A DNA stretch of 63,316 bases from Bacteroidales bacterium (GTDB taxonomy: Bacteria > Bacteroidota > Bacteroidia > Bacteroidales > UBA932): contig JAFUGJ010000063.1 of assembly GCA_017469425.1 (NCBI GenBank), forward strand, positions 1 through 63,316, read 5' to 3'. Numbering within the stretch: the stretch's first letter is position 1; the number at the start of each line of letters is the position of its first letter. The position numbers and the translations under genes were made by a program. The notes beneath the pieces are model-generated. The model had not been told where the DNA came from, did no database searches, and was given only the letters and a program-made list of their open reading frames with translations. This document shows positions 1-63,316 of this stretch, piece by piece.

Positions 1-1055
<1,055 letters not shown>

Positions 1056-1078
1056 TCAAAATGCCGTTAAAAGCGGCA

Positions 1079-1109
1079 CAAAATTACAAATTCTTTATTG
1101 TATTGTCAA
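1079..1109 (-). promoter_or_regulatory. Promoter of enolase (Bacteroidota -33/-7 type)
   Basis: On the minus strand TTG (complement of 1107-1109) is followed by 20 nt and then TAATTTTG (complement of 1079-1086). This fits the Bacteroidota consensus TTG/TTTG, N19-21, TAnnTTTG. The predicted transcript would begin near 1072 and carry a small hairpin (TGCCG/CGGCA arms) at its very 5' end, which could stabilise the mRNA. Confidence 0.7.
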
Positions 1110-1127
1110 TATTATTGTGTATTTTCG
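1098..1127 (+). promoter_or_regulatory. Probable promoter of the heparinase-like gene
   Basis: TTG at 1098-1100, a 19-nt spacer, then TATTTTCG at 1120-1127, one mismatch from TAnnTTTG. The spacing suits the Bacteroidota primary sigma factor, and the start codon follows at 1158. Its upstream half overlaps the -33 region of the divergent eno promoter. Confidence 0.45.
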
Positions 1128-1157
1128 ATTCCTCGCAAGATAAATCAGTTCAATATT

Positions 1158-3737
1158 ATGAAATACCGTTTTTCCCTTATCGTTTCGCTTGTTTTCCTGA
1201 TGGCTCTTCCCTCCTGCGGAAGCAAAGAGAACAATGCTCCGGAGCCGGTTCCGAGTGGCATATCCTCCTTCAATCTTTCCTTCGGCCGTCTGAAATACCT
1301 GAACGGCAGGCCCGGCGTGGAAAGGACATGGGACGAAATCAAGGAAATCATTCTTTTCAATGATGAGAATACCGGCGGAGTCAGGGCCGGCGTCGCTTCC
1401 GAAGGCGGCAGCGCAACGGCCTCGTCCGCAACTCCCCTGGAAACACCGGTATATGCCGTGGCTCCGTCCTCGGCGGCCCATTCCATGAGCGACGGCCTCC
1501 TGCATGTCAGCATCCCCGATTCCCCATCTTCCGCACGGCTTTGCGATGTGCCTGCATTTGCATCCGCTTCCGGAAGTACAATGCAGTTCCGTACCCTTCC
1601 GGGCATAGTCAAGCTGACGATAGATGATGCTGACCGCTTCAGGAGCATTACGCTTTCGGCTCCGGCCGGGGAATACATCGCGGGGGATTATACCTTAAAT
1701 CCCTCCCAGGCCATTCCTTCCATCACGGGAGGAAGCACCCGTTCCATTAACTACTCGCTTGCAGGCGGGCTCCTGCCCGAGGGCGATTACTACTTTGCCG
1801 TGGGAAGCAAGGGCAAGAGCAGTTCCATCGAACTCACGCTGGTTTCTTCCGACGGGCAGGTTTTCACCCAGACCGGGGAACAGTGGCCCGCTGCCGGAGA
1901 GGTGTATAACTTCGGCAACAGTTCCGAGTGGACCGGCGGACAGATCCTGCTCACTGCAGCGAACCATCCCCGTCTGCTGATGAACAATGCCGATTTGGAG
2001 GAAGTAAAGGGCAAACTGGACTCCAATCCGGCGCTGAAACGCCTGCACGACATCGTAATCGCCAATGCCGACGCCAGCATAGGCATGGCTCCTCTCGAAT
2101 TCAAGCTCGACGAGGCCGGGAGGCGTATCCTCGATGTGTCGCGCAGCGCCCTTATCCAGATTTTCAGCTGTGCCTATGCCTACAGGATGACGGGGCAGTC
2201 CAAGTATATGAACCAGGCCGTGCTTCAGCTGCAGGCCGTGTGCTCCTTCGATTCCTGGAACTGCAAGTCCCACTCGCTCGACACGGGTGAGATGGCCGCG
2301 GCGGTAGGCCTGGGATACGACTGGCTCTATGCCGACCTGTCCCAGTCAATGAAGGAAACCATTGTCAGTGCCATCCGCAAGAATGTGGTCACCCCGATAT
2401 TCAACAGGCAGTGGAGCCAGAACTTCTATGAAACGGTCGGAAACTGGGAGCAGGTATGCTGCAGCGGACTCGTGACTGCGGCCCTTGCGGTTTATGAAGA
2501 GTGTTCCAACGAGGCGCAGGTGCTCATCGACCAGTGCCTCAATTCCAACAAGTCCGTTGCTCCCCAGCTCTTTGCTCCGGATGGCAACTATCCTGAAGGG
2601 TACAGCTACTGGGAATACGGATGCTCGTTCCAGGCCCTCATGAACCACTGCCTCGAGACGGCAATGGGCTATGACAATTACTCGGGCATCGCGGGCATTT
2701 CCAAGGCTGCGAGGTATTTTATGTATATGGAAACCCCTCTGGGATACAATTACAATTACTGCGACACGGCACCTGTAACCCAGAATGTGGGCCTTGCCAT
2801 GTGGTATTTCGCATACAAGCAGAACGACGCCTCCGTGCTTGCAAACGAAATCCTGAAACTCGAAGCAGGCGGATTTTATGACAGGCGCCTCGACCCGGAG
2901 TCGCGTCTGCTTCCCATGGTGATTCCTTTCGCCGCAAAACTCGACCTGTCGAATATCAAGGCTCCCGAATCCAAGTTGTATGTCGGCAGGGGGGCTACTC
3001 CTGTCATTGCCGCCCGCAGCGGTTGGAACTGGTTGAGGAGCGATACCGATGCCTATTTCGGCTTCAAGGGAGGAAAGGCATCCGAAAACCACGGCCACAT
3101 GGATGCAGGTTCCTTCGTATTCGATTCCCAGGGCGTGCGCTGGGCATGGGATTTTGTCAGGCCCAGTTACGCTCCGCTCGAAAATGCCCTCAAGGCTGCA
3201 GGCGGAAATTACTGGGACATGACCCAGTCGTCGCTTCGCTGGACCATAAATGTACTGAACAACAAATGCCATAACACCCTTACCGTCAACGGGGCCAACC
3301 ACCTCGTGAACGGAAAGGCCGAAATCACGGACAGTTTCGAAAGGGAAAATGAGTACGGCGGCACCATAAACATCACTCCGGCAGTATCCAACGGACTTGC
3401 TTCGGCGGTGCGTACGGTGAAACTGGTAAATGATGCCGACCTTGTGGTAATCGACCGTCTGAAGGCCCCTGACGCCAAATCTGCGGAAGTGGAATGGCGG
3501 ATGATGACTCCGGCGTCGGCGAAGGTGGAGGACGGACATATCACCCTCAGCTACAATGGCAAGACCGAGTATCTGACAGTGAAGTCCGATGCGGCATTTA
3601 CCCTTTGCACATTCGACTTGACAGCGACGGGCAAGTACGACACCAACCTTGCAGGCTACAGCGGTGTTGGATTCAAGCTCTCCCTCGCTCCCGGAGCGGA
3701 GGCGGAATTCACTACGACGCTGTCGGCAAAGCTATAA
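1158..3737 (+). CDS. Surface lipoprotein: fimbrillin-like N-terminus fused to heparinase II/III-like lyase
   Basis: An 859-residue protein predicted to cleave an acidic polysaccharide by beta-elimination at the cell surface. I chose the ATG at 1158 because it gives a lipoprotein signal ending LPSCGS (Cys near residue 20); an upstream in-frame ATG at 1098 lies inside the promoter. Residues ~25-270 are beta-rich with fimbrillin-like features (LPGIVKLTI, LPEGDYYFAV). Residues ~280-600 resemble the alpha-toroid of heparinase II/III proteins, with NWEQVCCSG and DGNYPEGY (475-482). The C-terminal beta-sandwich holds NHGHMDAGSFVF (His645, His647) and NTLTVNG. The gene at 29164 encodes a close relative without the N-terminal module. 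Substrate is unknown. It is monocistronic between eno and a terminator. Confidence 0.8.
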   Translation: MKYRFSLIVSLVFLMALPSCGSKENNAPEPVPSGISSFNLSFGRLKYLNGRPGVERTWDEIKEIILFNDENTGGVRAGVASEGGSATASSATPLETPVYAVAPSSAAHSMSDGLLHVSIPDSPSSARLCDVPAFASASGSTMQFRTLPGIVKLTIDDADRFRSITLSAPAGEYIAGDYTLNPSQAIPSITGGSTRSINYSLAGGLLPEGDYYFAVGSKGKSSSIELTLVSSDGQVFTQTGEQWPAAGEVYNFGNSSEWTGGQILLTAANHPRLLMNNADLEEVKGKLDSNPALKRLHDIVIANADASIGMAPLEFKLDEAGRRILDVSRSALIQIFSCAYAYRMTGQSKYMNQAVLQLQAVCSFDSWNCKSHSLDTGEMAAAVGLGYDWLYADLSQSMKETIVSAIRKNVVTPIFNRQWSQNFYETVGNWEQVCCSGLVTAALAVYEECSNEAQVLIDQCLNSNKSVAPQLFAPDGNYPEGYSYWEYGCSFQALMNHCLETAMGYDNYSGIAGISKAARYFMYMETPLGYNYNYCDTAPVTQNVGLAMWYFAYKQNDASVLANEILKLEAGGFYDRRLDPESRLLPMVIPFAAKLDLSNIKAPESKLYVGRGATPVIAARSGWNWLRSDTDAYFGFKGGKASENHGHMDAGSFVFDSQGVRWAWDFVRPSYAPLENALKAAGGNYWDMTQSSLRWTINVLNNKCHNTLTVNGANHLVNGKAEITDSFERENEYGGTINITPAVSNGLASAVRTVKLVNDADLVVIDRLKAPDAKSAEVEWRMMTPASAKVEDGHITLSYNGKTEYLTVKSDAAFTLCTFDLTATGKYDTNLAGYSGVGFKLSLAPGAEAEFTTTLSAKL

Positions 3738-3755
3738 CAAACCTGCCATATAAAA

Positions 3756-3785
3756 AAAGCGTGGGGCCCGAGGGCTCCACGCTTT
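3756..3785. terminator. Bidirectional terminator between convergent genes
   Basis: AAAGCGTGG (3756-3764) pairs perfectly with CCACGCTTT (3777-3785), with an inner GCCC/GGGC extension. The A-rich left flank gives U-tracts on the minus strand and the TTT end serves the plus strand. It sits between the stops of the heparinase-like gene (plus) and rpoC (minus) and probably ends both transcripts. Confidence 0.8.
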
Positions 3786-3803
3786 GAGTATAAGCACTTT
3801 GGA

Positions 3804-8057
<4,254 letters not shown>

Positions 8058-8083
8058 GTTCCTTTTGAATTATCCGTTAACAA

Positions 8084-11000
8084 TTATTCCAGCGTAACCT
8101 TGAGGCCGAGACCCCTCAGTTCGTGCAGCAGCACATTGAGAGATTCAGGAATGCCTGCAGGCGGCATGGGGTCACCCTTCACGATGGCCTCGTATGTCTT
8201 GCTCCTGCCGGTCACATCATCGGACTTCACGGTAAGGATTTCCTGGAGTACATTGGCAGCACCGAATGCCTCGAGCGCCCACACCTCCATTTCACCGAAA
8301 CGCTGGCCGCCGAACTGGGCCTTGCCTCCGAGAGGCTGCTGGGTGATGAGGGAGTAGGGGCCGATGGAGCGGGCGTGCATCTTGTCATCTACCATGTGGC
8401 CGAGCTTGATCATGTAAATCACGCCGACTGTTGCGGGCTGGTCGAACCAGTCGCCGGTGCCGCCGTCGCGAAGACGCGTCTTGCCGTACTGGGGAACGCC
8501 TGCCTTGTCGGTGAACTCGCTGATCTGCTCGTTGGATGCACCGTCGAAGATAGGGGTGCTGAACTTCACGCCAAGCTTGCGTCCGGCCCAACCGAGCACG
8601 GTTTCGTAAATCTGGCCGAGGTTCATACGGGAAGGTACGCCCAGAGGGTTGAGCACGATGTCCACGGGGGTTCCGTCCTCGAGGAACGGCATGTCCTCCC
8701 TGCGGACTATCTTTGCAACGATACCCTTGTTGCCGTGACGGCCTGCCATCTTGTCGCCGACGGTAATCTTGCGCTTCTTGGCAATATATACCTTTGCAAT
8801 CTGCATCACGCCGTTGGGCAGGTTGTCGCCAACCTTGATCTGGTCCATCTCGCGCTTGCAGACGGCTGCTTCATTCTTGAGGGCGATGCAGTAGTTGTTG
8901 ATAAGGTCGCGGATGAGCGTGTTGGATTCCTTGTCGGAGGTCCATTTTCCGGAATTCACATTCTCGTATTCGATGTTCTGGAGAATTTCGGAGGTGAACT
9001 GCTTGTCCTTTGCCACCACTTCAACTCCAAAGAGGTCGAGTATACCTGCACTCTTCTTGTTAAGGGTGAGGATTCCGAGCTTGCGGAGGAATTCGGCGCG
9101 CAGCTTCTCCGCCTTGGCATTGAATTCCGCCTCGCGGATTTCCAGACGGGTCTTCTGGTCGTTCTTGGCTGCACTCTTCTTGCTGCCGTCCTTGGTGAGC
9201 TTGGCGTAGAGCGCGGTCTTCACCACGGTGCCGCTGAGCGATGGGTTGGCCTTGAGGGAGGCATCCTTCACATCGCCTGCCTTGTCGCCGAAGATGGCCT
9301 TGAGCAGTTTCTCTTCAGGAGAAGGATCGCTTTCGCCCTTGGGGGTAATCTTACCGACCATGATGTCGCCCGGTTCAATGTGGGCGCCGATGCGCACGAT
9401 ACCGTTGCGGTCGAGATCCTTGGTGGCGTCCTCGCTCACATTGGGGATGTCGGAGGTGAGTTCCTCCATGCCGCGCTTGGTGTCGCGCACCTCGGTAAGG
9501 TACTCGTCCACATGCACGGAAGTGAGGATGTCCCACTTCACCATTTCCTCGCTGAGCACGATGGCGTCCTCATAGTTGTATCCCTTCCAGGGCATGAATG
9601 CCACCATGAGGTTGCGGCCCAGGGCGAGTTCGCCGTTCTGGGTGGCGTAGCCTTCGGTGAGCACCTGGCCCTTCTCGACCTTGTCGCCCTTGCGGACGAT
9701 GGGAACGAGGGTGACGGTGGTACTCTGGTTGGTACGGCGGTAAACAGGGAGTTTGTACACGGTTTCCTCGGGCGAGAAGCTTACGAAGGCTTCGTCCTCG
9801 GTGCGGGCGTACTTCACATGGATTTCATTTGCATCGACATAGGTCACCTCGCCCTTGCGCTCGGCCACGAACTGGGTGCGGGAATCCAGGCAGACCCTCT
9901 CCTCAAGACCGGTTCCCACGATGGGGGATTCGGGTTTGAGAAGCGGCACGGCCTGGCGCATCATGTTGGCTCCCATCAGTGCACGGTGGGCATCATCGTG
10001 CTCGAGGAAGGGAATGAGCGAAGCGGCTACGGAAGCCATCTGGTTAGGAGCGACATCCATGTAATCGACTTCTTCCTTGGTAACCACGGGGAAGTCGGCC
10101 TCCAGACGGCACTGGATGCGGTCGTCGAGGATGTTGCCGTCGTCGTCCATCTTGACATTGGCAAGGGAGACATACTTGTTCTCCTCGTCTTCGGCAGTCA
10201 TATAATGGGTTCCGGCAGCGCTCAGGTCGACCTTACCGTCCTTGACATCGCGGTAGGGGGTTTCAATGAATCCGAGGCTGTCTATGCGCGCATATACGCA
10301 AAGCGAAGAAATCAGACCGATGTTAGGTCCTTCAGGGCTTTCGATAGGGCAGAGCCTTCCGTAGTGGGTGTAGTGCACATCACGCACCTCGAAGCCTGCG
10401 CGGTCACGCGACAGACCTCCGGGGCCGAGTGCGCTCAGACGCCTCTTGTGGGTGATTTCGGCAAGAGGGTTGGTCTGGTCCATGAACTGGCTCAGCTGGC
10501 TGGTTCCGAAGAACGAATTGATGACTGAAGAAAGGCTCTTGGCGTTGATGAGCTCGGTGGGAGTGAACTGTTCGCTGTCGCGCACATTCATCCTCTCGCG
10601 TATGGTACGGGCCATGCGGTTGAGACCTACGCTGAACTGGTTGGCGAGCTGTTCGCCCACGGTGCGCACGCGGCGGTTGGACAGGTGGTCGATATCGTCC
10701 ACGGCAGCCTTTCCGTTGATGAGCTTGATGAGATATTTGATAATCTCCACGAAATCTTCCTTGGTGAGGACGCGCAGGTCTTCGGCAGTGTTGAGGCCGA
10801 GCTTGCGGTTCAGGCGGAAGCGTCCCACATTGCCGAGGTCGTAGCGCTTCTCGCTGAAGAAGAGCTTGTCGATGACATCGCGGGCGGTGTTCTCATCCGG
10901 CGGTTCCGAATTGCGAAGCTGTTTGTAGATGTAGTTGACTGCCTCAATCTCGGTGTTGGTCGGGTCTTTCTGCAGGGTGTTGAAGATGATAGCGTACTCG

Positions 11001-11905
11001 CTGGTGCTTGCCTCGTCCTTCTGCAGGAGAATGCTCTTTGCATCGGTGTCGAGGATGGCGGAGATGGTCTCGTCGTCGAGGATGGCGTCGCGGTCGACGA
11101 TGGGCAGTGTCCTTTCGATAGGGATAACCTCACCGGTGTCCTCGTCCTCGAAGTCCTCGGTCCAGGTCTTGAGCACCTTTGCGGCAAGCTTGCGGCCTTC
11201 ATTGGCCTTCAGGGTCTCTATATTGACTTCAACTTCGTCGGCAAGGTCGAAGATGTCGATGATGTCCTTGTCGGAATTGAAGCCGATGGCTCTGAGCAGG
11301 GTCGTTACGGGGAGTTTCTTCTTACGGTCGATGTAAGCGAACATCACATTGTTGATGTCGCTTGCGAATTCAATCCACGAACCCTTGATAGGGATGATTC
11401 TCGCGGAGAAAATCTTCGTTCCGTTGGCATGAAGGGTCTGGTCGAAGAAAACACCCGGGCTGCGGTGGAGCTGCGACACGATGATGCGCTCCGAGCCGTT
11501 GATTACGAATGTGCCGCCGGGAGTCATGTAGGGGATGTCGCCAAGATATACATCCTGGATCTTGGTGTCGAAATCCTCGTGCTCCGAGTCGGTACAGGAA
11601 AGGCGGAGTTTTGCCTTCAGAGGAACACTGTACGACAGTCCTCTCTCAAGACACTCCTCGATCGAGTACTGCGGCGGATCGACAAAATAGTCGATGAACT
11701 CCAGCTTGTAGGAGTTGCGCATGTCCTCGATCGGGAAAATTTCCTGGAAAACCTGATACAGACCTTCGTTCTTCCTGTTCTCAGGGGTAGTCTCTAACTG
11801 AAGAAAATCCTTGAAGGACTTCAGCTGGACCTCAAGCAGATCGGGATATTCCAGTATTTTCGAGCTTGCGAAGTTAATTCGCTTTGATTGGGTCTTTTTT
11901 GACAT
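8084..11905 (-). CDS. rpoB: DNA-directed RNA polymerase subunit beta
   Basis: The second-largest core RNA polymerase subunit, 1273 residues. The rifampicin-binding region reads [20 protein letters not shown] at roughly residues 470-495 and keeps the Asp, His and Ser residues whose substitution usually gives resistance, so the allele looks wild type. [12 protein letters not shown] and the C-terminal [17 protein letters not shown] are standard family signatures. A hairpin with a U-tract at 11948-11979 separates it from rplL and probably adjusts rpoBC expression relative to the ribosomal protein genes. Confidence 0.99.
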
Positions 11906-11941
11906 AATCTGCCTTAAGGAAAGTAAATAATTTTTAGACGG

Positions 11942-11979
11942 AAAAAAGGTTTAGAGCCTATTATGCCCGGCTCTAAACC
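11942..11979 (-). terminator. Attenuator-type hairpin between rplL and rpoB
   Basis: On the minus strand GGTTTAGAGCC, a 10-nt loop and GGCTCTAAACC form a perfect 11-bp stem (complement of 11948-11979) followed by six U residues (complement of 11942-11947). It has the full form of an intrinsic terminator but lies inside the operon. Partial read-through here would explain how ribosomal proteins are made in excess of polymerase, as is known for the rplJL-rpoBC attenuator in E. coli. Confidence 0.82.
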
Positions 11980-12010
11980 TGTTTTGTCCCTTAGCAGGGA
12001 GGGGGTGAAG

Positions 12011-12385
12011 TTACTTAACCTCAACCTCTGCTCCGGCTTCTTCGAGGGTAGCCTTGAGCTGCTCGGCCTCTGCCTTGGATACTTTCTCCTTAACGGCCTT
12101 GGGAGCTCCGTCAACGAGATCCTTTGCACCCTTGAGGTCAAGACCAAGAGCTTCCTTGACGGCCTTGATGACCTGAAGCTTGGCCTGTCCTGCGCTGGTG
12201 AGGATAACATCGAACTCAGTCTGCTCTGCGGGTTCGGCTGCTGCGGCTGCAGCGGGGCCGGCTACTGCAACAGCTGCAGCTGCGGGCTCGATACCATATT
12301 CTTCCTTGAGGACCTTAGCAAGTTCCTGTACATCTTTTACAGTCAAGTTTACCAACTCTTCTGCAAGTGCTTTTACGTCTGCCAT
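12011..12385 (-). CDS. rplL: 50S ribosomal protein L7/L12
   Basis: The multicopy acidic stalk protein of the large ribosomal subunit, which recruits translation GTPases. It has 124 residues. The order is standard: an N-terminal dimerisation segment ([20 protein letters not shown]), an Ala-rich hinge around residues 37-52, and a globular C-terminal domain with [13 protein letters not shown]. It lies 33 nt downstream of rplJ and just before the attenuator-like hairpin. Confidence 0.99.
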
Positions 12386-12418
12386 AATTGTTTGTTGTTT
12401 AAATTGTTATTATTGTTT

Positions 12419-12946
12419 TTACTGTTCTTTTTCTTCGAGGGTCTTGACAACGCCTGCGATGGTCTGGCCTGCGCTCTGCAGTGCGCCAAGCACATTGCGT
12501 ACAGGACTCTGGAGCATTGCGATGATGTCGCCGATGAGTTCTTCCTTGCTCTTGATGTTCACGAGTTCATCGAGCTTGTCGGCTCCGATGAATGCGCATT
12601 CCTGCACATAGGCGCCCTTGAGGGCAGGCTTCTCGTTCTTTTTCTTCTGCCAGTCCTGGATGAGCCTGGCGGGAGCGTTGGGAGATTCGGTGTACATTAT
12701 CGCGGTGTTGCCGGTGAGGGTCTCGACGAGGCTCTCGATTTCGGCATTCCCGCTGGCTTTGAGGACATGGGTGAAGAGGGTGTTCTTCACTACGCTGAGC
12801 TTGATGCCCTTTTCAAAGCACTCACGGCGGAGTTTGGAGGTCTGGTCGGCATTGAGTCCGGCGATATCCGTAATGTAGAAATTAGGATACTGCTGAAGCT
12901 GCTCCGAAATTGTTGCGATAACCTGGGTTTTCAGTTCTTTCTTCAT
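12419..12946 (-). CDS. rplJ: 50S ribosomal protein L10
   Basis: The stalk base protein that anchors L7/L12 dimers to 23S rRNA. It has 175 residues with a typical N-terminus (MKKELKTQVIATISEQLQQY) and a C-terminal helix for L7/L12 binding. Only 12 nt separate it from rplA. The long leader that carries the L10 autoregulatory site in E. coli is therefore absent, and control must lie elsewhere or within rplA. Confidence 0.98.
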   Translation of the reverse strand: MKKELKTQVIATISEQLQQYPNFYITDIAGLNADQTSKLRRECFEKGIKLSVVKNTLFTHVLKASGNAEIESLVETLTGNTAIMYTESPNAPARLIQDWQKKKNEKPALKGAYVQECAFIGADKLDELVNIKSKEELIGDIIAMLQSPVRNVLGALQSAGQTIAGVVKTLEEKEQ

Positions 12947-12958
12947 AATACCTAATTT

Positions 12959-13663
12959 TTACTCGGCACCGTTGAGGAATGCCTTGAGATCAACTTTAAC
13001 ACCGGGAGACATGGTGGTTGCGAGGGCGCAGCTCTTCATGTAAGTTCCCTTGAGGGTCTGGGGTTTCAGCTTGGAGATGGCGTTCAGCACCTCGGCAGCA
13101 TTCTGATAAATCTGCTCGGGAGTGAAAGACACTTTTCCGATGCCGGTGTGAACGATACCGGTCTTGTCAACCTTGAAATCGATCTTTCCGCCCTTGACTT
13201 CCTTGACTGCATTGCCGATTTCCATGGTAACGGTACCGGTCTTGGGGTTCGGCATGAGACCTCGGGGGCCGAGAATCTTACCGAGGGCACCGACCTTTGC
13301 CATTACGGAAGGGGTGCAGACGATAACATCGATGTCGGTCCAGCCGCCTTTGATTTTCTCGATATACTCGTCGAGTCCTGCATAGTCGGCACCTGCTGCA
13401 AGAGCTTCGTCCACTTTGTCGGGGGTGCAGAGCGCGAGGACGCGCACTACCTTTCCGGTTCCGTGAGGGAGGGTGACGACGCCACGAATCATCTGGTTAG
13501 CCTTGCGGGGGTCAACTCCGAGGTTCACCGAGATCTCGACGGTTGCATCGAACTTGGTATAAGTGATATCCTTCAAAAGAGCGCACGCCTGTGCGAGAGG
13601 ATAAACCTGGGTGTGGTCGAATTTGGCCATCACCGCTTTCTGATTCTTAGTAGCCTTGCTCAT
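12959..13663 (-). CDS. rplA: 50S ribosomal protein L1
   Basis: A large-subunit protein of the L1 stalk that helps release deacylated tRNA and in many bacteria represses its own operon. It has 234 residues. The family signature [19 protein letters not shown] is intact. It follows rplK by 12 nt, the conserved rplK-rplA arrangement. Confidence 0.99.
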
Positions 13664-13675
13664 AGCGTGTGATTA

Positions 13676-14119
13676 TTAAAGGTCCTGAGGGAATTCACCG
13701 GAGACGGTGATACCCATGCTTCTTGCTGTTCCAGCTACCATACGCATTGCAGATGCGAGCGTAAAGCAGTTGAGGTCCGGCATCTTTCCTTCAGCGATGG
13801 TGCGTACCTGATCCCAGGTGACGGAGGCAACCTTCTTGCGGTTGGGCTCGCCGGAGGCCGTGGTAATCTTTGCAGCTTCCTTGAGCGATACTGCCACAGG
13901 CGGCTGCTTGACCTCGAATGTGTAGGATTTGTCGGAATAGACTGTGATAACTACAGGGAGGATTTTGCCTGCCTGAGCCTGCGTGGCTGCATTGAAAGCC
14001 TTGCAGAAGTCCATAATGTTCAAGCCTTTGGAACCAAGGGCGGGTCCTACAGGGGGTGCAGGATTAGCTGCTCCGCCTTTGATCTGGAGCTTGATGAATC
14101 CGGTAACTTCTTTTGCCAT
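13676..14119 (-). CDS. rplK: 50S ribosomal protein L11
   Basis: A GTPase-centre protein that binds 23S rRNA and is needed for the RelA stringent response. It has 147 residues. The N-terminal segment [20 protein letters not shown] and the C-terminal [12 protein letters not shown] are characteristic. It lies 9 nt downstream of nusG. Confidence 0.99.
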
Positions 14120-14128
14120 TTTTACTTG

Positions 14129-14695
14129 TTATTCTTTAGTTACTTGTGTAAAGCTGAGTTCGAGCTGAGTCTTACGGCCGAAAATGACCACGATAACCTT
14201 GACTTTGCTCCTGTCTTCAAGGATTTCGTCCACAGTGCCGCTGAAGCCGCTGAAAGGTCCGTCGGTAATCTTTACGGATTCGCCGATTTCGTAATTCACG
14301 ATGGTTTCAGCTGCGCTGTCGATGTTTTCATCCTGAACACCGAGTATCCTCTGCACCTCGTCCTCACGGATAGGCACGGGAACCCGTTCCACCTGCGTGC
14401 TGTCGATATTTTTCTTTTCTGTAAGGAAGCCGGACATGCCGGGAACCAGATTGCGGATGATGTTCTCGAGAACCGGACTGAGCGTGGCCTGTATAAGCAC
14501 ATAACCAGGGAAGAGCAGTTTGTCAACCGCCTTCCTCTTTCCATTTTTGGTTACTATCTCTTTCTTGACAGGTACCAGCACCTGACCAACCTGGTCGGAA
14601 ATGCCGCTGCGCTCGATTTCTTTTTCGAGATACTCTTTCGCTTTCCGTTCCTTGCCGCCTGCAGCCCGCAGAACATACCATTTCATATCAGCCAT
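14129..14695 (-). CDS. nusG: Transcription termination/antitermination protein NusG
   Basis: Binds RNA polymerase, lowers pausing, and couples transcription to Rho and the ribosome. It has 188 residues. The N-terminal NGN domain begins [20 protein letters not shown]. The C-terminal KOW domain carries [20 protein letters not shown] near residues 128-147. It sits 12 nt after secE in the conserved secE-nusG-rplK order. Confidence 0.98.
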
Positions 14696-14707
14696 TTCGC
14701 ACGAAAG

Positions 14708-14896
14708 TTACAGTGTGTAGATGAGCTGCATCAGATGGTTGAAAGCATAGTCGATTATGAAGAGCATCAGCGCGAGGATTACCGTGGCGACCATCACCAG
14801 GAGCGCAGAACTCTGCAGCTTCTGCCAAGTGGGCCAGGTAGTCTTTTTGACGAGCTCTACATAGCACTCTTTTAAGTAATTGATAAACTTTCTCAT
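14708..14896 (-). CDS. secE: Preprotein translocase subunit SecE
   Basis: A small inner-membrane component of the SecYEG channel. I take the ATG at 14896, giving a 62-residue single-spanning protein that starts MRKFINYLKECYVELVKKTT and has one membrane helix (ALLVMVATVILALMLFIIDY). An in-frame ATG at 14953 would add 19 residues with no homology expected. The conserved KKTTWPTW segment precedes the helix. It lies between tRNA-Trp and nusG. Confidence 0.95.
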   Translation of the reverse strand: MRKFINYLKECYVELVKKTTWPTWQKLQSSALLVMVATVILALMLFIIDYAFNHLMQLIYTL

Positions 14897-14980
14897 CTTT
14901 ACATTTAATTGACCCGGGCAGTTGGAAGCAGAAGGCCCGCGTCTACTAAACATTTACCAAATCGTAACCTTTGATATTTG

Positions 14981-15051
14981 CAGGGGAAGCAGGAATCGAA
15001 CCCACATTGACGGTTTTGGAGACCGCTGAATTACCATTATTCTATTCCCCT
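14981..15051 (-). tRNA. tRNA-Trp (CCA)
   Basis: Read on the minus strand, the acceptor arms AGGGGAA (5') and TTCCCCT (3') pair perfectly, with G as discriminator. The anticodon loop CTCCAAA between GCGGT and ACCGT gives anticodon CCA, which reads UGG. The T-loop contains GTTCGATTC. It has no encoded CCA end. It lies between tuf and secE, and its 5' end touches the U-tract of the hairpin after tuf. Confidence 0.96.
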
Positions 15052-15083
15052 AAAAAGTGGGCGGCCCTTTTCAGGCGGCCCAC
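15052..15083 (-). terminator. Terminator-like hairpin between tuf and tRNA-Trp
   Basis: On the minus strand GTGGGCCGCC and GGCCGCCCAC (complement of 15074-15083 and 15057-15066) pair over ten positions with one mismatch, followed by TTTTT (complement of 15052-15056). The tRNA-Trp 5' end begins at the very next base. It may terminate part of tuf transcription, or protect the tuf 3' end after tRNA processing. Confidence 0.65.
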
Positions 15084-15104
15084 TTGGGCTTTTCAGCACT
15101 CAGA

Positions 15105-16301
15105 TTAGTCAAGAATCTTGATAACCTGACCTGCGCCGACGGTACGGCCACCTTCACGGATTGCGAAGCGGAGACCTTCGTTGAGGGCAACAGGGGTGAT
15201 GAGCTGAACATTGATTTCAACATTGTCACCAGGCATGACCATCTCAACTCCTTCAGGGAGAGAAATCTCACCGGTAACATCCAGAGTACGGATGAAGAAC
15301 TGAGGACGATACTTGTTGTGGAAAGGAGTGTGGCGGCCGCCTTCCTCTTTCTTCAGAACATAGATTTGGCCAAGGAAGTGGGTGTGAGGGGTGATGGAAC
15401 CGGGTTTTGCGATAACCTCACCACGCTTAACCTCTTTCTTGTCGATACCACGGAGAAGCAGACCTACATTGTCACCTGCCTCACCCTGATCGAGGAGCTT
15501 GCGGAACATTTCAACGCCGGTAACGACGGTGTTCTTGGGTTTGTCGTTGAAACCTACGATTTCAGCGGGATCATTGACATGGATGGTACCGGTCTCGATT
15601 CGTCCGGTAACTACGGTTCCACGGCCGGTGATGGAGAAGATGTCCTCGATAGGCATGAGGAAAGGCTTCTCGTTCTCACGAACGGGGATGGGAATGTAGT
15701 TGTCGACGGCTTCCATGAGCTCCATGACCTTGTCTTCCCACTCGGGCTCTCCATTGAGGGCGCCAAGGGCGGAACCGCGGATGACGGGAGCGTTGTCACC
15801 GTCGAAGTTGTACTTGCTGAGAAGGTCGCGAACCTCCATCTCAACGAGGTCGAGCATTTCGGCGTCGTCAACGAGGTCAACCTTGTTCAGGAAAACGACG
15901 ATCTTGGGAACATTCACCTGACGGGCGAGCAGAACATGCTCGTTGGTCTGGGGCATGGGACCATCGGTAGCGGCCACAACGAGGATTGCACCATCCATCT
16001 GGGCGGCACCGGTAACCATATTCTTCACATAGTCGGCGTGGCCAGGGCAGTCAACGTGTGCATAGTGACGGGTGGCGGTTTCGTACTCTACGTGAGCGGT
16101 GTTGATGGTAATACCACGCTCTTTCTCTTCAGGAGCGTTGTCGATCTGGTCGAAGGACTTGATCTTGCCTTCGTTACCTGCTACTCTTGCTGCAAGCACC
16201 TTGGTGATGGCAGCGGTAAGGGTAGTCTTGCCGTGGTCAACATGGCCGATAGTACCGATGTTGACATGCGGTTTGGTTCTTACGAATGTTTCTTTTGCCA
16301 T
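15105..16301 (-). CDS. tuf: Translation elongation factor Tu
   Basis: A GTPase that delivers aminoacyl-tRNA to the ribosome. It has 398 residues. The P-loop GHVDHGKT is at residues 19-26, and DCPGHADYV (G3), NKVD (G4) and GSALGAL (G5) follow. Domains 2 and 3 are complete through [15 protein letters not shown]. It lies downstream of four tRNA genes, the same arrangement as tufB of E. coli. Only one tuf copy is in this window, so tufA versus tufB naming is not decided. Confidence 0.99.
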
Positions 16302-16334
16302 AATATTATGATATAAAAGTTGTCAAAAAAAAAG

Positions 16335-16406
<72 letters not shown>

Positions 16407-16415
16407 TTACTTTTG

Positions 16416-16487
16416 AGCGGGGTAGGAGAATCGAACTCCCATTTCCAGCTTGGAAGGCTGGCATAATAGCCATTATACGAACCCCGC
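16416..16487 (-). tRNA. tRNA-Gly (TCC)
   Basis: On the minus strand GCGGGGT pairs with ACCCCGC. The anticodon loop CTTCCAA between CCAGC and GCTGG gives anticodon TCC (reads GGA/GGG). The T-loop is GTTCGATTC. Nine bases separate it from tRNA-Thr(GGT). Confidence 0.96.
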
Positions 16488-16520
16488 TTTCGGGAAGCGT
16501 CCAACTTCCGCTCAATGTAG

Positions 16521-16602
16521 TGGGCAAGGATGGATTCGAACCACCGAAGGTATAACCAGCAGATTTACAGTCTGCCCCATTTGGCCACTCTGGTACTTGC
16601 CC
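16521..16602 (-). tRNA. tRNA-Tyr (GTA)
   Basis: On the minus strand GGGCAAG pairs with CTTGCCC, discriminator A. The anticodon loop CTGTAAA between GCAGA and TCTGC gives anticodon GTA. The 82-nt length and the long variable arm (TGGTTATACCTTCG) fit a class II bacterial tRNA-Tyr. Confidence 0.96.
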
Positions 16603-16638
16603 TTGTCGTGCCTGATGCTTGCTCAGGGCACGGAAGCG

Positions 16639-16712
16639 AGCCGATGGGGGGATTCGAACCCTCGACCCCGAGATTACAAATCACGTGCTCTGGCCAACTG
16701 AGCTACATCGGC
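16639..16712 (-). tRNA. tRNA-Thr (TGT)
   Basis: On the minus strand GCCGATG pairs with CATCGGC. The anticodon loop TTTGTAA gives anticodon TGT (reads ACA/ACG). The anticodon stem CGTGA/TCTCG carries one T-T mismatch at its centre. It is the first gene of the tRNA-tuf-rpo transcription unit. Confidence 0.94.
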
Positions 16713-16744
16713 AGTATTTCAAGCCTTTTCATCAAAAAGGACTG

Positions 16745-16775
16745 CAAAGATACTTATTATTTGCGATTCTCCAAA
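16745..16775 (-). promoter_or_regulatory. Promoter of the tRNA-tuf-rpo operon
   Basis: On the minus strand TTTG (complement of 16772-16775), a 19-nt spacer and TATCTTTG (complement of 16745-16752) match the Bacteroidota consensus exactly. The predicted start is about 7 nt downstream, roughly 25 nt before tRNA-Thr(UGU). This is the best-formed promoter in the window and fits a very strongly expressed unit. Confidence 0.82.
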
Positions 16776-16820
16776 AATTTTTAAATCTTTTTAGTACTTT
16801 TGTGAGCTAAACCATTAAAC

Positions 16821-17414
16821 ATGAACGCCGAAACTGTAGCCGCCCGCATACGCAATGGACAGAGGGAAGCCTTCGATGAGCTTTTCTCCGCGCAATGGCC
16901 TTCGCTGGTGTCTTATGCCAGCATGATGCTGGGCAGCCGCGCGGACGGGCAGGATGTGGTGCAGGCCGTGTTCCTCAATCTCTGGAAGAACCGCGGAAAC
17001 CTGCAGGACGACACCCCGATGGACGCATATCTTATGAGGGCCGTGTATAACCGCAGCCTTAATATAATACGCTCGGGCAAGGTGCGCCGCACGCACGACT
17101 CGGTTTGGTCCGCCCGCATCCGCGAAGAACTTTCGGTATGCTACGACCCCGACCGCAATGATGTCATGCGCCGCATCTTCGGAGCGGAAGCCAGGCAGGC
17201 TATTCAGGACGCAATCGAGACTCTGCCCGAAAGGTGTCGGGAAATCTTCCGCATGCGTTACGAGGATGGCCGTTCGGCGTCCGAGGTGGCCGGAATTCTC
17301 GGCATCAGCGTGTCCACGGTTAACAACCAGGTCTTCAAGGCACTGGGGCTGCTGCGCAAGGACCTCGGCTTTCTTAAGGTGATGGTGCTGTTTTTTGTCA
17401 TCCTGTTCAAATAA
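16821..17414 (+). CDS. ECF-type RNA polymerase sigma factor
   Basis: A 197-residue sigma-70 family factor with regions 2 and 4 only. Region 2 is about residues 10-80 (FDELFSAQWPSLVSYASMML, DGQDVVQAVFLNLWKNR). Region 4 is about 130-190, with helix-turn-helix SASEVAGILGISVSTVNNQV. It stands directly upstream of a FecR anti-sigma factor and an STN-bearing SusC. In Bacteroidota this trio forms a trans-envelope relay that switches on its own SusCD locus when substrate binds. A TACTTTTG box at 16795-16802 could be its -7 element, but no matching -33 element is seen. The hydrophobic C-terminal tail (VMVLFFVILFK) is unusual. Confidence 0.93.
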   Translation: MNAETVAARIRNGQREAFDELFSAQWPSLVSYASMMLGSRADGQDVVQAVFLNLWKNRGNLQDDTPMDAYLMRAVYNRSLNIIRSGKVRRTHDSVWSARIREELSVCYDPDRNDVMRRIFGAEARQAIQDAIETLPERCREIFRMRYEDGRSASEVAGILGISVSTVNNQVFKALGLLRKDLGFLKVMVLFFVILFK

Positions 17415-17481
17415 TTTTTCATTTTCAAATAGGCAGTAAACTGCCGGAAGGTGTCTATTCTGTGTTATTTATACAAGCAGA

Positions 17482-18396
17482 ATGGACGACAATCTCCTGA
17501 TTGCCTATATCGAAGGCAAAACATCGGCCTCTGAAGATGAGAGAATCCTGAACTGGATACTCGCCGACGAGGCCAACCGCGATTATCTTGCAGAGCTCAA
17601 TGCCATATGGCATGCATGCGCTGCTCCCGCCGCACATAAGGTTGCCGCGCCCCGGCGCAGGCTGTCCGGAAAGTGGATTGCCCGCATCAGCATGGCGGCA
17701 GCCATTGCCGTGGGCGTGGTGTTTTCAGTATTCTACTTCTCCCGACCGGAAAAGGAGCCAGAATGCTATGTCTGGTTCAACTCCAATCCCTCTGTCATGA
17801 GCATCACCCTGCCTGACGGAAGTTCGGTTTGGCTGGACCGGCATACCTCGCTGAGCTACTGCGAAGGCGGAGATAAAGGCGTGCGGAGCGTTATCATGCA
17901 GGGAGAGGCTTTCTTCGATGTGGCAAAAGACCCCTGCCGGCCTTTTGTGGTTGAGACATCCGGGCTGAAGGTAAAGGTGTACGGCACGCGTTTCAATGTG
18001 CGCTCCCTCCCTTCCGAGTCCTTCTCCGAAGTCGCGCTTGTGGAGGGGTCCGTTTCGCTTGCCGACAAGGACGAGCGCAACATGATATTCTTGACCCCCG
18101 GGCAGAAGGCGCACTATGTTGCAGCCGACGACTATCTGCAGGTATCGGAAGTGCCGGTTGACAATATCCTGCTCGTCCATTACGGGATAGAGAGCCTGCA
18201 GAACCAGACTCTCTCACAGATACTTGCACATATCGGAGAGAGTTACGGCGTGAGCCTGTCCTGCGACAAAGATTCGATGGAGGAACGCTTCACTGTCAAT
18301 TATCCGAAGGACATTCCTTTGGAGGATGTGCTCTGGACGGTTGAGGCAATCTCCGGCAGCAAGATAAGTATCACTGGCAAAACAGGCGAGAAGTGA
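17482..18396 (+). CDS. FecR-family anti-sigma factor
   Basis: A 304-residue inner-membrane protein expected to hold the neighbouring sigma factor inactive and release it on a signal from the outer-membrane receptor. The N-terminal ~65 residues are cytoplasmic and sigma-binding. One membrane helix follows (ISMAAAIAVGVVFSVFYFS, about residues 72-90). The periplasmic FecR domain has LPDGSSVWLDRHTSLSY and GEAFFDVAKDPCRPFVV. The C-terminal DUF4974-like domain (LSQILAHIGESYGVSLSC) is expected to contact the STN domain of SusC. Its TGA stop overlaps the SusC ATG by one base, so the two are translationally linked. Confidence 0.93.
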   Translation: MDDNLLIAYIEGKTSASEDERILNWILADEANRDYLAELNAIWHACAAPAAHKVAAPRRRLSGKWIARISMAAAIAVGVVFSVFYFSRPEKEPECYVWFNSNPSVMSITLPDGSSVWLDRHTSLSYCEGGDKGVRSVIMQGEAFFDVAKDPCRPFVVETSGLKVKVYGTRFNVRSLPSESFSEVALVEGSVSLADKDERNMIFLTPGQKAHYVAADDYLQVSEVPVDNILLVHYGIESLQNQTLSQILAHIGESYGVSLSCDKDSMEERFTVNYPKDIPLEDVLWTVEAISGSKISITGKTGEK

Positions 18397-21300
18397 TGAG
18401 GACGATTCTGAAACATTTACTGACGGCCGCCATTGCAGCTTTCGTTGCCGTCAACGCTCATGCAGCGAAGTACACCGTAAACATCTCCTGCACCGACAGG
18501 ACGGTTGCGGAACTCGTCTCAATGCTCACCGACCAGACAGGACAGTTGTTCTCCTACAGTTCGGCGGTGGGCGAAAAGCGCGTCTCGCGCGTACGCGTGA
18601 TAAAGAGTAATGTAGAAATGGAGGAAATCCTGAAGGCCGTTTTCGGCGGCAGTGGGATAGACTGGAAGGTTAACGGCAGCATGGTGGTGCTTGTGCCATC
18701 GGCCGGGAAAGCCGGGGCGGAGAGGGCGGAAGCCACCCATGAAGAACTTGTGCCTGCAATCCCGGAGGTCCGGCCTGAACAGGAACTCATAGAGAAAATT
18801 GACGGCAAGGTAGTGGTGAGCGGTGTGGTGCGCGAAGCCGACGGAACCCCCGTGATCGGTGCCGGAGTGAGAGCCATGTCGAGCGGTGCGGGAGTCGTGA
18901 CCGACCTTGAAGGCCGGTATACCATCGAGGTGAATCAGGGGGAAACCCTTTTGTTCGATGCCCTCGGATACGGACATGTGTCGGTGGATGTGGGAAATCG
19001 CCGTTCGGTGGATGTGGTGATGAAAAGCGATGAGCTCGTGCTCGATGCTTCCGTGGTGGTAGGGTACGGAGTGCAGCGGAAAGAAAGCGTGGTGGGAGCC
19101 GTCGTGCAGATCGACAACGATGCGATTGTAGGCGCCGGTCAGTCGAATGTTACCCAGGCCATCGCAGGAAAGCTCTCCGGGGTGCTCACCATGCAGAATT
19201 CCGGCATGCCGGGTTCGGACAACGCCACCATCCTCGTCCGGGGCGTTTCGAGTTGGAACGGCAGCGCTCCCCTGGTTATGGTGGACGGTGTTGAAAGGGA
19301 ATTCAACGACCTGGACCCCAATGAGATAGCATCGCTCTCCGTGCTCAAGGATGCTTCGGCCACGGCAGTGTTCGGGGCCAAGGGGGCAAACGGGGTGATT
19401 CTGGTAACCACCAGGCAGGGAGCGAAGGGCAAGCCACGGATGAAGGTTTCGCTGTCGCAAAGCTACAACTTCCCCACCGGAATCCCCAACCATGTGAGTG
19501 CTTATGAGACTGCGCAGGCATTCAATGTGGCGCTAAAGAACAACGGACAGTTCTCCGCCCTGTATTCGGATGCCGACCTGGAGCAGTACAGGCACCCTTC
19601 GTCCGCCCTGAACGCCCTTCGCTATCCCGATGTGGACTGGTACAAGATGCTGATGCGGAAATGCTCTCCCGAAACCACCGCCAACCTGAACTTCAGCGGC
19701 GGCACCGACAGGGTCAAGTACTTCTTCTCGCTGGGTTACAAGACCGAAGGCTCCATCTTCAAGGAATTCAAGGACGGCGCAAAGTACTCCTACGACAGGA
19801 TAAACTATCGTTCGAACCTTGATTTCGACATCACGAAATCCACGATTCTGTCGTTCCGCGTGGGAGGGTCTCTCGGAATACAGCAGAGCCCGTCAAGCCC
19901 TATCTCGGCAATGTATTCGACATCCACCATCCTCTTCCCCGCATATTTCCCTGCGTGGGTGCTGGAGGAAATCCCGGATCCGGATTACCCCGATGCCAAC
20001 GCCCTCCGGAGGACGAACTCCTACTTCTACGGCTCCTATTATGGGAATCCCTACGGAAACCTTTCCCTCGCCACATATAACCAGTACACCGATTCCAAAC
20101 TTTTCACCGACCTGCTGCTGGACCAGAAACTCGACAAGCTCATCCCGGGGCTTTCGCTTAAGGGGAAATTCTCCTTCAGCACCTATATGCGCAGGCTCTC
20201 GGAGTCGGTATCCAACTCCCTTTCGAGCTTTGCCCTTGACTGGGCTGCCGTGGATGCGGGCACGGGCAACCCCTGGGTTCCCAGCCAGAGCACTACCATA
20301 GTGCTGGAGGATCCGCCGTATTCGGCGTCGCAGGGAAATGTCACGACCTACAATTATACCCTCTACTGGGAAGGGTCGCTCAACTACAACCAGTCCTGGA
20401 ACAACCATCATGTGACGGCCCTCGCCCTTTTCCAGCAGAAGGAATATGTGTCGAGGGTGGCCTTCCCCTACCGCAATGAGGGCTTAGTGGGAAGGGTGAC
20501 ATACGACTACCATCACAAGTACCTCTTCGAAGGGAACCTTGGTTACACCGGAAGCGAGCAGTTCGCCCCGTCCAACAGGTTCGGTTTCTTCCCTTCGGTG
20601 GCCGTGGGCTATGTTGTGTCGAACGAGACATTCTGGAAGAAAGCCTTCCCCTGGTGGAACAAATTCAAGCTGCGCTATTCCGACGGTCTGGTGGGAAGCG
20701 ACAAGACGGATTCCCGCTGGCTCTACTTCAGCTCGTTCAACAGCACATCCACAGGCTATATCTACGAATCTGAATCCGCCAACGACAATGCCCGATGGGA
20801 GACGGCCCGCAAACGGGATATAGGCATAGAGATGGCCTGGCTCAAGAACCGGCTCAGCCTTGAAGTGGACCTGTTCGACGAGCACCGCAGCGGCATGCTG
20901 GTCACCCCTATGATGACCCTGCTTGTGGGAGCGAGCTCGAAGGAAGTGAACCGCGGGGCCCTGAAGAAGCACGGTTTTGAGGCGGAACTGCACTGGAAAG
21001 ACAAACTTCCCGGCGGGTTCGAGTATCATCTGGATGCCATGTATTCGTTCAATGAAAACCGCATCACCAACTATGAGGATGCCCCTTATACACCAGAATA
21101 CCAGAAGGTCGCGGGCAAGCCCCATGCCGGGCAGTCCTATGGCGAAACGCTCGTGGACGGGGGATATTTCACATCCGTGGATGACATCCATAACTACATA
21201 GGATATACCTCGAGCTGGGACCTGATTCCCGTGGGAGCATACAAATACCTTGACTACAAGGCCGATGGACGCATCGATACCAACGACATGCACGCCGTGC

Positions 21301-21836
21301 TCGGCAGCCGTTATCCTTCCACGCTGGTGTCGTTCGGGGGCGGTTTTACCTGGAAGCGCTTCGACTTCAGCTTCCTCTTCTACGGCAACCTCGGGAAGTG
21401 GGTGAACTACAACGGCGCTTACGAAATAGACTTCACGCACAATGAGATACGCCTGAGCGAGTCGCAGCGCAATTACTGGTCGCCGGACAATCCCGGGGCG
21501 ACGCATGCCACCATGGTATATCGCGGTGCCTCCGGCCATCCCATGTACACTTGGGCGGGCATTACCAGTGCCGAGTCGGCGGACATGGGCCTCGTAGGGC
21601 ATACCTGGAGGCGCTCGGACTATGTCAACCTGCGTGACCTGCGCCTGGGCTATACTTTCGACTCCCGCAAGCTCAATGCTGCGGTGGGAATCAAGAGCCT
21701 GAATGTGTACATCAATGTGAACAACCTGTTTTACTTCACCACGCTGCTCGAGGGCAATCCGGAAGCATCTTCCTTCGTGAGCGGAAGCTATCCGCTCATG
21801 CGCACCCTCCAGTTAGGATTTAAACTCGGAATATAA
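18396..21836 (+). CDS. SusC/RagA-type TonB-dependent receptor with STN signalling domain
   Basis: An 1146-residue outer-membrane importer for oligosaccharides, working with the SusD lipoprotein and TonB-ExbBD. I take the ATG at 18396; a GTG three bases earlier is also in frame. Signal peptide residues 1-24 (ends NAHA); STN domain about 25-100; carboxypeptidase-regulatory-like domain about 138-215 (VSGVVREADGTPVIGAGVRA); plug domain about 220-340 with LVMVDGVEREFNDLDPNEI and VFGAKGANGVILVTTR; beta-barrel to the C-terminus. The STN domain with upstream FecR and sigma factor implies it also senses substrate. It overlaps susD by one base. Confidence 0.97.
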   Translation: MRTILKHLLTAAIAAFVAVNAHAAKYTVNISCTDRTVAELVSMLTDQTGQLFSYSSAVGEKRVSRVRVIKSNVEMEEILKAVFGGSGIDWKVNGSMVVLVPSAGKAGAERAEATHEELVPAIPEVRPEQELIEKIDGKVVVSGVVREADGTPVIGAGVRAMSSGAGVVTDLEGRYTIEVNQGETLLFDALGYGHVSVDVGNRRSVDVVMKSDELVLDASVVVGYGVQRKESVVGAVVQIDNDAIVGAGQSNVTQAIAGKLSGVLTMQNSGMPGSDNATILVRGVSSWNGSAPLVMVDGVEREFNDLDPNEIASLSVLKDASATAVFGAKGANGVILVTTRQGAKGKPRMKVSLSQSYNFPTGIPNHVSAYETAQAFNVALKNNGQFSALYSDADLEQYRHPSSALNALRYPDVDWYKMLMRKCSPETTANLNFSGGTDRVKYFFSLGYKTEGSIFKEFKDGAKYSYDRINYRSNLDFDITKSTILSFRVGGSLGIQQSPSSPISAMYSTSTILFPAYFPAWVLEEIPDPDYPDANALRRTNSYFYGSYYGNPYGNLSLATYNQYTDSKLFTDLLLDQKLDKLIPGLSLKGKFSFSTYMRRLSESVSNSLSSFALDWAAVDAGTGNPWVPSQSTTIVLEDPPYSASQGNVTTYNYTLYWEGSLNYNQSWNNHHVTALALFQQKEYVSRVAFPYRNEGLVGRVTYDYHHKYLFEGNLGYTGSEQFAPSNRFGFFPSVAVGYVVSNETFWKKAFPWWNKFKLRYSDGLVGSDKTDSRWLYFSSFNSTSTGYIYESESANDNARWETARKRDIGIEMAWLKNRLSLEVDLFDEHRSGMLVTPMMTLLVGASSKEVNRGALKKHGFEAELHWKDKLPGGFEYHLDAMYSFNENRITNYEDAPYTPEYQKVAGKPHAGQSYGETLVDGGYFTSVDDIHNYIGYTSSWDLIPVGAYKYLDYKADGRIDTNDMHAVLGSRYPSTLVSFGGGFTWKRFDFSFLFYGNLGKWVNYNGAYEIDFTHNEIRLSESQRNYWSPDNPGATHATMVYRGASGHPMYTWAGITSAESADMGLVGHTWRRSDYVNLRDLRLGYTFDSRKLNAAVGIKSLNVYINVNNLFYFTTLLEGNPEASSFVSGSYPLMRTLQLGFKLGI

Positions 21837-23686
21837 TGAAAAGGATATCGGCTTTTCTTTTTGGCATATTGCTCCTCTCATCCTGCAGCTGGCTGGATGT
21901 ATCGCCCGACCTTGGCATGACAGAGGAAGAGGTGTTCAGCAATTACACCAATTTCAAGAATTACCTGTACAGCGCCTATCATGGGGGCACGCAGCTTGAT
22001 TTCGATGTGGCCGGAAACATCTTCCGTGCGTATTGCCCCATCGGAATCAACAGCACCACCTACCGTTTCACCATGAACACCATCACGGACATCTCCGATT
22101 CGGGAAGACCCCTGCGTTCGCATGTGATGAAGGGAGGCTTCTGCGGCGACGACAATGCCCGCACCTTCGTGAACGGCAGGGCTCCCATCTTTGCCACGAT
22201 GTGGATAGTGAACAGGATTGCGAACCGCTGCATCGAAAATATAGACAGGCTCCAGGGAGTGTCGGATCCGGACAAGTATGACCTGCTGGCCCAGGCGTAT
22301 TTCCTGCGTGCGCTTGCTCACTTCACGCTCTGCAACTATTTCGGCGGAATGCCCTATGTGGACCATGCCCTTTCGGGGGATGACAGCTTCGACCTGCCGC
22401 GGCTGAGCTCCCGCGAAACATACGACAGAGTCGCCCAGGATGCCTGGACGGCCTATGAATATTTCGACCGTGCCGGACTCGTGCGCAGGGACCCCATGCC
22501 CGGGGAAGCGGGCAATCTGCAGCATTCGGAGATAAACCATGCCGCAGGCATTGCCGCACTTGCCCTGCGCAGCCGTGCGCTCCTTTACGCCGCCAGCCCC
22601 CTGAGCAACCCGGAAGGGGATGTTTCTGCCTGGGCAGCCGCCGCCGAAGCAGCATCGTTCACCCTCGACACGGCGCTGGAGTACGGTTATTACCTGCTGC
22701 CTTTTGACGAGTGGGAGAACAACTGGAAGTATGTAGATTACACCAATGAACAGCTCTGGGCATGGACGGCAGGAGCCATTGCGGACAATAACGATTACAT
22801 AGTGAGCTGCAATGCATATCCCATGACAAACAACAAGAATGGCGGAGCGGTATGCCCGACCCAGAATGCCGTTGACATGTATGAAACAGCCTGGGGCGAT
22901 CCGCTCAATACCGAAGCAGACCGTGAGGCAGCGGCGGCCCTCGGCCATTACAACGAGCAGCGCCCCTATGTGAACAGGGATCCCCGTTTTTATAAACTGG
23001 TGGTCTATGACGGAGCATCTTCCGAAGGAGCCCCTGTCATCAATATCTACTACAATCCCGACACCGGCACCTGGCCCACCACTGCCCTGAGCGGAAAATC
23101 CCGCTATTTCGGCTACACCTGGGGCTCGCAGACCGGAATGGGTGTCTCCAACACAGGATATTACAGCCGCAAATGGTGGGACGGCAAATACACTTCCACC
23201 AAGTTCGCGGTAACCGATCCCCTTTTCCGCCTTGCGGAAATCTACCTCAATTATGCCGAAGCGGCGAACGAGGCATGGGGCCCGAACGGGGGAGTCGCAG
23301 GGCAGATAAGCGCCGTGGATGCGGTGAATGTGGTGCGCGACCGCGCCCTGATGCCTCCCGTCCTCGCCAGATATGCGGGCGACAAGGACCTTCTGAGGGA
23401 GCGTATCCAAAACGAAAGGGCTATCGAATTCATGGATGAAGGAGTGCATTACTTCCTCGATATCCGCCGGTGGAAAGTAGCCCCCGAGCGCATGCGCAAG
23501 ACTCTCTACGGGATGTATATCGAGTCCTGCCCGGTCAGCGCGGAGCATCCTGCGGGGCGCAATTATGTGCGCACCCCCCTGTCTTCCGACAGGCAGTCTA
23601 CATGGAAGGACGAGATGTATTACTTCTTCCTTCCTGCCGAGGAGGCCAACAAATTCAGCGTCTTTGAAAACAACCCCACATGGTAG
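21836..23686 (+). CDS. SusD/RagB-family glycan-binding lipoprotein (first pair)
   Basis: A 616-residue surface lipoprotein that caps the SusC channel and binds glycan. The signal ends LLLSSCSW, a clear lipobox. The N-terminal TPR-like part includes LLAQAYFLRALAHFTLCNYFGGMPYVD. The C-terminal SusD region carries LFRLAEIYLNYAEAANEAWG and RIQNERAIEFMDEGVHYFLDIRRWK, both typical. The start overlaps the SusC stop (TAATG). A partner for the SusC at 18396 is assured by order; the ligand is unknown. Confidence 0.96.
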   Translation: MKRISAFLFGILLLSSCSWLDVSPDLGMTEEEVFSNYTNFKNYLYSAYHGGTQLDFDVAGNIFRAYCPIGINSTTYRFTMNTITDISDSGRPLRSHVMKGGFCGDDNARTFVNGRAPIFATMWIVNRIANRCIENIDRLQGVSDPDKYDLLAQAYFLRALAHFTLCNYFGGMPYVDHALSGDDSFDLPRLSSRETYDRVAQDAWTAYEYFDRAGLVRRDPMPGEAGNLQHSEINHAAGIAALALRSRALLYAASPLSNPEGDVSAWAAAAEAASFTLDTALEYGYYLLPFDEWENNWKYVDYTNEQLWAWTAGAIADNNDYIVSCNAYPMTNNKNGGAVCPTQNAVDMYETAWGDPLNTEADREAAAALGHYNEQRPYVNRDPRFYKLVVYDGASSEGAPVINIYYNPDTGTWPTTALSGKSRYFGYTWGSQTGMGVSNTGYYSRKWWDGKYTSTKFAVTDPLFRLAEIYLNYAEAANEAWGPNGGVAGQISAVDAVNVVRDRALMPPVLARYAGDKDLLRERIQNERAIEFMDEGVHYFLDIRRWKVAPERMRKTLYGMYIESCPVSAEHPAGRNYVRTPLSSDRQSTWKDEMYYFFLPAEEANKFSVFENNPTW

Positions 23687-23694
23687 AATCACAG

Positions 23695-26388
23695 ATGAGA
23701 CATAATTATATCATACTTTTCCTGCTCTTGTTCCCGTTGTGCGCCGCCGCCCAGGCCCCGGCACCGGAGGATTCCCTCTACACCGGCAGTTCCAAGTCGG
23801 CGGGGCGGGAAGTGCTGGGCATCTATCCCACGCTCGACCTGATGAACTCCTTTACCGGGGTGCTTCCGGGTCTGTGGGTGACAGAAAATGCAGGTGCCAC
23901 AGGGGTGAGGTACCACACTGAGAATTGCTCGCTCTCCATCAGGGGCTTTTCCGGCGTAAAGTACATCGTGGACGGCATAGTGCTCTCCGAACCCGAACAG
24001 TTCCAGCTCGATCCGGAAGACATCGAATCGGTAACCCTCGTGTCGGGCATCGTGGACAAGGCGCGCTTCGGTCCGGAAGCGTCGCGCGGAGCGGTTTATA
24101 TCCGGACGGTGAGAGGCCTGCCCAAGGGGCGGGAAATCCGATTCACCGTGCAGAAGGGCGTCGATATGGTTGACAGGATGCCCGGATGGCTCGGGGCTTC
24201 GGATTATGCGGTGCTGAACAACCAGGCTCGCGAGGCTGCATCCTTCCCCGTGCTTTTTGACGACGAGGCCCTTCGCACCGTGGCAAAGAACGACATTTTC
24301 GATTATTATTATCCGGCGGTTAACTGGCAGTCGCTGATGCTGAAGCGGACTCGCGACTTCACCAAGGCGGGATTCCTCGTGAGGGGCGGCGGCAGCAATG
24401 TCTCTTACAGTACCCACATCGGCTGGGCACACCATGGCGATATTTATGCCATGGGCCCCGTGTCGGATTTCAACCGTTTCAATGCCGACATGTCGATTGA
24501 TGTGAGGCTGAACCACCGCATCCGGGCGGAAGTCAATTTCATCGCCCTGTACACCATGCGGCGCAGCCCCCTGGTGGGAGGCACCACCAACAATACCTAC
24601 GAATTTCCTTCGGTGCTGAGCCTTCTGCACAGCGTTCCGTCCACTGCCTATCCCCTCTATGTCGACAGGGATTCCGACACGGGAGTTTATAACTGGACCG
24701 TTTCTGCACGCTATCCCGACAATCCCTACGCCAATCTCTACGACAGCGGATTTTATACCGAAACAGGCCGCACCGGGCTGACGGATGCAGTTCTTCACTA
24801 CGATTTGGGAGGACTGCTTCCCGGGCTGCGGAGCGAAACCCGTTTCGGGCTCAATGTCTATTACTCAACCCGTATCGGAATGGAAAAAGACTATGTGGGC
24901 GTGATTTATGATCCGCAGACCGGTATCAAAGCCCCCACTTCGCACATGGGAACATCCGCCACCTCCAAGTCTCAGTTCCTTGCCGGGTATCTGCAGGGGC
25001 TGCAGTTCAACCAGCGTTTCAGTTACGACAAGTCCTGGGGGCGCAATGCAGTGACGGCTTCCCTTGGCTACAACCGTTCGCACCTGGCTTATTCCATTGA
25101 AGGAGGATACCATCAGCAGCAGAATGTGGTGATGGACCTTGCATACTCACGCGGAGGTCGTTTCAAGGTGGAGAGCGTGCTGAATTACGCCGGAACATCT
25201 GCCCGAAAGCGCGGACACCGCTATGAACTTTTCCCTACCCTGGGAGTTTCATGGCGCCCTCTGGACTGGGTCAAACTCCGCACCCAGGGAGGTATCCTGG
25301 GGTATGAGCCTTACGGCGGTCAGTACTACTGGCAGAGCCGTCTCACCAAGGGCAGTGCCTATACCTTCGGCCCTTACTCCTCGGGACAGTGGTTTGGAAC
25401 GGGCTCATCCATCAGTGTCTATTCCACCACGGTCTCGCGTTATGCAAACGAGGATCTGGGATGGGAAAAGAACAAGGAGTTCGAAATCGGAGCCGACTTT
25501 ACGCCGGTCCGCAACCTTAGTTTGGGGATAACATACTATCATGTGCTGCAGGACGGCATTGTGGTTGACATATCGTCGGTGCAGCCTTACTTCTACGGAC
25601 CGGGAGCCCTTTACGACAACTATAACGCCAATGTTTACGATGGAGTGGAACTGAATGCGGAATGGTCCGGGAAGCTCGGACAGGTGCAGTTGGGCGCCAG
25701 TGCGTTTGCTACCGTTGGTACTGCCCGTTACCGCAAGGTTAATGAGAGTTATTCCGATAAATGGCAGAACCGGGAAGGCAAGAGGATAGGAAGCATCTGG
25801 GGCCTTGAGTGCATCGGCAAATTCGCTTCGGATGAAGAGATAGCCGCCGCTCCCTCCCAGAACTTCGACGCGACGCTTTATCCCGGCGACCTCCGTTATC
25901 TCGATTATGATGAAAGCGGGGAGATTGACAGCCACGATATTCATGTGATAGGAAACAGCTCCCCCCTGCTTCGTTATGCGGTCAACCTCAACCTTGCATG
26001 GAAGCGGTTCGATTTCACCATCGTGGGCACCGGCAAAGCCTTCTTCGATTCAGTACTGAACAATGCATGGTTCTGGAACGGATGGGGAGACGGCAACTAT
26101 TCCACCTTCGTGCGCGACAATCTGGGAGGGGCCTATCCCCGGCTGTCCTACCTCAAGTCGGAGAACAATTTCCGTGTTTCCGATTTCTGGATCAGGAGGG
26201 GAGACTTCTTCAAGATACAGAGCGTTGAGGCGGGAGTGCGTTTCGGGAAGGTGCGTTTCTGCATTCGCGGGGCCAACCTGCTGACCATCTCCGGTATAAA
26301 GGATGTGGATCCTGAATCCCTTTCGTCCGGTGTAAGTGATTATCCTCTGTTCCGTACCGTCACCGGCGGCCTGACCCTTTCATTCTGA
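23695..26388 (+). CDS. Second SusC-like TonB-dependent receptor, short form without STN or CarboxypepD domain
   Basis: An 897-residue outer-membrane receptor. I chose the ATG at 23695, which gives a clean signal peptide (MRHNYIILFLLLFPLCAAAQA); an in-frame ATG at 23680 overlaps the susD stop. After the signal comes a short linker and directly the plug domain (IRGFSGVKYIVDGIVLSEPEQ, VTLVSGIVDKARFGPEASRG), then the barrel. The STN and carboxypeptidase-like domains of the first SusC are absent, so this one cannot signal through FecR. It is about 250 residues shorter than the first SusC. It is followed by its own SusD, forming a second import pair in the same operon. Confidence 0.93.
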   Translation: MRHNYIILFLLLFPLCAAAQAPAPEDSLYTGSSKSAGREVLGIYPTLDLMNSFTGVLPGLWVTENAGATGVRYHTENCSLSIRGFSGVKYIVDGIVLSEPEQFQLDPEDIESVTLVSGIVDKARFGPEASRGAVYIRTVRGLPKGREIRFTVQKGVDMVDRMPGWLGASDYAVLNNQAREAASFPVLFDDEALRTVAKNDIFDYYYPAVNWQSLMLKRTRDFTKAGFLVRGGGSNVSYSTHIGWAHHGDIYAMGPVSDFNRFNADMSIDVRLNHRIRAEVNFIALYTMRRSPLVGGTTNNTYEFPSVLSLLHSVPSTAYPLYVDRDSDTGVYNWTVSARYPDNPYANLYDSGFYTETGRTGLTDAVLHYDLGGLLPGLRSETRFGLNVYYSTRIGMEKDYVGVIYDPQTGIKAPTSHMGTSATSKSQFLAGYLQGLQFNQRFSYDKSWGRNAVTASLGYNRSHLAYSIEGGYHQQQNVVMDLAYSRGGRFKVESVLNYAGTSARKRGHRYELFPTLGVSWRPLDWVKLRTQGGILGYEPYGGQYYWQSRLTKGSAYTFGPYSSGQWFGTGSSISVYSTTVSRYANEDLGWEKNKEFEIGADFTPVRNLSLGITYYHVLQDGIVVDISSVQPYFYGPGALYDNYNANVYDGVELNAEWSGKLGQVQLGASAFATVGTARYRKVNESYSDKWQNREGKRIGSIWGLECIGKFASDEEIAAAPSQNFDATLYPGDLRYLDYDESGEIDSHDIHVIGNSSPLLRYAVNLNLAWKRFDFTIVGTGKAFFDSVLNNAWFWNGWGDGNYSTFVRDNLGGAYPRLSYLKSENNFRVSDFWIRRGDFFKIQSVEAGVRFGKVRFCIRGANLLTISGIKDVDPESLSSGVSDYPLFRTVTGGLTLSF

Positions 26389-26398
26389 TATGCAAGTT

Positions 26399-28174
26399 AT
26401 GAGACAACACAGAATAGAAATACTGCTGATCCTCTGCGCCGCTGCGCTTCCGCTTTCTTGCGAGAAGGCTCTGGACCCAATGCGCAACGGCGACTATACT
26501 GAGGACAATCAAAAGGATTACCCTACCGTCATCCGCGGATTTGTTGACAAGGCTTACTCGTTGCTCCCTACTTCCTACGCGAACAATGAGTTCCTGTACC
26601 TTGAGTGCGCTACGGACAATGCGGTGGCAACGGCCTCCACCAATGCTTTCCGCCGCTATGCGCTTGGTACCCTCCAGACCTCCGACGATCCGTTCAGCAC
26701 ATGGTGGTCGCGCGACTACGACGGCATCGCCTATGTGAACATGTTCCTGCGCGACCGCCTCGGCATCAACACCCAGTATCTTCTCGACCATGAACAGGAT
26801 TCTCTCTTCAGGAGGAACTATCACGGAGACGCATATGCCCTGAGGGCATGGTTCGGATACGACCTGCTCCGCAAATTCGGCGGTGCCTCTCCGGACGGAA
26901 AGTTGCTGGGCTATCCGCTTGTGGGGCTGGATTTCGACAAGAGCAGTGCTTCGCTCTCCGATTACCCCAGGGCAAGTTTCGACGATTGCGTAAAGGCCAT
27001 TCTTGCCGATTGCGATTCGGCCATGGTTTATCTGCCATATGCCAACAGGAGCTGGCTCGCGGAGAATACCACGGTGCAGGGCTCGGCCCGCTGGGCCCGT
27101 TTCGACCAGGTGAGCGTAACTGCCCTGAAGGCTCTTGTAAACCTGCTTTGGGCTTCTGACGCATTCAATCCGGCGGGGGATGTCAAGCGCTGGGAAGATG
27201 CTGCAAAATATGCCGCAGCCGTCATGCAGTTCAAACTCGACGAGGACGGACGCCACGGATTCGCCCCCAACAATGCTTTCTTCTGGACCGATCCCAACAG
27301 TCCGGAGATAGTGTGGTGCTCCCGCTATAGCGGCAAATCTTCTGCCCTCGAAGAGATAGTTTATCCGTCCGGATTCCTCGGACACGGGGCAGTCGGCCCC
27401 ACTCAGGAGCTGGCGGAAGCCTTCCCCATGGCCAACGGCTATCCCATTTCCGACGCGCGGAGCGGATTCGATCCCGCCAGACCGTTTGACGGAAGGGACC
27501 CCCGTTTCTATGCCACCCTGTTCCATCATGGTGCAGAGGTGCTCCGTTCCGGAAGGGTCGGCAATGTGATGTACACCTTCGATGTGAGCGAAAACGGTGC
27601 CGACATGCCCGGACTTCCCGGATCCACCCTCACCGGATGGTATCTGAAGAAGTTTGTCTCGCTTGACTGGAACGGGTTCGACCTCAGCCAGCAGACGGCA
27701 CCCCATGCCGTGTTCTTCATAGGATGGAGGGACATGTGCCTGTGCTTTGCGGAAGCTGCCAACAGGGCTTTCGGCCCGACGGACAGTTCTCTTGGCTTCA
27801 GTGCAAAGGGCGCCATTGCCTATCTGCGCTCCCGCACCACTTCCGACGGAGTGTCCGGCCTCGGGAGGAATACCGACCCCTGGCTCGACGAATGTGCCGC
27901 GGATAAGGACAAGTTTGAAGAACTGGTGCGCAACGAGCGCAGGATAGAGACTTGTTTCGAAGGCCAGAGGCTCTGCGACCTGGTGCGCTGGGGAATCCCC
28001 GTAGAGCAGCGCAATGTGCCGGTCCACGGCATCGCGGTTGCATCCGACGGAACCGTGAGTACGCCGGTGGTCTATAAACTGAACCATGTTTCCGCCTACA
28101 ATATGATTCCTTACCACGAGACCGTCCGTTCGTCGGCGCTCGAACAGAATGCCGGGTGGAACAACTGGAAATAA
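26399..28174 (+). CDS. SusD/RagB-family glycan-binding lipoprotein (second pair)
   Basis: A 591-residue surface lipoprotein with lipobox LPLSCEK. I take the ATG at 26399; an ATG at 26390, one base after the previous stop, is also possible and adds three residues. SusD features include YHGDAYALRAWFGYDLLRKFGG, then MCLCFAEAANRAFGP and LVRNERRIETCFEGQRLCDL near the C-terminus. It is clearly divergent from the first SusD in this locus, which suggests a different ligand or a different part of the same glycan. Confidence 0.94.
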   Translation: MRQHRIEILLILCAAALPLSCEKALDPMRNGDYTEDNQKDYPTVIRGFVDKAYSLLPTSYANNEFLYLECATDNAVATASTNAFRRYALGTLQTSDDPFSTWWSRDYDGIAYVNMFLRDRLGINTQYLLDHEQDSLFRRNYHGDAYALRAWFGYDLLRKFGGASPDGKLLGYPLVGLDFDKSSASLSDYPRASFDDCVKAILADCDSAMVYLPYANRSWLAENTTVQGSARWARFDQVSVTALKALVNLLWASDAFNPAGDVKRWEDAAKYAAAVMQFKLDEDGRHGFAPNNAFFWTDPNSPEIVWCSRYSGKSSALEEIVYPSGFLGHGAVGPTQELAEAFPMANGYPISDARSGFDPARPFDGRDPRFYATLFHHGAEVLRSGRVGNVMYTFDVSENGADMPGLPGSTLTGWYLKKFVSLDWNGFDLSQQTAPHAVFFIGWRDMCLCFAEAANRAFGPTDSSLGFSAKGAIAYLRSRTTSDGVSGLGRNTDPWLDECAADKDKFEELVRNERRIETCFEGQRLCDLVRWGIPVEQRNVPVHGIAVASDGTVSTPVVYKLNHVSAYNMIPYHETVRSSALEQNAGWNNWK

Positions 28175-28183
28175 GACAATGCC

Positions 28184-29167
28184 ATGAAAAAGACAATCGC
28201 AATAATCTCCTTGTGCTTCGCCCTCACGGCCTGCTATGAGCCATATGTGACCGATTATGAATACTCGGCCGTCTCGATAGCATATCAATACGACCTGCGC
28301 ACCTTGGTGGTGGGAGAGGGCATGAGCTTCGATTTCGGGGTCATGCTCTCCGGCGTAATCGACAATACCGTGGACCGCACCGTGCAGTTCGAGGTGGACA
28401 ATTCGCTGGTGGAAGGGGCATACCCGATAATGATGGGCACATCTTCTGAAGGCAGCGTCAGCCAATCATATGTAACCGAGGCCGTGCGTGCCGCAGGAAT
28501 CTCATCCCTGTATCCCGTTCCGGAGAACCTGTATTCCATTGAGCCGTCGGGCACTATGGTGATAAAGCAGGGGCGCCACACCGCAACGGCCACTTTCAAG
28601 GCAGACTCCGCCGCGATGCTTGCCGATGCCAATGTGAAGCCTTCTCCGTACTATGCGTTTGCGTGGCGCGTGACTGAGGCCGATGCCGATCAGATATTGG
28701 AGGACAAGAGCTTCGGCGTAATAGCCCTGCGCATCGAGAACCGCTTCTTCGGCAGCTGGTACCATGGAGGGCACACCGTCGTGCGCAAGGACATCAGCTC
28801 CGAGATAGTAAGCGAGGAGTGGTACAGCGGCGCCGTGCCCCAGCCGGATACGAGGATATATACCCTCACCAGTACTGGGCCTTTCTCCGTCAGGACCAAC
28901 AGGTTCGCCAACTCCAATGGCATACTCAACCTGGCATTCGACGGCGACAAGATAACTGTCAGCAGCCCCACGAAAACGATAGAACCGCTCGGGGAAAGCA
29001 GTTTCAACGGTGCCCGCCTCCTGCAGGACCGTAAACTCTTTCTCAATTACAAATACTCCAACGGTGACGGTACCACCACCTATGTACACGACACGCTCAG
29101 TTTCCGTAACCGCCTGCGCGACGGTGTGAACGAGTGGCAGGACCCTGACCCCGAACATTATAAATGA
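28184..29167 (+). CDS. DUF1735/BT_3987-like surface lipoprotein
   Basis: A 327-residue lipoprotein (signal ends ALTACYEP) placed right after the second SusD, where surface glycan-binding proteins usually lie. Residues ~25-160 look like the N-terminal DUF1735/BT_3987 domain (VGEGMSFDFGVMLSGVIDN; GRHTATATFKADSAAML). The C-terminal part resembles DUF4361-type domains (RFFGSWYHGGHTVVRKD; SYKYSNG-like end). Family assignment is by pattern, not search. The likely role is glycan capture at the cell surface. Its stop overlaps the next start (ATGA). Confidence 0.75.
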   Translation: MKKTIAIISLCFALTACYEPYVTDYEYSAVSIAYQYDLRTLVVGEGMSFDFGVMLSGVIDNTVDRTVQFEVDNSLVEGAYPIMMGTSSEGSVSQSYVTEAVRAAGISSLYPVPENLYSIEPSGTMVIKQGRHTATATFKADSAAMLADANVKPSPYYAFAWRVTEADADQILEDKSFGVIALRIENRFFGSWYHGGHTVVRKDISSEIVSEEWYSGAVPQPDTRIYTLTSTGPFSVRTNRFANSNGILNLAFDGDKITVSSPTKTIEPLGESSFNGARLLQDRKLFLNYKYSNGDGTTTYVHDTLSFRNRLRDGVNEWQDPDPEHYK

Positions 29168-31038
29168 AAATGAAAAGAATACTTGCATATCTGGCTGCCG
29201 TTCTGGCCGGAACCCTGCTTATGCATTCCTGCTACAAGGCGGACCCGGTGCCCCAGAAGCCTTATTCAGCCGAAAACGAGCTCACCGCCGCAGACCATCC
29301 GCGCGTTATCATGAACGAAAATGACAAGGACTCCATTCTGGTGGCCGTGAACAAAGATGCGCGTATCGCAAAACTGCACGATTGGTTTATCTCCCGGGCT
29401 GACTATTCACTTGGGTTGAACGACCTGGCGCGGGTGCTGGAAGGAAAGCGCCTTCTTGCCGTTTCACGCGATGCGGCGAACCGCATCATCTCGTGCGCCT
29501 ATGCGTGGCGCATGACCGGGAACGATAAATACCTGGAAAGGGCCGAGAGGGATGTGCTCACGGTCTGTGCCTTTTCCGACTGGAACGGTTCCAACCACTT
29601 CCTGGATGTTGCCGAAATGTGCTATGCCGTAGGCATTGCCTACGACTGGATGTACGATGGCCTCTCGCAGAAGTGCAAAACCGCAATAGTGAATGCGGTG
29701 CGACACTTTGCATTCGAACTTGTATTCCGCAAGAAATACTCCCAGAACTTTTATGAGAACAGCAACAACTGGAACCAGGTGTGCATAGGGGGCCTGATGG
29801 TGGCCGCCCTTGCGATTTATGAGGAGTGCCCTGAGGATGCCGACAGGATAATCACCATGGGAATCGATGGCAACCGCAGTGCCATGGAGAGCATCTACAG
29901 CCCTGACGGCAATTATCCCGAAGGGTATGGATACTGGGATTACGGCACCTCGTATGAAGCAGTGCTGATGATGTCGCTGGAGAGCTGCCTCGGCAGCGAC
30001 AAGGGCCTGGGCAATGCACCCGGTTTTGACAAGACCGGCAGGTGGATGGTCAACATGGAAGCCCCGCTCAGGCTGAATTTTAACTACAGCGACAATCCCT
30101 CGCCTTCCACTTTCCAGTCGACGCTCTGGTATCTCGCGTGGAAGTTCAATGACCCCTCTCTTCTCTATTTTGAGTTGCAGAAGGTCGAATGGGGGATGTA
30201 CAATGTTGCAGCCGTGAGGGATTTCCCCACCATGATGGTGGCGGCCTCCCGTATGGATCTTCGAAGTGTCCATGCGCCCGCGGAGACCTTCTGGACCGGA
30301 GGCGGCAAGAACCCGTTGGTGCTGGTGCACGAGGACTGGAGCCTTTCGACTTCAGACAAGTTCCTCGGCATCAAGGCGGGGGCGGGCAACCGCAGCCATG
30401 CTCATCTCGATGTGGGGTCCTTCGTCTACGATGCATATGGCACCAGGTGGTCGGCGGACCTCGGTTCGGAAGGATATTATGGGGCAGAGACTTATTTTGC
30501 CTCGCAGGGCAGTATCTGGAGCATGGAGCAGAACAGCGTGCGCTGGCAGATATTCCGCTACAACAACTTCAACCACAGCACCCTTACCGTGAACGACATG
30601 CTGCACAACCCCGGCGTGAAGGTCGATTTTGCCGAGGTTATCGATGAGCCTGGGCGCAAAGGGGCTTCGATGGAACTCTCTCCAATCCTCAGGGGGTCCG
30701 TGCAGAAGGCATTCCGCACCATCACGCTTGAGGGTGAAGTGCTGGTCGTAAAAGATGAGATAAGCACTTTCGGGAACCTGGACGCCAAGGTGCGCTGGAC
30801 CATGGTCACCATGGGAGAGCCGGAAATCAAGGACGGCTATGTACTGTTGAAGGGAGCTTCAAAGAATATGAAACTGTCCGTGGGCGGGAACATCACCCCG
30901 GTCACATATAAGATATGGAGTACCCGGGGTGCGGAGTACGATTCCCCCAACAACGGTTATTACGAGACCGGATATGAAGTGGATATACCCGCAGGCAGGA
31001 AGGACTCCTTTGAAGTCAGACTTGAACCAATATCATAA
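29164..31038 (+). CDS. Heparinase II/III-like polysaccharide lyase lipoprotein
   Basis: A 624-residue lipoprotein (signal ends LLMHSCYK) and the only recognisable polysaccharide-cleaving enzyme of this locus. The alpha-toroid part shows AYAWRMTGNDKYLERAERD, NNWNQVCIGG and DGNYPEGYGYWDYG. The C-terminal beta-sandwich has NRSHAHLDVGSFVYDAYG (His412, His414) and HSTLTVND. The fold predicts beta-elimination of a uronate-containing glycan, but some relatives have lost activity. It is a paralogue of the protein at 1158, without the fimbrillin-like extension. It overlaps the previous gene by four bases. Confidence 0.85.
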   Translation: MKMKRILAYLAAVLAGTLLMHSCYKADPVPQKPYSAENELTAADHPRVIMNENDKDSILVAVNKDARIAKLHDWFISRADYSLGLNDLARVLEGKRLLAVSRDAANRIISCAYAWRMTGNDKYLERAERDVLTVCAFSDWNGSNHFLDVAEMCYAVGIAYDWMYDGLSQKCKTAIVNAVRHFAFELVFRKKYSQNFYENSNNWNQVCIGGLMVAALAIYEECPEDADRIITMGIDGNRSAMESIYSPDGNYPEGYGYWDYGTSYEAVLMMSLESCLGSDKGLGNAPGFDKTGRWMVNMEAPLRLNFNYSDNPSPSTFQSTLWYLAWKFNDPSLLYFELQKVEWGMYNVAAVRDFPTMMVAASRMDLRSVHAPAETFWTGGGKNPLVLVHEDWSLSTSDKFLGIKAGAGNRSHAHLDVGSFVYDAYGTRWSADLGSEGYYGAETYFASQGSIWSMEQNSVRWQIFRYNNFNHSTLTVNDMLHNPGVKVDFAEVIDEPGRKGASMELSPILRGSVQKAFRTITLEGEVLVVKDEISTFGNLDAKVRWTMVTMGEPEIKDGYVLLKGASKNMKLSVGGNITPVTYKIWSTRGAEYDSPNNGYYETGYEVDIPAGRKDSFEVRLEPIS

Positions 31039-31054
31039 CATTAATACTATTAGT

Positions 31055-33637
31055 ATGAAGACAAAAGTTTTTCTGAGCTTTGCGCTTGCACTCGCAGTAG
31101 GAGCGTTCGCAGTGTCCTGCGGATCCTATGACGATTCTGCGCTGGAAGGACGCGTGAAAGCTCTTGAGGACAAGTATGCTGCGCTTGAAGCCAAGTGCCA
31201 GTTGCTTAACGACAATGTCGAAGCCATCCGTACCGCCGTTTCCAAAATAGGGGAGAGCAGGTATGTGCAGGATGTGATATTCGCCGACGGACAGTACACT
31301 ATCCTCTTTACCGATGGTGACAAAATCGTCATCAAGGACGGAGAAAAGGGGGATAAAGGCGATTCCGGTTCCGCTCCCGTGGTGGGCGTAAGGAAAGACA
31401 CCGACGACATGTTCTACTGGACCGTAAACGGGGAATGGCTGCTCGATGAATCAGGCAAGAAAGTGCCGGTTGATGCAGGGCAGGCCATAGCTCCCAAATT
31501 CAAGGTGGTTGACGGCTGGTGGTATGTGTCCGTGTACGGAGATGAGGACGGCTACGAGAAAATCGAAGGGTCACAGACAGGAGACCTTATCAAAGTGTCG
31601 CAGACCGATGATGCCGTCTATCTTACCATCGGCACGGATGTAATTACCCTTCCCAAGGCCGCAGGCACCGGATTCAAGATCGTGCTTGAGAAGTACGGCA
31701 GCCTGAGCATCCTCGCAGGAGGCACCCTCGAAGTCAATTACAACATCGTAAAGGCCGATGAGAGCACCGTGGTCGTCACTGAATGCTCCGGATATGAGGC
31801 CGAGGTGCAGCCTTCCGGCACTGACAAGGGAAAGGTCGTCGTGAAGGCCCCTGCAACCCTCCCTGCATCCGGCTATGTCATAGTCAAAGCTGTGAAGAAC
31901 TCTTCTTCGGAGATGTCGGCGCAGATCATGACATTCGAAGAAGGCGTGCTGACCCTGCTTACCGATGCGGTGAGCGTTTCTGCCGAAGGAGGCGAAGTGG
32001 AATTCAAGCTCCGCTCCAATACCAGCTGGACCGTTAATATCCCCGAAGCCGACAGGTCCTGGATTACCGCGTGGAATACCAAAGCGGTCATCGAAAGTAC
32101 TGTGGTTCTTACCGTTGCTCCCAACAAGGGCGCTGCCAGGAGCTCTGCCATCACCATCTCCGATACGGGCGGTTCTTCTCTCTCCCGCACGCTTGTGGTG
32201 AATCAGGAGGAATCCAATGTCAAGCAGGTAAGCATTGCTGCCGCCGTCAACACAAAAAAGGTGTTCTGGTCCGACGCAACCATTACCTGGACTGATGTAG
32301 ATGGTGTTTCCAGCTATGACATGCTTTTGGACGGAGTAAAGGTCGCGAGTGTTGATGCAGGCGTGCAGACATATATGTTCACCGGCCTGTCCGCGGGCAA
32401 GGACTATGTGCTGAATGTGGCCGTGAGCACCGCTGACCTGGAAGGCAAGAGCGAAGATCTTAATATCACGACCGCAACCATCACCAAGAATACCGACAAT
32501 GTAGGACCTACCCATTTGAGTTTTGCCCTGCAGGATGTTACCGGTGGCGGCAGTACTCCCGGAAACCGTGCCTGCCAGTTCCAGCTCTCAACCACTCCTG
32601 ATACGGGAGGGCTCGTCTATGACATCAACGGCTTCGACGGAAGCCTGGCGCTGGGAAGCACTCCCTATACCACATCTTCGTGGCTCGGAAAGCTGAACAA
32701 AAAGGCGGTAGGCATTCCTCTTAATGTTTCGTTCGGCCAGCTGAATCCCGGTACGACCTATTATTTCAGGGCAAGGACTTCCGCAGGCTACACCATGTTC
32801 GCTCCTTTCTCTGATGCCGATGTTACCGTGAAGGCCACCAACGGCGAGTCAGAGTGGTCCGAGTGGATTGCCGCGACCACCGAGCCTGCACATGTTGCTG
32901 CATCCAACGAGGTGATATACGGAGGATTCGATGCCTTGAGCTTCAATGCAGACTTCCTGAACGAGTCCTGCGGCATCTATCCTTATGTGCCCACACGCAA
33001 ACTGAACGGAACATATGCCACGCTTGAGGATGAAGAGCCTGTCCGTGCCCTGTTTACCTGGCCATGGACCGGAGAGTGGCGCGTCAGTAATTTCTCGGGC
33101 CCTGTGAAAGTGTATGGCTGGAACATCGCCGACAAGGCTTCGTACATTGACGGCAGTGCCGCGATGAACGGATACGAGAACCTTGTATTCAACGATGCGG
33201 CCGGGGATATGAAGGGCTGGTTCGTTTCGCCGGACTTCTGCCCTGCCATGGGAACGATTATGAATCGTACCACCGTTGCTGCGGGCGGCCACTATGTGGC
33301 GACTCCGGCCCTGAATTCGGCCCTGCTGTCCTCCACCCTGAAGGACTGCACGCTTACATTCAAGGCATGCCGCATGAGCACGGGCACCCCGAGCAAGGAA
33401 GGAGATATCGTTGTCGTTGAAGTATGCCGCGACGGCAGCGTCCTGGATGTGACTTCGGTAAGCCTCCCCCGCGACATCTTCCTTCCCGAAACTGTCAATG
33501 ACAATAACAATAATGTGGATTACAAGTTCACCGATTTCAGCGTTGACCTTCAACTCAAGACCGGCGACTCCGTAATCATCAAGAGCGGGGCCAACACCCG
33601 TTTCGCCATCGATGAAATCAAAATTATCGTAAAGTAA
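31055..33637 (+). CDS. Large multidomain surface lipoprotein (DUF4988-like, BACON, Fn3-like; shared C-terminal half)
   Basis: An 860-residue lipoprotein with no catalytic motif that I recognise. I take the ATG at 31055 (lipobox AVSCGS). Residues ~24-62 form a coiled coil. A DUF4988-like segment (VQDVIFADGQYTILFTDGD, then GEKGDKGDSG) follows. A BACON-like domain is about residues 300-390 (LTDAVSVSAEGGEVEFKLRS). Residues 392-860 begin with a fibronectin type III-like domain and continue into a long beta-rich region; this half is about 70 per cent identical by eye to residues 291-761 of the protein at 33813. It is likely an exposed glycan-binding protein held on a stalk. Confidence 0.75.
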   Translation: MKTKVFLSFALALAVGAFAVSCGSYDDSALEGRVKALEDKYAALEAKCQLLNDNVEAIRTAVSKIGESRYVQDVIFADGQYTILFTDGDKIVIKDGEKGDKGDSGSAPVVGVRKDTDDMFYWTVNGEWLLDESGKKVPVDAGQAIAPKFKVVDGWWYVSVYGDEDGYEKIEGSQTGDLIKVSQTDDAVYLTIGTDVITLPKAAGTGFKIVLEKYGSLSILAGGTLEVNYNIVKADESTVVVTECSGYEAEVQPSGTDKGKVVVKAPATLPASGYVIVKAVKNSSSEMSAQIMTFEEGVLTLLTDAVSVSAEGGEVEFKLRSNTSWTVNIPEADRSWITAWNTKAVIESTVVLTVAPNKGAARSSAITISDTGGSSLSRTLVVNQEESNVKQVSIAAAVNTKKVFWSDATITWTDVDGVSSYDMLLDGVKVASVDAGVQTYMFTGLSAGKDYVLNVAVSTADLEGKSEDLNITTATITKNTDNVGPTHLSFALQDVTGGGSTPGNRACQFQLSTTPDTGGLVYDINGFDGSLALGSTPYTTSSWLGKLNKKAVGIPLNVSFGQLNPGTTYYFRARTSAGYTMFAPFSDADVTVKATNGESEWSEWIAATTEPAHVAASNEVIYGGFDALSFNADFLNESCGIYPYVPTRKLNGTYATLEDEEPVRALFTWPWTGEWRVSNFSGPVKVYGWNIADKASYIDGSAAMNGYENLVFNDAAGDMKGWFVSPDFCPAMGTIMNRTTVAAGGHYVATPALNSALLSSTLKDCTLTFKACRMSTGTPSKEGDIVVVEVCRDGSVLDVTSVSLPRDIFLPETVNDNNNNVDYKFTDFSVDLQLKTGDSVIIKSGANTRFAIDEIKIIVK
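32228..33637 (+). repeat. First copy of duplicated ~470-residue C-terminal module
   Basis: Encodes residues 392-860 of the 31055 gene. It matches 34683-36098 throughout, with identical stretches such as AASNEVIYGGFDALSFN and WPWTG. The upstream halves of the two genes are unrelated. Confidence 0.9.
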
Positions 33638-33638
33638 T

Positions 33639-33800
33639 ATGAGTCAGATTGAAAAGCAATTGCGCAAAGGGGAGTACTCCTCCCCTGAGTGCGGCCTGCT
33701 CGGGGCATCCCTGTGCAAGCCTGTTCTTACCGGGTCCGATTACGGAGATCCCGGTCACGCCGGCGCCGATCCGGACATTATGGATATTATTGACTTGTAA
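33639..33800 (+). CDS. Small ORF, 53 residues, acidic C-terminus
   Basis: An intact small ORF lying between the two paralogous lipoprotein genes. It starts one base after the upstream stop and ends 12 bases before the downstream start. It reads MSQIEKQLRKGEYSSPECGL at the N-terminus, has two cysteines (18 and 26), and ends in a Gly/Asp-rich stretch, DPDIMDIIDL. There is no signal peptide or membrane helix. The pattern of a short polar head and an acidic tail recalls small unannotated proteins that often sit beside Bacteroidales surface lipoprotein genes, but I do not recognise a named family. Coding status is inferred from its fit into the operon. Confidence 0.5.
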   Translation: MSQIEKQLRKGEYSSPECGLLGASLCKPVLTGSDYGDPGHAGADPDIMDIIDL

Positions 33801-33812
33801 CCACCGGACAAT

Positions 33813-36098
33813 ATGAGACAGACAATCAAATTCGTGGTGCTTGCCGCAGCAGCTGCAGCAGCATCCCTCTCCTGCACAAAGGAAATCACTCCCGCTGCAG
33901 AGTCCGGCCTGATTGAGGTTACCATCGTGGCCGGTGTCGGCACCAAAACCGCCATCCAGGACGGAACTGACAAGACCATGGTCTGGAAAGACGGCGATGC
34001 CATCGGTGTGAGCGACGGAACCGCCAATGTCAAATTCGATGAAACCGATGTCACCGGGGTTTCGGCAAGCGCCACCTTCTCCGGCACCGTTCCCGCTGCA
34101 GGACAGTATTATGCATACTATCCTTACAGCGCTGCGGGTGCATCCGGGATAAGCATCCCTGCCGACCAGACGGTAAGCTCGGTCTATTCCTTCGACCCTG
34201 CTGCCGACCTGCTCGTTTCCAAGCCCTTCACGGTGAGCGGAACAAGCGTAACCGTAAATGACCTCGAATTCAAGCGCCTGGGTGCTTTCATCAAGGTTAT
34301 CGCCCTTGACGGCACCACCGGGAGCGTCCTTTCCGGAAAGACATTCAGCAGCATGAGCATCACTGCCGCAAGCGACCTTGTGGGTACGGTGGCGATTGAC
34401 CTCGGTGCACAGGCTTTGGGAAGCGTGAGCGAGGGGAGCAAAACCGTTACCGCAAACCTCCCGGCCGACAGCTATTCCGTAGGGTCGGAAGGCGGAGTTT
34501 TCTTCGGAATCCTTCCCCAGAGCTTTGCTTCGGGTGCTACCCTTGAAATCAAGGCTGTAACGAGCGGAGTGCCTCTTGCAAAGACGGTTACCCTTCCGGA
34601 TGCAGTAGAACTCAAGGCCGGGCGTATTCTTCCCCTGAGGGTGACATTTACCGACGCCGACATCGACATCGAAATAAAGAATGTCGCCATCACCGCTGCC
34701 GTCAATTCCAAGAAGGTGTTCTGGTCTGATGCGACCGTCACCTGGACCGATGTGGAAGGAGTCACTTCCTACAACATGCTTCTGGACGGTGTGAAGGTGG
34801 GAACCGTGGATGCCGGCGTTCAGACCTATACATTCACCGGACTTTCCTGCGGTACGGATTATGTCCTGAATGTGGAAGCCGGAACTCCCGGTTATGAAGG
34901 AAAGAGCGATAATATCAACATTACCACGGCAACCGTCACCAAGAATACCGACAATGTCGGCCCCACCCATGTGAGCTTTGCCATTCAGGATGTGACAGGA
35001 GGCGGCACAACCGCAAACAAGCGTGCCTGCGCCTTCCAGCTGTCCACCACGCAGGATGAGACCGGCCTGGTTTATGACATATATAACTTCGACGGCACTC
35101 TTACGGACAACAGCACGACTCCTTACTCCACTTCATCATGGCTTGGCAAGACAAGCAATAAGGCCGTAGGAATCCCGCTTAACATTTCGTTGGGTAAACT
35201 GAATCCCGCAACCACTTATTATTTCCGCGTAAAGACCGTGGCAAGTTACACGCTTTACGCTCCGGTAAGTGCCAAAAACCAGACCGTAACTGCCACCAAC
35301 GGCGGGTCCGAGTGGTCGGAATGGATTGCAGTCACCACCGAACCGGCCCATGTCGCCGCCTCCAATGAAGTGATTTACGGCGGATTCGACGCGCTGAGTT
35401 TCAACGGTGACTTCCTGAATGAAGCGTGCGGAACCTTCCCGTATGTTTCTGAAACCCAGAAAATGTACGGCACTTACGGTGATACTTCCGCCGAAGAGTC
35501 GGTGCGTTCGATTGTGAGCTGGCCCTGGACCGGAGCATGGCGTGTCACGAACTTCTCCGGACCAATCAAGGTATTCGGATGGAACATTGCCGACAGGGCA
35601 GACTATGTGGACGGGAACGCTACCGTTAATAGCTATGAGAACCTTGTGTTCAACGATGCAGCCGGTGACATGAAGGGATGGTTCGTCTCGTCGGACTTCT
35701 GCCCTGCCATGGGAACGATCATGAACCGTACCACCATTGCTGCAGGCGGTCACTATGTGGCAACTCCCGCCCTGACTTCTCCGCTTCTGACTTCTTCCCT
35801 CAAAGACTGTACCCTCTCGTTCAAGGCATGCCGCCTTACTACTGGCAAGCCAAGCGGAGAAGGGAATACGGTGGTGATACAGATTTGCCGCGACGGCAGT
35901 TTTGTTGATGTCGAGACCAAAACGCTTCCGAGCGACATTTTCCTTCCTGCAAAAGTCGATGACAAAAACAACAATGTCGATTACAAGTTCACCGATTTCA
36001 GCGCAGACCTTCAGCTCAAGAGCGGAGATTCCGTCATGATCAAGAGCGGAGCCAACACCCGTTTTGTAATCGATGAAATCAAGATTGTGGTAAAGTAG
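33813..36098 (+). CDS. Fimbrillin-like surface lipoprotein sharing its C-terminal half with the 31055 protein
   Basis: A 761-residue lipoprotein (signal ends ASLSCTKE). Residues ~25-280 have fimbrillin-family features: GTKTAIQDGTDKTMVWKDGD, YAYYPYSAAGASG, VNDLEFKRLGAFIKVIA, GGVFFGILPQ. Residues 291-761 are an Fn3-like domain followed by a long beta-rich region nearly collinear with the 31055 protein. The two proteins may present the same C-terminal binding module on different anchoring bases. No enzyme motif is seen. Confidence 0.78.
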   Translation: MRQTIKFVVLAAAAAAASLSCTKEITPAAESGLIEVTIVAGVGTKTAIQDGTDKTMVWKDGDAIGVSDGTANVKFDETDVTGVSASATFSGTVPAAGQYYAYYPYSAAGASGISIPADQTVSSVYSFDPAADLLVSKPFTVSGTSVTVNDLEFKRLGAFIKVIALDGTTGSVLSGKTFSSMSITAASDLVGTVAIDLGAQALGSVSEGSKTVTANLPADSYSVGSEGGVFFGILPQSFASGATLEIKAVTSGVPLAKTVTLPDAVELKAGRILPLRVTFTDADIDIEIKNVAITAAVNSKKVFWSDATVTWTDVEGVTSYNMLLDGVKVGTVDAGVQTYTFTGLSCGTDYVLNVEAGTPGYEGKSDNINITTATVTKNTDNVGPTHVSFAIQDVTGGGTTANKRACAFQLSTTQDETGLVYDIYNFDGTLTDNSTTPYSTSSWLGKTSNKAVGIPLNISLGKLNPATTYYFRVKTVASYTLYAPVSAKNQTVTATNGGSEWSEWIAVTTEPAHVAASNEVIYGGFDALSFNGDFLNEACGTFPYVSETQKMYGTYGDTSAEESVRSIVSWPWTGAWRVTNFSGPIKVFGWNIADRADYVDGNATVNSYENLVFNDAAGDMKGWFVSSDFCPAMGTIMNRTTIAAGGHYVATPALTSPLLTSSLKDCTLSFKACRLTTGKPSGEGNTVVIQICRDGSFVDVETKTLPSDIFLPAKVDDKNNNVDYKFTDFSADLQLKSGDSVMIKSGANTRFVIDEIKIVVK
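34683..36098 (+). repeat. Second copy of duplicated ~470-residue C-terminal module
   Basis: Encodes residues 291-761 of the 33813 gene and pairs with 32228-33637. Differences are scattered and frame-preserving, and mostly conservative (Ile/Val, Ser/Thr), which points to an old duplication under selection rather than recent copying. Confidence 0.9.
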
Positions 36099-36101
36099 GG
36101 C

Positions 36102-37073
36102 ATGCATAACGGAATCCTTAAAATCATGCTCATCTTCTGGATGCTTCTTCCGGCCTGCGGGCCGGAAGAAGTCTCCGGGAAGAACAACGGAACGAAGGCA
36201 ACCCACACTTATACCGGTGAAAAGGTGTACCTGGGGGATGTTCCGGCGGAGGAGTTCGGTTACAGCGTATCTTATATCAATATCCCCGGTATCGGTTCCA
36301 TGAACGGCAACTCCGGACAGGGCTTTACCGCATACGGGAATGTCGGATTCTTCTTTTACGATACCGGAGTGTGCCGCACCCTCGACCTCGAAAAGAAGAC
36401 GATAATTGCCGAATTCGCTCTCCCCGAACCGGTGTTCAACAAGAAGAACCACGCCGGTCAGGCCAACTTCGGCACCGAAAGGGTGGATCCTTCGGATGAG
36501 TTTCCGGTGCTTTACCTCTCCTCGTACAAGGAGAATGTATGCTTCGTGCTCCGCATGCGCAGGGACGGTGCGGAACTCGTGCAGCGCATATACCTTACCG
36601 ACGGGGTGAAAACCAACGGCAAGTACCGCCTTCTCGATGCCCAGGCTTTCTTCCCCGACGGGGAGAAAATGGTCATCAAGATGGGCGGGGTGGACCCTGA
36701 CGGGGTTAAGTACAAGTATTGGGAAGTGTATGAGATGCCTGCCCTTTCCATGGGAGAAGAGTATTATCTTTTCAGTGAAAAGAAGAGCGGGCATTTCTAC
36801 CTGCGAACCGTTCCCGGAATGGCGGACGGAGGCCACAACTACTACAATGCCGGGTGTGCGAAAGACGGCAGGATTTATGTGCTGGCGGGCTTCAAAGGAG
36901 CCCTTCAGCGCTTGCTTGTCATCGACTACTATGCCGCGAGAATCGTCACCGATATCCATTGGACGGAGGAGGCGATGATTTCCCGCGAGCAGGAGCAGTG
37001 CACAATCTGGAACGGAAAACTGCTTATTAATTATAACGGAGCGGATTACCTCGCCTGCGTAGAATTCCATTAG
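36102..37073 (+). CDS. Unrecognised surface lipoprotein, beta-rich (possible beta-propeller)
   Basis: A 323-residue lipoprotein (signal ends LLPACGPEE). I do not recognise the family. After a short Asn/Thr-rich linker the sequence is a series of alternating beta-strand and turn segments (YGNVGFFFYDTGVCRTLDLE, PVLYLSSYKENVCFVLRMRR, GRIYVLAGFKGALQRLLVID) that recall beta-propeller blades. It starts three bases after the preceding stop, and the next gene starts one base after its end, so it belongs to the operon. Function unknown. Confidence 0.65.
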   Translation: MHNGILKIMLIFWMLLPACGPEEVSGKNNGTKATHTYTGEKVYLGDVPAEEFGYSVSYINIPGIGSMNGNSGQGFTAYGNVGFFFYDTGVCRTLDLEKKTIIAEFALPEPVFNKKNHAGQANFGTERVDPSDEFPVLYLSSYKENVCFVLRMRRDGAELVQRIYLTDGVKTNGKYRLLDAQAFFPDGEKMVIKMGGVDPDGVKYKYWEVYEMPALSMGEEYYLFSEKKSGHFYLRTVPGMADGGHNYYNAGCAKDGRIYVLAGFKGALQRLLVIDYYAARIVTDIHWTEEAMISREQEQCTIWNGKLLINYNGADYLACVEFH

Positions 37074-37074
37074 G

Positions 37075-39003
37075 ATGACAGGACGCTTGTTTGGAATATT
37101 GGCAGCATTTATTCTCGCAGCGGCATGCAACTCAGGGAACAACGGGGAGCCCGTACCTTCTCCTGATGCTGATGCGGCGGACATCCTCTTTGAGTCGGAG
37201 AACTGGCCGTTGGGAGAATCCGCAATCAAACTGTCCATGAATTATGGCGAGCCTGTTTATGCAAGCGCGAAGTTGAAGGACGGGGCTGGTGCGGCTGAGT
37301 TTCAGGCAAGATTCAGTCGGGGAGATGCTTCCGGATATGTCTTTTATGCCGTCGGCCCTGCTGCTTCGCTGCTCTCGGCTGATGCTGCGGCGGAATCTTT
37401 TACGGTAAATATCCCCCCTTCCCAGAGCGGAACCGTGCAGATACTTGCGGCTGTATCCTCCCCATACGGCATTTTCCCAAAAGAGGCGGTGCTGAATTTC
37501 GGACATCTTACAGCTTATGGAAAGCTCGTCCTTTCCGGTCTGCCTGAAGGGGCGAACCCTTTATCTGTAAAAATTGCTTCACCCCGGCCCCTTGCCGGAA
37601 GGTGGATCTGGAAGCCCGGATCCGGCGGACTGTCGGAGCCCGTGGAGGGAACATCCGGCAGCATTAATGTGAACCGCAATGCGGAAGGGGAATTCGTTTT
37701 TGCATGTGCACCCGTGGATTTGAGCGGAAGCGAACTGTCAGTGACCTTGAATATGTCCGGTGAACCTGTTTCCAAGACATTCACGCTCCCTGAATCAACG
37801 GTCCTGAATGCAGGAAACACCACTTTGATTCCGCTGGATTTCGGTGTTGAGCCCGGTCCTGAGCCGGAAACGAACAAGTGGATTGCGAAGAACGCCCTTA
37901 CGGAATACTCAATTGTGGGTGCCTCGTGGCTGTCTTCCGACAATGAAGATTTCATATCCGATTTAAAAACTGCTACCGGTGCTGCATTTGCAACATTGAC
38001 CCTTCCACAACGAGGAGAGAAGGAGATACTTATCGGCTGTGCTGCTGATTCGGATGTTTTTGCGGACATGCTCCGGAACATCAAATATGGCTACAGCATC
38101 GCCTTTGCGGGAGACGACCTCGTGATTGCAGGTACCGACCATAACTGGACCGTGCTTGCCATGGAGGCTTTCGGGCGGGAGGCCCTTTCGAAAGCTGACG
38201 GGCAGGAATTGTGCCTGGATTCGGCGTTTGGCATTTCCGAATCAGTCGAAGATCCTGAAATGATAGCGCGCCTGCTGAAGGCCGACAAGGCGTTCACGGT
38301 TTCCGCAGAGCTGGTGGGAAGCTGCGAAGGCAGCGGAACCATGAAAGTGGCTCAGGGAGCGGCTTCCGACGGACAGTATGTGTATTTTGTGATGCGTGAT
38401 TCCAACGACACCCAGGCCATTGTATTCAAAGCCACACTGGACACTTTCGAGCTGGTGGGCAGATCCGCCGTGTTCCAGGGATACCACTGCAACGACATGA
38501 CCTTCGATACTGCCCATGACAGGGCTCTCGTGGTGCATGGTACGGGCGATTCCAAGGGTCTTACCGCAGTGGACGGCAGCACTTTGCAGTTGAGTACGAT
38601 AAAAACTTCAATCGGGATAGGAGGAATGACCTACAGCCCTTCCCGCAACCAGTACGGTATCACGCAGAGCGGCAGCAAGTATGTGCTGGCAGACGAGTCC
38701 TTCCGGCAGATTCGTGATATTGGCCGCTACACCAGGGATGCCGAAGGGTCTAAAGACTATACCGCGCAGGGAATGGGCAGCGACGAGAGTTTCGTTTACT
38801 TCCCCATGAGCGGCAAATCCGACAATATTCTTGTGGTGTACGGATGGAACGGTGTTTTCAAGGCTACCATCCATGTGCCCGTAAAGATTGAATCCGAAAG
38901 CATGTTTTATGCCGCCGGCAACTACTATATGATGTTCGACGGCAGTTCGCATTATGCGTTCCTGTATAAAATAACGCCCGAGATTCATTACAATATCGAG
39001 TAA
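37075..39003 (+). CDS. Unrecognised large surface lipoprotein with propeller-like C-terminus
   Basis: A 642-residue lipoprotein (signal ends LAAACNSG). Residues ~25-270 are beta-rich and fimbrillin-like. A middle part (about 275-375; KEILIGCAADSDVF, LVIAGTDHNWTVLAMEAFG) resembles the small alpha/beta domain that precedes catalytic barrels in GH20- and GH67-type proteins, but no barrel follows. Residues ~395-642 are repeated strand-turn units (DGQYVYFVMRDSNDTQAIVF, MGSDESFVYFPMSGKSDNIL) like a beta-propeller. A binding or scaffold function is likelier than catalysis. The assignment is weak. Confidence 0.6.
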   Translation: MTGRLFGILAAFILAAACNSGNNGEPVPSPDADAADILFESENWPLGESAIKLSMNYGEPVYASAKLKDGAGAAEFQARFSRGDASGYVFYAVGPAASLLSADAAAESFTVNIPPSQSGTVQILAAVSSPYGIFPKEAVLNFGHLTAYGKLVLSGLPEGANPLSVKIASPRPLAGRWIWKPGSGGLSEPVEGTSGSINVNRNAEGEFVFACAPVDLSGSELSVTLNMSGEPVSKTFTLPESTVLNAGNTTLIPLDFGVEPGPEPETNKWIAKNALTEYSIVGASWLSSDNEDFISDLKTATGAAFATLTLPQRGEKEILIGCAADSDVFADMLRNIKYGYSIAFAGDDLVIAGTDHNWTVLAMEAFGREALSKADGQELCLDSAFGISESVEDPEMIARLLKADKAFTVSAELVGSCEGSGTMKVAQGAASDGQYVYFVMRDSNDTQAIVFKATLDTFELVGRSAVFQGYHCNDMTFDTAHDRALVVHGTGDSKGLTAVDGSTLQLSTIKTSIGIGGMTYSPSRNQYGITQSGSKYVLADESFRQIRDIGRYTRDAEGSKDYTAQGMGSDESFVYFPMSGKSDNILVVYGWNGVFKATIHVPVKIESESMFYAAGNYYMMFDGSSHYAFLYKITPEIHYNIE

Positions 39004-39017
39004 CTTTAAATTGATAA

Positions 39018-40880
39018 ATGAAAGCCGGAAGGTTTTTGAATTTGGCTGCGATGGCACTGTCGCTGCTTGCCTGCAATGCACCCGTTCTCGTTGAGGCAGA
39101 GGCTTTTGACTCTGCGGGAGGATGGGTGACGGACCAGCAGTCGATGGATGTGCTGGGGTCTGCATACCTGCTTGCCCACGGGTTTGGAAATCCCGTGGAA
39201 GATGCCACTTGCGCCTTGCCTTTGGAGGCAGGACGCTGGCATGTTTATGCGCTTACCCATAACTGGACTTCACCATGGTTCGACGGGGAAGGTCCGGGGG
39301 CGTTCTGCGTAATTGCGGACGGCGATACGCTTGTTTCTCCCCTTGGCACCGAAGGCAAGGGATGGGAATGGCAGTACGCCGGGAGATTTACGCATAAGGA
39401 AGGACCGGCATCACTGCGCCTGCATGACCTTAGTGGTTTCGACGGGCGATGCGATGCCCTGCTCCTGAGCAGGAGCCGCCTTCGTGGAAGGCGGCTGCCG
39501 TCCTCTGCGGACGGCCTGCATCGCCTGCGCCTCCGCCTGAATCCGTCGTACGATACGCCGGTGAAGCGCGATACAGTTGATTTTGCTGTTGTGGGAGGTG
39601 GAATTGCCGGAATGTGCGCGGCCCTTGCTGCCGCAAGGCAGGGCCTGAAAGTGGCCCTTATCCACGACCGCCCTGTGCTCGGCGGCAACAATTCTGCCGA
39701 AGTCCGGGTGCATCTTGGAGGCCGTATCAGCCTCGATCCGTACCCTCAATTGGGCAATCTTATAAAGGAATTCGGCCATGAAAAATGCACAAATGCCGCT
39801 CCTGCCGAGTGTTATGCCGATGACAAAAAGGCTGATGTGATTGCTGCCGAAAAGGGGATTGCCCTGTACGCCCCTTATCATGCGGTGCGAAGTGACACGG
39901 CTCCCGACGGACGGATTCTGCGGGTCTATGCGCGCAACATCAGCACCGGCGAGCTGCTTTGTGTCGAGGCACCCCTGTTTGCTGATTGCACCGGAGACGG
40001 GAGCCTCGGAGTTATGTCCGGCGCCGACTGGCGTGCCGGTCGGGAATCGCAACAGGAGTTTGGTGAGCCCATGGCGCCCGACACTGCCGACACCAGGCAG
40101 AGCGGCGCTTCAGTGTTGTGGTATTCCGAGGCGGCGGATTCTCCCCAGTCCTTCCCGGAATTCGATTATGGCTTCGGCATAAACGAAGAGAATGTAGCCC
40201 CGGAAGAACGCAGTAACTGGACCTGGGAAACCGGCCTGGACGCCGACATGATTAACGATGTGGAGCGTATACGGGATTATTCCCTCTATGCCATCTACTC
40301 CAACTGGTCCTTTCTGAAAAACCATTACTCGGGCAGGCAGGCTTACTCCAACCGGAAGCTTGAGTGGGTTGCCTACATCGCGGGAAAACGCGAGTCGCGC
40401 CGCCTCATGGGGCCGCACATTCTTACCGAAAGGGACATGACCACGCCAGTCATCTATCCCGACGGTACGGCCAGCGCTTCATGGTCGATAGACCTGCATC
40501 TGCCGGACACCCTGAATTCCCGCCATTTCCCTGGAAGGGAGTTCCGCTCGACGGCGGTCCATACATACATCGAACCCTATCCTATCCCGTTCCGCTGCCT
40601 TTATTCGCGCAATGTGTCCAATCTCATGATGGCCGGACGCGATATCAGCGCCACCCATGTCGCCCTTGGCTCGGTGCGCGTCATCCGTACCTGCGGCATG
40701 ATGGGAGAGGTTGTAGGGCTTGCCGCCTCGGTGTGCCGTCACCACGATGCCCTTCCCTCCGATATCCTGCCTCTGTATTGGCCGGAGCTGGACTCCCTGA
40801 TGCGCGAAGGCGCAGGGGAAAAGGGGCTCCCGAATAATCAGGATTTCTGTATACATGGTTGTTATCCACCTGTAAATTAA
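39018..40880 (+). CDS. Exported FAD-dependent oxidoreductase with N-terminal carbohydrate-binding-like domain
   Basis: A 620-residue protein with a lipoprotein-type signal (LSLLACNA). Residues ~25-155 form a beta-sandwich of CBM35/galactose-binding type (VLVEAEAFDSAGGWV; LRLHDLSGFDGRCDALLLSR). Residues ~187 onward are a flavoprotein of the FAD_oxidored (PF12831) kind. The dinucleotide motif GGGIAG is at 193-198, and ADCTGDGSLG, the KRESRRLMG segment and the C-terminal NLMMAGRDISATHVALGSVR complete it. The substrate is unknown. The binding domain suggests a glycan or glycoside. Together with the next gene it forms the unusual oxidative end of the locus. Confidence 0.85.
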   Translation: MKAGRFLNLAAMALSLLACNAPVLVEAEAFDSAGGWVTDQQSMDVLGSAYLLAHGFGNPVEDATCALPLEAGRWHVYALTHNWTSPWFDGEGPGAFCVIADGDTLVSPLGTEGKGWEWQYAGRFTHKEGPASLRLHDLSGFDGRCDALLLSRSRLRGRRLPSSADGLHRLRLRLNPSYDTPVKRDTVDFAVVGGGIAGMCAALAAARQGLKVALIHDRPVLGGNNSAEVRVHLGGRISLDPYPQLGNLIKEFGHEKCTNAAPAECYADDKKADVIAAEKGIALYAPYHAVRSDTAPDGRILRVYARNISTGELLCVEAPLFADCTGDGSLGVMSGADWRAGRESQQEFGEPMAPDTADTRQSGASVLWYSEAADSPQSFPEFDYGFGINEENVAPEERSNWTWETGLDADMINDVERIRDYSLYAIYSNWSFLKNHYSGRQAYSNRKLEWVAYIAGKRESRRLMGPHILTERDMTTPVIYPDGTASASWSIDLHLPDTLNSRHFPGREFRSTAVHTYIEPYPIPFRCLYSRNVSNLMMAGRDISATHVALGSVRVIRTCGMMGEVVGLAASVCRHHDALPSDILPLYWPELDSLMREGAGEKGLPNNQDFCIHGCYPPVN

Positions 40881-40886
40881 TACTTT

Positions 40887-42353
40887 ATGAATAGAAGAGA
40901 ATTCTTTTCAACCGCTGGCACTATTGCTGCCGCAGGCGCAGTGTCTTCGCTCCCTTTTGCATGTTCGGACGCCCGCAGCTTTCACTCTCGGGCGAAAAAT
41001 GCTTATAAAACAACCCTGCTGGTGGTGGGAGGCGGTCCTTCGGGGGTATGCGCTGCCGTGAGTGCTGCCAGGCTCGGAATCGAAACGATGCTGATTGACA
41101 ATGGCAACTGCCTCGGAGGAATGGGAACCAAGGGCCTTGTGGGGCCTTTCATGACCTGTTACGACGCCAGCGGCACCGAGATGATCATCCGTGGTCTGTT
41201 CGAAGAGGTGGTGGAGAGGCTGATTGCAAAAGGCGGTGCAATCCATCCGTCCGAAATCCATCAGGGAACCGAATTTACGGCGTGGATCAGCGAAGGCCAC
41301 GAACACTGCACTCCTTTTGATGCGGAGTTGCTGAAGGTGGTTTACGACGAGATGTGCGCCGAGGCAGGAGTTAAGGTGCTGTACCATGCTTCTTTCCTGG
41401 AGCCGGTGATGAAAGGCAGCAGGATTGTGGGCGCCGTGCTGCTTACTCCTTCGGGTGTCGAGGCAGTGGAAGCCGGAATGGTAATAGATGCGACCGGAGA
41501 CGGAACGGTGGCTTATCGGGCCGGGGCGCCCGCGGTTTTCGGGGATCCCGACTCCGGAAGGGTGCAGCCCGCTTCTCTCTTTTTCAGGATGAACAATATA
41601 GACACCGATGCGCTGATTGCCGAGGTGGTGCCGCATCTGCCGGAGTTCCGGCGTGTGAACGGGGTCAGCTACCGATGCCTGCATTGGAGGGTTGCCGAAG
41701 CCGAGGCCGCAGGGGAGTGGGATCTTGCGCGCAAGTCGGTGAATATCTGGCGCAGCGTAGAAAAAGACCAGTGGGTTGCCAACTGCACCCGCATCCATAA
41801 TGTGGACGCTACCAATGCGCAGAGCCTGACCGATGCCGAGATTGAAGGACGCAGGCAGGTGCAGGAACTGATGCACTTCTTCCATAAGTATGTTCCCGGC
41901 TGTGAGAAAGCTACCCTGATGGGCACCGGCTCAACCATGGGAATACGGGAATCCCGCCATATCCATGGTGACTTTGTGCTGCCGGTGCAGGACCTTATCG
42001 ACGGTGTTATCCCTGAGGATACCATTTTGCTTTCGGCAAATTCCATTGATGTGCACGGGGCCATGGGCGGACCTGCAGGGGGATTGTATATGCCTATTAA
42101 AAAAGATATGTACGGTGTTCCTTACCGTTGCCTGCTTCCTGCAAATGTAAGCGGACTGCTGCTCACCGGACGCTGCATTTCGGCGGAATCCGCCGCTGCC
42201 GGTGCGATAAGGGTGATGCCTCCGGCAATGGCTCTGGGTCAGGCTGCGGGTACTGCCGCTGCCCTCTGCCTGCAGCGCGGTTGCAATCCGGATACTCTGG
42301 ATTATGCCGACCTGCGCGCAGCCCTTGTGCGTGCCGGTGCGTTCCTTGGTTGA
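40887..42353 (+). CDS. Tat-exported FAD-dependent oxidoreductase
   Basis: A 488-residue flavoprotein. The N-terminus MNRREFFSTAG is a twin-arginine signal, and LPFACSD further on may be a lipobox, so it is probably folded with FAD in the cytoplasm and then exported. GGGPSG at 48-53 binds the ADP part of FAD. VIDATGDGTVAYRAGAP and a C-terminal LLLTGRCISAESAAAGAIRV segment place it in the PF12831 group, but it is only distantly related to its neighbour. It starts six bases after the preceding gene. No cytochrome or other electron acceptor is encoded nearby. Confidence 0.87.
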   Translation: MNRREFFSTAGTIAAAGAVSSLPFACSDARSFHSRAKNAYKTTLLVVGGGPSGVCAAVSAARLGIETMLIDNGNCLGGMGTKGLVGPFMTCYDASGTEMIIRGLFEEVVERLIAKGGAIHPSEIHQGTEFTAWISEGHEHCTPFDAELLKVVYDEMCAEAGVKVLYHASFLEPVMKGSRIVGAVLLTPSGVEAVEAGMVIDATGDGTVAYRAGAPAVFGDPDSGRVQPASLFFRMNNIDTDALIAEVVPHLPEFRRVNGVSYRCLHWRVAEAEAAGEWDLARKSVNIWRSVEKDQWVANCTRIHNVDATNAQSLTDAEIEGRRQVQELMHFFHKYVPGCEKATLMGTGSTMGIRESRHIHGDFVLPVQDLIDGVIPEDTILLSANSIDVHGAMGGPAGGLYMPIKKDMYGVPYRCLLPANVSGLLLTGRCISAESAAAGAIRVMPPAMALGQAAGTAAALCLQRGCNPDTLDYADLRAALVRAGAFLG

Positions 42354-42358
42354 AGTGC

Positions 42359-44224
42359 TTAGTTAAGCAGCGCGGCGATTTTGGCGGAAACGGATGCTTC
42401 GTCCAGCCCGCACATTGCAAGCTCTTCGGAGCGGGAAGTGTGGCTTAGGAATTCATCCGGGATTCCTATGCCTTCTATGGCGGGAGCGTCCTTCCTGCCT
42501 GCAAAATATTCGCTCACTGCTCCGAACAGGCCGCCCTTGAGTGTGCCGTCTTCGAGTGTGATGATATGGCTGTATCGGGATGCTATGCCGTCGAGCATTT
42601 CCGTGTCTATGGGTTTGAGATAGCGGAAATTGTAGACTCCGGCTTTTCCGGGGAAACGCGCAGCGGCTGCAAGGGCGGTATTCGCGACAGGCCCGGTGCA
42701 GATTAGGGCGACGGTGTCGCCATGGCAGAGTTCTTCAGCCTTGCCTACAGGCAGTTCCCTGTACCCGCTTTCCCTCCAGGGGCTACCGTTTGCGCCTCCG
42801 CGCGGATACCTTATTATAAACGGCCCGTGGTCGGTACGCAGGGCGGTGTACATCAGTTGCTTGAGTTCGTTTTCGTCGCGGGGGGCGCTGATGATTGTGT
42901 CGGGTATGCTGCGATATGCTGCGAGGTCGAATGCTCCGTGGTGCGTGGCGCCGTCTTCGCCTACGAGCCCCGCGCGGTCAAAGCACAGCACGACCGGCAG
43001 TTTCTGCATTGCCACATCGTGGATTATCTGGTCGTAGGCGCGCTGGGAGAAGGATGAGTAGATGTTGCAATAAGGGCGCAACCCTCCTGCCGCAAGACCT
43101 GCACTGAAGGTTACGGCGTGCTCTTCCTCGATGCCGACATCGTAGAATCGTCCGGGGAATTTTTCTGCAAAGATGCTCATGCCGCAGCCGCTCGCCATCG
43201 CAGGGGTGATTCCTACCACCCTGGGGTCTTTCTCCGCCAGTTCGCAAAGTACCCGGCCGAATACATCCTGGAACCTGTCGGCGGGAGTTTTCTGCCCGAG
43301 TCTTTCTCCCGTTTCGGGATTGAACCGTCCGGGAGAATGCCAGGTGTAGGGGTCTTCTTCCGCTGGCGCATAACCCTTTCCTTTGGTGGTGTGGCAGTGC
43401 AGCACGCGGGGGCCCTTTATGTTCTTTATCCTGCGCAGGGCTTCTACTACGCTTTCGATGTCGTTTCCGTCGATTGGGCCGAAATAGCGCAGGCCGAGAG
43501 CTTCGAAAAGGTCGCCTCCGCTGCTCTTGACTATCCACGATTTCAAGCTTCTCCACCAACGCTGGATGAAATCCCTGATGCCTCTTGGCCCGAGCACATT
43601 CCACACTTTGCCCTTCAGGGCATTGTAGCGCCGGGAAGTGGTCACCCGAAGCAGATAGTTGTGCAGTCCGCCAAGGTTGTGGTCGATGGATATGTTGTTG
43701 TCGTTGAGTATTATGAGAATGTCGGAACGCCCGGCTCCGGCATTGTTCAGCCCTTCCAAGGCGAGTCCGCCCGTAAGAGCCCCGTCGCCTATCAGGGCCA
43801 CTACCTTCTCCTTGCGCCCCTGTATCCTTGCGGCTTCGGCAAAACCGAGGGCCGCACTGATGGATGTGGAGGAGTGTCCGGCAGCGAATGAATCATAAGG
43901 GCTTTCCGAAGGTTTTGGAAAACCGCTGATGCCATCCTTGCAGCGAAGGGTACGGAAGGCTTCCCTCCGTCCGGTAAGTATCTTGTGGGCATAGGCTTGA
44001 TGCCCTACATCGAACACTATCTTGTCCGAAGGGGAGTCGTAGAGATAGTGGTAGGCGACAATGAGTTCTACCGCTCCAAGACTCGAACCCACATGCCCGG
44101 GATTCGTGGAACAGACTTCCACTATATACTGGCGAATCTCGCTGCAGAGCTGACGCAACTGCCCGATGTTCAAGCCTTTGATGTCGGCGGGAGAGTTTAT
44201 GGTGTCCAGTATGGGGTAGCTCAT
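42359..44224 (-). CDS. dxs: 1-Deoxy-D-xylulose-5-phosphate synthase
   Basis: Condenses pyruvate and glyceraldehyde 3-phosphate, the first step of the MEP isoprenoid pathway, using thiamine diphosphate. It has 621 residues. The active-site His segment NPGHVGSSLGAVEL, the thiamine/metal motif GDGALTGG with NDNNISID, the catalytic-Glu region VGIEEEHAVTFSAGLA, and DRAGLVGEDGATHHGAFDL are intact. It is convergent with the Tat flavoprotein gene, with only five bases between the stops and no clear terminator. Upstream are two MFS genes read in the same direction. Confidence 0.98.
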   Translation of the reverse strand: MSYPILDTINSPADIKGLNIGQLRQLCSEIRQYIVEVCSTNPGHVGSSLGAVELIVAYHYLYDSPSDKIVFDVGHQAYAHKILTGRREAFRTLRCKDGISGFPKPSESPYDSFAAGHSSTSISAALGFAEAARIQGRKEKVVALIGDGALTGGLALEGLNNAGAGRSDILIILNDNNISIDHNLGGLHNYLLRVTTSRRYNALKGKVWNVLGPRGIRDFIQRWWRSLKSWIVKSSGGDLFEALGLRYFGPIDGNDIESVVEALRRIKNIKGPRVLHCHTTKGKGYAPAEEDPYTWHSPGRFNPETGERLGQKTPADRFQDVFGRVLCELAEKDPRVVGITPAMASGCGMSIFAEKFPGRFYDVGIEEEHAVTFSAGLAAGGLRPYCNIYSSFSQRAYDQIIHDVAMQKLPVVLCFDRAGLVGEDGATHHGAFDLAAYRSIPDTIISAPRDENELKQLMYTALRTDHGPFIIRYPRGGANGSPWRESGYRELPVGKAEELCHGDTVALICTGPVANTALAAAARFPGKAGVYNFRYLKPIDTEMLDGIASRYSHIITLEDGTLKGGLFGAVSEYFAGRKDAPAIEGIGIPDEFLSHTSRSEELAMCGLDEASVSAKIAALLN

Positions 44225-44246
44225 AGTCGCGGCAAAGATACGGATT

Positions 44247-45539
44247 TTATGCGAGTTTTGTGCGATGCAGCATCGCGGAGAGTACCAGCGCAGCCACGCA
44301 TATTCCCACGAACATGAGTTCGGCGTGCAGCGGTCCGTTTCCGGCAGCGGCCTTGCCGAGAATCAATCCGGCCAGCATCTTGAAAAGCATGAGTCCGAGG
44401 TTCTGAATCCAGTAAATCAGCGAATAAGCCGTTCCGAGAACCTTGTCGGGCACTATCCTGGGCACGCTCGGCCACATGGCGGCGGGAACGAGCGAATAGC
44501 CGAATCCGAGGAACACCATTGCGAGGTATCCCCAGAAAGGCACTCCGGCGGGAGCGAATGCAAGCAGCAGATGGGCGGTCAATGCGAGTACGGCCCCGGT
44601 CATCATCCATCTCGTGCCATGCCCGAACTTGTCGACAAGAATGCCGAAGAGCGGTGCAAATACCACGGTTGCGAAAGGCAGCATGCTCACCATCCAGCTT
44701 GCAGCTTCGGCAGGTACGCCGAAACGCGGCACCAAGATGGCCCCGGCGAATTTCTTGAAGGCTATGATGCTGCTGTAGAAAAATACGCAGAGCAGCGAGA
44801 TTATGATGAAACGCTTGTTGGCAAGCACCTTCAGCACATCGGAGAAGTGGAATTCTTCGCTCTTGGCCCCATCTTTTCCGGTAGGGAAACGCTTGGCGTC
44901 CAGTGCTACGAACACTGCCCACAAGATGCAGCCCAGAAATAACAGTGCCAGGCCCATCACTGCAGGACGGGCTGTTTCGGGAAGGGTGTATATGGCACCG
45001 GAGGTCTTCTCCGGCACCAGCCTGGGCGCCATGACGAGTGCAAAAGCGGTTCCAAGCCTGGCAATCGCAAGCTGCAGGCCCATGGCGAAAGCGATGGGGC
45101 CGTCCTTGAACCATCTGGCGATGCTCCTTGTTACAGCCACTCCGGCAATCTCGCTTCCGAGGCCGAAAAACATGCAGCCGACATAGGCAACGCTGAGAGA
45201 TGCCTTGGGGGGCAGGCCGGACGAAAGGGCCCAAAGAACCAGCGCTGCGCCTGCCGTCATCATTCCCACGAAGATGGAGCCTGTGATGCGCACGCCCCAT
45301 TTGTCCAGGAGCATTCCGCAGACTATCAGTCCTCCGAATACGCAGAGGACTGAGTATCCGCTTGTGTAAAGTCCATATCCTGCGGCGTCCCAGCCGAGCT
45401 GCAGCCTTGAAGGGTCGCTGAAAATGTTCGATATGCTGGAGAACATATCGTCGAAGAAGTAGGAGCCGAACATCAGCACCACCAGGCATGCCAAGGCAAG
45501 CCAGGGAAGCCACCTGAAAGGTGTTTTTCTGAATGTCAT
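44247..45539 (-). CDS. MFS transporter (second of a tandem pair)
   Basis: A 430-residue inner-membrane transporter with about 12 predicted helices. Sequence signs of the major facilitator superfamily are the GMLLDKWGVRITG loop after helix 2, the ARWFKDGPIAFAMGLQLAIARLG segment, and a second-half loop GILVDKFGHGTRWM. It is a clear paralogue of the next gene upstream and overlaps it by four bases (ATGA). Substrate unknown. The gene continues toward dxs with a 22-base gap. Confidence 0.9.
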   Translation of the reverse strand: MTFRKTPFRWLPWLALACLVVLMFGSYFFDDMFSSISNIFSDPSRLQLGWDAAGYGLYTSGYSVLCVFGGLIVCGMLLDKWGVRITGSIFVGMMTAGAALVLWALSSGLPPKASLSVAYVGCMFFGLGSEIAGVAVTRSIARWFKDGPIAFAMGLQLAIARLGTAFALVMAPRLVPEKTSGAIYTLPETARPAVMGLALLFLGCILWAVFVALDAKRFPTGKDGAKSEEFHFSDVLKVLANKRFIIISLLCVFFYSSIIAFKKFAGAILVPRFGVPAEAASWMVSMLPFATVVFAPLFGILVDKFGHGTRWMMTGAVLALTAHLLLAFAPAGVPFWGYLAMVFLGFGYSLVPAAMWPSVPRIVPDKVLGTAYSLIYWIQNLGLMLFKMLAGLILGKAAAGNGPLHAELMFVGICVAALVLSAMLHRTKLA

Positions 45540-46897
45540 TTTATGTTGGGCAGTTCTAGCCCGTAACCCTTCTTCTTGTCTTCTGCTTTAAGCAAGAGGC
45601 TGACTATGAATGCGATGACTCCGAAGCTTGCAAAGATAATCATAGGCACGGTATATCCTCCGGTGGCCTTTTCCACATTGCCGATAAGAAGCGGAACGCC
45701 CCAGAGCCCTATGTTCTGCACCCAGAAAATGAGGCAGTATGCGCTGCCCAGCACTTTTTCGTCGATTATCTTCGGCACGCTCGGCCACAGGGCTGCGGGA
45801 ACCAGCGAGAAGCTTACTCCAAGCACGAGTATCAGGACCACTGCGAGCGACGGGGATTTAACCACGGGCAGGAGGAAAGCGAAGCTCAGGTGGCAGACCA
45901 CCATTATGATGGCACCCACCAGAAGCATCGACGCTCCCTTTCCCTTCTTGTCCAGGAACAGGCCGAGGAAAGGCGTCAGTACCATGGCGAGGATGGGGAA
46001 CACGCTGAAGAGGCGGGCTGCAAAGTCGTTTTCCACGCCGAGGGTGACTTCAAGGTAGTTGGGGGCGAACTTCTGGAAGGGGAAAATGCCGCTGTAGTAA
46101 AGCACGCAGAGCAGCGACACAATCCAGAACATCTTGGAACGGAACACGATTCCGAGGTCCTTGATTTGGAATTCGTCGGCCTTGGATGTGTCGCTCTGCC
46201 CGATTTGTTCGAGCTGTGTGTCGAACTTCCTGTCCATGAATGTAAAGGCGGTGAAGGTGAGCAGGCCAATGCAGAGCAGCAGGGCGCCAATAAGTACAGG
46301 TGCGCCTACGGTATCGGTCGCAGCTTTTGAGATTGCGGGCGACAGCCACATTGCCGCAAACACTCCGAGGCGGGCGATACTCATCTCCACGCCCATCGCC
46401 ATGGCCATTTCCTTGCCTTTGAACCACTTGGCAATGGCTTTGGACACGGTCGTGCCTGCCATTTCGCAGCCGCAGCCGAAAATCATGAAGCCGAGGGTGG
46501 CCATTTTCGCGCTGGCGGGAAATGCCGTCCACCAGCTGCCGAGCCAGTTGCAGAATCCCGTGGCCTGAAACCAGTCGCTCACGCCTATGTATTTGATGAA
46601 TGCGCCTGCCACCATGAGACTTGCCGAAAGGATGCCGGTAAAACGCACCCCCATCTTGTCCAGGATGATGCCTGCGAAAATCAGGAAGAAACAGAATACA
46701 TTCAGGAAATATTCGCCGCCTGCATAGGTGCCGAAGGTGGCGCTGTCCCATCCGCGTACGCTATCAAGAGTGGATTTGAGCGGGGAAAGGATATCGGCGA
46801 ACAGATATGCGAAGAACATCATGAGCGCAATCGAAATCAATGCGCCCCAGCGCGCTACGGCGCTGTCGTTCATCAGTTTGTTGATTTTTTCTGCCAT
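45536..46897 (-). CDS. MFS transporter (first of a tandem pair)
   Basis: A 453-residue inner-membrane transporter with about 12 helices. It shares with its neighbour the AKWFKGKEMAMAMGVEMSIA segment, the LDKMGVRFTG loop and the SLVPAALWPSVPKI motif. The pair may act as a heterodimer or transport related compounds. The start follows ssb by 12 bases, so both transporters are probably transcribed with ssb. Substrate cannot be deduced. Confidence 0.9.
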   Translation of the reverse strand: MAEKINKLMNDSAVARWGALISIALMMFFAYLFADILSPLKSTLDSVRGWDSATFGTYAGGEYFLNVFCFFLIFAGIILDKMGVRFTGILSASLMVAGAFIKYIGVSDWFQATGFCNWLGSWWTAFPASAKMATLGFMIFGCGCEMAGTTVSKAIAKWFKGKEMAMAMGVEMSIARLGVFAAMWLSPAISKAATDTVGAPVLIGALLLCIGLLTFTAFTFMDRKFDTQLEQIGQSDTSKADEFQIKDLGIVFRSKMFWIVSLLCVLYYSGIFPFQKFAPNYLEVTLGVENDFAARLFSVFPILAMVLTPFLGLFLDKKGKGASMLLVGAIIMVVCHLSFAFLLPVVKSPSLAVVLILVLGVSFSLVPAALWPSVPKIIDEKVLGSAYCLIFWVQNIGLWGVPLLIGNVEKATGGYTVPMIIFASFGVIAFIVSLLLKAEDKKKGYGLELPNIK

Positions 46898-46909
46898 GGT
46901 GATTGTGGA

Positions 46910-47464
46910 TTAGAACGGAAGGTCGTCGGAACCTTCATCAGCGGCGGGTGAAACGGGCTGCACGGGTTGGGCCGGCTGGTTATACTGAACCTGGCTGTAT
47001 TGCACCTGGGGCTCCTGGCCATATTGCTGGGAAGGGCCATGCTGGCCGTATCCCTGCTGCTGTCCGTAAGCGGGGCGCTGGTATCCTCCTGCGGGAGTAC
47101 CTGCATCATCCCCGTCGCCGCGGCGGCCGAGAAGCTGGATGTTGTCAACCACCACTTCCGTAGTGTATTTCTTCACTCCTGCGGAGTCGTTGTATGAACG
47201 GGTCCTGAGTTTTCCTTCGATGTAAACCTGGGTGCCCTTCTTTATAAACCTCTCTGCGAGGTCGGCGGAATTGCGCCACGCCACGATATTGTGCCATTCA
47301 GTGTTCTCACGGGCTTCGCCGTTGCGGTCGCGGTAGCGTTCGGAGGTGGCAAGGGTGAAAGTGGCAACCTTGGTGCCTGCACCGTTGCCGGAATTTCCAT
47401 CAAGGTAACGGACTTCGGGGTCTCTTCCAACATTACCGATAAGCATTACTTTATTCAGACTCAT
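46910..47464 (-). CDS. ssb: Single-stranded DNA-binding protein
   Basis: Binds single-stranded DNA in replication, recombination and repair. It has 184 residues. The N-terminal OB-fold (about 1-110) starts MSLNKVMLIGNVGRDPEVRY and contains NTEWHNIVAW and YIEGKLRTRSY. A Gln/Gly/Tyr-rich flexible linker follows, and the acidic tip ends DDLPF, which binds partner proteins. It follows aroE by 37 bases on the same strand. Confidence 0.98.
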   Translation of the reverse strand: MSLNKVMLIGNVGRDPEVRYLDGNSGNGAGTKVATFTLATSERYRDRNGEARENTEWHNIVAWRNSADLAERFIKKGTQVYIEGKLRTRSYNDSAGVKKYTTEVVVDNIQLLGRRGDGDDAGTPAGGYQRPAYGQQQGYGQHGPSQQYGQEPQVQYSQVQYNQPAQPVQPVSPAADEGSDDLPF

Positions 47465-47501
47465 AACTTAAAATATTTAGTCCTGCAAGGTACGAAAAAA
47501 A

Positions 47502-48188
47502 TCAATATGATTCTCCGGTCATGAGAGGATAACCTGTTTCGGCCTGGGCGCGGTGCCACAGTTTCCCGGAAATATATCCCGGCCTGCCTGCAAGGCAAGG
47601 GTCTTTGTAGTTTGCTTCCAGGATGGCCGGGGAGCCTTCACACCCGTCCAATTCGGGAACGGACATGGGAAGAGTGTAGATGACGAGGTCGGCAACCGCC
47701 CAGAGCAGCGGCAGTTCTTCAAGCGGGCGGATTCCGGGTTCCCTGCGGCTTCGGTTGCACACGACGGTGTCGCAGCCCAGTGCCTTCGCCGCTGCGGCTG
47801 CGGCTTTGCCTGCGCCTCCGAATCCGACGACCAGCGCGGTGCTTCCCTGTCCGAAGCCTTTACCCTTAAGGAGTTCAAGCACCCCCAGGTAGTCGGAATT
47901 GTAGCCGTGCACCAGTCCGTCGTCTTCCTTTACGGCGATATTGATGGCTCCTATCTGTCTTACGGCATCGTCGAGTACGCCGTCGCGTTCCACCCTCGCA
48001 AATGCAGCTTCCTTGAAAGGGGCGGTGATGTTTATGGCTTTGTATCCGTCGAGAAAACACTGCCAGCTTTTCTCGAAATCCTCTCCTTCAATGAGGTCGT
48101 AAGGCCAGCGCCCTCCGTAGGCCCTGGCAAACATTTCCGGGCTCGCGGAATGCGCGATGGGGTGCCCTATCAATCCAAACTTAGTCAT
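47502..48188 (-). CDS. aroE: Shikimate dehydrogenase
   Basis: Reduces 3-dehydroshikimate to shikimate in aromatic amino acid synthesis, with NADPH. I take the ATG at 48188, giving 228 residues that begin MTKFGLIGHPIAHSASPEMF, the substrate-binding SxS motif. The catalytic Lys lies in NITAPFKE, the GYNSD segment replaces the usual GxNTD, and GFGGAGKAAAAAA binds the cofactor. It is shorter than most AroE proteins (about 250-280), mainly near the C-terminus. An upstream extension to 48353 would cross the divergent kduD promoter and is rejected. Confidence 0.9.
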   Translation of the reverse strand: MTKFGLIGHPIAHSASPEMFARAYGGRWPYDLIEGEDFEKSWQCFLDGYKAINITAPFKEAAFARVERDGVLDDAVRQIGAINIAVKEDDGLVHGYNSDYLGVLELLKGKGFGQGSTALVVGFGGAGKAAAAAAKALGCDTVVCNRSRREPGIRPLEELPLLWAVADLVIYTLPMSVPELDGCEGSPAILEANYKDPCLAGRPGYISGKLWHRAQAETGYPLMTGESY

Positions 48189-48214
48189 ACAAAGCGAAGT
48201 TACGAAAAAATTGT

Positions 48215-48222
48215 TAATTTTG
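48215..48222 (+). promoter_or_regulatory. Probable -7 element of kduD
   Basis: TAATTTTG matches TAnnTTTG. No clear TTG lies 19-21 bases upstream, so the promoter may need an activator. Predicted transcription start is near 48229, upstream of the palindrome at 48237-48249. Confidence 0.45.
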
Positions 48223-48236
48223 CATAATGTGCTATT

Positions 48237-48249
48237 GTGCACGGGCACG
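48237..48249. promoter_or_regulatory. Palindromic candidate operator in the kduD leader
   Basis: GTGC-ACGG-GCAC followed by G. The same 13 bases occur at 62010-62022 upstream of the GH28 gene. Here it would lie just downstream of the predicted transcription start, a normal position for a repressor. Confidence 0.5.
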
Positions 48250-48279
48250 CTTTGCGTCAAACATTTAATAATCAATATA

Positions 48280-49080
48280 ATGTCCGACATATTTTCTCTG
48301 AAAGGCAAAAATGCCTGGGTTACCGGAGCATCACACGGAATAGGCTTCAGCATAGCCGAAGCCTATGCAAAGGCCGGAGCCGACAATATCATCTTCAACA
48401 GCAGCAGTGAGGCATCCCTCCGGAAAGGGCTGAAAGCCTATGCCGATGCGGGTATCAAGAATGTGCATGGCTATGTCTGCGATGTTACCGACGAATCGGC
48501 CGTGAAAGCCCTGGTGGAACGCATTCACAAGGAAGTCGGCCCCATCCACATCCTCGTAAATAACGCGGGAATCATCCGCCGCATTCCAATGCACGAAATG
48601 GAGCGGGGGGAATTCCAGAAAGTAATCGATACCGACCTCGTGGCTCCCTATATCTGCTCCGCCGCAGTGCTTCCCGAAATGATGGAACGCCGGGAAGGAA
48701 AAATCATAAATATCTGCTCGATGATGAGCGAACTTGGCCGCGAGACCGTGAGCGCTTATGCCGCGGCCAAAGGCGGACTGAAGATGCTCACCCGCAACAT
48801 TTGCTCCGAGTACGGCGCATACAACATCCAGTGCAACGGTCTCGGCCCCGGGTACATCGCCACATCGCAGACCGCACCGCTTCGCGAGCGTCAGCCCGAC
48901 GGCAGCAGGCATCCTTTCGATTCTTTCATCGTGAGCAAGACCCCTGCAGGGCGATGGCTCGACCCGGACGAACTTGCCGGGCCCGCCGTGTTCCTCGCCT
49001 CCAAGGCATCCGACGCCGTAAACGGCCATATATTATATGTTGACGGCGGCATCCTTGCCTACATCGGAAAACAGCCGTAA
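48280..49080 (+). CDS. kduD: 2-Dehydro-3-deoxy-D-gluconate 5-dehydrogenase (KduD-type SDR)
   Basis: A short-chain dehydrogenase of 266 residues that reduces 2,5-diketo-3-deoxygluconate (DKII) to KDG in unsaturated-uronate catabolism. The cofactor motif TGASHGIG is at 15-22, NNAG follows near 90, and the catalytic Tyr160-Lys164 pair is in SAYAAAKGG. I chose the ATG at 48280 (MSDIFSLKGKNAWVTG); the frame extends further upstream but without homology. Some relatives are named gluconate 5-dehydrogenase, but adjacency to kduI supports KduD. Confidence 0.9.
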   Translation: MSDIFSLKGKNAWVTGASHGIGFSIAEAYAKAGADNIIFNSSSEASLRKGLKAYADAGIKNVHGYVCDVTDESAVKALVERIHKEVGPIHILVNNAGIIRRIPMHEMERGEFQKVIDTDLVAPYICSAAVLPEMMERREGKIINICSMMSELGRETVSAYAAAKGGLKMLTRNICSEYGAYNIQCNGLGPGYIATSQTAPLRERQPDGSRHPFDSFIVSKTPAGRWLDPDELAGPAVFLASKASDAVNGHILYVDGGILAYIGKQP

Positions 49081-49093
49081 TCCGTAAATGCTT

Positions 49094-49143
49094 GATAGTT
49101 AGCGGATAACGGAATAACTATCGCCGAAAACTGCCGATAGTTA
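49094..49143. repeat. Three copies of GATAGTTA in alternating orientation between kduD and kduI
   Basis: GATAGTTA at 49094-49101, its reverse complement TAACTATC at 49115-49122 and GATAGTTA again at 49136-49143, at an exact 21-base spacing (two helical turns). The second and third extend to a 9-bp inverted repeat (TAACTATCG / CGATAGTTA). It could be a regulator binding array or an RNA hairpin in the intercistronic region. Confidence 0.6.
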
Positions 49144-49187
49144 ATCGCTAAATCGCTGGAAATGAATAAAATACAAAATCGTTTATA

Positions 49188-50030
49188 ATGAAACTGAATT
49201 GCCAAGTACGACAGGCATCGAGCAATCTTGATGCAAAACACTACGACACCGAGCGCATCCGCAAGGAATATCTTGTGCAGAATATAATGGTGCCCGACGA
49301 AATCAACATGGTTTACTCCATGTTCGACCGCATTATTTCCGGGGGCGCCGTTCCCGTGAAGGAGGAACTTCTGCTCAGCGCGCCGGAGATTCTTCGTGCC
49401 GACTACTTTACCCAGCGCCGCGAACTCGGTATCATCAATGTCGGCGGACCCGGCACTGTGAAGGTTGGCGAAGATGAATATCATCTCGACTATAAGGAAG
49501 CCCTGTATGTAGGCCGCGGCAACCGCCATGTCTGCTTCAGGAGCGATGATGCCGGAGCACCCGCGCATTTCTACTTCTGCTCCGCTACCGCCCATAAGGA
49601 AACCGGAGTAAAGAAAGTTACGAAGAAGGATGCCGTGGTAATGCATCTCGGCAGCCTCGAAGAAAGCAACGAGCGCACCATCAACCGCCTTCTCGTCAAG
49701 GAAGTAGTGCCTTGCTGCCAGTTGCAGATGGGCATGACCGAACTTGCTCCCGGCAGTACCTGGAACACCATGCCTGCCCATACCCACGACCGCCGCATGG
49801 AAGTTTACTTCTATTTCGAAGTTCCCGAAGGTGCAGCCGTGTGCCATTTCATGGGAGAGCCCCAGGAAACCCGCCACATCTGGATGCACAATGAGGAAGC
49901 CGTCATTTCTCCCCAGTGGAGCATCCATTCTGCCTGCGCAACCCGTAACTACACCTTTATCTGGGGCATGTGCGGAGAGAACGACGACTACAACGACATG
50001 GACTGGTGCGAAACAACAGAATTACGCTGA
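49188..50030 (+). CDS. kduI: 5-Dehydro-4-deoxy-D-glucuronate isomerase
   Basis: Isomerises DKI (the open form of unsaturated uronate released by polysaccharide lyases) to DKII. It has 280 residues, the normal length. The metal-binding residues are visible in MPAHTHDRRMEVYFYFE (His198, His200, Glu205), with a further His in PQWSIHSACATRNYTFIWGM. The start MKLNCQVRQASSNLDAKHYD is typical. It lies 107 bases after kduD. The product of this enzyme is the substrate of KduD. Confidence 0.97.
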   Translation: MKLNCQVRQASSNLDAKHYDTERIRKEYLVQNIMVPDEINMVYSMFDRIISGGAVPVKEELLLSAPEILRADYFTQRRELGIINVGGPGTVKVGEDEYHLDYKEALYVGRGNRHVCFRSDDAGAPAHFYFCSATAHKETGVKKVTKKDAVVMHLGSLEESNERTINRLLVKEVVPCCQLQMGMTELAPGSTWNTMPAHTHDRRMEVYFYFEVPEGAAVCHFMGEPQETRHIWMHNEEAVISPQWSIHSACATRNYTFIWGMCGENDDYNDMDWCETTELR

Positions 50031-50072
50031 AGCATGCAGCGGTTAAGTTGTGGATTTTTAATAAGTTAAGCG

Positions 50073-50942
50073 ATGCGCAAATTTTTGATTATGGCAGCGA
50101 TGCTGCTCTCAGTTGGCTGCGGACAGAAGCAGCAGGAAGTGAAGGTGATGGCCCGCGCCGTACCCGAAAGGGCCGACGACTTCGTGTTTGAAAACAATCT
50201 TGTGGCAGGGCGTTTCTATGGCAAGGCGCTGGAGGGAAATCCTACTTCTCCCGGCATTGATGTCTGGGTGAAACTCCCCGGAGCCCTGGTTGCAAACGAC
50301 TGGTACAGGAACGCTACCGACAAGACCGCTCCCGGGTATGAGTCCAATTACTATCATAAGAATCATGGCGGGAAGGACTGCTACAAGGTTGCCGTGAGCC
50401 TCGGCGGAGGCGGGTCGGTGCCTTTTGTCGACGGCACCCTGTGCTATCCTGCAACTAACTACCGCAGCAGCGAAATCCTTGAAGAAGGGCCTTCAAAAGT
50501 AGTTTTCGTGCTTCACTATCCCGAGTGGAAAGCCGGAGGGGCAAGCGTCAGGCTCGACAAGACCGTTACGGTTGAGGCCGACAGTTATTTCTGCAAGGTT
50601 GAGGATGTTTACACTTTTGACAGGGATTCCCTTACGGTTGCTGCCGGAATATTCCGCCATCCGGAGGCTGAAACCATTGAAGCCGAGGCTTTCGGCGATG
50701 ATTATTACGCGGTTTGGGAGCATGCGTCCGACCAGAGTGTCGAGCCCGAGGACGGTATGCTCGGCGTGGCTGTAATCATGCCCGGGGCCGACTGCGTTAC
50801 CGTTGTTGATGGCGGACGCCATGGCGTATGCCTCAAGACTGTCGCTTCCGGCGAGCCTGTTGAATACTGGTTCGGCTCCTGCTGGAGCAAAGGCGAAGTG
50901 AAGGGCTCGGCCCAGTGGTTTGAGCTTGCCGCCAATCTGTAG
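50073..50942 (+). CDS. DUF4861-type lipoprotein of uronate/pectin loci
   Basis: A 289-residue exported protein with a lipoprotein signal (LLSVGCGQK). The sequence FENNLVAGRFYGKALEGNPT, followed by WYRNATDKTAPGYESNYYHK, fits the DUF4861 family as I remember it, which occurs beside kduI/kduD in Bacteroidales. Its biochemical activity is not established to my knowledge. The fold is beta-rich and a carbohydrate-processing role is inferred from context. It lies 42 bases after kduI and three before the GH43-CE15 gene. Confidence 0.72.
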   Translation: MRKFLIMAAMLLSVGCGQKQQEVKVMARAVPERADDFVFENNLVAGRFYGKALEGNPTSPGIDVWVKLPGALVANDWYRNATDKTAPGYESNYYHKNHGGKDCYKVAVSLGGGGSVPFVDGTLCYPATNYRSSEILEEGPSKVVFVLHYPEWKAGGASVRLDKTVTVEADSYFCKVEDVYTFDRDSLTVAAGIFRHPEAETIEAEAFGDDYYAVWEHASDQSVEPEDGMLGVAVIMPGADCVTVVDGGRHGVCLKTVASGEPVEYWFGSCWSKGEVKGSAQWFELAANL

Positions 50943-50945
50943 AAT

Positions 50946-53756
50946 ATGAAGAAAATAGCCGTTGCGATTGCGCTGTTCCTGCCGCTTCTGGCAGCTGCGC
51001 AGGTGAGATATTCAAATCCCATCCTCCATGCCGACTGGTCAGACCCGGATGTGTGCCGGGTTGGGGATGACTATTACATGACGGCATCTTCCTTCAATCA
51101 TTTTCCAGGTCTTCCCATACTCCATTCGAAAGACCTGGTGAACTGGGAGCTTGTAGGCTCTGCGCTCTACGATTACCCTTTCCCGGAGTTTGCCTGGAAC
51201 AGCGGCGAGGTTCAGCATGGAAACGGCGTCTGGGCCCCAGCAATCCGGTATCACGACGGGTGGTTCTACATCTACTGCGGCGACCCCGATAGAGGCATCT
51301 TCATGGTTAGGACGCAGGACCCCCGTGGACGGTGGGAAAAACCCGTATGGGTCGTGAAAGAAAAGGGGTTCATCGACCCCTGCCCTTTGTGGGATGAGGA
51401 CGGAAATGCCTATCTAAGTCATGCTGCAGCAGGTTCGCGTGCAGGGCTCAAGAGCATAGTGTTCGTGGCGCCTTTGTCTTCAGACGGCACCAGCCTTTTG
51501 GGGCCTTCCCGCATCGTTTTCGACGGACATGAGACCCAGCCCACCATTGAGGGAACAAAAATGTACAAGCGCGATGGTAAATACTACATTTTCTGCCCTG
51601 CCGGAAGCGTCAAGACCGGATGGCAGACCGTGCTTCGCGCCGACAATCCTTACGGACCGTACGAGGAAAAGATAGTCATGGCTCCTGCGGAGGGCACAAT
51701 CAACGGTCCTCATCAGGGCGCATGGGTGGATACCCCTGGGGGCGGCGACTGGTTCATCCATTTTCAGGACAAGGGAGCATACGGACGCATAGTGCATCTC
51801 CAGCCCATGAGCTGGCGGGAGGATGGATGGCCGGTAATAGGGGATGACCCCGACGGCGACGGCTGCGGACTGCCCGTTGAGAGTTGGGAAGCGCCCTTCG
51901 GAGTTGCCGGGAAAAACTTCAATCAGTACGATTGGCAGCACCGCCCGCAGGACTGTAAGCCTTATGGCCTGCCGCTGGAATGGCAGTACCCCTGCTTACC
52001 TTCTCCCTACTGGCATTATTCTCTTCCCGAGGGGGGAGTAAGACTGTTTTCAGCGCTTCAGAGCCCTGATTTCAAGAATCTATGGGATTGCCCGAATCTG
52101 CTGATGCAAAAGTTCCCGGCGGAGCGGTTCAAGGTGTTCGCCAAACTTGAATTCCGCCCGCATGAAGGCTTGGGGGAACAGGCCGGTATGGTGGTGATGG
52201 GAAGCAGTTATGCGGCGCTTCGCCTTGTTGACGAAGGAGGGTCTGCAAAACTGCAGTATGTCGTGTGCAACAATGCCGACAAGGGCGAAGCTGAAACCGC
52301 CGGAACGCTTGCCGAACTTCCTTATTTTGACGGACGGGCGAGCATGTGGGTTCAGCTGCAGGTGTATCCCGGACAGGCCGGAAAGGAAGCGCTGGCGAGG
52401 TTCAGCTACAGCTTAGACGGGCGCAGTTATACGAAGGTCGGAAAGTCGTTCGTATGTGCTCCCGGGCAGTGGATAGGTGCCAAATTCGGTTTCTGGTGCA
52501 ACCGCTTCAAGCCCAAAAATGACGGGGGATGCCTCGATGTCACGGAGTTGAGCGTCACGCAGGAACTGGGCGACCATAAAAGCTATCTGTACGACGAAGA
52601 CAAACTACCTTCATATACCCTTCCAGACGCCCTTGTTTTCGATAATGGCAAGGCGGTGAAAACGGTAAAGCAGTGGGAAGGAAAACGCCGTGCCGAGCTT
52701 CTGCGTCATTTCGAGAAGTGCATGTACGGCAAGGCCCCGGTAGGAAAGCCGGATGCTTTTCACAGTCGTGTGCTGGAGTCCGGTGACGCTTTCGGCGGAC
52801 TTGCCATCCGCAAACAGGTGGGAATCTATTTCGATAAGGAAGAAACGCAGTTCGTCAGGCTGCTGCTATATGTTCCGAAGTCGGCTCAGGGCCCGGTGCC
52901 CGCTTTCCTCGGGATAAATTTTGCCGGGAATCACGCCTGCACCGACGACCCTGCCGTGCTGATGCCGGATTTGTCGCGCTGGCGCAGTAATTTCGTGGTT
53001 GAAGAGCGAGGCTCCAGGGCTTATCGCTGGGGATTTGAAGAGGCGTTGAACCGCGGATATGCCGTTGCAACTTTCTGCTGTGAGGATATTGACCCCGACC
53101 AGGATGACGGATTCCGCAATGGCATCATCGGGTATTATTCCAATGGAGAGCGGAAACCCGATGACTGGGGGAATATCTCCGCTTGGGCCTGGGGCCTCTC
53201 GTGTGTGCTGGACTATTTTGAGGAGGATTCCGACATTGCCGCCGACAAGGTTGCCGTGCTCGGTCATTCCCGCTTCGGGAAAACGGCTCTCTGGGCCGGA
53301 GCGTCCGATACCCGTTTTGCCATGGTCATATCCAATGCCTCCGGATGCGGAGGCGCCGCCATTTCCCGCAGGCACTATGGCGAAACACTGCGCCGCATAG
53401 GTTCTACCTTCCCTTATTGGTGGTGCGACAATTTTCTTTCCATAGGTGACAACGAGTCCCTTCTGCCTGTCGACCAGCACGAACTCCTCGCCCTGATAGC
53501 CCCGCGTCCCCTTTATGTGCAGAGTTGTTCGGAAGATTCCTGGGCCGACCCTTACGGGGAGTACCTTAGTCTGGTCGAGGCCGGAAAAGTATATGCCCTG
53601 TATGGTTTCGAAGGTTTCAAGGACCGGGGGCTTCCCGTTCCGGCAGAACCCGAAACGGCTGGCCGCTGCGGACATCATATCTGCCCGGGAAAGCACGATA
53701 TCCGCTTGTATGACTGGCACCAGTATCTGAATTTCGCCGACCTGTTCCTTAAATAG
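50946..53756 (+). CDS. GH43 glycosidase fused to CE15-like esterase
   Basis: A 936-residue secreted enzyme with signal peptide MKKIAVAIALFLPLLAAAQ. Residues ~20-540 are a GH43 five-bladed propeller plus a concanavalin-like C-domain. Asp33 (WSDPD) is the base, the Asp in IDPCPLWDEDGNAYLSHA tunes pKa, and the Glu in QPTIEGTKMYKRDGKYY is the acid. Residues ~560-936 are an alpha/beta hydrolase with GHSRFGKTALWAGAS (nucleophile Ser775) and a late His (CGHHICPG near 908-914), as in CE15 glucuronoyl esterases. One chain may thus remove an arabinose/xylose residue and break a uronate ester. It ends in an 8-base convergent overlap with the next gene. Confidence 0.88.
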   Translation: MKKIAVAIALFLPLLAAAQVRYSNPILHADWSDPDVCRVGDDYYMTASSFNHFPGLPILHSKDLVNWELVGSALYDYPFPEFAWNSGEVQHGNGVWAPAIRYHDGWFYIYCGDPDRGIFMVRTQDPRGRWEKPVWVVKEKGFIDPCPLWDEDGNAYLSHAAAGSRAGLKSIVFVAPLSSDGTSLLGPSRIVFDGHETQPTIEGTKMYKRDGKYYIFCPAGSVKTGWQTVLRADNPYGPYEEKIVMAPAEGTINGPHQGAWVDTPGGGDWFIHFQDKGAYGRIVHLQPMSWREDGWPVIGDDPDGDGCGLPVESWEAPFGVAGKNFNQYDWQHRPQDCKPYGLPLEWQYPCLPSPYWHYSLPEGGVRLFSALQSPDFKNLWDCPNLLMQKFPAERFKVFAKLEFRPHEGLGEQAGMVVMGSSYAALRLVDEGGSAKLQYVVCNNADKGEAETAGTLAELPYFDGRASMWVQLQVYPGQAGKEALARFSYSLDGRSYTKVGKSFVCAPGQWIGAKFGFWCNRFKPKNDGGCLDVTELSVTQELGDHKSYLYDEDKLPSYTLPDALVFDNGKAVKTVKQWEGKRRAELLRHFEKCMYGKAPVGKPDAFHSRVLESGDAFGGLAIRKQVGIYFDKEETQFVRLLLYVPKSAQGPVPAFLGINFAGNHACTDDPAVLMPDLSRWRSNFVVEERGSRAYRWGFEEALNRGYAVATFCCEDIDPDQDDGFRNGIIGYYSNGERKPDDWGNISAWAWGLSCVLDYFEEDSDIAADKVAVLGHSRFGKTALWAGASDTRFAMVISNASGCGGAAISRRHYGETLRRIGSTFPYWWCDNFLSIGDNESLLPVDQHELLALIAPRPLYVQSCSEDSWADPYGEYLSLVEAGKVYALYGFEGFKDRGLPVPAEPETAGRCGHHICPGKHDIRLYDWHQYLNFADLFLK

Positions 53757-55383
53757 GGAATTCCAGGAATCCTGCATTCCAGGCATCGATGCCCGGCACT
53801 TCCACATAGGCGGTGCCGTCCTCGGTATGCCTGATTTTCAGCCGGACCGCTTTCTTTTTAAGTTCCCTCCAGACGGCATGCTTCGTGCCTTCCGGAAGGC
53901 CGGGAAGTTTGAAGCGTATGTCCGACTGGGAGTCGATTCTGCAGTTGATGAGCCCCAGGGTGCGGATGGCGCCGTCGGCATCCACCCGAGGAATAACCAT
54001 CCCGATGAATGGCGAAGTGCAAAGGACCGGAGAGCCCGGCAGGCTGTTCCGTATGTCCTGGATCTGGCTTGATGTGCGGTTGTTAAGTTCAGTCATGCCG
54101 GGCATGTCTTCCGGGAGAGTTCCGAGCCGGAGTCCGTCGCCCGGAAGAACCGGTATGCCGGAAAGGGCTAAGGAGAACATGGCGGCATTGCCTGCATCCG
54201 ACACGAAACCAGCAGGTTTTGTGCCTTTGTTCGCCCTTGCATATTCCCTTAGCACCCGTGCCCCCCGGCTTATGGGATGGAGCATTGAGCGCGACTGTAC
54301 TTCGATACTCTCCTCTCCGCTGTCCAGCACGAACATGCTCACTGCATCCGCTCCGAAACCGAGGGCCGAAAAACCTTCCAGAAGCACGCTTTGCGCGGTA
54401 CGGGAAGCATAGTGGCGGGGATAGCTCTCCACCTCCGGACACCATATCTCAACGATTTCCGGGCACGCCAGCTCGCGCATGAAGCGTGCTGCCTCCATGC
54501 TTTTGATGATTTGTCCTGCAGGATGCAGATTGTCGTAATAATTGCCTCCGCCGGGGCGGTAGGATACTTTGTTCCCGCTTGCTTCCGCGAGGGTCTTCAG
54601 AATCTCCCTGACCACTGTCGTGTCGCGGGAGGAAAAGGTTTTCTGGTAGCCCATGCGGGTGCCGGGAGATACGGCAAGGGTTTCTTCGGTGATTATACGG
54701 GCGATACGAACGAGGGATTCCATGCTGAACTGCTTCCACCTTTCTTCCAGGGCAGCATCCGCCGCCATGGCTTTGTCGAGGGCTTCCCTCGTCCAGTTTC
54801 TTCCTTCTGCAGCGCTGAATTCGGCGAGGCAGGTTTCGCACCAGCATCCTGCTCGTGAATCCTTGCTTGCGGGGAGATGGTTGTCGTAGCGCAGGTCGTC
54901 GTCAATCCACATCCTCCGAGGTTCGATGCCGGCGTACAGCCGGGTCATTTCGCGCAGGTATTCCAGAAATTCCGGCTGCCTCGGACAGTTGCAGTAAAGG
55001 TCTTCAGTTCCGTTCGAGCCCGTCCATCCCCTCCAGGTCTTTGCTCCCCATTGCGAAGGGGTGGCGCCGGGGTCGCCATGCCCGAGGGTCATCTGTATCT
55101 GCACCGAAGAAGTTACCCCTGTTCCGGACAAATCCTCCTTTGCACGGAGAAGCCTGCGGACATGCTCGCGGTGGACATCCATGGGAGGCAGGTCTATGCC
55201 GGTGGAAAACCAGACTTCGTCGCAACATCCCGCATTCTCCCGTATGGCCTGATAAAGTGCATGCCATGATTCTTCGTTGAATGTATTGGGCATACGCAGC
55301 CGAAGCTGCAGTATGGAATCTTTTTCTACATTGGAAGAACACGAAACCAAAACGGTGAGAAGGGCAAAAAGGAGTTTTTTCAT
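53749..55383 (-). CDS. Putative TIM-barrel glycoside-hydrolase-like lipoprotein
   Basis: A 544-residue lipoprotein. I take the ATG at 55383 (MKKLLFALLTVLVSCSSN). I do not recognise a named GH family with certainty. The middle has RRMWIDDDLRYDNH followed by GCWCETCLAEFSA, the Cys-x-x-Cys pattern at the end of a barrel strand seen in GH42-like and hypothetical GH (PF14871-type) proteins. IVEIWCPEVESYPRHYASRT may hold a second acidic residue. The C-terminal 60 residues look like a small beta domain. The gene is divergent from the BACON/fimbrillin operon and convergent with GH43-CE15. Acid-base identities are not provable here. Confidence 0.6.
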   Translation of the reverse strand: MKKLLFALLTVLVSCSSNVEKDSILQLRLRMPNTFNEESWHALYQAIRENAGCCDEVWFSTGIDLPPMDVHREHVRRLLRAKEDLSGTGVTSSVQIQMTLGHGDPGATPSQWGAKTWRGWTGSNGTEDLYCNCPRQPEFLEYLREMTRLYAGIEPRRMWIDDDLRYDNHLPASKDSRAGCWCETCLAEFSAAEGRNWTREALDKAMAADAALEERWKQFSMESLVRIARIITEETLAVSPGTRMGYQKTFSSRDTTVVREILKTLAEASGNKVSYRPGGGNYYDNLHPAGQIIKSMEAARFMRELACPEIVEIWCPEVESYPRHYASRTAQSVLLEGFSALGFGADAVSMFVLDSGEESIEVQSRSMLHPISRGARVLREYARANKGTKPAGFVSDAGNAAMFSLALSGIPVLPGDGLRLGTLPEDMPGMTELNNRTSSQIQDIRNSLPGSPVLCTSPFIGMVIPRVDADGAIRTLGLINCRIDSQSDIRFKLPGLPEGTKHAVWRELKKKAVRLKIRHTEDGTAYVEVPGIDAWNAGFLEFPI

Positions 55384-55388
55384 AAAGC

Positions 55389-55396
55389 AAAGATAC
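55389..55396 (-). promoter_or_regulatory. Probable -7 element of the TIM-barrel lipoprotein gene
   Basis: On the minus strand TATCTTTG, a perfect TAnnTTTG match, lies a few bases upstream of the ATG at 55383. The proximity implies a nearly leaderless mRNA. No TTG element is found at the expected distance; that place is taken by the homopolymer tract. Confidence 0.4.
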
Positions 55397-55411
55397 ACAA
55401 AAATTTACGCA

Positions 55412-55428
55412 TTTTTTTTCGGGGGGGG
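55412..55428. repeat. T8-C-G8 homopolymer tract between divergent genes
   Basis: Eight T residues (55412-55419), C, then eight G residues (55421-55428). On the plus strand the G8 run ends 21 bases before TATATTG (55450-55456), a possible -7 element of the downstream operon. Such runs are prone to slipped-strand change of length. Confidence 0.6.
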
Positions 55429-55486
55429 TAAACTCTGCGAAATAATTCTTATATTGCACGATATTCATTGCTGGAAAAGGAGTTAT

Positions 55487-55936
55487 ATGAAAAAAGCGTT
55501 CTTTTTGTGTACCGCTGTAGTGCTTGCCATGCTTTCTGCAGCATCTTGTGAAGAAACCGGGGACAACCCTGCCCCCGTCCTTGGTCTTACCCCCAAGGAA
55601 ATATCCGTTCCGCCGGAGGGTGGTACGGTTTCCCTGTCTTTCACCGCCGTATCCGCGTGGAGCGTTTCTTCCGGGGCTTCCTGGATAAAGATACAGCCCG
55701 AGTCGGGAGAAGCGGGGGATGTCGTGCTCCGTGCGAGCGCCGACGCCAATGATACGGGGGCGCCCAGAAGTACATCCATTACGGTCCGCCTCACCGACGG
55801 CTCCGCTTCCGACCAGGCGGCTGTTTCCCAGTCTCCGCTGCCTGAGCCTCCGACTCCTTCAACCCCGGATCCGGTAGGAGGCATAACCGGAGATATTGGC
55901 GGATGGGATGACGGAGGGCAGTCCGATTTTGAATAA
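55487..55936 (+). CDS. Small BACON-domain lipoprotein
   Basis: A 149-residue lipoprotein (signal ends LSAASCEE). I take the ATG at 55487, which has a good AAAAGGAG ribosome-binding site, rare in this window. Residues ~35-115 are a single BACON domain (LTPKEISVPPEGGTVSLSFT, WSVSSGASWIKIQPESGEAG, QAAVSQSP). A Pro-rich linker and a Gly/Asp-rich tail ending GGWDDGGQSDFE follow. BACON domains usually act as spacers or glycan/mucin contacts. It is the first gene of the fimbrillin-like operon and starts 19 bases before the next ORF. Confidence 0.82.
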   Translation: MKKAFFLCTAVVLAMLSAASCEETGDNPAPVLGLTPKEISVPPEGGTVSLSFTAVSAWSVSSGASWIKIQPESGEAGDVVLRASADANDTGAPRSTSITVRLTDGSASDQAAVSQSPLPEPPTPSTPDPVGGITGDIGGWDDGGQSDFE

Positions 55937-55955
55937 TCAAATAAAACTCAATATT

Positions 55956-58900
55956 ATGAAAATGAAAAACCATTTTCTGGCTATGGCAATGGCCATTTTC
56001 GGCATTGCTGCCTGCGACCAGACAGTCGATACTCCCGTGCCGGGAACATCCGGCAGGGTTATCGAGTTCGAGTCCGAAATCGGAGCTTTCACCAAGGCGA
56101 CGGCCTCTGCATTCGAAGACGGCGATGTCATCGGTCTGTCGGTGTCGGCTCCTGTGAGCGTATCCAATGTGCGTCTTACCTGCACAAACGGAGTCCTGGT
56201 TCCTGAAAGTCCAATTTATTGGGCTGAAAATCAAGGGGATAACGACAAAGCTGATTTTGTTGCCGTTTATCCTTACAGTCAGTCTTCCAATCCCGCGCAG
56301 CCTGTGCAGGTGACGATTCCAGACGACCTTTCCGCAACTGGCGCGTATGTCGCCACCGACCTTATCGGAGCTAAAGCGTCCGCCTCTCCCGCTGACAGCA
56401 GGGTGCGTCTTCCTTTCGCCCATCTGCTCTCCCGTTTCGTGGTTACCGTAAATCATGCGGAAGGAGCAAGCGTTGCTTCCGTCGTCCTCGACGGCACCAA
56501 GGTCCAGGGTCAGGTGGATATATCCAATTCCGGAGTTGCGGTTTTCGGCGACGCCAAGGCGGTGAAGCCCGCCACGGCAACGACAGCCGACACTTATGTA
56601 TGGCTCGTGGTTCCGCAGGAAGCGGACCCGGTAATAGTGGTTGAACTTTCCGACGGCAGGAGCTACCGTTTCACTGCGAGCTCGAAAGTTGAGTTCGCGC
56701 AGGGCAAGCAGCTCGTTTCAACCGTTACTGTTGAAGGCCCGTCCGAAATCAAGTTCGATGCCGACATCGTGGATTGGGATGAGATTGATGTTGACCTCGG
56801 CGGCGGCAGCGGCCGGGGCGGACATGGAATCGTCAGTGACGGATATTACATCTATTCAGGTTCGCACGACGGTTTCTTCCCCATGGAGAAGCAGGACGAC
56901 GGTACATACACGGGAAGCCTGCCTTCGTACAGCGGAGGTCTGATTGCCATAACCCTTTTTGATGACTTTGAGACTCACGGCGAACTCCTGCGTTATGGGG
57001 CGTCGGTTGATGATGTCTATGGGCTTGAAGACAAGGTGCGCCTGATTCCCGGAGGATATGGCGTATTCGTGAACTATAGAGGACCTTTGGGCGTGACATT
57101 CGACCCTTCCGGAAGTACTTTGACTTTCAATACCGGAAAGTGGAATGAACTGGGCACCGGGCAGTGGATAGCAACCTTCCTGGATGCATTTACCGGTAGC
57201 AAAAATGAGGTGCTTGATGTCACGGTATATGAGAGTGACCTTGCTTCCGGCCTTTACAAGGTTGAGAATCCCTACCGTAATTCCGTCGAATGGGAAAAGT
57301 ATTATGTCGAGGGCGGCTATTTCCTTGTTGATGCGACATCTGCCGGAAGGGTTTACCTTCCTTCAGGGAACCCTGTCGGGATTCATATCGACGGATTCGG
57401 CGATGCCGATGTAGAATCCTATGTCGAGGAAAACGGATGGAATGCAGACGGAAACTATGGATATATGTATGACGGAGTGGTCTATCTGCCCGCACGCTCA
57501 TGTGTTCTTACCCTTTCGGAATATGGGTCGGTTCTCTGCAACAGGAATGGATACTTCCAGCTGGCCCTTCCCGGAGCGAAGCGTTCGCTGTATTACACTT
57601 CATTCAACAGTATCCCTGAATTTACGGGCACGGAGGTCCTTGCCGACGGAACCCATGTGGCAACCTACGGGATGAACCTCGGCCTTGATGTGAAAGCCCT
57701 TCGATACATTGTCTATTCGGGACGCGTTTCGCGCGAGGACATAATTGCGAAAGCTGTTCCTGCCGTCCGGGCCAATGCCGACGGCGTGGTTACCGTTCAG
57801 GATGCTCCTACGGAAGAGGATTTCAGGGTTTCCATTCCTTATACCAATGGCGGAATATATACCGTGCTGTTCTATGCAGAAGGACCGGACAATACCTATT
57901 ATGCATGGCAGTTCCTGTCCGACCTTTGGGATGTGGAAGGCTCTGCGGTTCCCGATTTCAGCCTGGCCATAAGCGCGTCGGCGCATGACAAGATGCCCGA
58001 CCGGATAGTTGAATACCATGTTGATTTCCCCACTTTGAAGGAAGGGTGGACGGCCCTCGTTCCCAAGAGTGAATTCTATGCAAGCCATACCGACAGCGAT
58101 ATTTATGACTACACCCTGAGTCATGGCTCGGCCATCAACAGCTATTATTTCTCCGGCACCTCCGGGATGGATTTCCAGACCTATACACAACCCGGCACCA
58201 CTTTCCTTGCTATGGCGGCTGGTGAAGATTTCTACGGCAGGTCGGGATATGCCGTTGCCGAGGTGACGACAGCTGGAGCTGCCACCTTCACGGAACTTGG
58301 CACAGGCAAGTATTACGACCTCTCCGGAATCATTGCAGACTCTTATGTCACGGATGTCAAGATATTGAAGAGCCAGGGCAGCGCTGATTACTACCATGTC
58401 GATAATGTGTATGAAAATTATTGGCAGAATGCCGATTCCCTGCGTCTGCGGAACTACCGCCCCGAGTATCGGAACGACAGTTTCGACTTCTTCTTCCGCG
58501 AAGACGGCGGCACGGAGTATATTTTCTATTCGGAGTTCATTCCCGGATATGTAGTACCTGATTTCAATACCGGGGAGGGCTCATACGGTCTGCTTGTCAT
58601 GGAGCACGGAGCCCTGTTCAACAGGACTCCTTCGACGAATGCTTACTGCGTCAACAATGTCCGTCTTTCGGAAGGCGTGTACTCAATCTCTCCCTACGGA
58701 ACGATTCTCAATACGGGTTACATGTATGCTTTCTATAGCGCTACCGGCAATTTCGTGCTTGCAATGCCGGGTCATGAGTACTCGGCTCCTTCTCGTCAGT
58801 CGGCTCCTGCAGTGCGGAAAAATACGGAACCCCGCAATCTCGTGGAGAGACTGCCCGCCATTACGGTTGGCGCCAAGGTGGAATCCGCCGGAACCGAATT

Positions 58901-59003
58901 CAGCAGGCACGCCTTCAAGACTGCGGCTCCCCGCCTGACTGTCAAAGGCAAGGAGAGTTCTCCCGTTCTGAATGATTCTGTATCGAAAATCTCAAAGAAG
59001 TAA
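55956..59003 (+). CDS. Large fimbrillin-like surface lipoprotein
   Basis: A 1015-residue lipoprotein with signal ending FGIAACDQ. I take the ATG at 55956 rather than the upstream 55896, which overlaps the BACON gene. Residues ~25-290 are a fimbrillin-like N-domain (TKATASAFEDGDVIGLSVSA, SPIYWAENQGDNDKADFVAVYPYSQS in two parts). The rest is long and beta-rich and holds two related segments near 57221-57580 and 58345-58780 (YKVENPYRNSVEW-like and YHVDNVYENYW-like). The C-terminus is basic. It is paralogous to the next gene in the N-terminal ~280 residues. Likely an adhesin or surface-exposed binding protein. Confidence 0.72.
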   Translation: MKMKNHFLAMAMAIFGIAACDQTVDTPVPGTSGRVIEFESEIGAFTKATASAFEDGDVIGLSVSAPVSVSNVRLTCTNGVLVPESPIYWAENQGDNDKADFVAVYPYSQSSNPAQPVQVTIPDDLSATGAYVATDLIGAKASASPADSRVRLPFAHLLSRFVVTVNHAEGASVASVVLDGTKVQGQVDISNSGVAVFGDAKAVKPATATTADTYVWLVVPQEADPVIVVELSDGRSYRFTASSKVEFAQGKQLVSTVTVEGPSEIKFDADIVDWDEIDVDLGGGSGRGGHGIVSDGYYIYSGSHDGFFPMEKQDDGTYTGSLPSYSGGLIAITLFDDFETHGELLRYGASVDDVYGLEDKVRLIPGGYGVFVNYRGPLGVTFDPSGSTLTFNTGKWNELGTGQWIATFLDAFTGSKNEVLDVTVYESDLASGLYKVENPYRNSVEWEKYYVEGGYFLVDATSAGRVYLPSGNPVGIHIDGFGDADVESYVEENGWNADGNYGYMYDGVVYLPARSCVLTLSEYGSVLCNRNGYFQLALPGAKRSLYYTSFNSIPEFTGTEVLADGTHVATYGMNLGLDVKALRYIVYSGRVSREDIIAKAVPAVRANADGVVTVQDAPTEEDFRVSIPYTNGGIYTVLFYAEGPDNTYYAWQFLSDLWDVEGSAVPDFSLAISASAHDKMPDRIVEYHVDFPTLKEGWTALVPKSEFYASHTDSDIYDYTLSHGSAINSYYFSGTSGMDFQTYTQPGTTFLAMAAGEDFYGRSGYAVAEVTTAGAATFTELGTGKYYDLSGIIADSYVTDVKILKSQGSADYYHVDNVYENYWQNADSLRLRNYRPEYRNDSFDFFFREDGGTEYIFYSEFIPGYVVPDFNTGEGSYGLLVMEHGALFNRTPSTNAYCVNNVRLSEGVYSISPYGTILNTGYMYAFYSATGNFVLAMPGHEYSAPSRQSAPAVRKNTEPRNLVERLPAITVGAKVESAGTEFSRHAFKTAAPRLTVKGKESSPVLNDSVSKISKK

Positions 59004-59006
59004 ATT

Positions 59007-61949
59007 ATGAAAAAGATATTCAATTATTTGATTCTTGCCCTTTCCGCCGCGGCAGTTTTGAGTTCATGTTCCGTCAATGAACCGGCAGCCGGGCCCGGAA
59101 GGCAGATAAGCTTCACCACTTCCTTCGGTTCATTCAAGGTCAAGGCTACCGACACGGCCTTCGAGAAAGGCGATGCCATCGGCCTTAGCGTTTCGGAACC
59201 TGTTTCGGTAAGCAATGCAAAACTTGTTTGCGAAGGCGGCTCCATCAAGAGCGTTTCGCCCATTTATTGGGGAGATGAGCAGGGCAGCGACGAGAAATCC
59301 GTATTCTATGCATATTATCCTTATGCCGAAAATGCTGATTTGGAAAAAGGTTTTGAGTTTACCGTAAATGCCGACCAGTCCACGCACGAACTCTACACCG
59401 CTTCCGATTTCATGACCGCCGTTGCGTTCGCTTCGCCCGGTTCGGGGCCGGTACATCTGGATTTCGTGCATCGTTTTTCCAAGGTCGTCATTTCAATTGA
59501 CAACAAGCTTGATGAGGAAATCAAAGATGTGTATCTTGCCGATGTTTATGGCAGGGCAATCGTGAGCGCCGATGTCTATGACACGGAGCTCTCGGGCGAA
59601 CCCGGCACCATCAAGTCGGGCAAGGTTACCAAGGCCGACGGTTCCACTGCCTGGGCACTCATTATCGTGCCTCAGTATTCCTCTCCCAGGCTTCTCGTGA
59701 CCACGGTTTCCGACAAGCAGTACAGCTACGACCTCGACACTTATGTATCCTTCGTGCCCGGCCACCAGTACAATGCTTCCGTCGAAATTAACGAACAGAC
59801 CATCGTTGGCGACCTCACTTCCGACATTATCGACTGGACCGACGATACCGACCTTCAGTTCGGACAGCATGGGAACCAGGGCGGAAGTTTCAGCACGCTG
59901 AGCATTACCGGCGACATTATGAATCTCGGCTGGAGCCAGGATATCGTGATGGATTATGTCAGCAGTGTCAACATGTATTACGGAGTCATATATTATGAGG
60001 AAGGGCAGTCGTTCAAGTTGCGCGGCGACTTCGACTGGACCGTGAATTTCGGTTTCGGGAATGTCGGAACGGGGCACTGGTTCGAGGCCGTCCGGGATGG
60101 AGACAATATTGCAATCACCGATGGCTCCGGTATTTACGAAGTAATCTTCGACCCGGGTGACAATACGATAGCAATTACTCCCTATGGGCAGTTCTATACC
60201 TGGAGCCTGATAGGCAGTTTCAACAATTGGGATGGCGATGTCGCAACATCCCTGGGCCTCTCGGGAGGGGTGTATCCTGTCGTTTCCGCCGTTGTAACGC
60301 TGGATGACTATTCCATGTTCAAGTTCAGGGCCAACAACAGTTGGGATTATGACTACGGCATCAGTTACGATTATAGCGGAGTCGAAATCAAAGAAAATGT
60401 CTGGTATCCGGCACAGCAGGCAGGAGCTGATGTCCGGATTGGCCAGGGAGGCACTTTCAGGGTTGTCTTCGATTTGAGCCGGAAACTCATCGCGATATCC
60501 CGCGAGGGAGGTAATTCCGGAGGGCTCGACTCCATACAGGATGTGATTGAAGGACCCGACGATCAGACCTACACCGTACGCGGGGTGGTCAGCAGAATTG
60601 TCAATGCTTCTTATGGCAACTACTACATCAGCGACGAACACGGGCTCTCCCTTTATATTTACGGCACCAAGGACGAGGCCGGAAATTATCCCAAGGATAT
60701 TGACGGCGGACTTGCGTCATTGGGAATCGTTATTGGAAATACCGTTACTGTTACCGGTCCCAAGACTACATATATTGGAACCCCCGAACTTGTCGATGTC
60801 TCTGTCGTCAATGTCGAGCAGGGGCCCATCAACCTTTACTCCGACACTGCAACCCTTGACGCCGCAGGAGGGGAAATCCGTATTCCTTTCTATGTCGTTG
60901 ACGATGCCGAGGCCGGAGTCTCCCTGCAAGGGGATATTGCAGGGTGGGCCAGTTACTATATCGAGCCGGTAGGAAACAATAACTATAATCTGGTACTGGT
61001 TTACTCCGCAAATGAAAGCGGCAGCACTGCATCCGGGTTCTTGGTATTCTCCAGCGGTGGATTATCGCTTTCTGTCAGCCTGACCCAGAGCCCTTACATC
61101 AGCGGCTCCAAGGGAACGGCGTCCAACCCTTTCACTGTATCGGAGATTGCCGGCCTTGTGCTTGGAGGAACCACCTTCAACGAAGATGTATACATCAAGG
61201 GCGTGGTTTCAGCCGTTCTCTATACGGCATCTGCCGGATTCCCGACTGCCACTTTCTGGATTTCGGATGACGGAAAGGCACATGGCGTTTCCGCCGACAA
61301 CAGGACGACCACTGAACCGACACGGGACTTTGAGTGCTATAGCGTGAGATGGTTCGGCAATTCCGACTGGGTTGAAGGCAACGGCCAGATAAGTGTTGGT
61401 GACGAAGTTGTAGTGTGCGGCGCAACCACCATTTACAACGGTGTCGCCGAAACATCCGGCAAGAAGGCTTGGCTGTACAGTGTCAACGGCGTCACTACCG
61501 CCGGTCTTGGCCTCGGCAGCGTCGAGTATCCGTTCAATATAGCAGGGGCCGTGGAGTGCATCGACAACCAGCAGGCTGCCATAGCTGCGGCCAAGGAGAT
61601 GGGGGTTGATGCGCCTTCGTTCGGCGATGTATATGTAAAGGGTAAGATTTCCGCCATCCTCTACACCTACAGCGCAAGCTATTCCACCGCTTCGTTCTGG
61701 ATTTCCGACGACGGAACCGCATACGGTGTATCCGCTGACAACAAGACCACTACCGAACCCGGAAAGGATTTCGAGTGTTACAGTGTATATATGTTCGGCC
61801 TTGACAATACATGGGTAGAAGGCTCTTCGCCCCAGCCAGCCGTAGGTGATGAAGTTGTGGTCTGCGGACAGCTTACCAAGTACGGCTCCACTTACGAAAC
61901 CTCCAGCAGAAAGGCTTATGTATATTCTCTGAACGGAGCGACCAGATAA
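59007..61949 (+). CDS. Mosaic fimbrillin-like lipoprotein with SusE-like, BACON and OB-fold-like domains
   Basis: A 980-residue lipoprotein (signal ends AVLSSCSV). Order of parts: fimbrillin-like N-domain (about 25-285; DTAFEKGDAIGLSVSEPVSV); SusE/SusF-like beta-sandwich (about 395-500; TWSLIGSFNNWDGDVATSLG); OB-fold-like domain (about 510-605; YTVRGVVSRIVNASYGNYYI); BACON-like domain (about 610-690; LDAAGGEIRIPFYVV); then two OB-fold-like (DUF6359-type) repeats to the end. It starts three bases after the preceding stop and is followed by a strong terminator. A glycan-binding surface protein is likely; no catalytic motif is seen. Confidence 0.75.
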   Translation: MKKIFNYLILALSAAAVLSSCSVNEPAAGPGRQISFTTSFGSFKVKATDTAFEKGDAIGLSVSEPVSVSNAKLVCEGGSIKSVSPIYWGDEQGSDEKSVFYAYYPYAENADLEKGFEFTVNADQSTHELYTASDFMTAVAFASPGSGPVHLDFVHRFSKVVISIDNKLDEEIKDVYLADVYGRAIVSADVYDTELSGEPGTIKSGKVTKADGSTAWALIIVPQYSSPRLLVTTVSDKQYSYDLDTYVSFVPGHQYNASVEINEQTIVGDLTSDIIDWTDDTDLQFGQHGNQGGSFSTLSITGDIMNLGWSQDIVMDYVSSVNMYYGVIYYEEGQSFKLRGDFDWTVNFGFGNVGTGHWFEAVRDGDNIAITDGSGIYEVIFDPGDNTIAITPYGQFYTWSLIGSFNNWDGDVATSLGLSGGVYPVVSAVVTLDDYSMFKFRANNSWDYDYGISYDYSGVEIKENVWYPAQQAGADVRIGQGGTFRVVFDLSRKLIAISREGGNSGGLDSIQDVIEGPDDQTYTVRGVVSRIVNASYGNYYISDEHGLSLYIYGTKDEAGNYPKDIDGGLASLGIVIGNTVTVTGPKTTYIGTPELVDVSVVNVEQGPINLYSDTATLDAAGGEIRIPFYVVDDAEAGVSLQGDIAGWASYYIEPVGNNNYNLVLVYSANESGSTASGFLVFSSGGLSLSVSLTQSPYISGSKGTASNPFTVSEIAGLVLGGTTFNEDVYIKGVVSAVLYTASAGFPTATFWISDDGKAHGVSADNRTTTEPTRDFECYSVRWFGNSDWVEGNGQISVGDEVVVCGATTIYNGVAETSGKKAWLYSVNGVTTAGLGLGSVEYPFNIAGAVECIDNQQAAIAAAKEMGVDAPSFGDVYVKGKISAILYTYSASYSTASFWISDDGTAYGVSADNKTTTEPGKDFECYSVYMFGLDNTWVEGSSPQPAVGDEVVVCGQLTKYGSTYETSSRKAYVYSLNGATR
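61117..61498 (+). repeat. First C-terminal OB-fold-like repeat of the 59007 protein
   Basis: Encodes GTASNPFTVSEIAGLVLGG through TSGKKAWLYSVNG. It shares FWISDDG, GVSADN and TTTEP blocks with the repeat at 61499-61946. Confidence 0.85.
61499..61946 (+). repeat. Second C-terminal OB-fold-like repeat of the 59007 protein
   Basis: Encodes GLGSVEYPFNIAGAVECID through SSRKAYVYSLNGATR. The shared blocks VYVKGKISAILYTYSAS, FWISDDGTAYGVSADN and VGDEVVVCG align with the first copy, with a short insertion after AVECID. Confidence 0.85.
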
Positions 61950-61967
61950 ACAGGCCATGCAAAAAAA

Positions 61968-62000
61968 GGGAAGTCTCGTTTTTCGGGACTTCTCTTTTTT
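61968..62000 (+). terminator. Intrinsic terminator of the fimbrillin-like operon
   Basis: GGGAAGTCTCG (61968-61978), loop TTTTT, CGGGACTTCTC (61984-61994) pair over 11 positions with two G-U pairs, followed by six T residues. It isolates the GH28 gene as a separate transcription unit. Confidence 0.85.
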
Positions 62001-62003
62001 ATT

Positions 62004-62027
62004 ATTTCCGTGCACGGGCACGGAAAT
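62004..62027. promoter_or_regulatory. Perfect inverted repeat upstream of the GH28 gene (candidate operator)
   Basis: ATTTCCGTGC, loop ACGG, GCACGGAAAT: ten-base perfect arms. Its core GTGCACGGGCACG is identical to 48237-48249 in the kduD leader. It lies in the region where a -33 element should be for the -7 box at 62042. Confidence 0.6.
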
Positions 62028-62041
62028 CCAAAATACTTTGT

Positions 62042-62049
62042 TATCTTTG
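62042..62049 (+). promoter_or_regulatory. -7 element of the GH28 gene
   Basis: TATCTTTG is a perfect TAnnTTTG match 28 bases before the ATG. No TTG lies at -33; that position is occupied by the inverted repeat, which suggests regulated rather than constitutive initiation. Confidence 0.6.
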
Positions 62050-62077
62050 TATCCGATAACACTTTGACTGACATTCA

Positions 62078-63316
62078 ATGAAGCTTACAAAGATTAGTTC
62101 CTTCCTTGTCGGACTCGCGCTGGCGGCCATTTCCGCCTGTTCCGGAGCCGACCGGGATGCCGCTCTGTACAAGGACCTTCCTTTCAGCATGGAGAAAGTT
62201 CAGGCTCCGTCCATACCGTCCCGCAGCGTAAGTATCTGCGATTTCGGCGGAGCAGGCGATGGCGTAACCCTCAATACCGAGGCTTTTGCCCGGGCGATTG
62301 AATCTCTTTCCGCCAAAGGCGGCGGACGCCTCGAAGTGCCGGCTGGAGTGTGGCGTACGGGCCCCATCGGACTGCAGAGCCATATCGAACTCCATGTGAG
62401 CAAGGATGCGATTATCGTTTTCGACCCCGACCAGGACCTCTATCCCATCATCGATACCAATTTTGAAGGGCTTGATGTAAGGCGCTGTCTTTCGCCCATC
62501 CATGCCGAGGGTGCAACCGACATTGCCATTACCGGCGGGGGAGTAATTGACGGAAGCGGGGAATACTGGCGCGAGGTGAAAAAGCGAAAAGTGTCCGACG
62601 ACCAATGGAAGGTGGTCCTGAAGCGCGGAGGCGTGCTCTCGGACGATGGCAAAGTGTGGTTTCCCGACGAAGGCTACAAAAAGGCGCGTGCTACGGCAGG
62701 CAGCCTGAATTACCCCGACCCTTCGCTTGACGAGAATGAAATCAAGACCTTCCTCCGTCCTGTGATGGTGTCGCTGCGAGGCTGCGAGCGTATTCTCCTT
62801 CAGGACTGCACATTCCAGAACAGCCCCTGCTGGAATCTTCATCCCCTTTGGTGCAAGGACCTTACAATAAAGGACATTACGGTCCGCAACCCCCATTATT
62901 CCGCCAACGGCGACGGCATCGACATCGATGCCTGCGAAAATGTGATTCTCACCGGCTCTTCCTTCGATGTGGGCGATGATGCCATCTGCATCAAGTCCGG
63001 AAAGGACGCTGACGGACGCCGCCATGCGCGCAAGTGCCGCAATCTTATCATCAGCGACTGCACCGTTTACCACGGTCACGGAGGATTCGTCATAGGCAGC
63101 GAAATGTCGGGCGGAGTGGAAAATATCAAGGTGTCCGGCTGCCGTTTCATCGGCACCGATGTCGGGCTCCGTTTTAAGAGCACCCGCGGTCGCGGCGGTC
63201 TGGTAAAGGACATCTGGTGCGACCACATCTACATGAAGGACATTGTAAGCTACGGAGTCATCTTCAACCTCTACTATGCCGGAGTCGCCGCCTCCGACAT
63301 GAGTACCGACACCCAG
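62078..63316 (+). CDS. GH28 polygalacturonase-family glycosidase, C-terminus cut by window edge
   Basis: The first 413 residues of a secreted lipoprotein (signal ends AISACSGA) of the pectin-degrading GH28 family, a right-handed beta-helix that hydrolyses galacturonic acid linkages. The catalytic set is complete: NGDGIDID (Asp279), GDDAICIKSG (Asp300, Asp301), HGHGGFVIGSE (His334) and RFK (Arg365, Lys367). The N-terminal ICDFGGAGDGVTLNTEAF is typical. Galacturonan, xylogalacturonan or rhamnogalacturonan specificity cannot be told. It is separately transcribed and shares a candidate operator with kduD. The frame is open at the right edge. Confidence 0.95.
   Translation, partial: MKLTKISSFLVGLALAAISACSGADRDAALYKDLPFSMEKVQAPSIPSRSVSICDFGGAGDGVTLNTEAFARAIESLSAKGGGRLEVPAGVWRTGPIGLQSHIELHVSKDAIIVFDPDQDLYPIIDTNFEGLDVRRCLSPIHAEGATDIAITGGGVIDGSGEYWREVKKRKVSDDQWKVVLKRGGVLSDDGKVWFPDEGYKKARATAGSLNYPDPSLDENEIKTFLRPVMVSLRGCERILLQDCTFQNSPCWNLHPLWCKDLTIKDITVRNPHYSANGDGIDIDACENVILTGSSFDVGDDAICIKSGKDADGRRHARKCRNLIISDCTVYHGHGGFVIGSEMSGGVENIKVSGCRFIGTDVGLRFKSTRGRGGLVKDIWCDHIYMKDIVSYGVIFNLYYAGVAASDMSTDTQ

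Follow-up and report, generated by a model that had tools for sequence, protein, structure and literature searches.

What do two flavoproteins do at the end of a polysaccharide-utilisation locus (PUL) in which no glycoside hydrolase is recognised? The locus lies in a 63,316-nucleotide stretch of DNA from a Bacteroidales bacterium, called the window here. An ORF check found its 14 genes where an earlier note on this DNA had placed them, all on the plus strand between 16821 and 42353, and their description as co-directional and tightly packed was borne out. With the first large lipoprotein taken to start at 31055, the intergenic gaps from the ECF gene to the last flavoprotein gene are 67, -4, -1, -7, 1, 9, -4, 16, 175, 3, 1, 14, and 6 bp, and 11 of the 13 are 20 bp or shorter. 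The locus is headed by a regulator pair, an ECF sigma factor (16821..17414; Pfam Sigma70_r4_2, 1.9e-16) and a FecR-type anti-sigma factor (17482..18396; FecR 6.3e-16, FecR_C 4.4e-7). A -7-like element, TACTTTTG (16795..16802, plus strand), assigned by the -7 consensus, precedes the start of the ECF gene by 18 bp. On the plus strand, TANNTTTG occurs at 16795 and nowhere else from there to 42353, but across the whole window it is no more frequent than chance predicts (18 found against 19 expected). A two-box promoter pattern matched the minus strand only, and the number of sigma-70-like sites in 28000-42800 was no different from chance. The gaps and the -7 box suggest one unit, and I infer from the sequence that the locus may be read as a single transcript.

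Pfam and TIGR04056 gave the ECF, FecR, SusC, SusD, lipoprotein, and lyase genes, in agreement with the earlier view that the locus has the parts of a PUL; adjacent SusC/SusD genes (two pairs) and a carbohydrate-active enzyme (the PL35-type lyase described below) are both present. The first pair consists of a SusC (18393..21836; TIGR04056 769 bits; Pfam Plug and CarbopepD), whose N-terminal extension is STN-like by eye and gave no Pfam match to STN, and SusD 1 (21836..23686; SusD_RagB 3.3e-39; lipoprotein leader by eye). The second pair, SusC-like protein (23680..26388; Plug 4.3e-6) and SusD 2 (26390..28174; SusD_RagB 1.5e-30), is also adjacent as claimed, but its SusC is short and scores 334 bits against the TIGR04056 cut-off of 368. 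A BT_3987-like_N lipoprotein (28184..29167; PF08522 5.7e-8) precedes the lyase. Behind the lyase, Pfam gave one lipoprotein with DUF4988 and a C-terminal module (31055..33637, the start being chosen at 31055) and another with fn3 and the same C-terminal module (33813..36098). The two modules are 73.6% identical, and from their sequences these large lipoproteins may bind glycan. The next two lipoproteins, P0006 (36102..37073) and P0007 (37075..39003), matched no family in Pfam, and a PDB sequence search with each gave no match. Relatives of P0006, first found with P0006 alone, are present in some loci centred on FAD-B relatives, for which the profiles were built from members of some of these loci.

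The lyase lipoprotein P0003 (29164..31038) had been called heparinase II/III-like; the lyase call holds, and the protein can be placed more exactly as PL35. Its alignments with PDB entries 8khv (2.8e-124), 8khw (1.2e-96), and 9o3q (1.7e-53) cover almost the entire protein; its Pfam match is DUF4962, with Hepar_II_III_C just below the cut-off. The motifs NNW at 201, EGYGYW at 253, and SHAHLD at 411 hold the triad N202/Y257/H412 and an H-x-H-x-D metal site, with residue numbers counted along the structure-match alignment. These Asn, Tyr, His, and metal-site residues are shared with the PL35 enzymes GAGase II (8KHV) and GAGase VII (8KHW), as described in the GAGase report (PMC12088678). By similarity, triad, and metal site, P0003 is a predicted PL35-type lyase with an intact catalytic triad. 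Since it is of PL35 type and carries the GAGase residues, the target of the locus is likely a D-glucuronate-containing polymer.

How does this locus differ from other PL35 loci? In PUL25 of B. caccae, according to PMC12269599, PL35 stands alongside GH88, GH109, and GH154, whereas the window locus has two flavoenzymes and no such recognised hydrolase. Three further PL35 loci from related genomes (L102, L103, and L104) share SusC, a SusD-like protein, and PL35 with the window locus; FecR is present in L103 and L104, and an ECF sigma factor in L103. Among the loci compared, they hold the best matches to the window SusC, but are not orthologous loci because the identity is only 26-29%. L103 encodes a PL8-GH88 fusion protein, and L102 and L104 have relatives of its parts; the FAD-B profile matched nothing in the three, in contrast to the window locus with its flavoenzymes. 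A PDB search with a 692-aa protein of L103 gave no match. The claim that flavoenzymes stand here instead of glycosidases is supported by the comparison with L103.

Both flavoproteins belong to PF12831 (FAD_oxidored), as had been proposed. FAD-A (P0001; 39018..40880) scores 222.5 bits (1.6e-65) and FAD-B (P0002; 40887..42353) 381.5 bits (8.5e-114), far above the cut-off of 27, in a family so unspecific that 14 of 14 control genomes have members over that cut-off. FAD-A has a lipoprotein leader and, in addition to the PF12831 domain, an N-terminal beta-sandwich predicted at about residues 23-151 (structure model, pLDDT 90.4). The carbohydrate-binding-like domain of the earlier note is therefore present as a predicted fold, but Pfam at E 0.01 assigned it to no family. 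FAD-B begins with the leader MNRREFF, twin-arginine by eye, and the genome encodes TatC (206.8 bits); the proposed Tat signal is upheld by the two together, which predict FAD-B to be a Tat substrate. The flavoproteins are not unrelated, as they had seemed to be: they are homologous, with 26% identity over 478 columns and RESR, D-x-H, and RCL motifs in common. Searching the PDB with their sequences gave only short Rossmann-type stretches among the matches listed and no solved close relative. The structure model of FAD-B, built from a 6-sequence alignment, has a pLDDT of 56 and was too poor for a fold search. I know of no reaction, substrate, or acceptor for any close relative.

Is FAD-A a PUL protein in general? 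In at least 11 of 17 genomes, which I chose out of 38 carrying FAD-A, a SusD lies within 10 kb of FAD-A (about 2.9 expected; P ~1e-5), the SusD places being those among the matches listed, so that misses may be overcounted. This strongly links FAD-A, as a predicted PUL-associated family, to SusCD loci. In the loci of the best 80 of 578 relatives, neighbours include SusC (27), GH3 (18), an 823-aa family without assigned function (15), GH36-like proteins (13), and GH20 (7), as counted by longest-ORF picking without a gene caller, by which some high-GC loci were misread (L110) and the FAD-A ORF was missed in three, giving a wrong locus centre (L126, L163, and L178), and with many contigs ending within the flank. 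A PDB search with one member of the 823-aa family gave no match. The nearest relative (L109) has SusCD genes on the opposite strand, and the second-nearest (L110) has PPDK and SHMT genes on its flanks. Natural one-frame fusions join FAD-A to GH20 (L131), to GH36-like domains (L039 and L152), and to LacI (L061, and L062 as judged by its N-terminus). In four of the 13 rows of a leaderless clade, LacI is fused to FAD-A or directly precedes it, and L062 and L065 have SSF symporters; this points to a small sugar as the substrate. FAD-A would modify small or terminal sugars. For the family as a whole, a role with sialic acid or GalNAc was dismissed since DHDPS, AGE, and MFS are each found near only 2 of these best 80 of 578. 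In Maribacter, an FAD-dependent oxidoreductase gene adjoins an expressed SusC/D pair and is mentioned without a function (PMC11345257). Of the best 14 places with FAD-B relatives outside the window, all but G063:C41 were used, and 6 of these 13 loci encode metallo-beta-lactamase-fold proteins, for which one may guess at a lactonase role.

The reading that I tentatively favour, at a little below an even chance, is that of an ECF/FecR-controlled PUL for a D-glucuronate polymer with a flavin-dependent sugar step in the periplasm. The surface PL35 lyase would cut the polymer by beta-elimination, and SusCD would bring the fragments in. Within the periplasm, a terminal or released sugar would be acted on by FAD-A, perhaps jointly with FAD-B, in a flavin-dependent reaction, at a first guess a dehydrogenation with electrons passing to a membrane acceptor, which would ready the fragment for more cleavage or uptake. 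After that, the products of the KduI- and gluconate 5-dehydrogenase-type genes downstream could take over the uronate fragments. The FAD-A family would play this part in numerous PULs whose glycosidases differ, so that the polymer would be set by the partner enzyme and not by FAD-A. Bacteroides breaks down glycans oxidatively via 3-keto sugars with NAD-type oxidoreductases; the proposed route would likewise be a redox route in a PUL, but with flavoproteins.

Do the flavoenzymes travel with PL35? Two distinct FAD-A genes, those of the window and of G034, lie within 12 kb of PL35, where 0.6 pairs would be expected (P 0.13, or 0.44 without the window); among relatives this is not above chance. 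FAD-A and PL35 occur together in one of the best 80 of 578 FAD-A loci (L142). For FAD-B, such proximity was found in the window only: its homologues at 77-80% identity, in seven genomes of the genus, had no PL35 match within 12 kb, and in the PL35-centred set (the seven best places outside the genome of the window) no ORF matched the FAD-B profile, by which FAD-A is recognised as well. FAD-A and FAD-B lie within 3 kb of each other in four genes (0.4 expected; P 0.0006, or 0.007 without the window), of which G023, G047, and G048 are near relatives with FAD-B matches only 33-34% identical to P0002; thus, the independent support for this pairing is small. Rows dropped before these tests were 17 of the 88 for FAD-A, which were either weak or second pieces of a single gene, 1 of the 51 for PL35, which was a piece, and 3 of the 67 for FAD-B, two of them also FAD-A matches and one a piece. 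The coupling of oxidation to lyase cleavage suggested in the earlier note is therefore rejected as a general claim about a conserved module. The same statistics would suit flavoprotein genes that are passengers at the 3' end of the PUL, separately useful and not acting on its polymer. This is unlikely given the gaps of only 14 and 6 bp before them, the lack of an internal -7-like box, and the strong link of FAD-A with SusCD loci in general.

It is also conceivable, with about the same small chance, that FAD-A takes a redox-neutral part in breaking glycosidic bonds: it would oxidise a ring hydroxyl to a ketone, elimination or hydrolysis would then break the bond, and the flavin would return the hydride. 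FAD-A would in that case stand in for the missing GH88-type hydrolase. NAD-dependent glycosidases and 3-keto pathways are precedents for such chemistry, and the fusions to the exo-glycosidase families GH20 and GH36-like, as well as the PL8-GH88 protein or relatives of its parts in the three other PL35 loci, are consistent with it. However, many FAD-A loci have recognised glycosidases and would need no replacement, and a GH88-family gene exists elsewhere in the genome of the window. Less probable still are reductases serving as an electron sink, acting for example on the 4,5-unsaturated uronyl double bond made by the lyase or on a phenolic side group from plants. Foldseek indeed ranks fumarate reductase/flavocytochrome c3 chains highest for FAD-A and places urocanate reductase 33rd, but the query-normalised TM-scores among the matches listed are only 0.20-0.30, VIA-align superposes some 170-260 of the 620 residues and gives Thi4 and dihydrolipoyl dehydrogenases similar scores, and PL35 is present in one of the best 80 of 578 FAD-A loci. 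Support for placing FAD-A among the fumarate reductases does not clearly extend beyond the FAD domain.

Returning to the flavin-dependent sugar step, the most interesting element of the locus is the FAD-A family. It may be an unstudied class of glycan-processing flavoenzymes, made up of a beta-sandwich and a PF12831 domain, working on terminal or released sugars beside or fused to exo-glycosidases, here replacing a uronyl hydrolase after the PL35 lyase and forming a flavin-dependent branch of polysaccharide utilisation; this broader proposal is doubtful, if somewhat less so than the alternatives above. Glycan loci of Bacteroidota contain PF12831 flavoproteins repeatedly, and I found no job stated for them in the literature searched; none of the titles among the matches listed in the open-access literature concerned PF12831 enzymes in PULs. 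The GH20 and GH36-like fusions, the LacI/symporter clade, and the PL35 locus offer concrete substrates to try. If sugars are indeed processed by the flavoproteins, a share of glycan breakdown in the gut and rumen would be redox chemistry uncounted by CAZyme-based annotation. Kdu-type genes are found outside the operon, 6-8 kb downstream of the locus. There, the KduD models match the SDR with scores under their cut-offs, and the 48157-50030 region encodes KduI (412 bits, cut-off 250) and a gluconate 5-dehydrogenase-type protein (456 bits, cut-off 369).

The main finding is a widespread family of flavoenzymes of polysaccharide utilization loci, including members fused to glycosidases or regulators. 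Its member here is FAD-A (39018-40880, a lipoprotein beta-sandwich with a PF12831 domain). I picked 17 of the 38 genomes with FAD-A, and in at least 11 of them a SusD gene lies 10 kb or less from the best FAD-A (about 2.9 expected, P ~1e-5). The window scores as a negative in this count, its nearer SusD gene being 10.8 kb off. At the family level, FAD-A belongs with SusCD. Using my own ORF picking, I counted the neighbors (flanks of up to 10 kb per side) in the best 80 of 578 relatives: SusC occurs in 27 of these loci, GH3 in 18, a GH36-like protein in 13, GH20 in seven, and PL35 in one. An 823-aa family occurs in 15 of the same 80, directly upstream of FAD-A in 13 of the 15 (e.g., L174:7494-9965); the members checked gave no Pfam match at 0.01, and the member searched gave no PDB match.

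It was revealed that FAD-A is joined in one frame to GH20 (L131), to a GH36-like domain (L039 and L152), and to LacI (L061, and also L062 by its LacI-like N-terminus). The 1269-aa FAD-A-GH20 protein (L131:6101-9910) adjoins a second FAD-A and a relative of FAD-B, the other flavoprotein (197.5 bits, with a twin-arginine-like leader). A FAD-A clade of 13 rows (support 100) has no leader peptide by eye, and LacI is fused to or lies just before FAD-A in four of them (L061, L064, and L065 by Pfam; L062 by eye). SSF symporters were confirmed next to the leaderless FAD-A in L062 and L065. A leaderless FAD-A beside a symporter hardly fits a long polymer as the substrate, which favors a sugar that is small or terminal. 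Near the nearest relative of the window FAD-A (L109, 62%) lie GH28, a FAD-B relative, GH2, and, on the opposite strand, SusCD; PPDK and SHMT genes flank the second-nearest (L110, 59%). In the open-access literature, I found no function assigned to the FAD-A family.

The lyase P0003 (29164-31038) matches the PDB entries 8khv (2.8e-124), 8khw (1.2e-96), and 9o3q (1.7e-53), the last being a PL35 chondroitinase. Thus, the heparinase II/III-like lyase of the earlier note can be sharpened to a PL35-type lyase on these matches. GAGase II residues Asn192, Tyr246, and His401, as named in PMC12088678, correspond to N202, Y257, and H412 of P0003, counted along the alignment. The H-x-H-x-D metal site is also retained. 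GAGase III has an extra His for alginate, whereas P0003 has Asn at that position (N201). Since the catalytic and metal-site residues are kept and Asn replaces the alginate His, the likely target is a polymer that contains glucuronate. Another PL35-like gene, 37% identical to P0003, lies at 1098-3737, beyond rpoBC, and a third at G000:C94. The GH88 profile has no strong match within the window and one in the same genome, on another contig (C30). KduI and a gluconate 5-dehydrogenase-type SDR lie outside the operon, 6-8 kb past it (48157-50030); KduD models score the SDR under their cut-offs. They belong to a uronate-related row (48157-53756) with a DUF4861 protein and a GH43 plus glucuronoyl-esterase-type protein.

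Do the lyase and the flavoenzymes belong together? P0003 has a homologue at 1e-20 in 34 of 150 relatives (own genome included). In the best seven PL35 places outside the own genome (L102-L108), no ORF matched the FAD-B profile, which has matches in 77 of the 80 FAD-A loci (best 80 of 578). Outside the window, neither flavoenzyme lies near PL35 more often than by chance; two more FAD-A/PL35 neighbor cases, L142 (adjacent) and L065 (LacI, FAD-A, SSF, and two PL35 matches), are apart in the tree. Thus, the proposed partnership of lyase and oxidation found no comparative support. For FAD-A as a family, the oxidative degradation idea is reasonable but unproven. The pairing of FAD-A with FAD-B is suggestive at best, because the FAD-B matches next to FAD-A in relatives show 33-34% identity and represent three lineages that are closely related to one another.

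L103 has ECF, FecR, SusC, a SusD-like protein, PL35, and a natural fusion (L103:13944-17147), one half of which matches chondroitinase AC (PL8) and the other GH88 unsaturated glucuronyl hydrolase. Relatives of parts of this fusion are present in L102 and L104. The SusD-like protein is 64% identical to that of L104, which matches the window SusD weakly. Since the SusC proteins of L102-L104 share only 26-29% identity with the window SusC, these loci are parallel to the window locus, not orthologous. In place of the second lyase and the hydrolase of L103, the window locus has flavoenzymes; in the sense of this comparison, the description of a catalytic end with flavoenzymes instead of glycosidases holds.

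FAD-B (P0002, 40887-42353) carries a leader read by eye as twin-arginine, and TatC was found in the genome. At 1e-30, 20 of 150 genomes (counting the source genome) encode a relative, and seven genomes have copies 77-80% identical. I analyzed 13 of the best 14 places outside the window (G063:C41 left out). Metallo-beta-lactamase-fold proteins were found in six of the 13, as were proteins like P0006 (a lipoprotein without a Pfam family, 36102-37073), one of them a weak 65-bit match; the genomes are close kin, and the counts are non-independent. For comparison, metallo-beta-lactamase-like and P0006-like proteins occur, respectively, in none and none of the seven PL35-centered loci, one and none of the 80 FAD-A loci (best 80 of 578), and one and two of 40 further loci (L039-L078). 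H-x-H-x-D-H is present in all six metallo-beta-lactamase-like proteins inspected. By Pfam, the window operon has no protein of this fold.

The one-strand, tightly spaced locus of the earlier note was borne out with small corrections: 14 + strand genes span 25.5 kb (16821-42353), and 11 of 13 gaps are 20 bp or less, the others being 67 bp (ECF/FecR) and 175 bp (between two large lipoproteins). TANNTTTG, the Bacteroidota-type -7 consensus, lies at 16795, 18 bp 5′ of the ECF start, as the sole + strand copy from there to 42353; its count over the whole window is that of chance (18 found vs 19 expected). The two-box promoter pattern was found in the window on the - strand and not on the + strand, and the number of sigma-70-like sites in 28000-42800 is what chance would give. 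The gene spacing and the lone -7 box hint at what may be a single unit. The two large lipoproteins (31055-36098) have different N-termini and a common C-terminal module (474 columns, 73.6% identity), which is likely a duplication; elsewhere among the fetched loci, the module has weak matches only (~30% identity, L054 and L106). Upstream of the operon are tRNA genes and rplK, rplA, rpoB, and rpoC; downstream is a convergent dxs. The four - strand tRNA genes (16334-16712) stop 108 bp short of the ECF gene, and thus the locus sits between the tRNA array and dxs. The source genome is an incomplete assembly of 2.53 Mb in 103 contigs. Farther along the contig (55896-61949), two fimbrillin-like (Mfa_like_1) proteins, 1035 and 980 aa long, are encoded in tandem.
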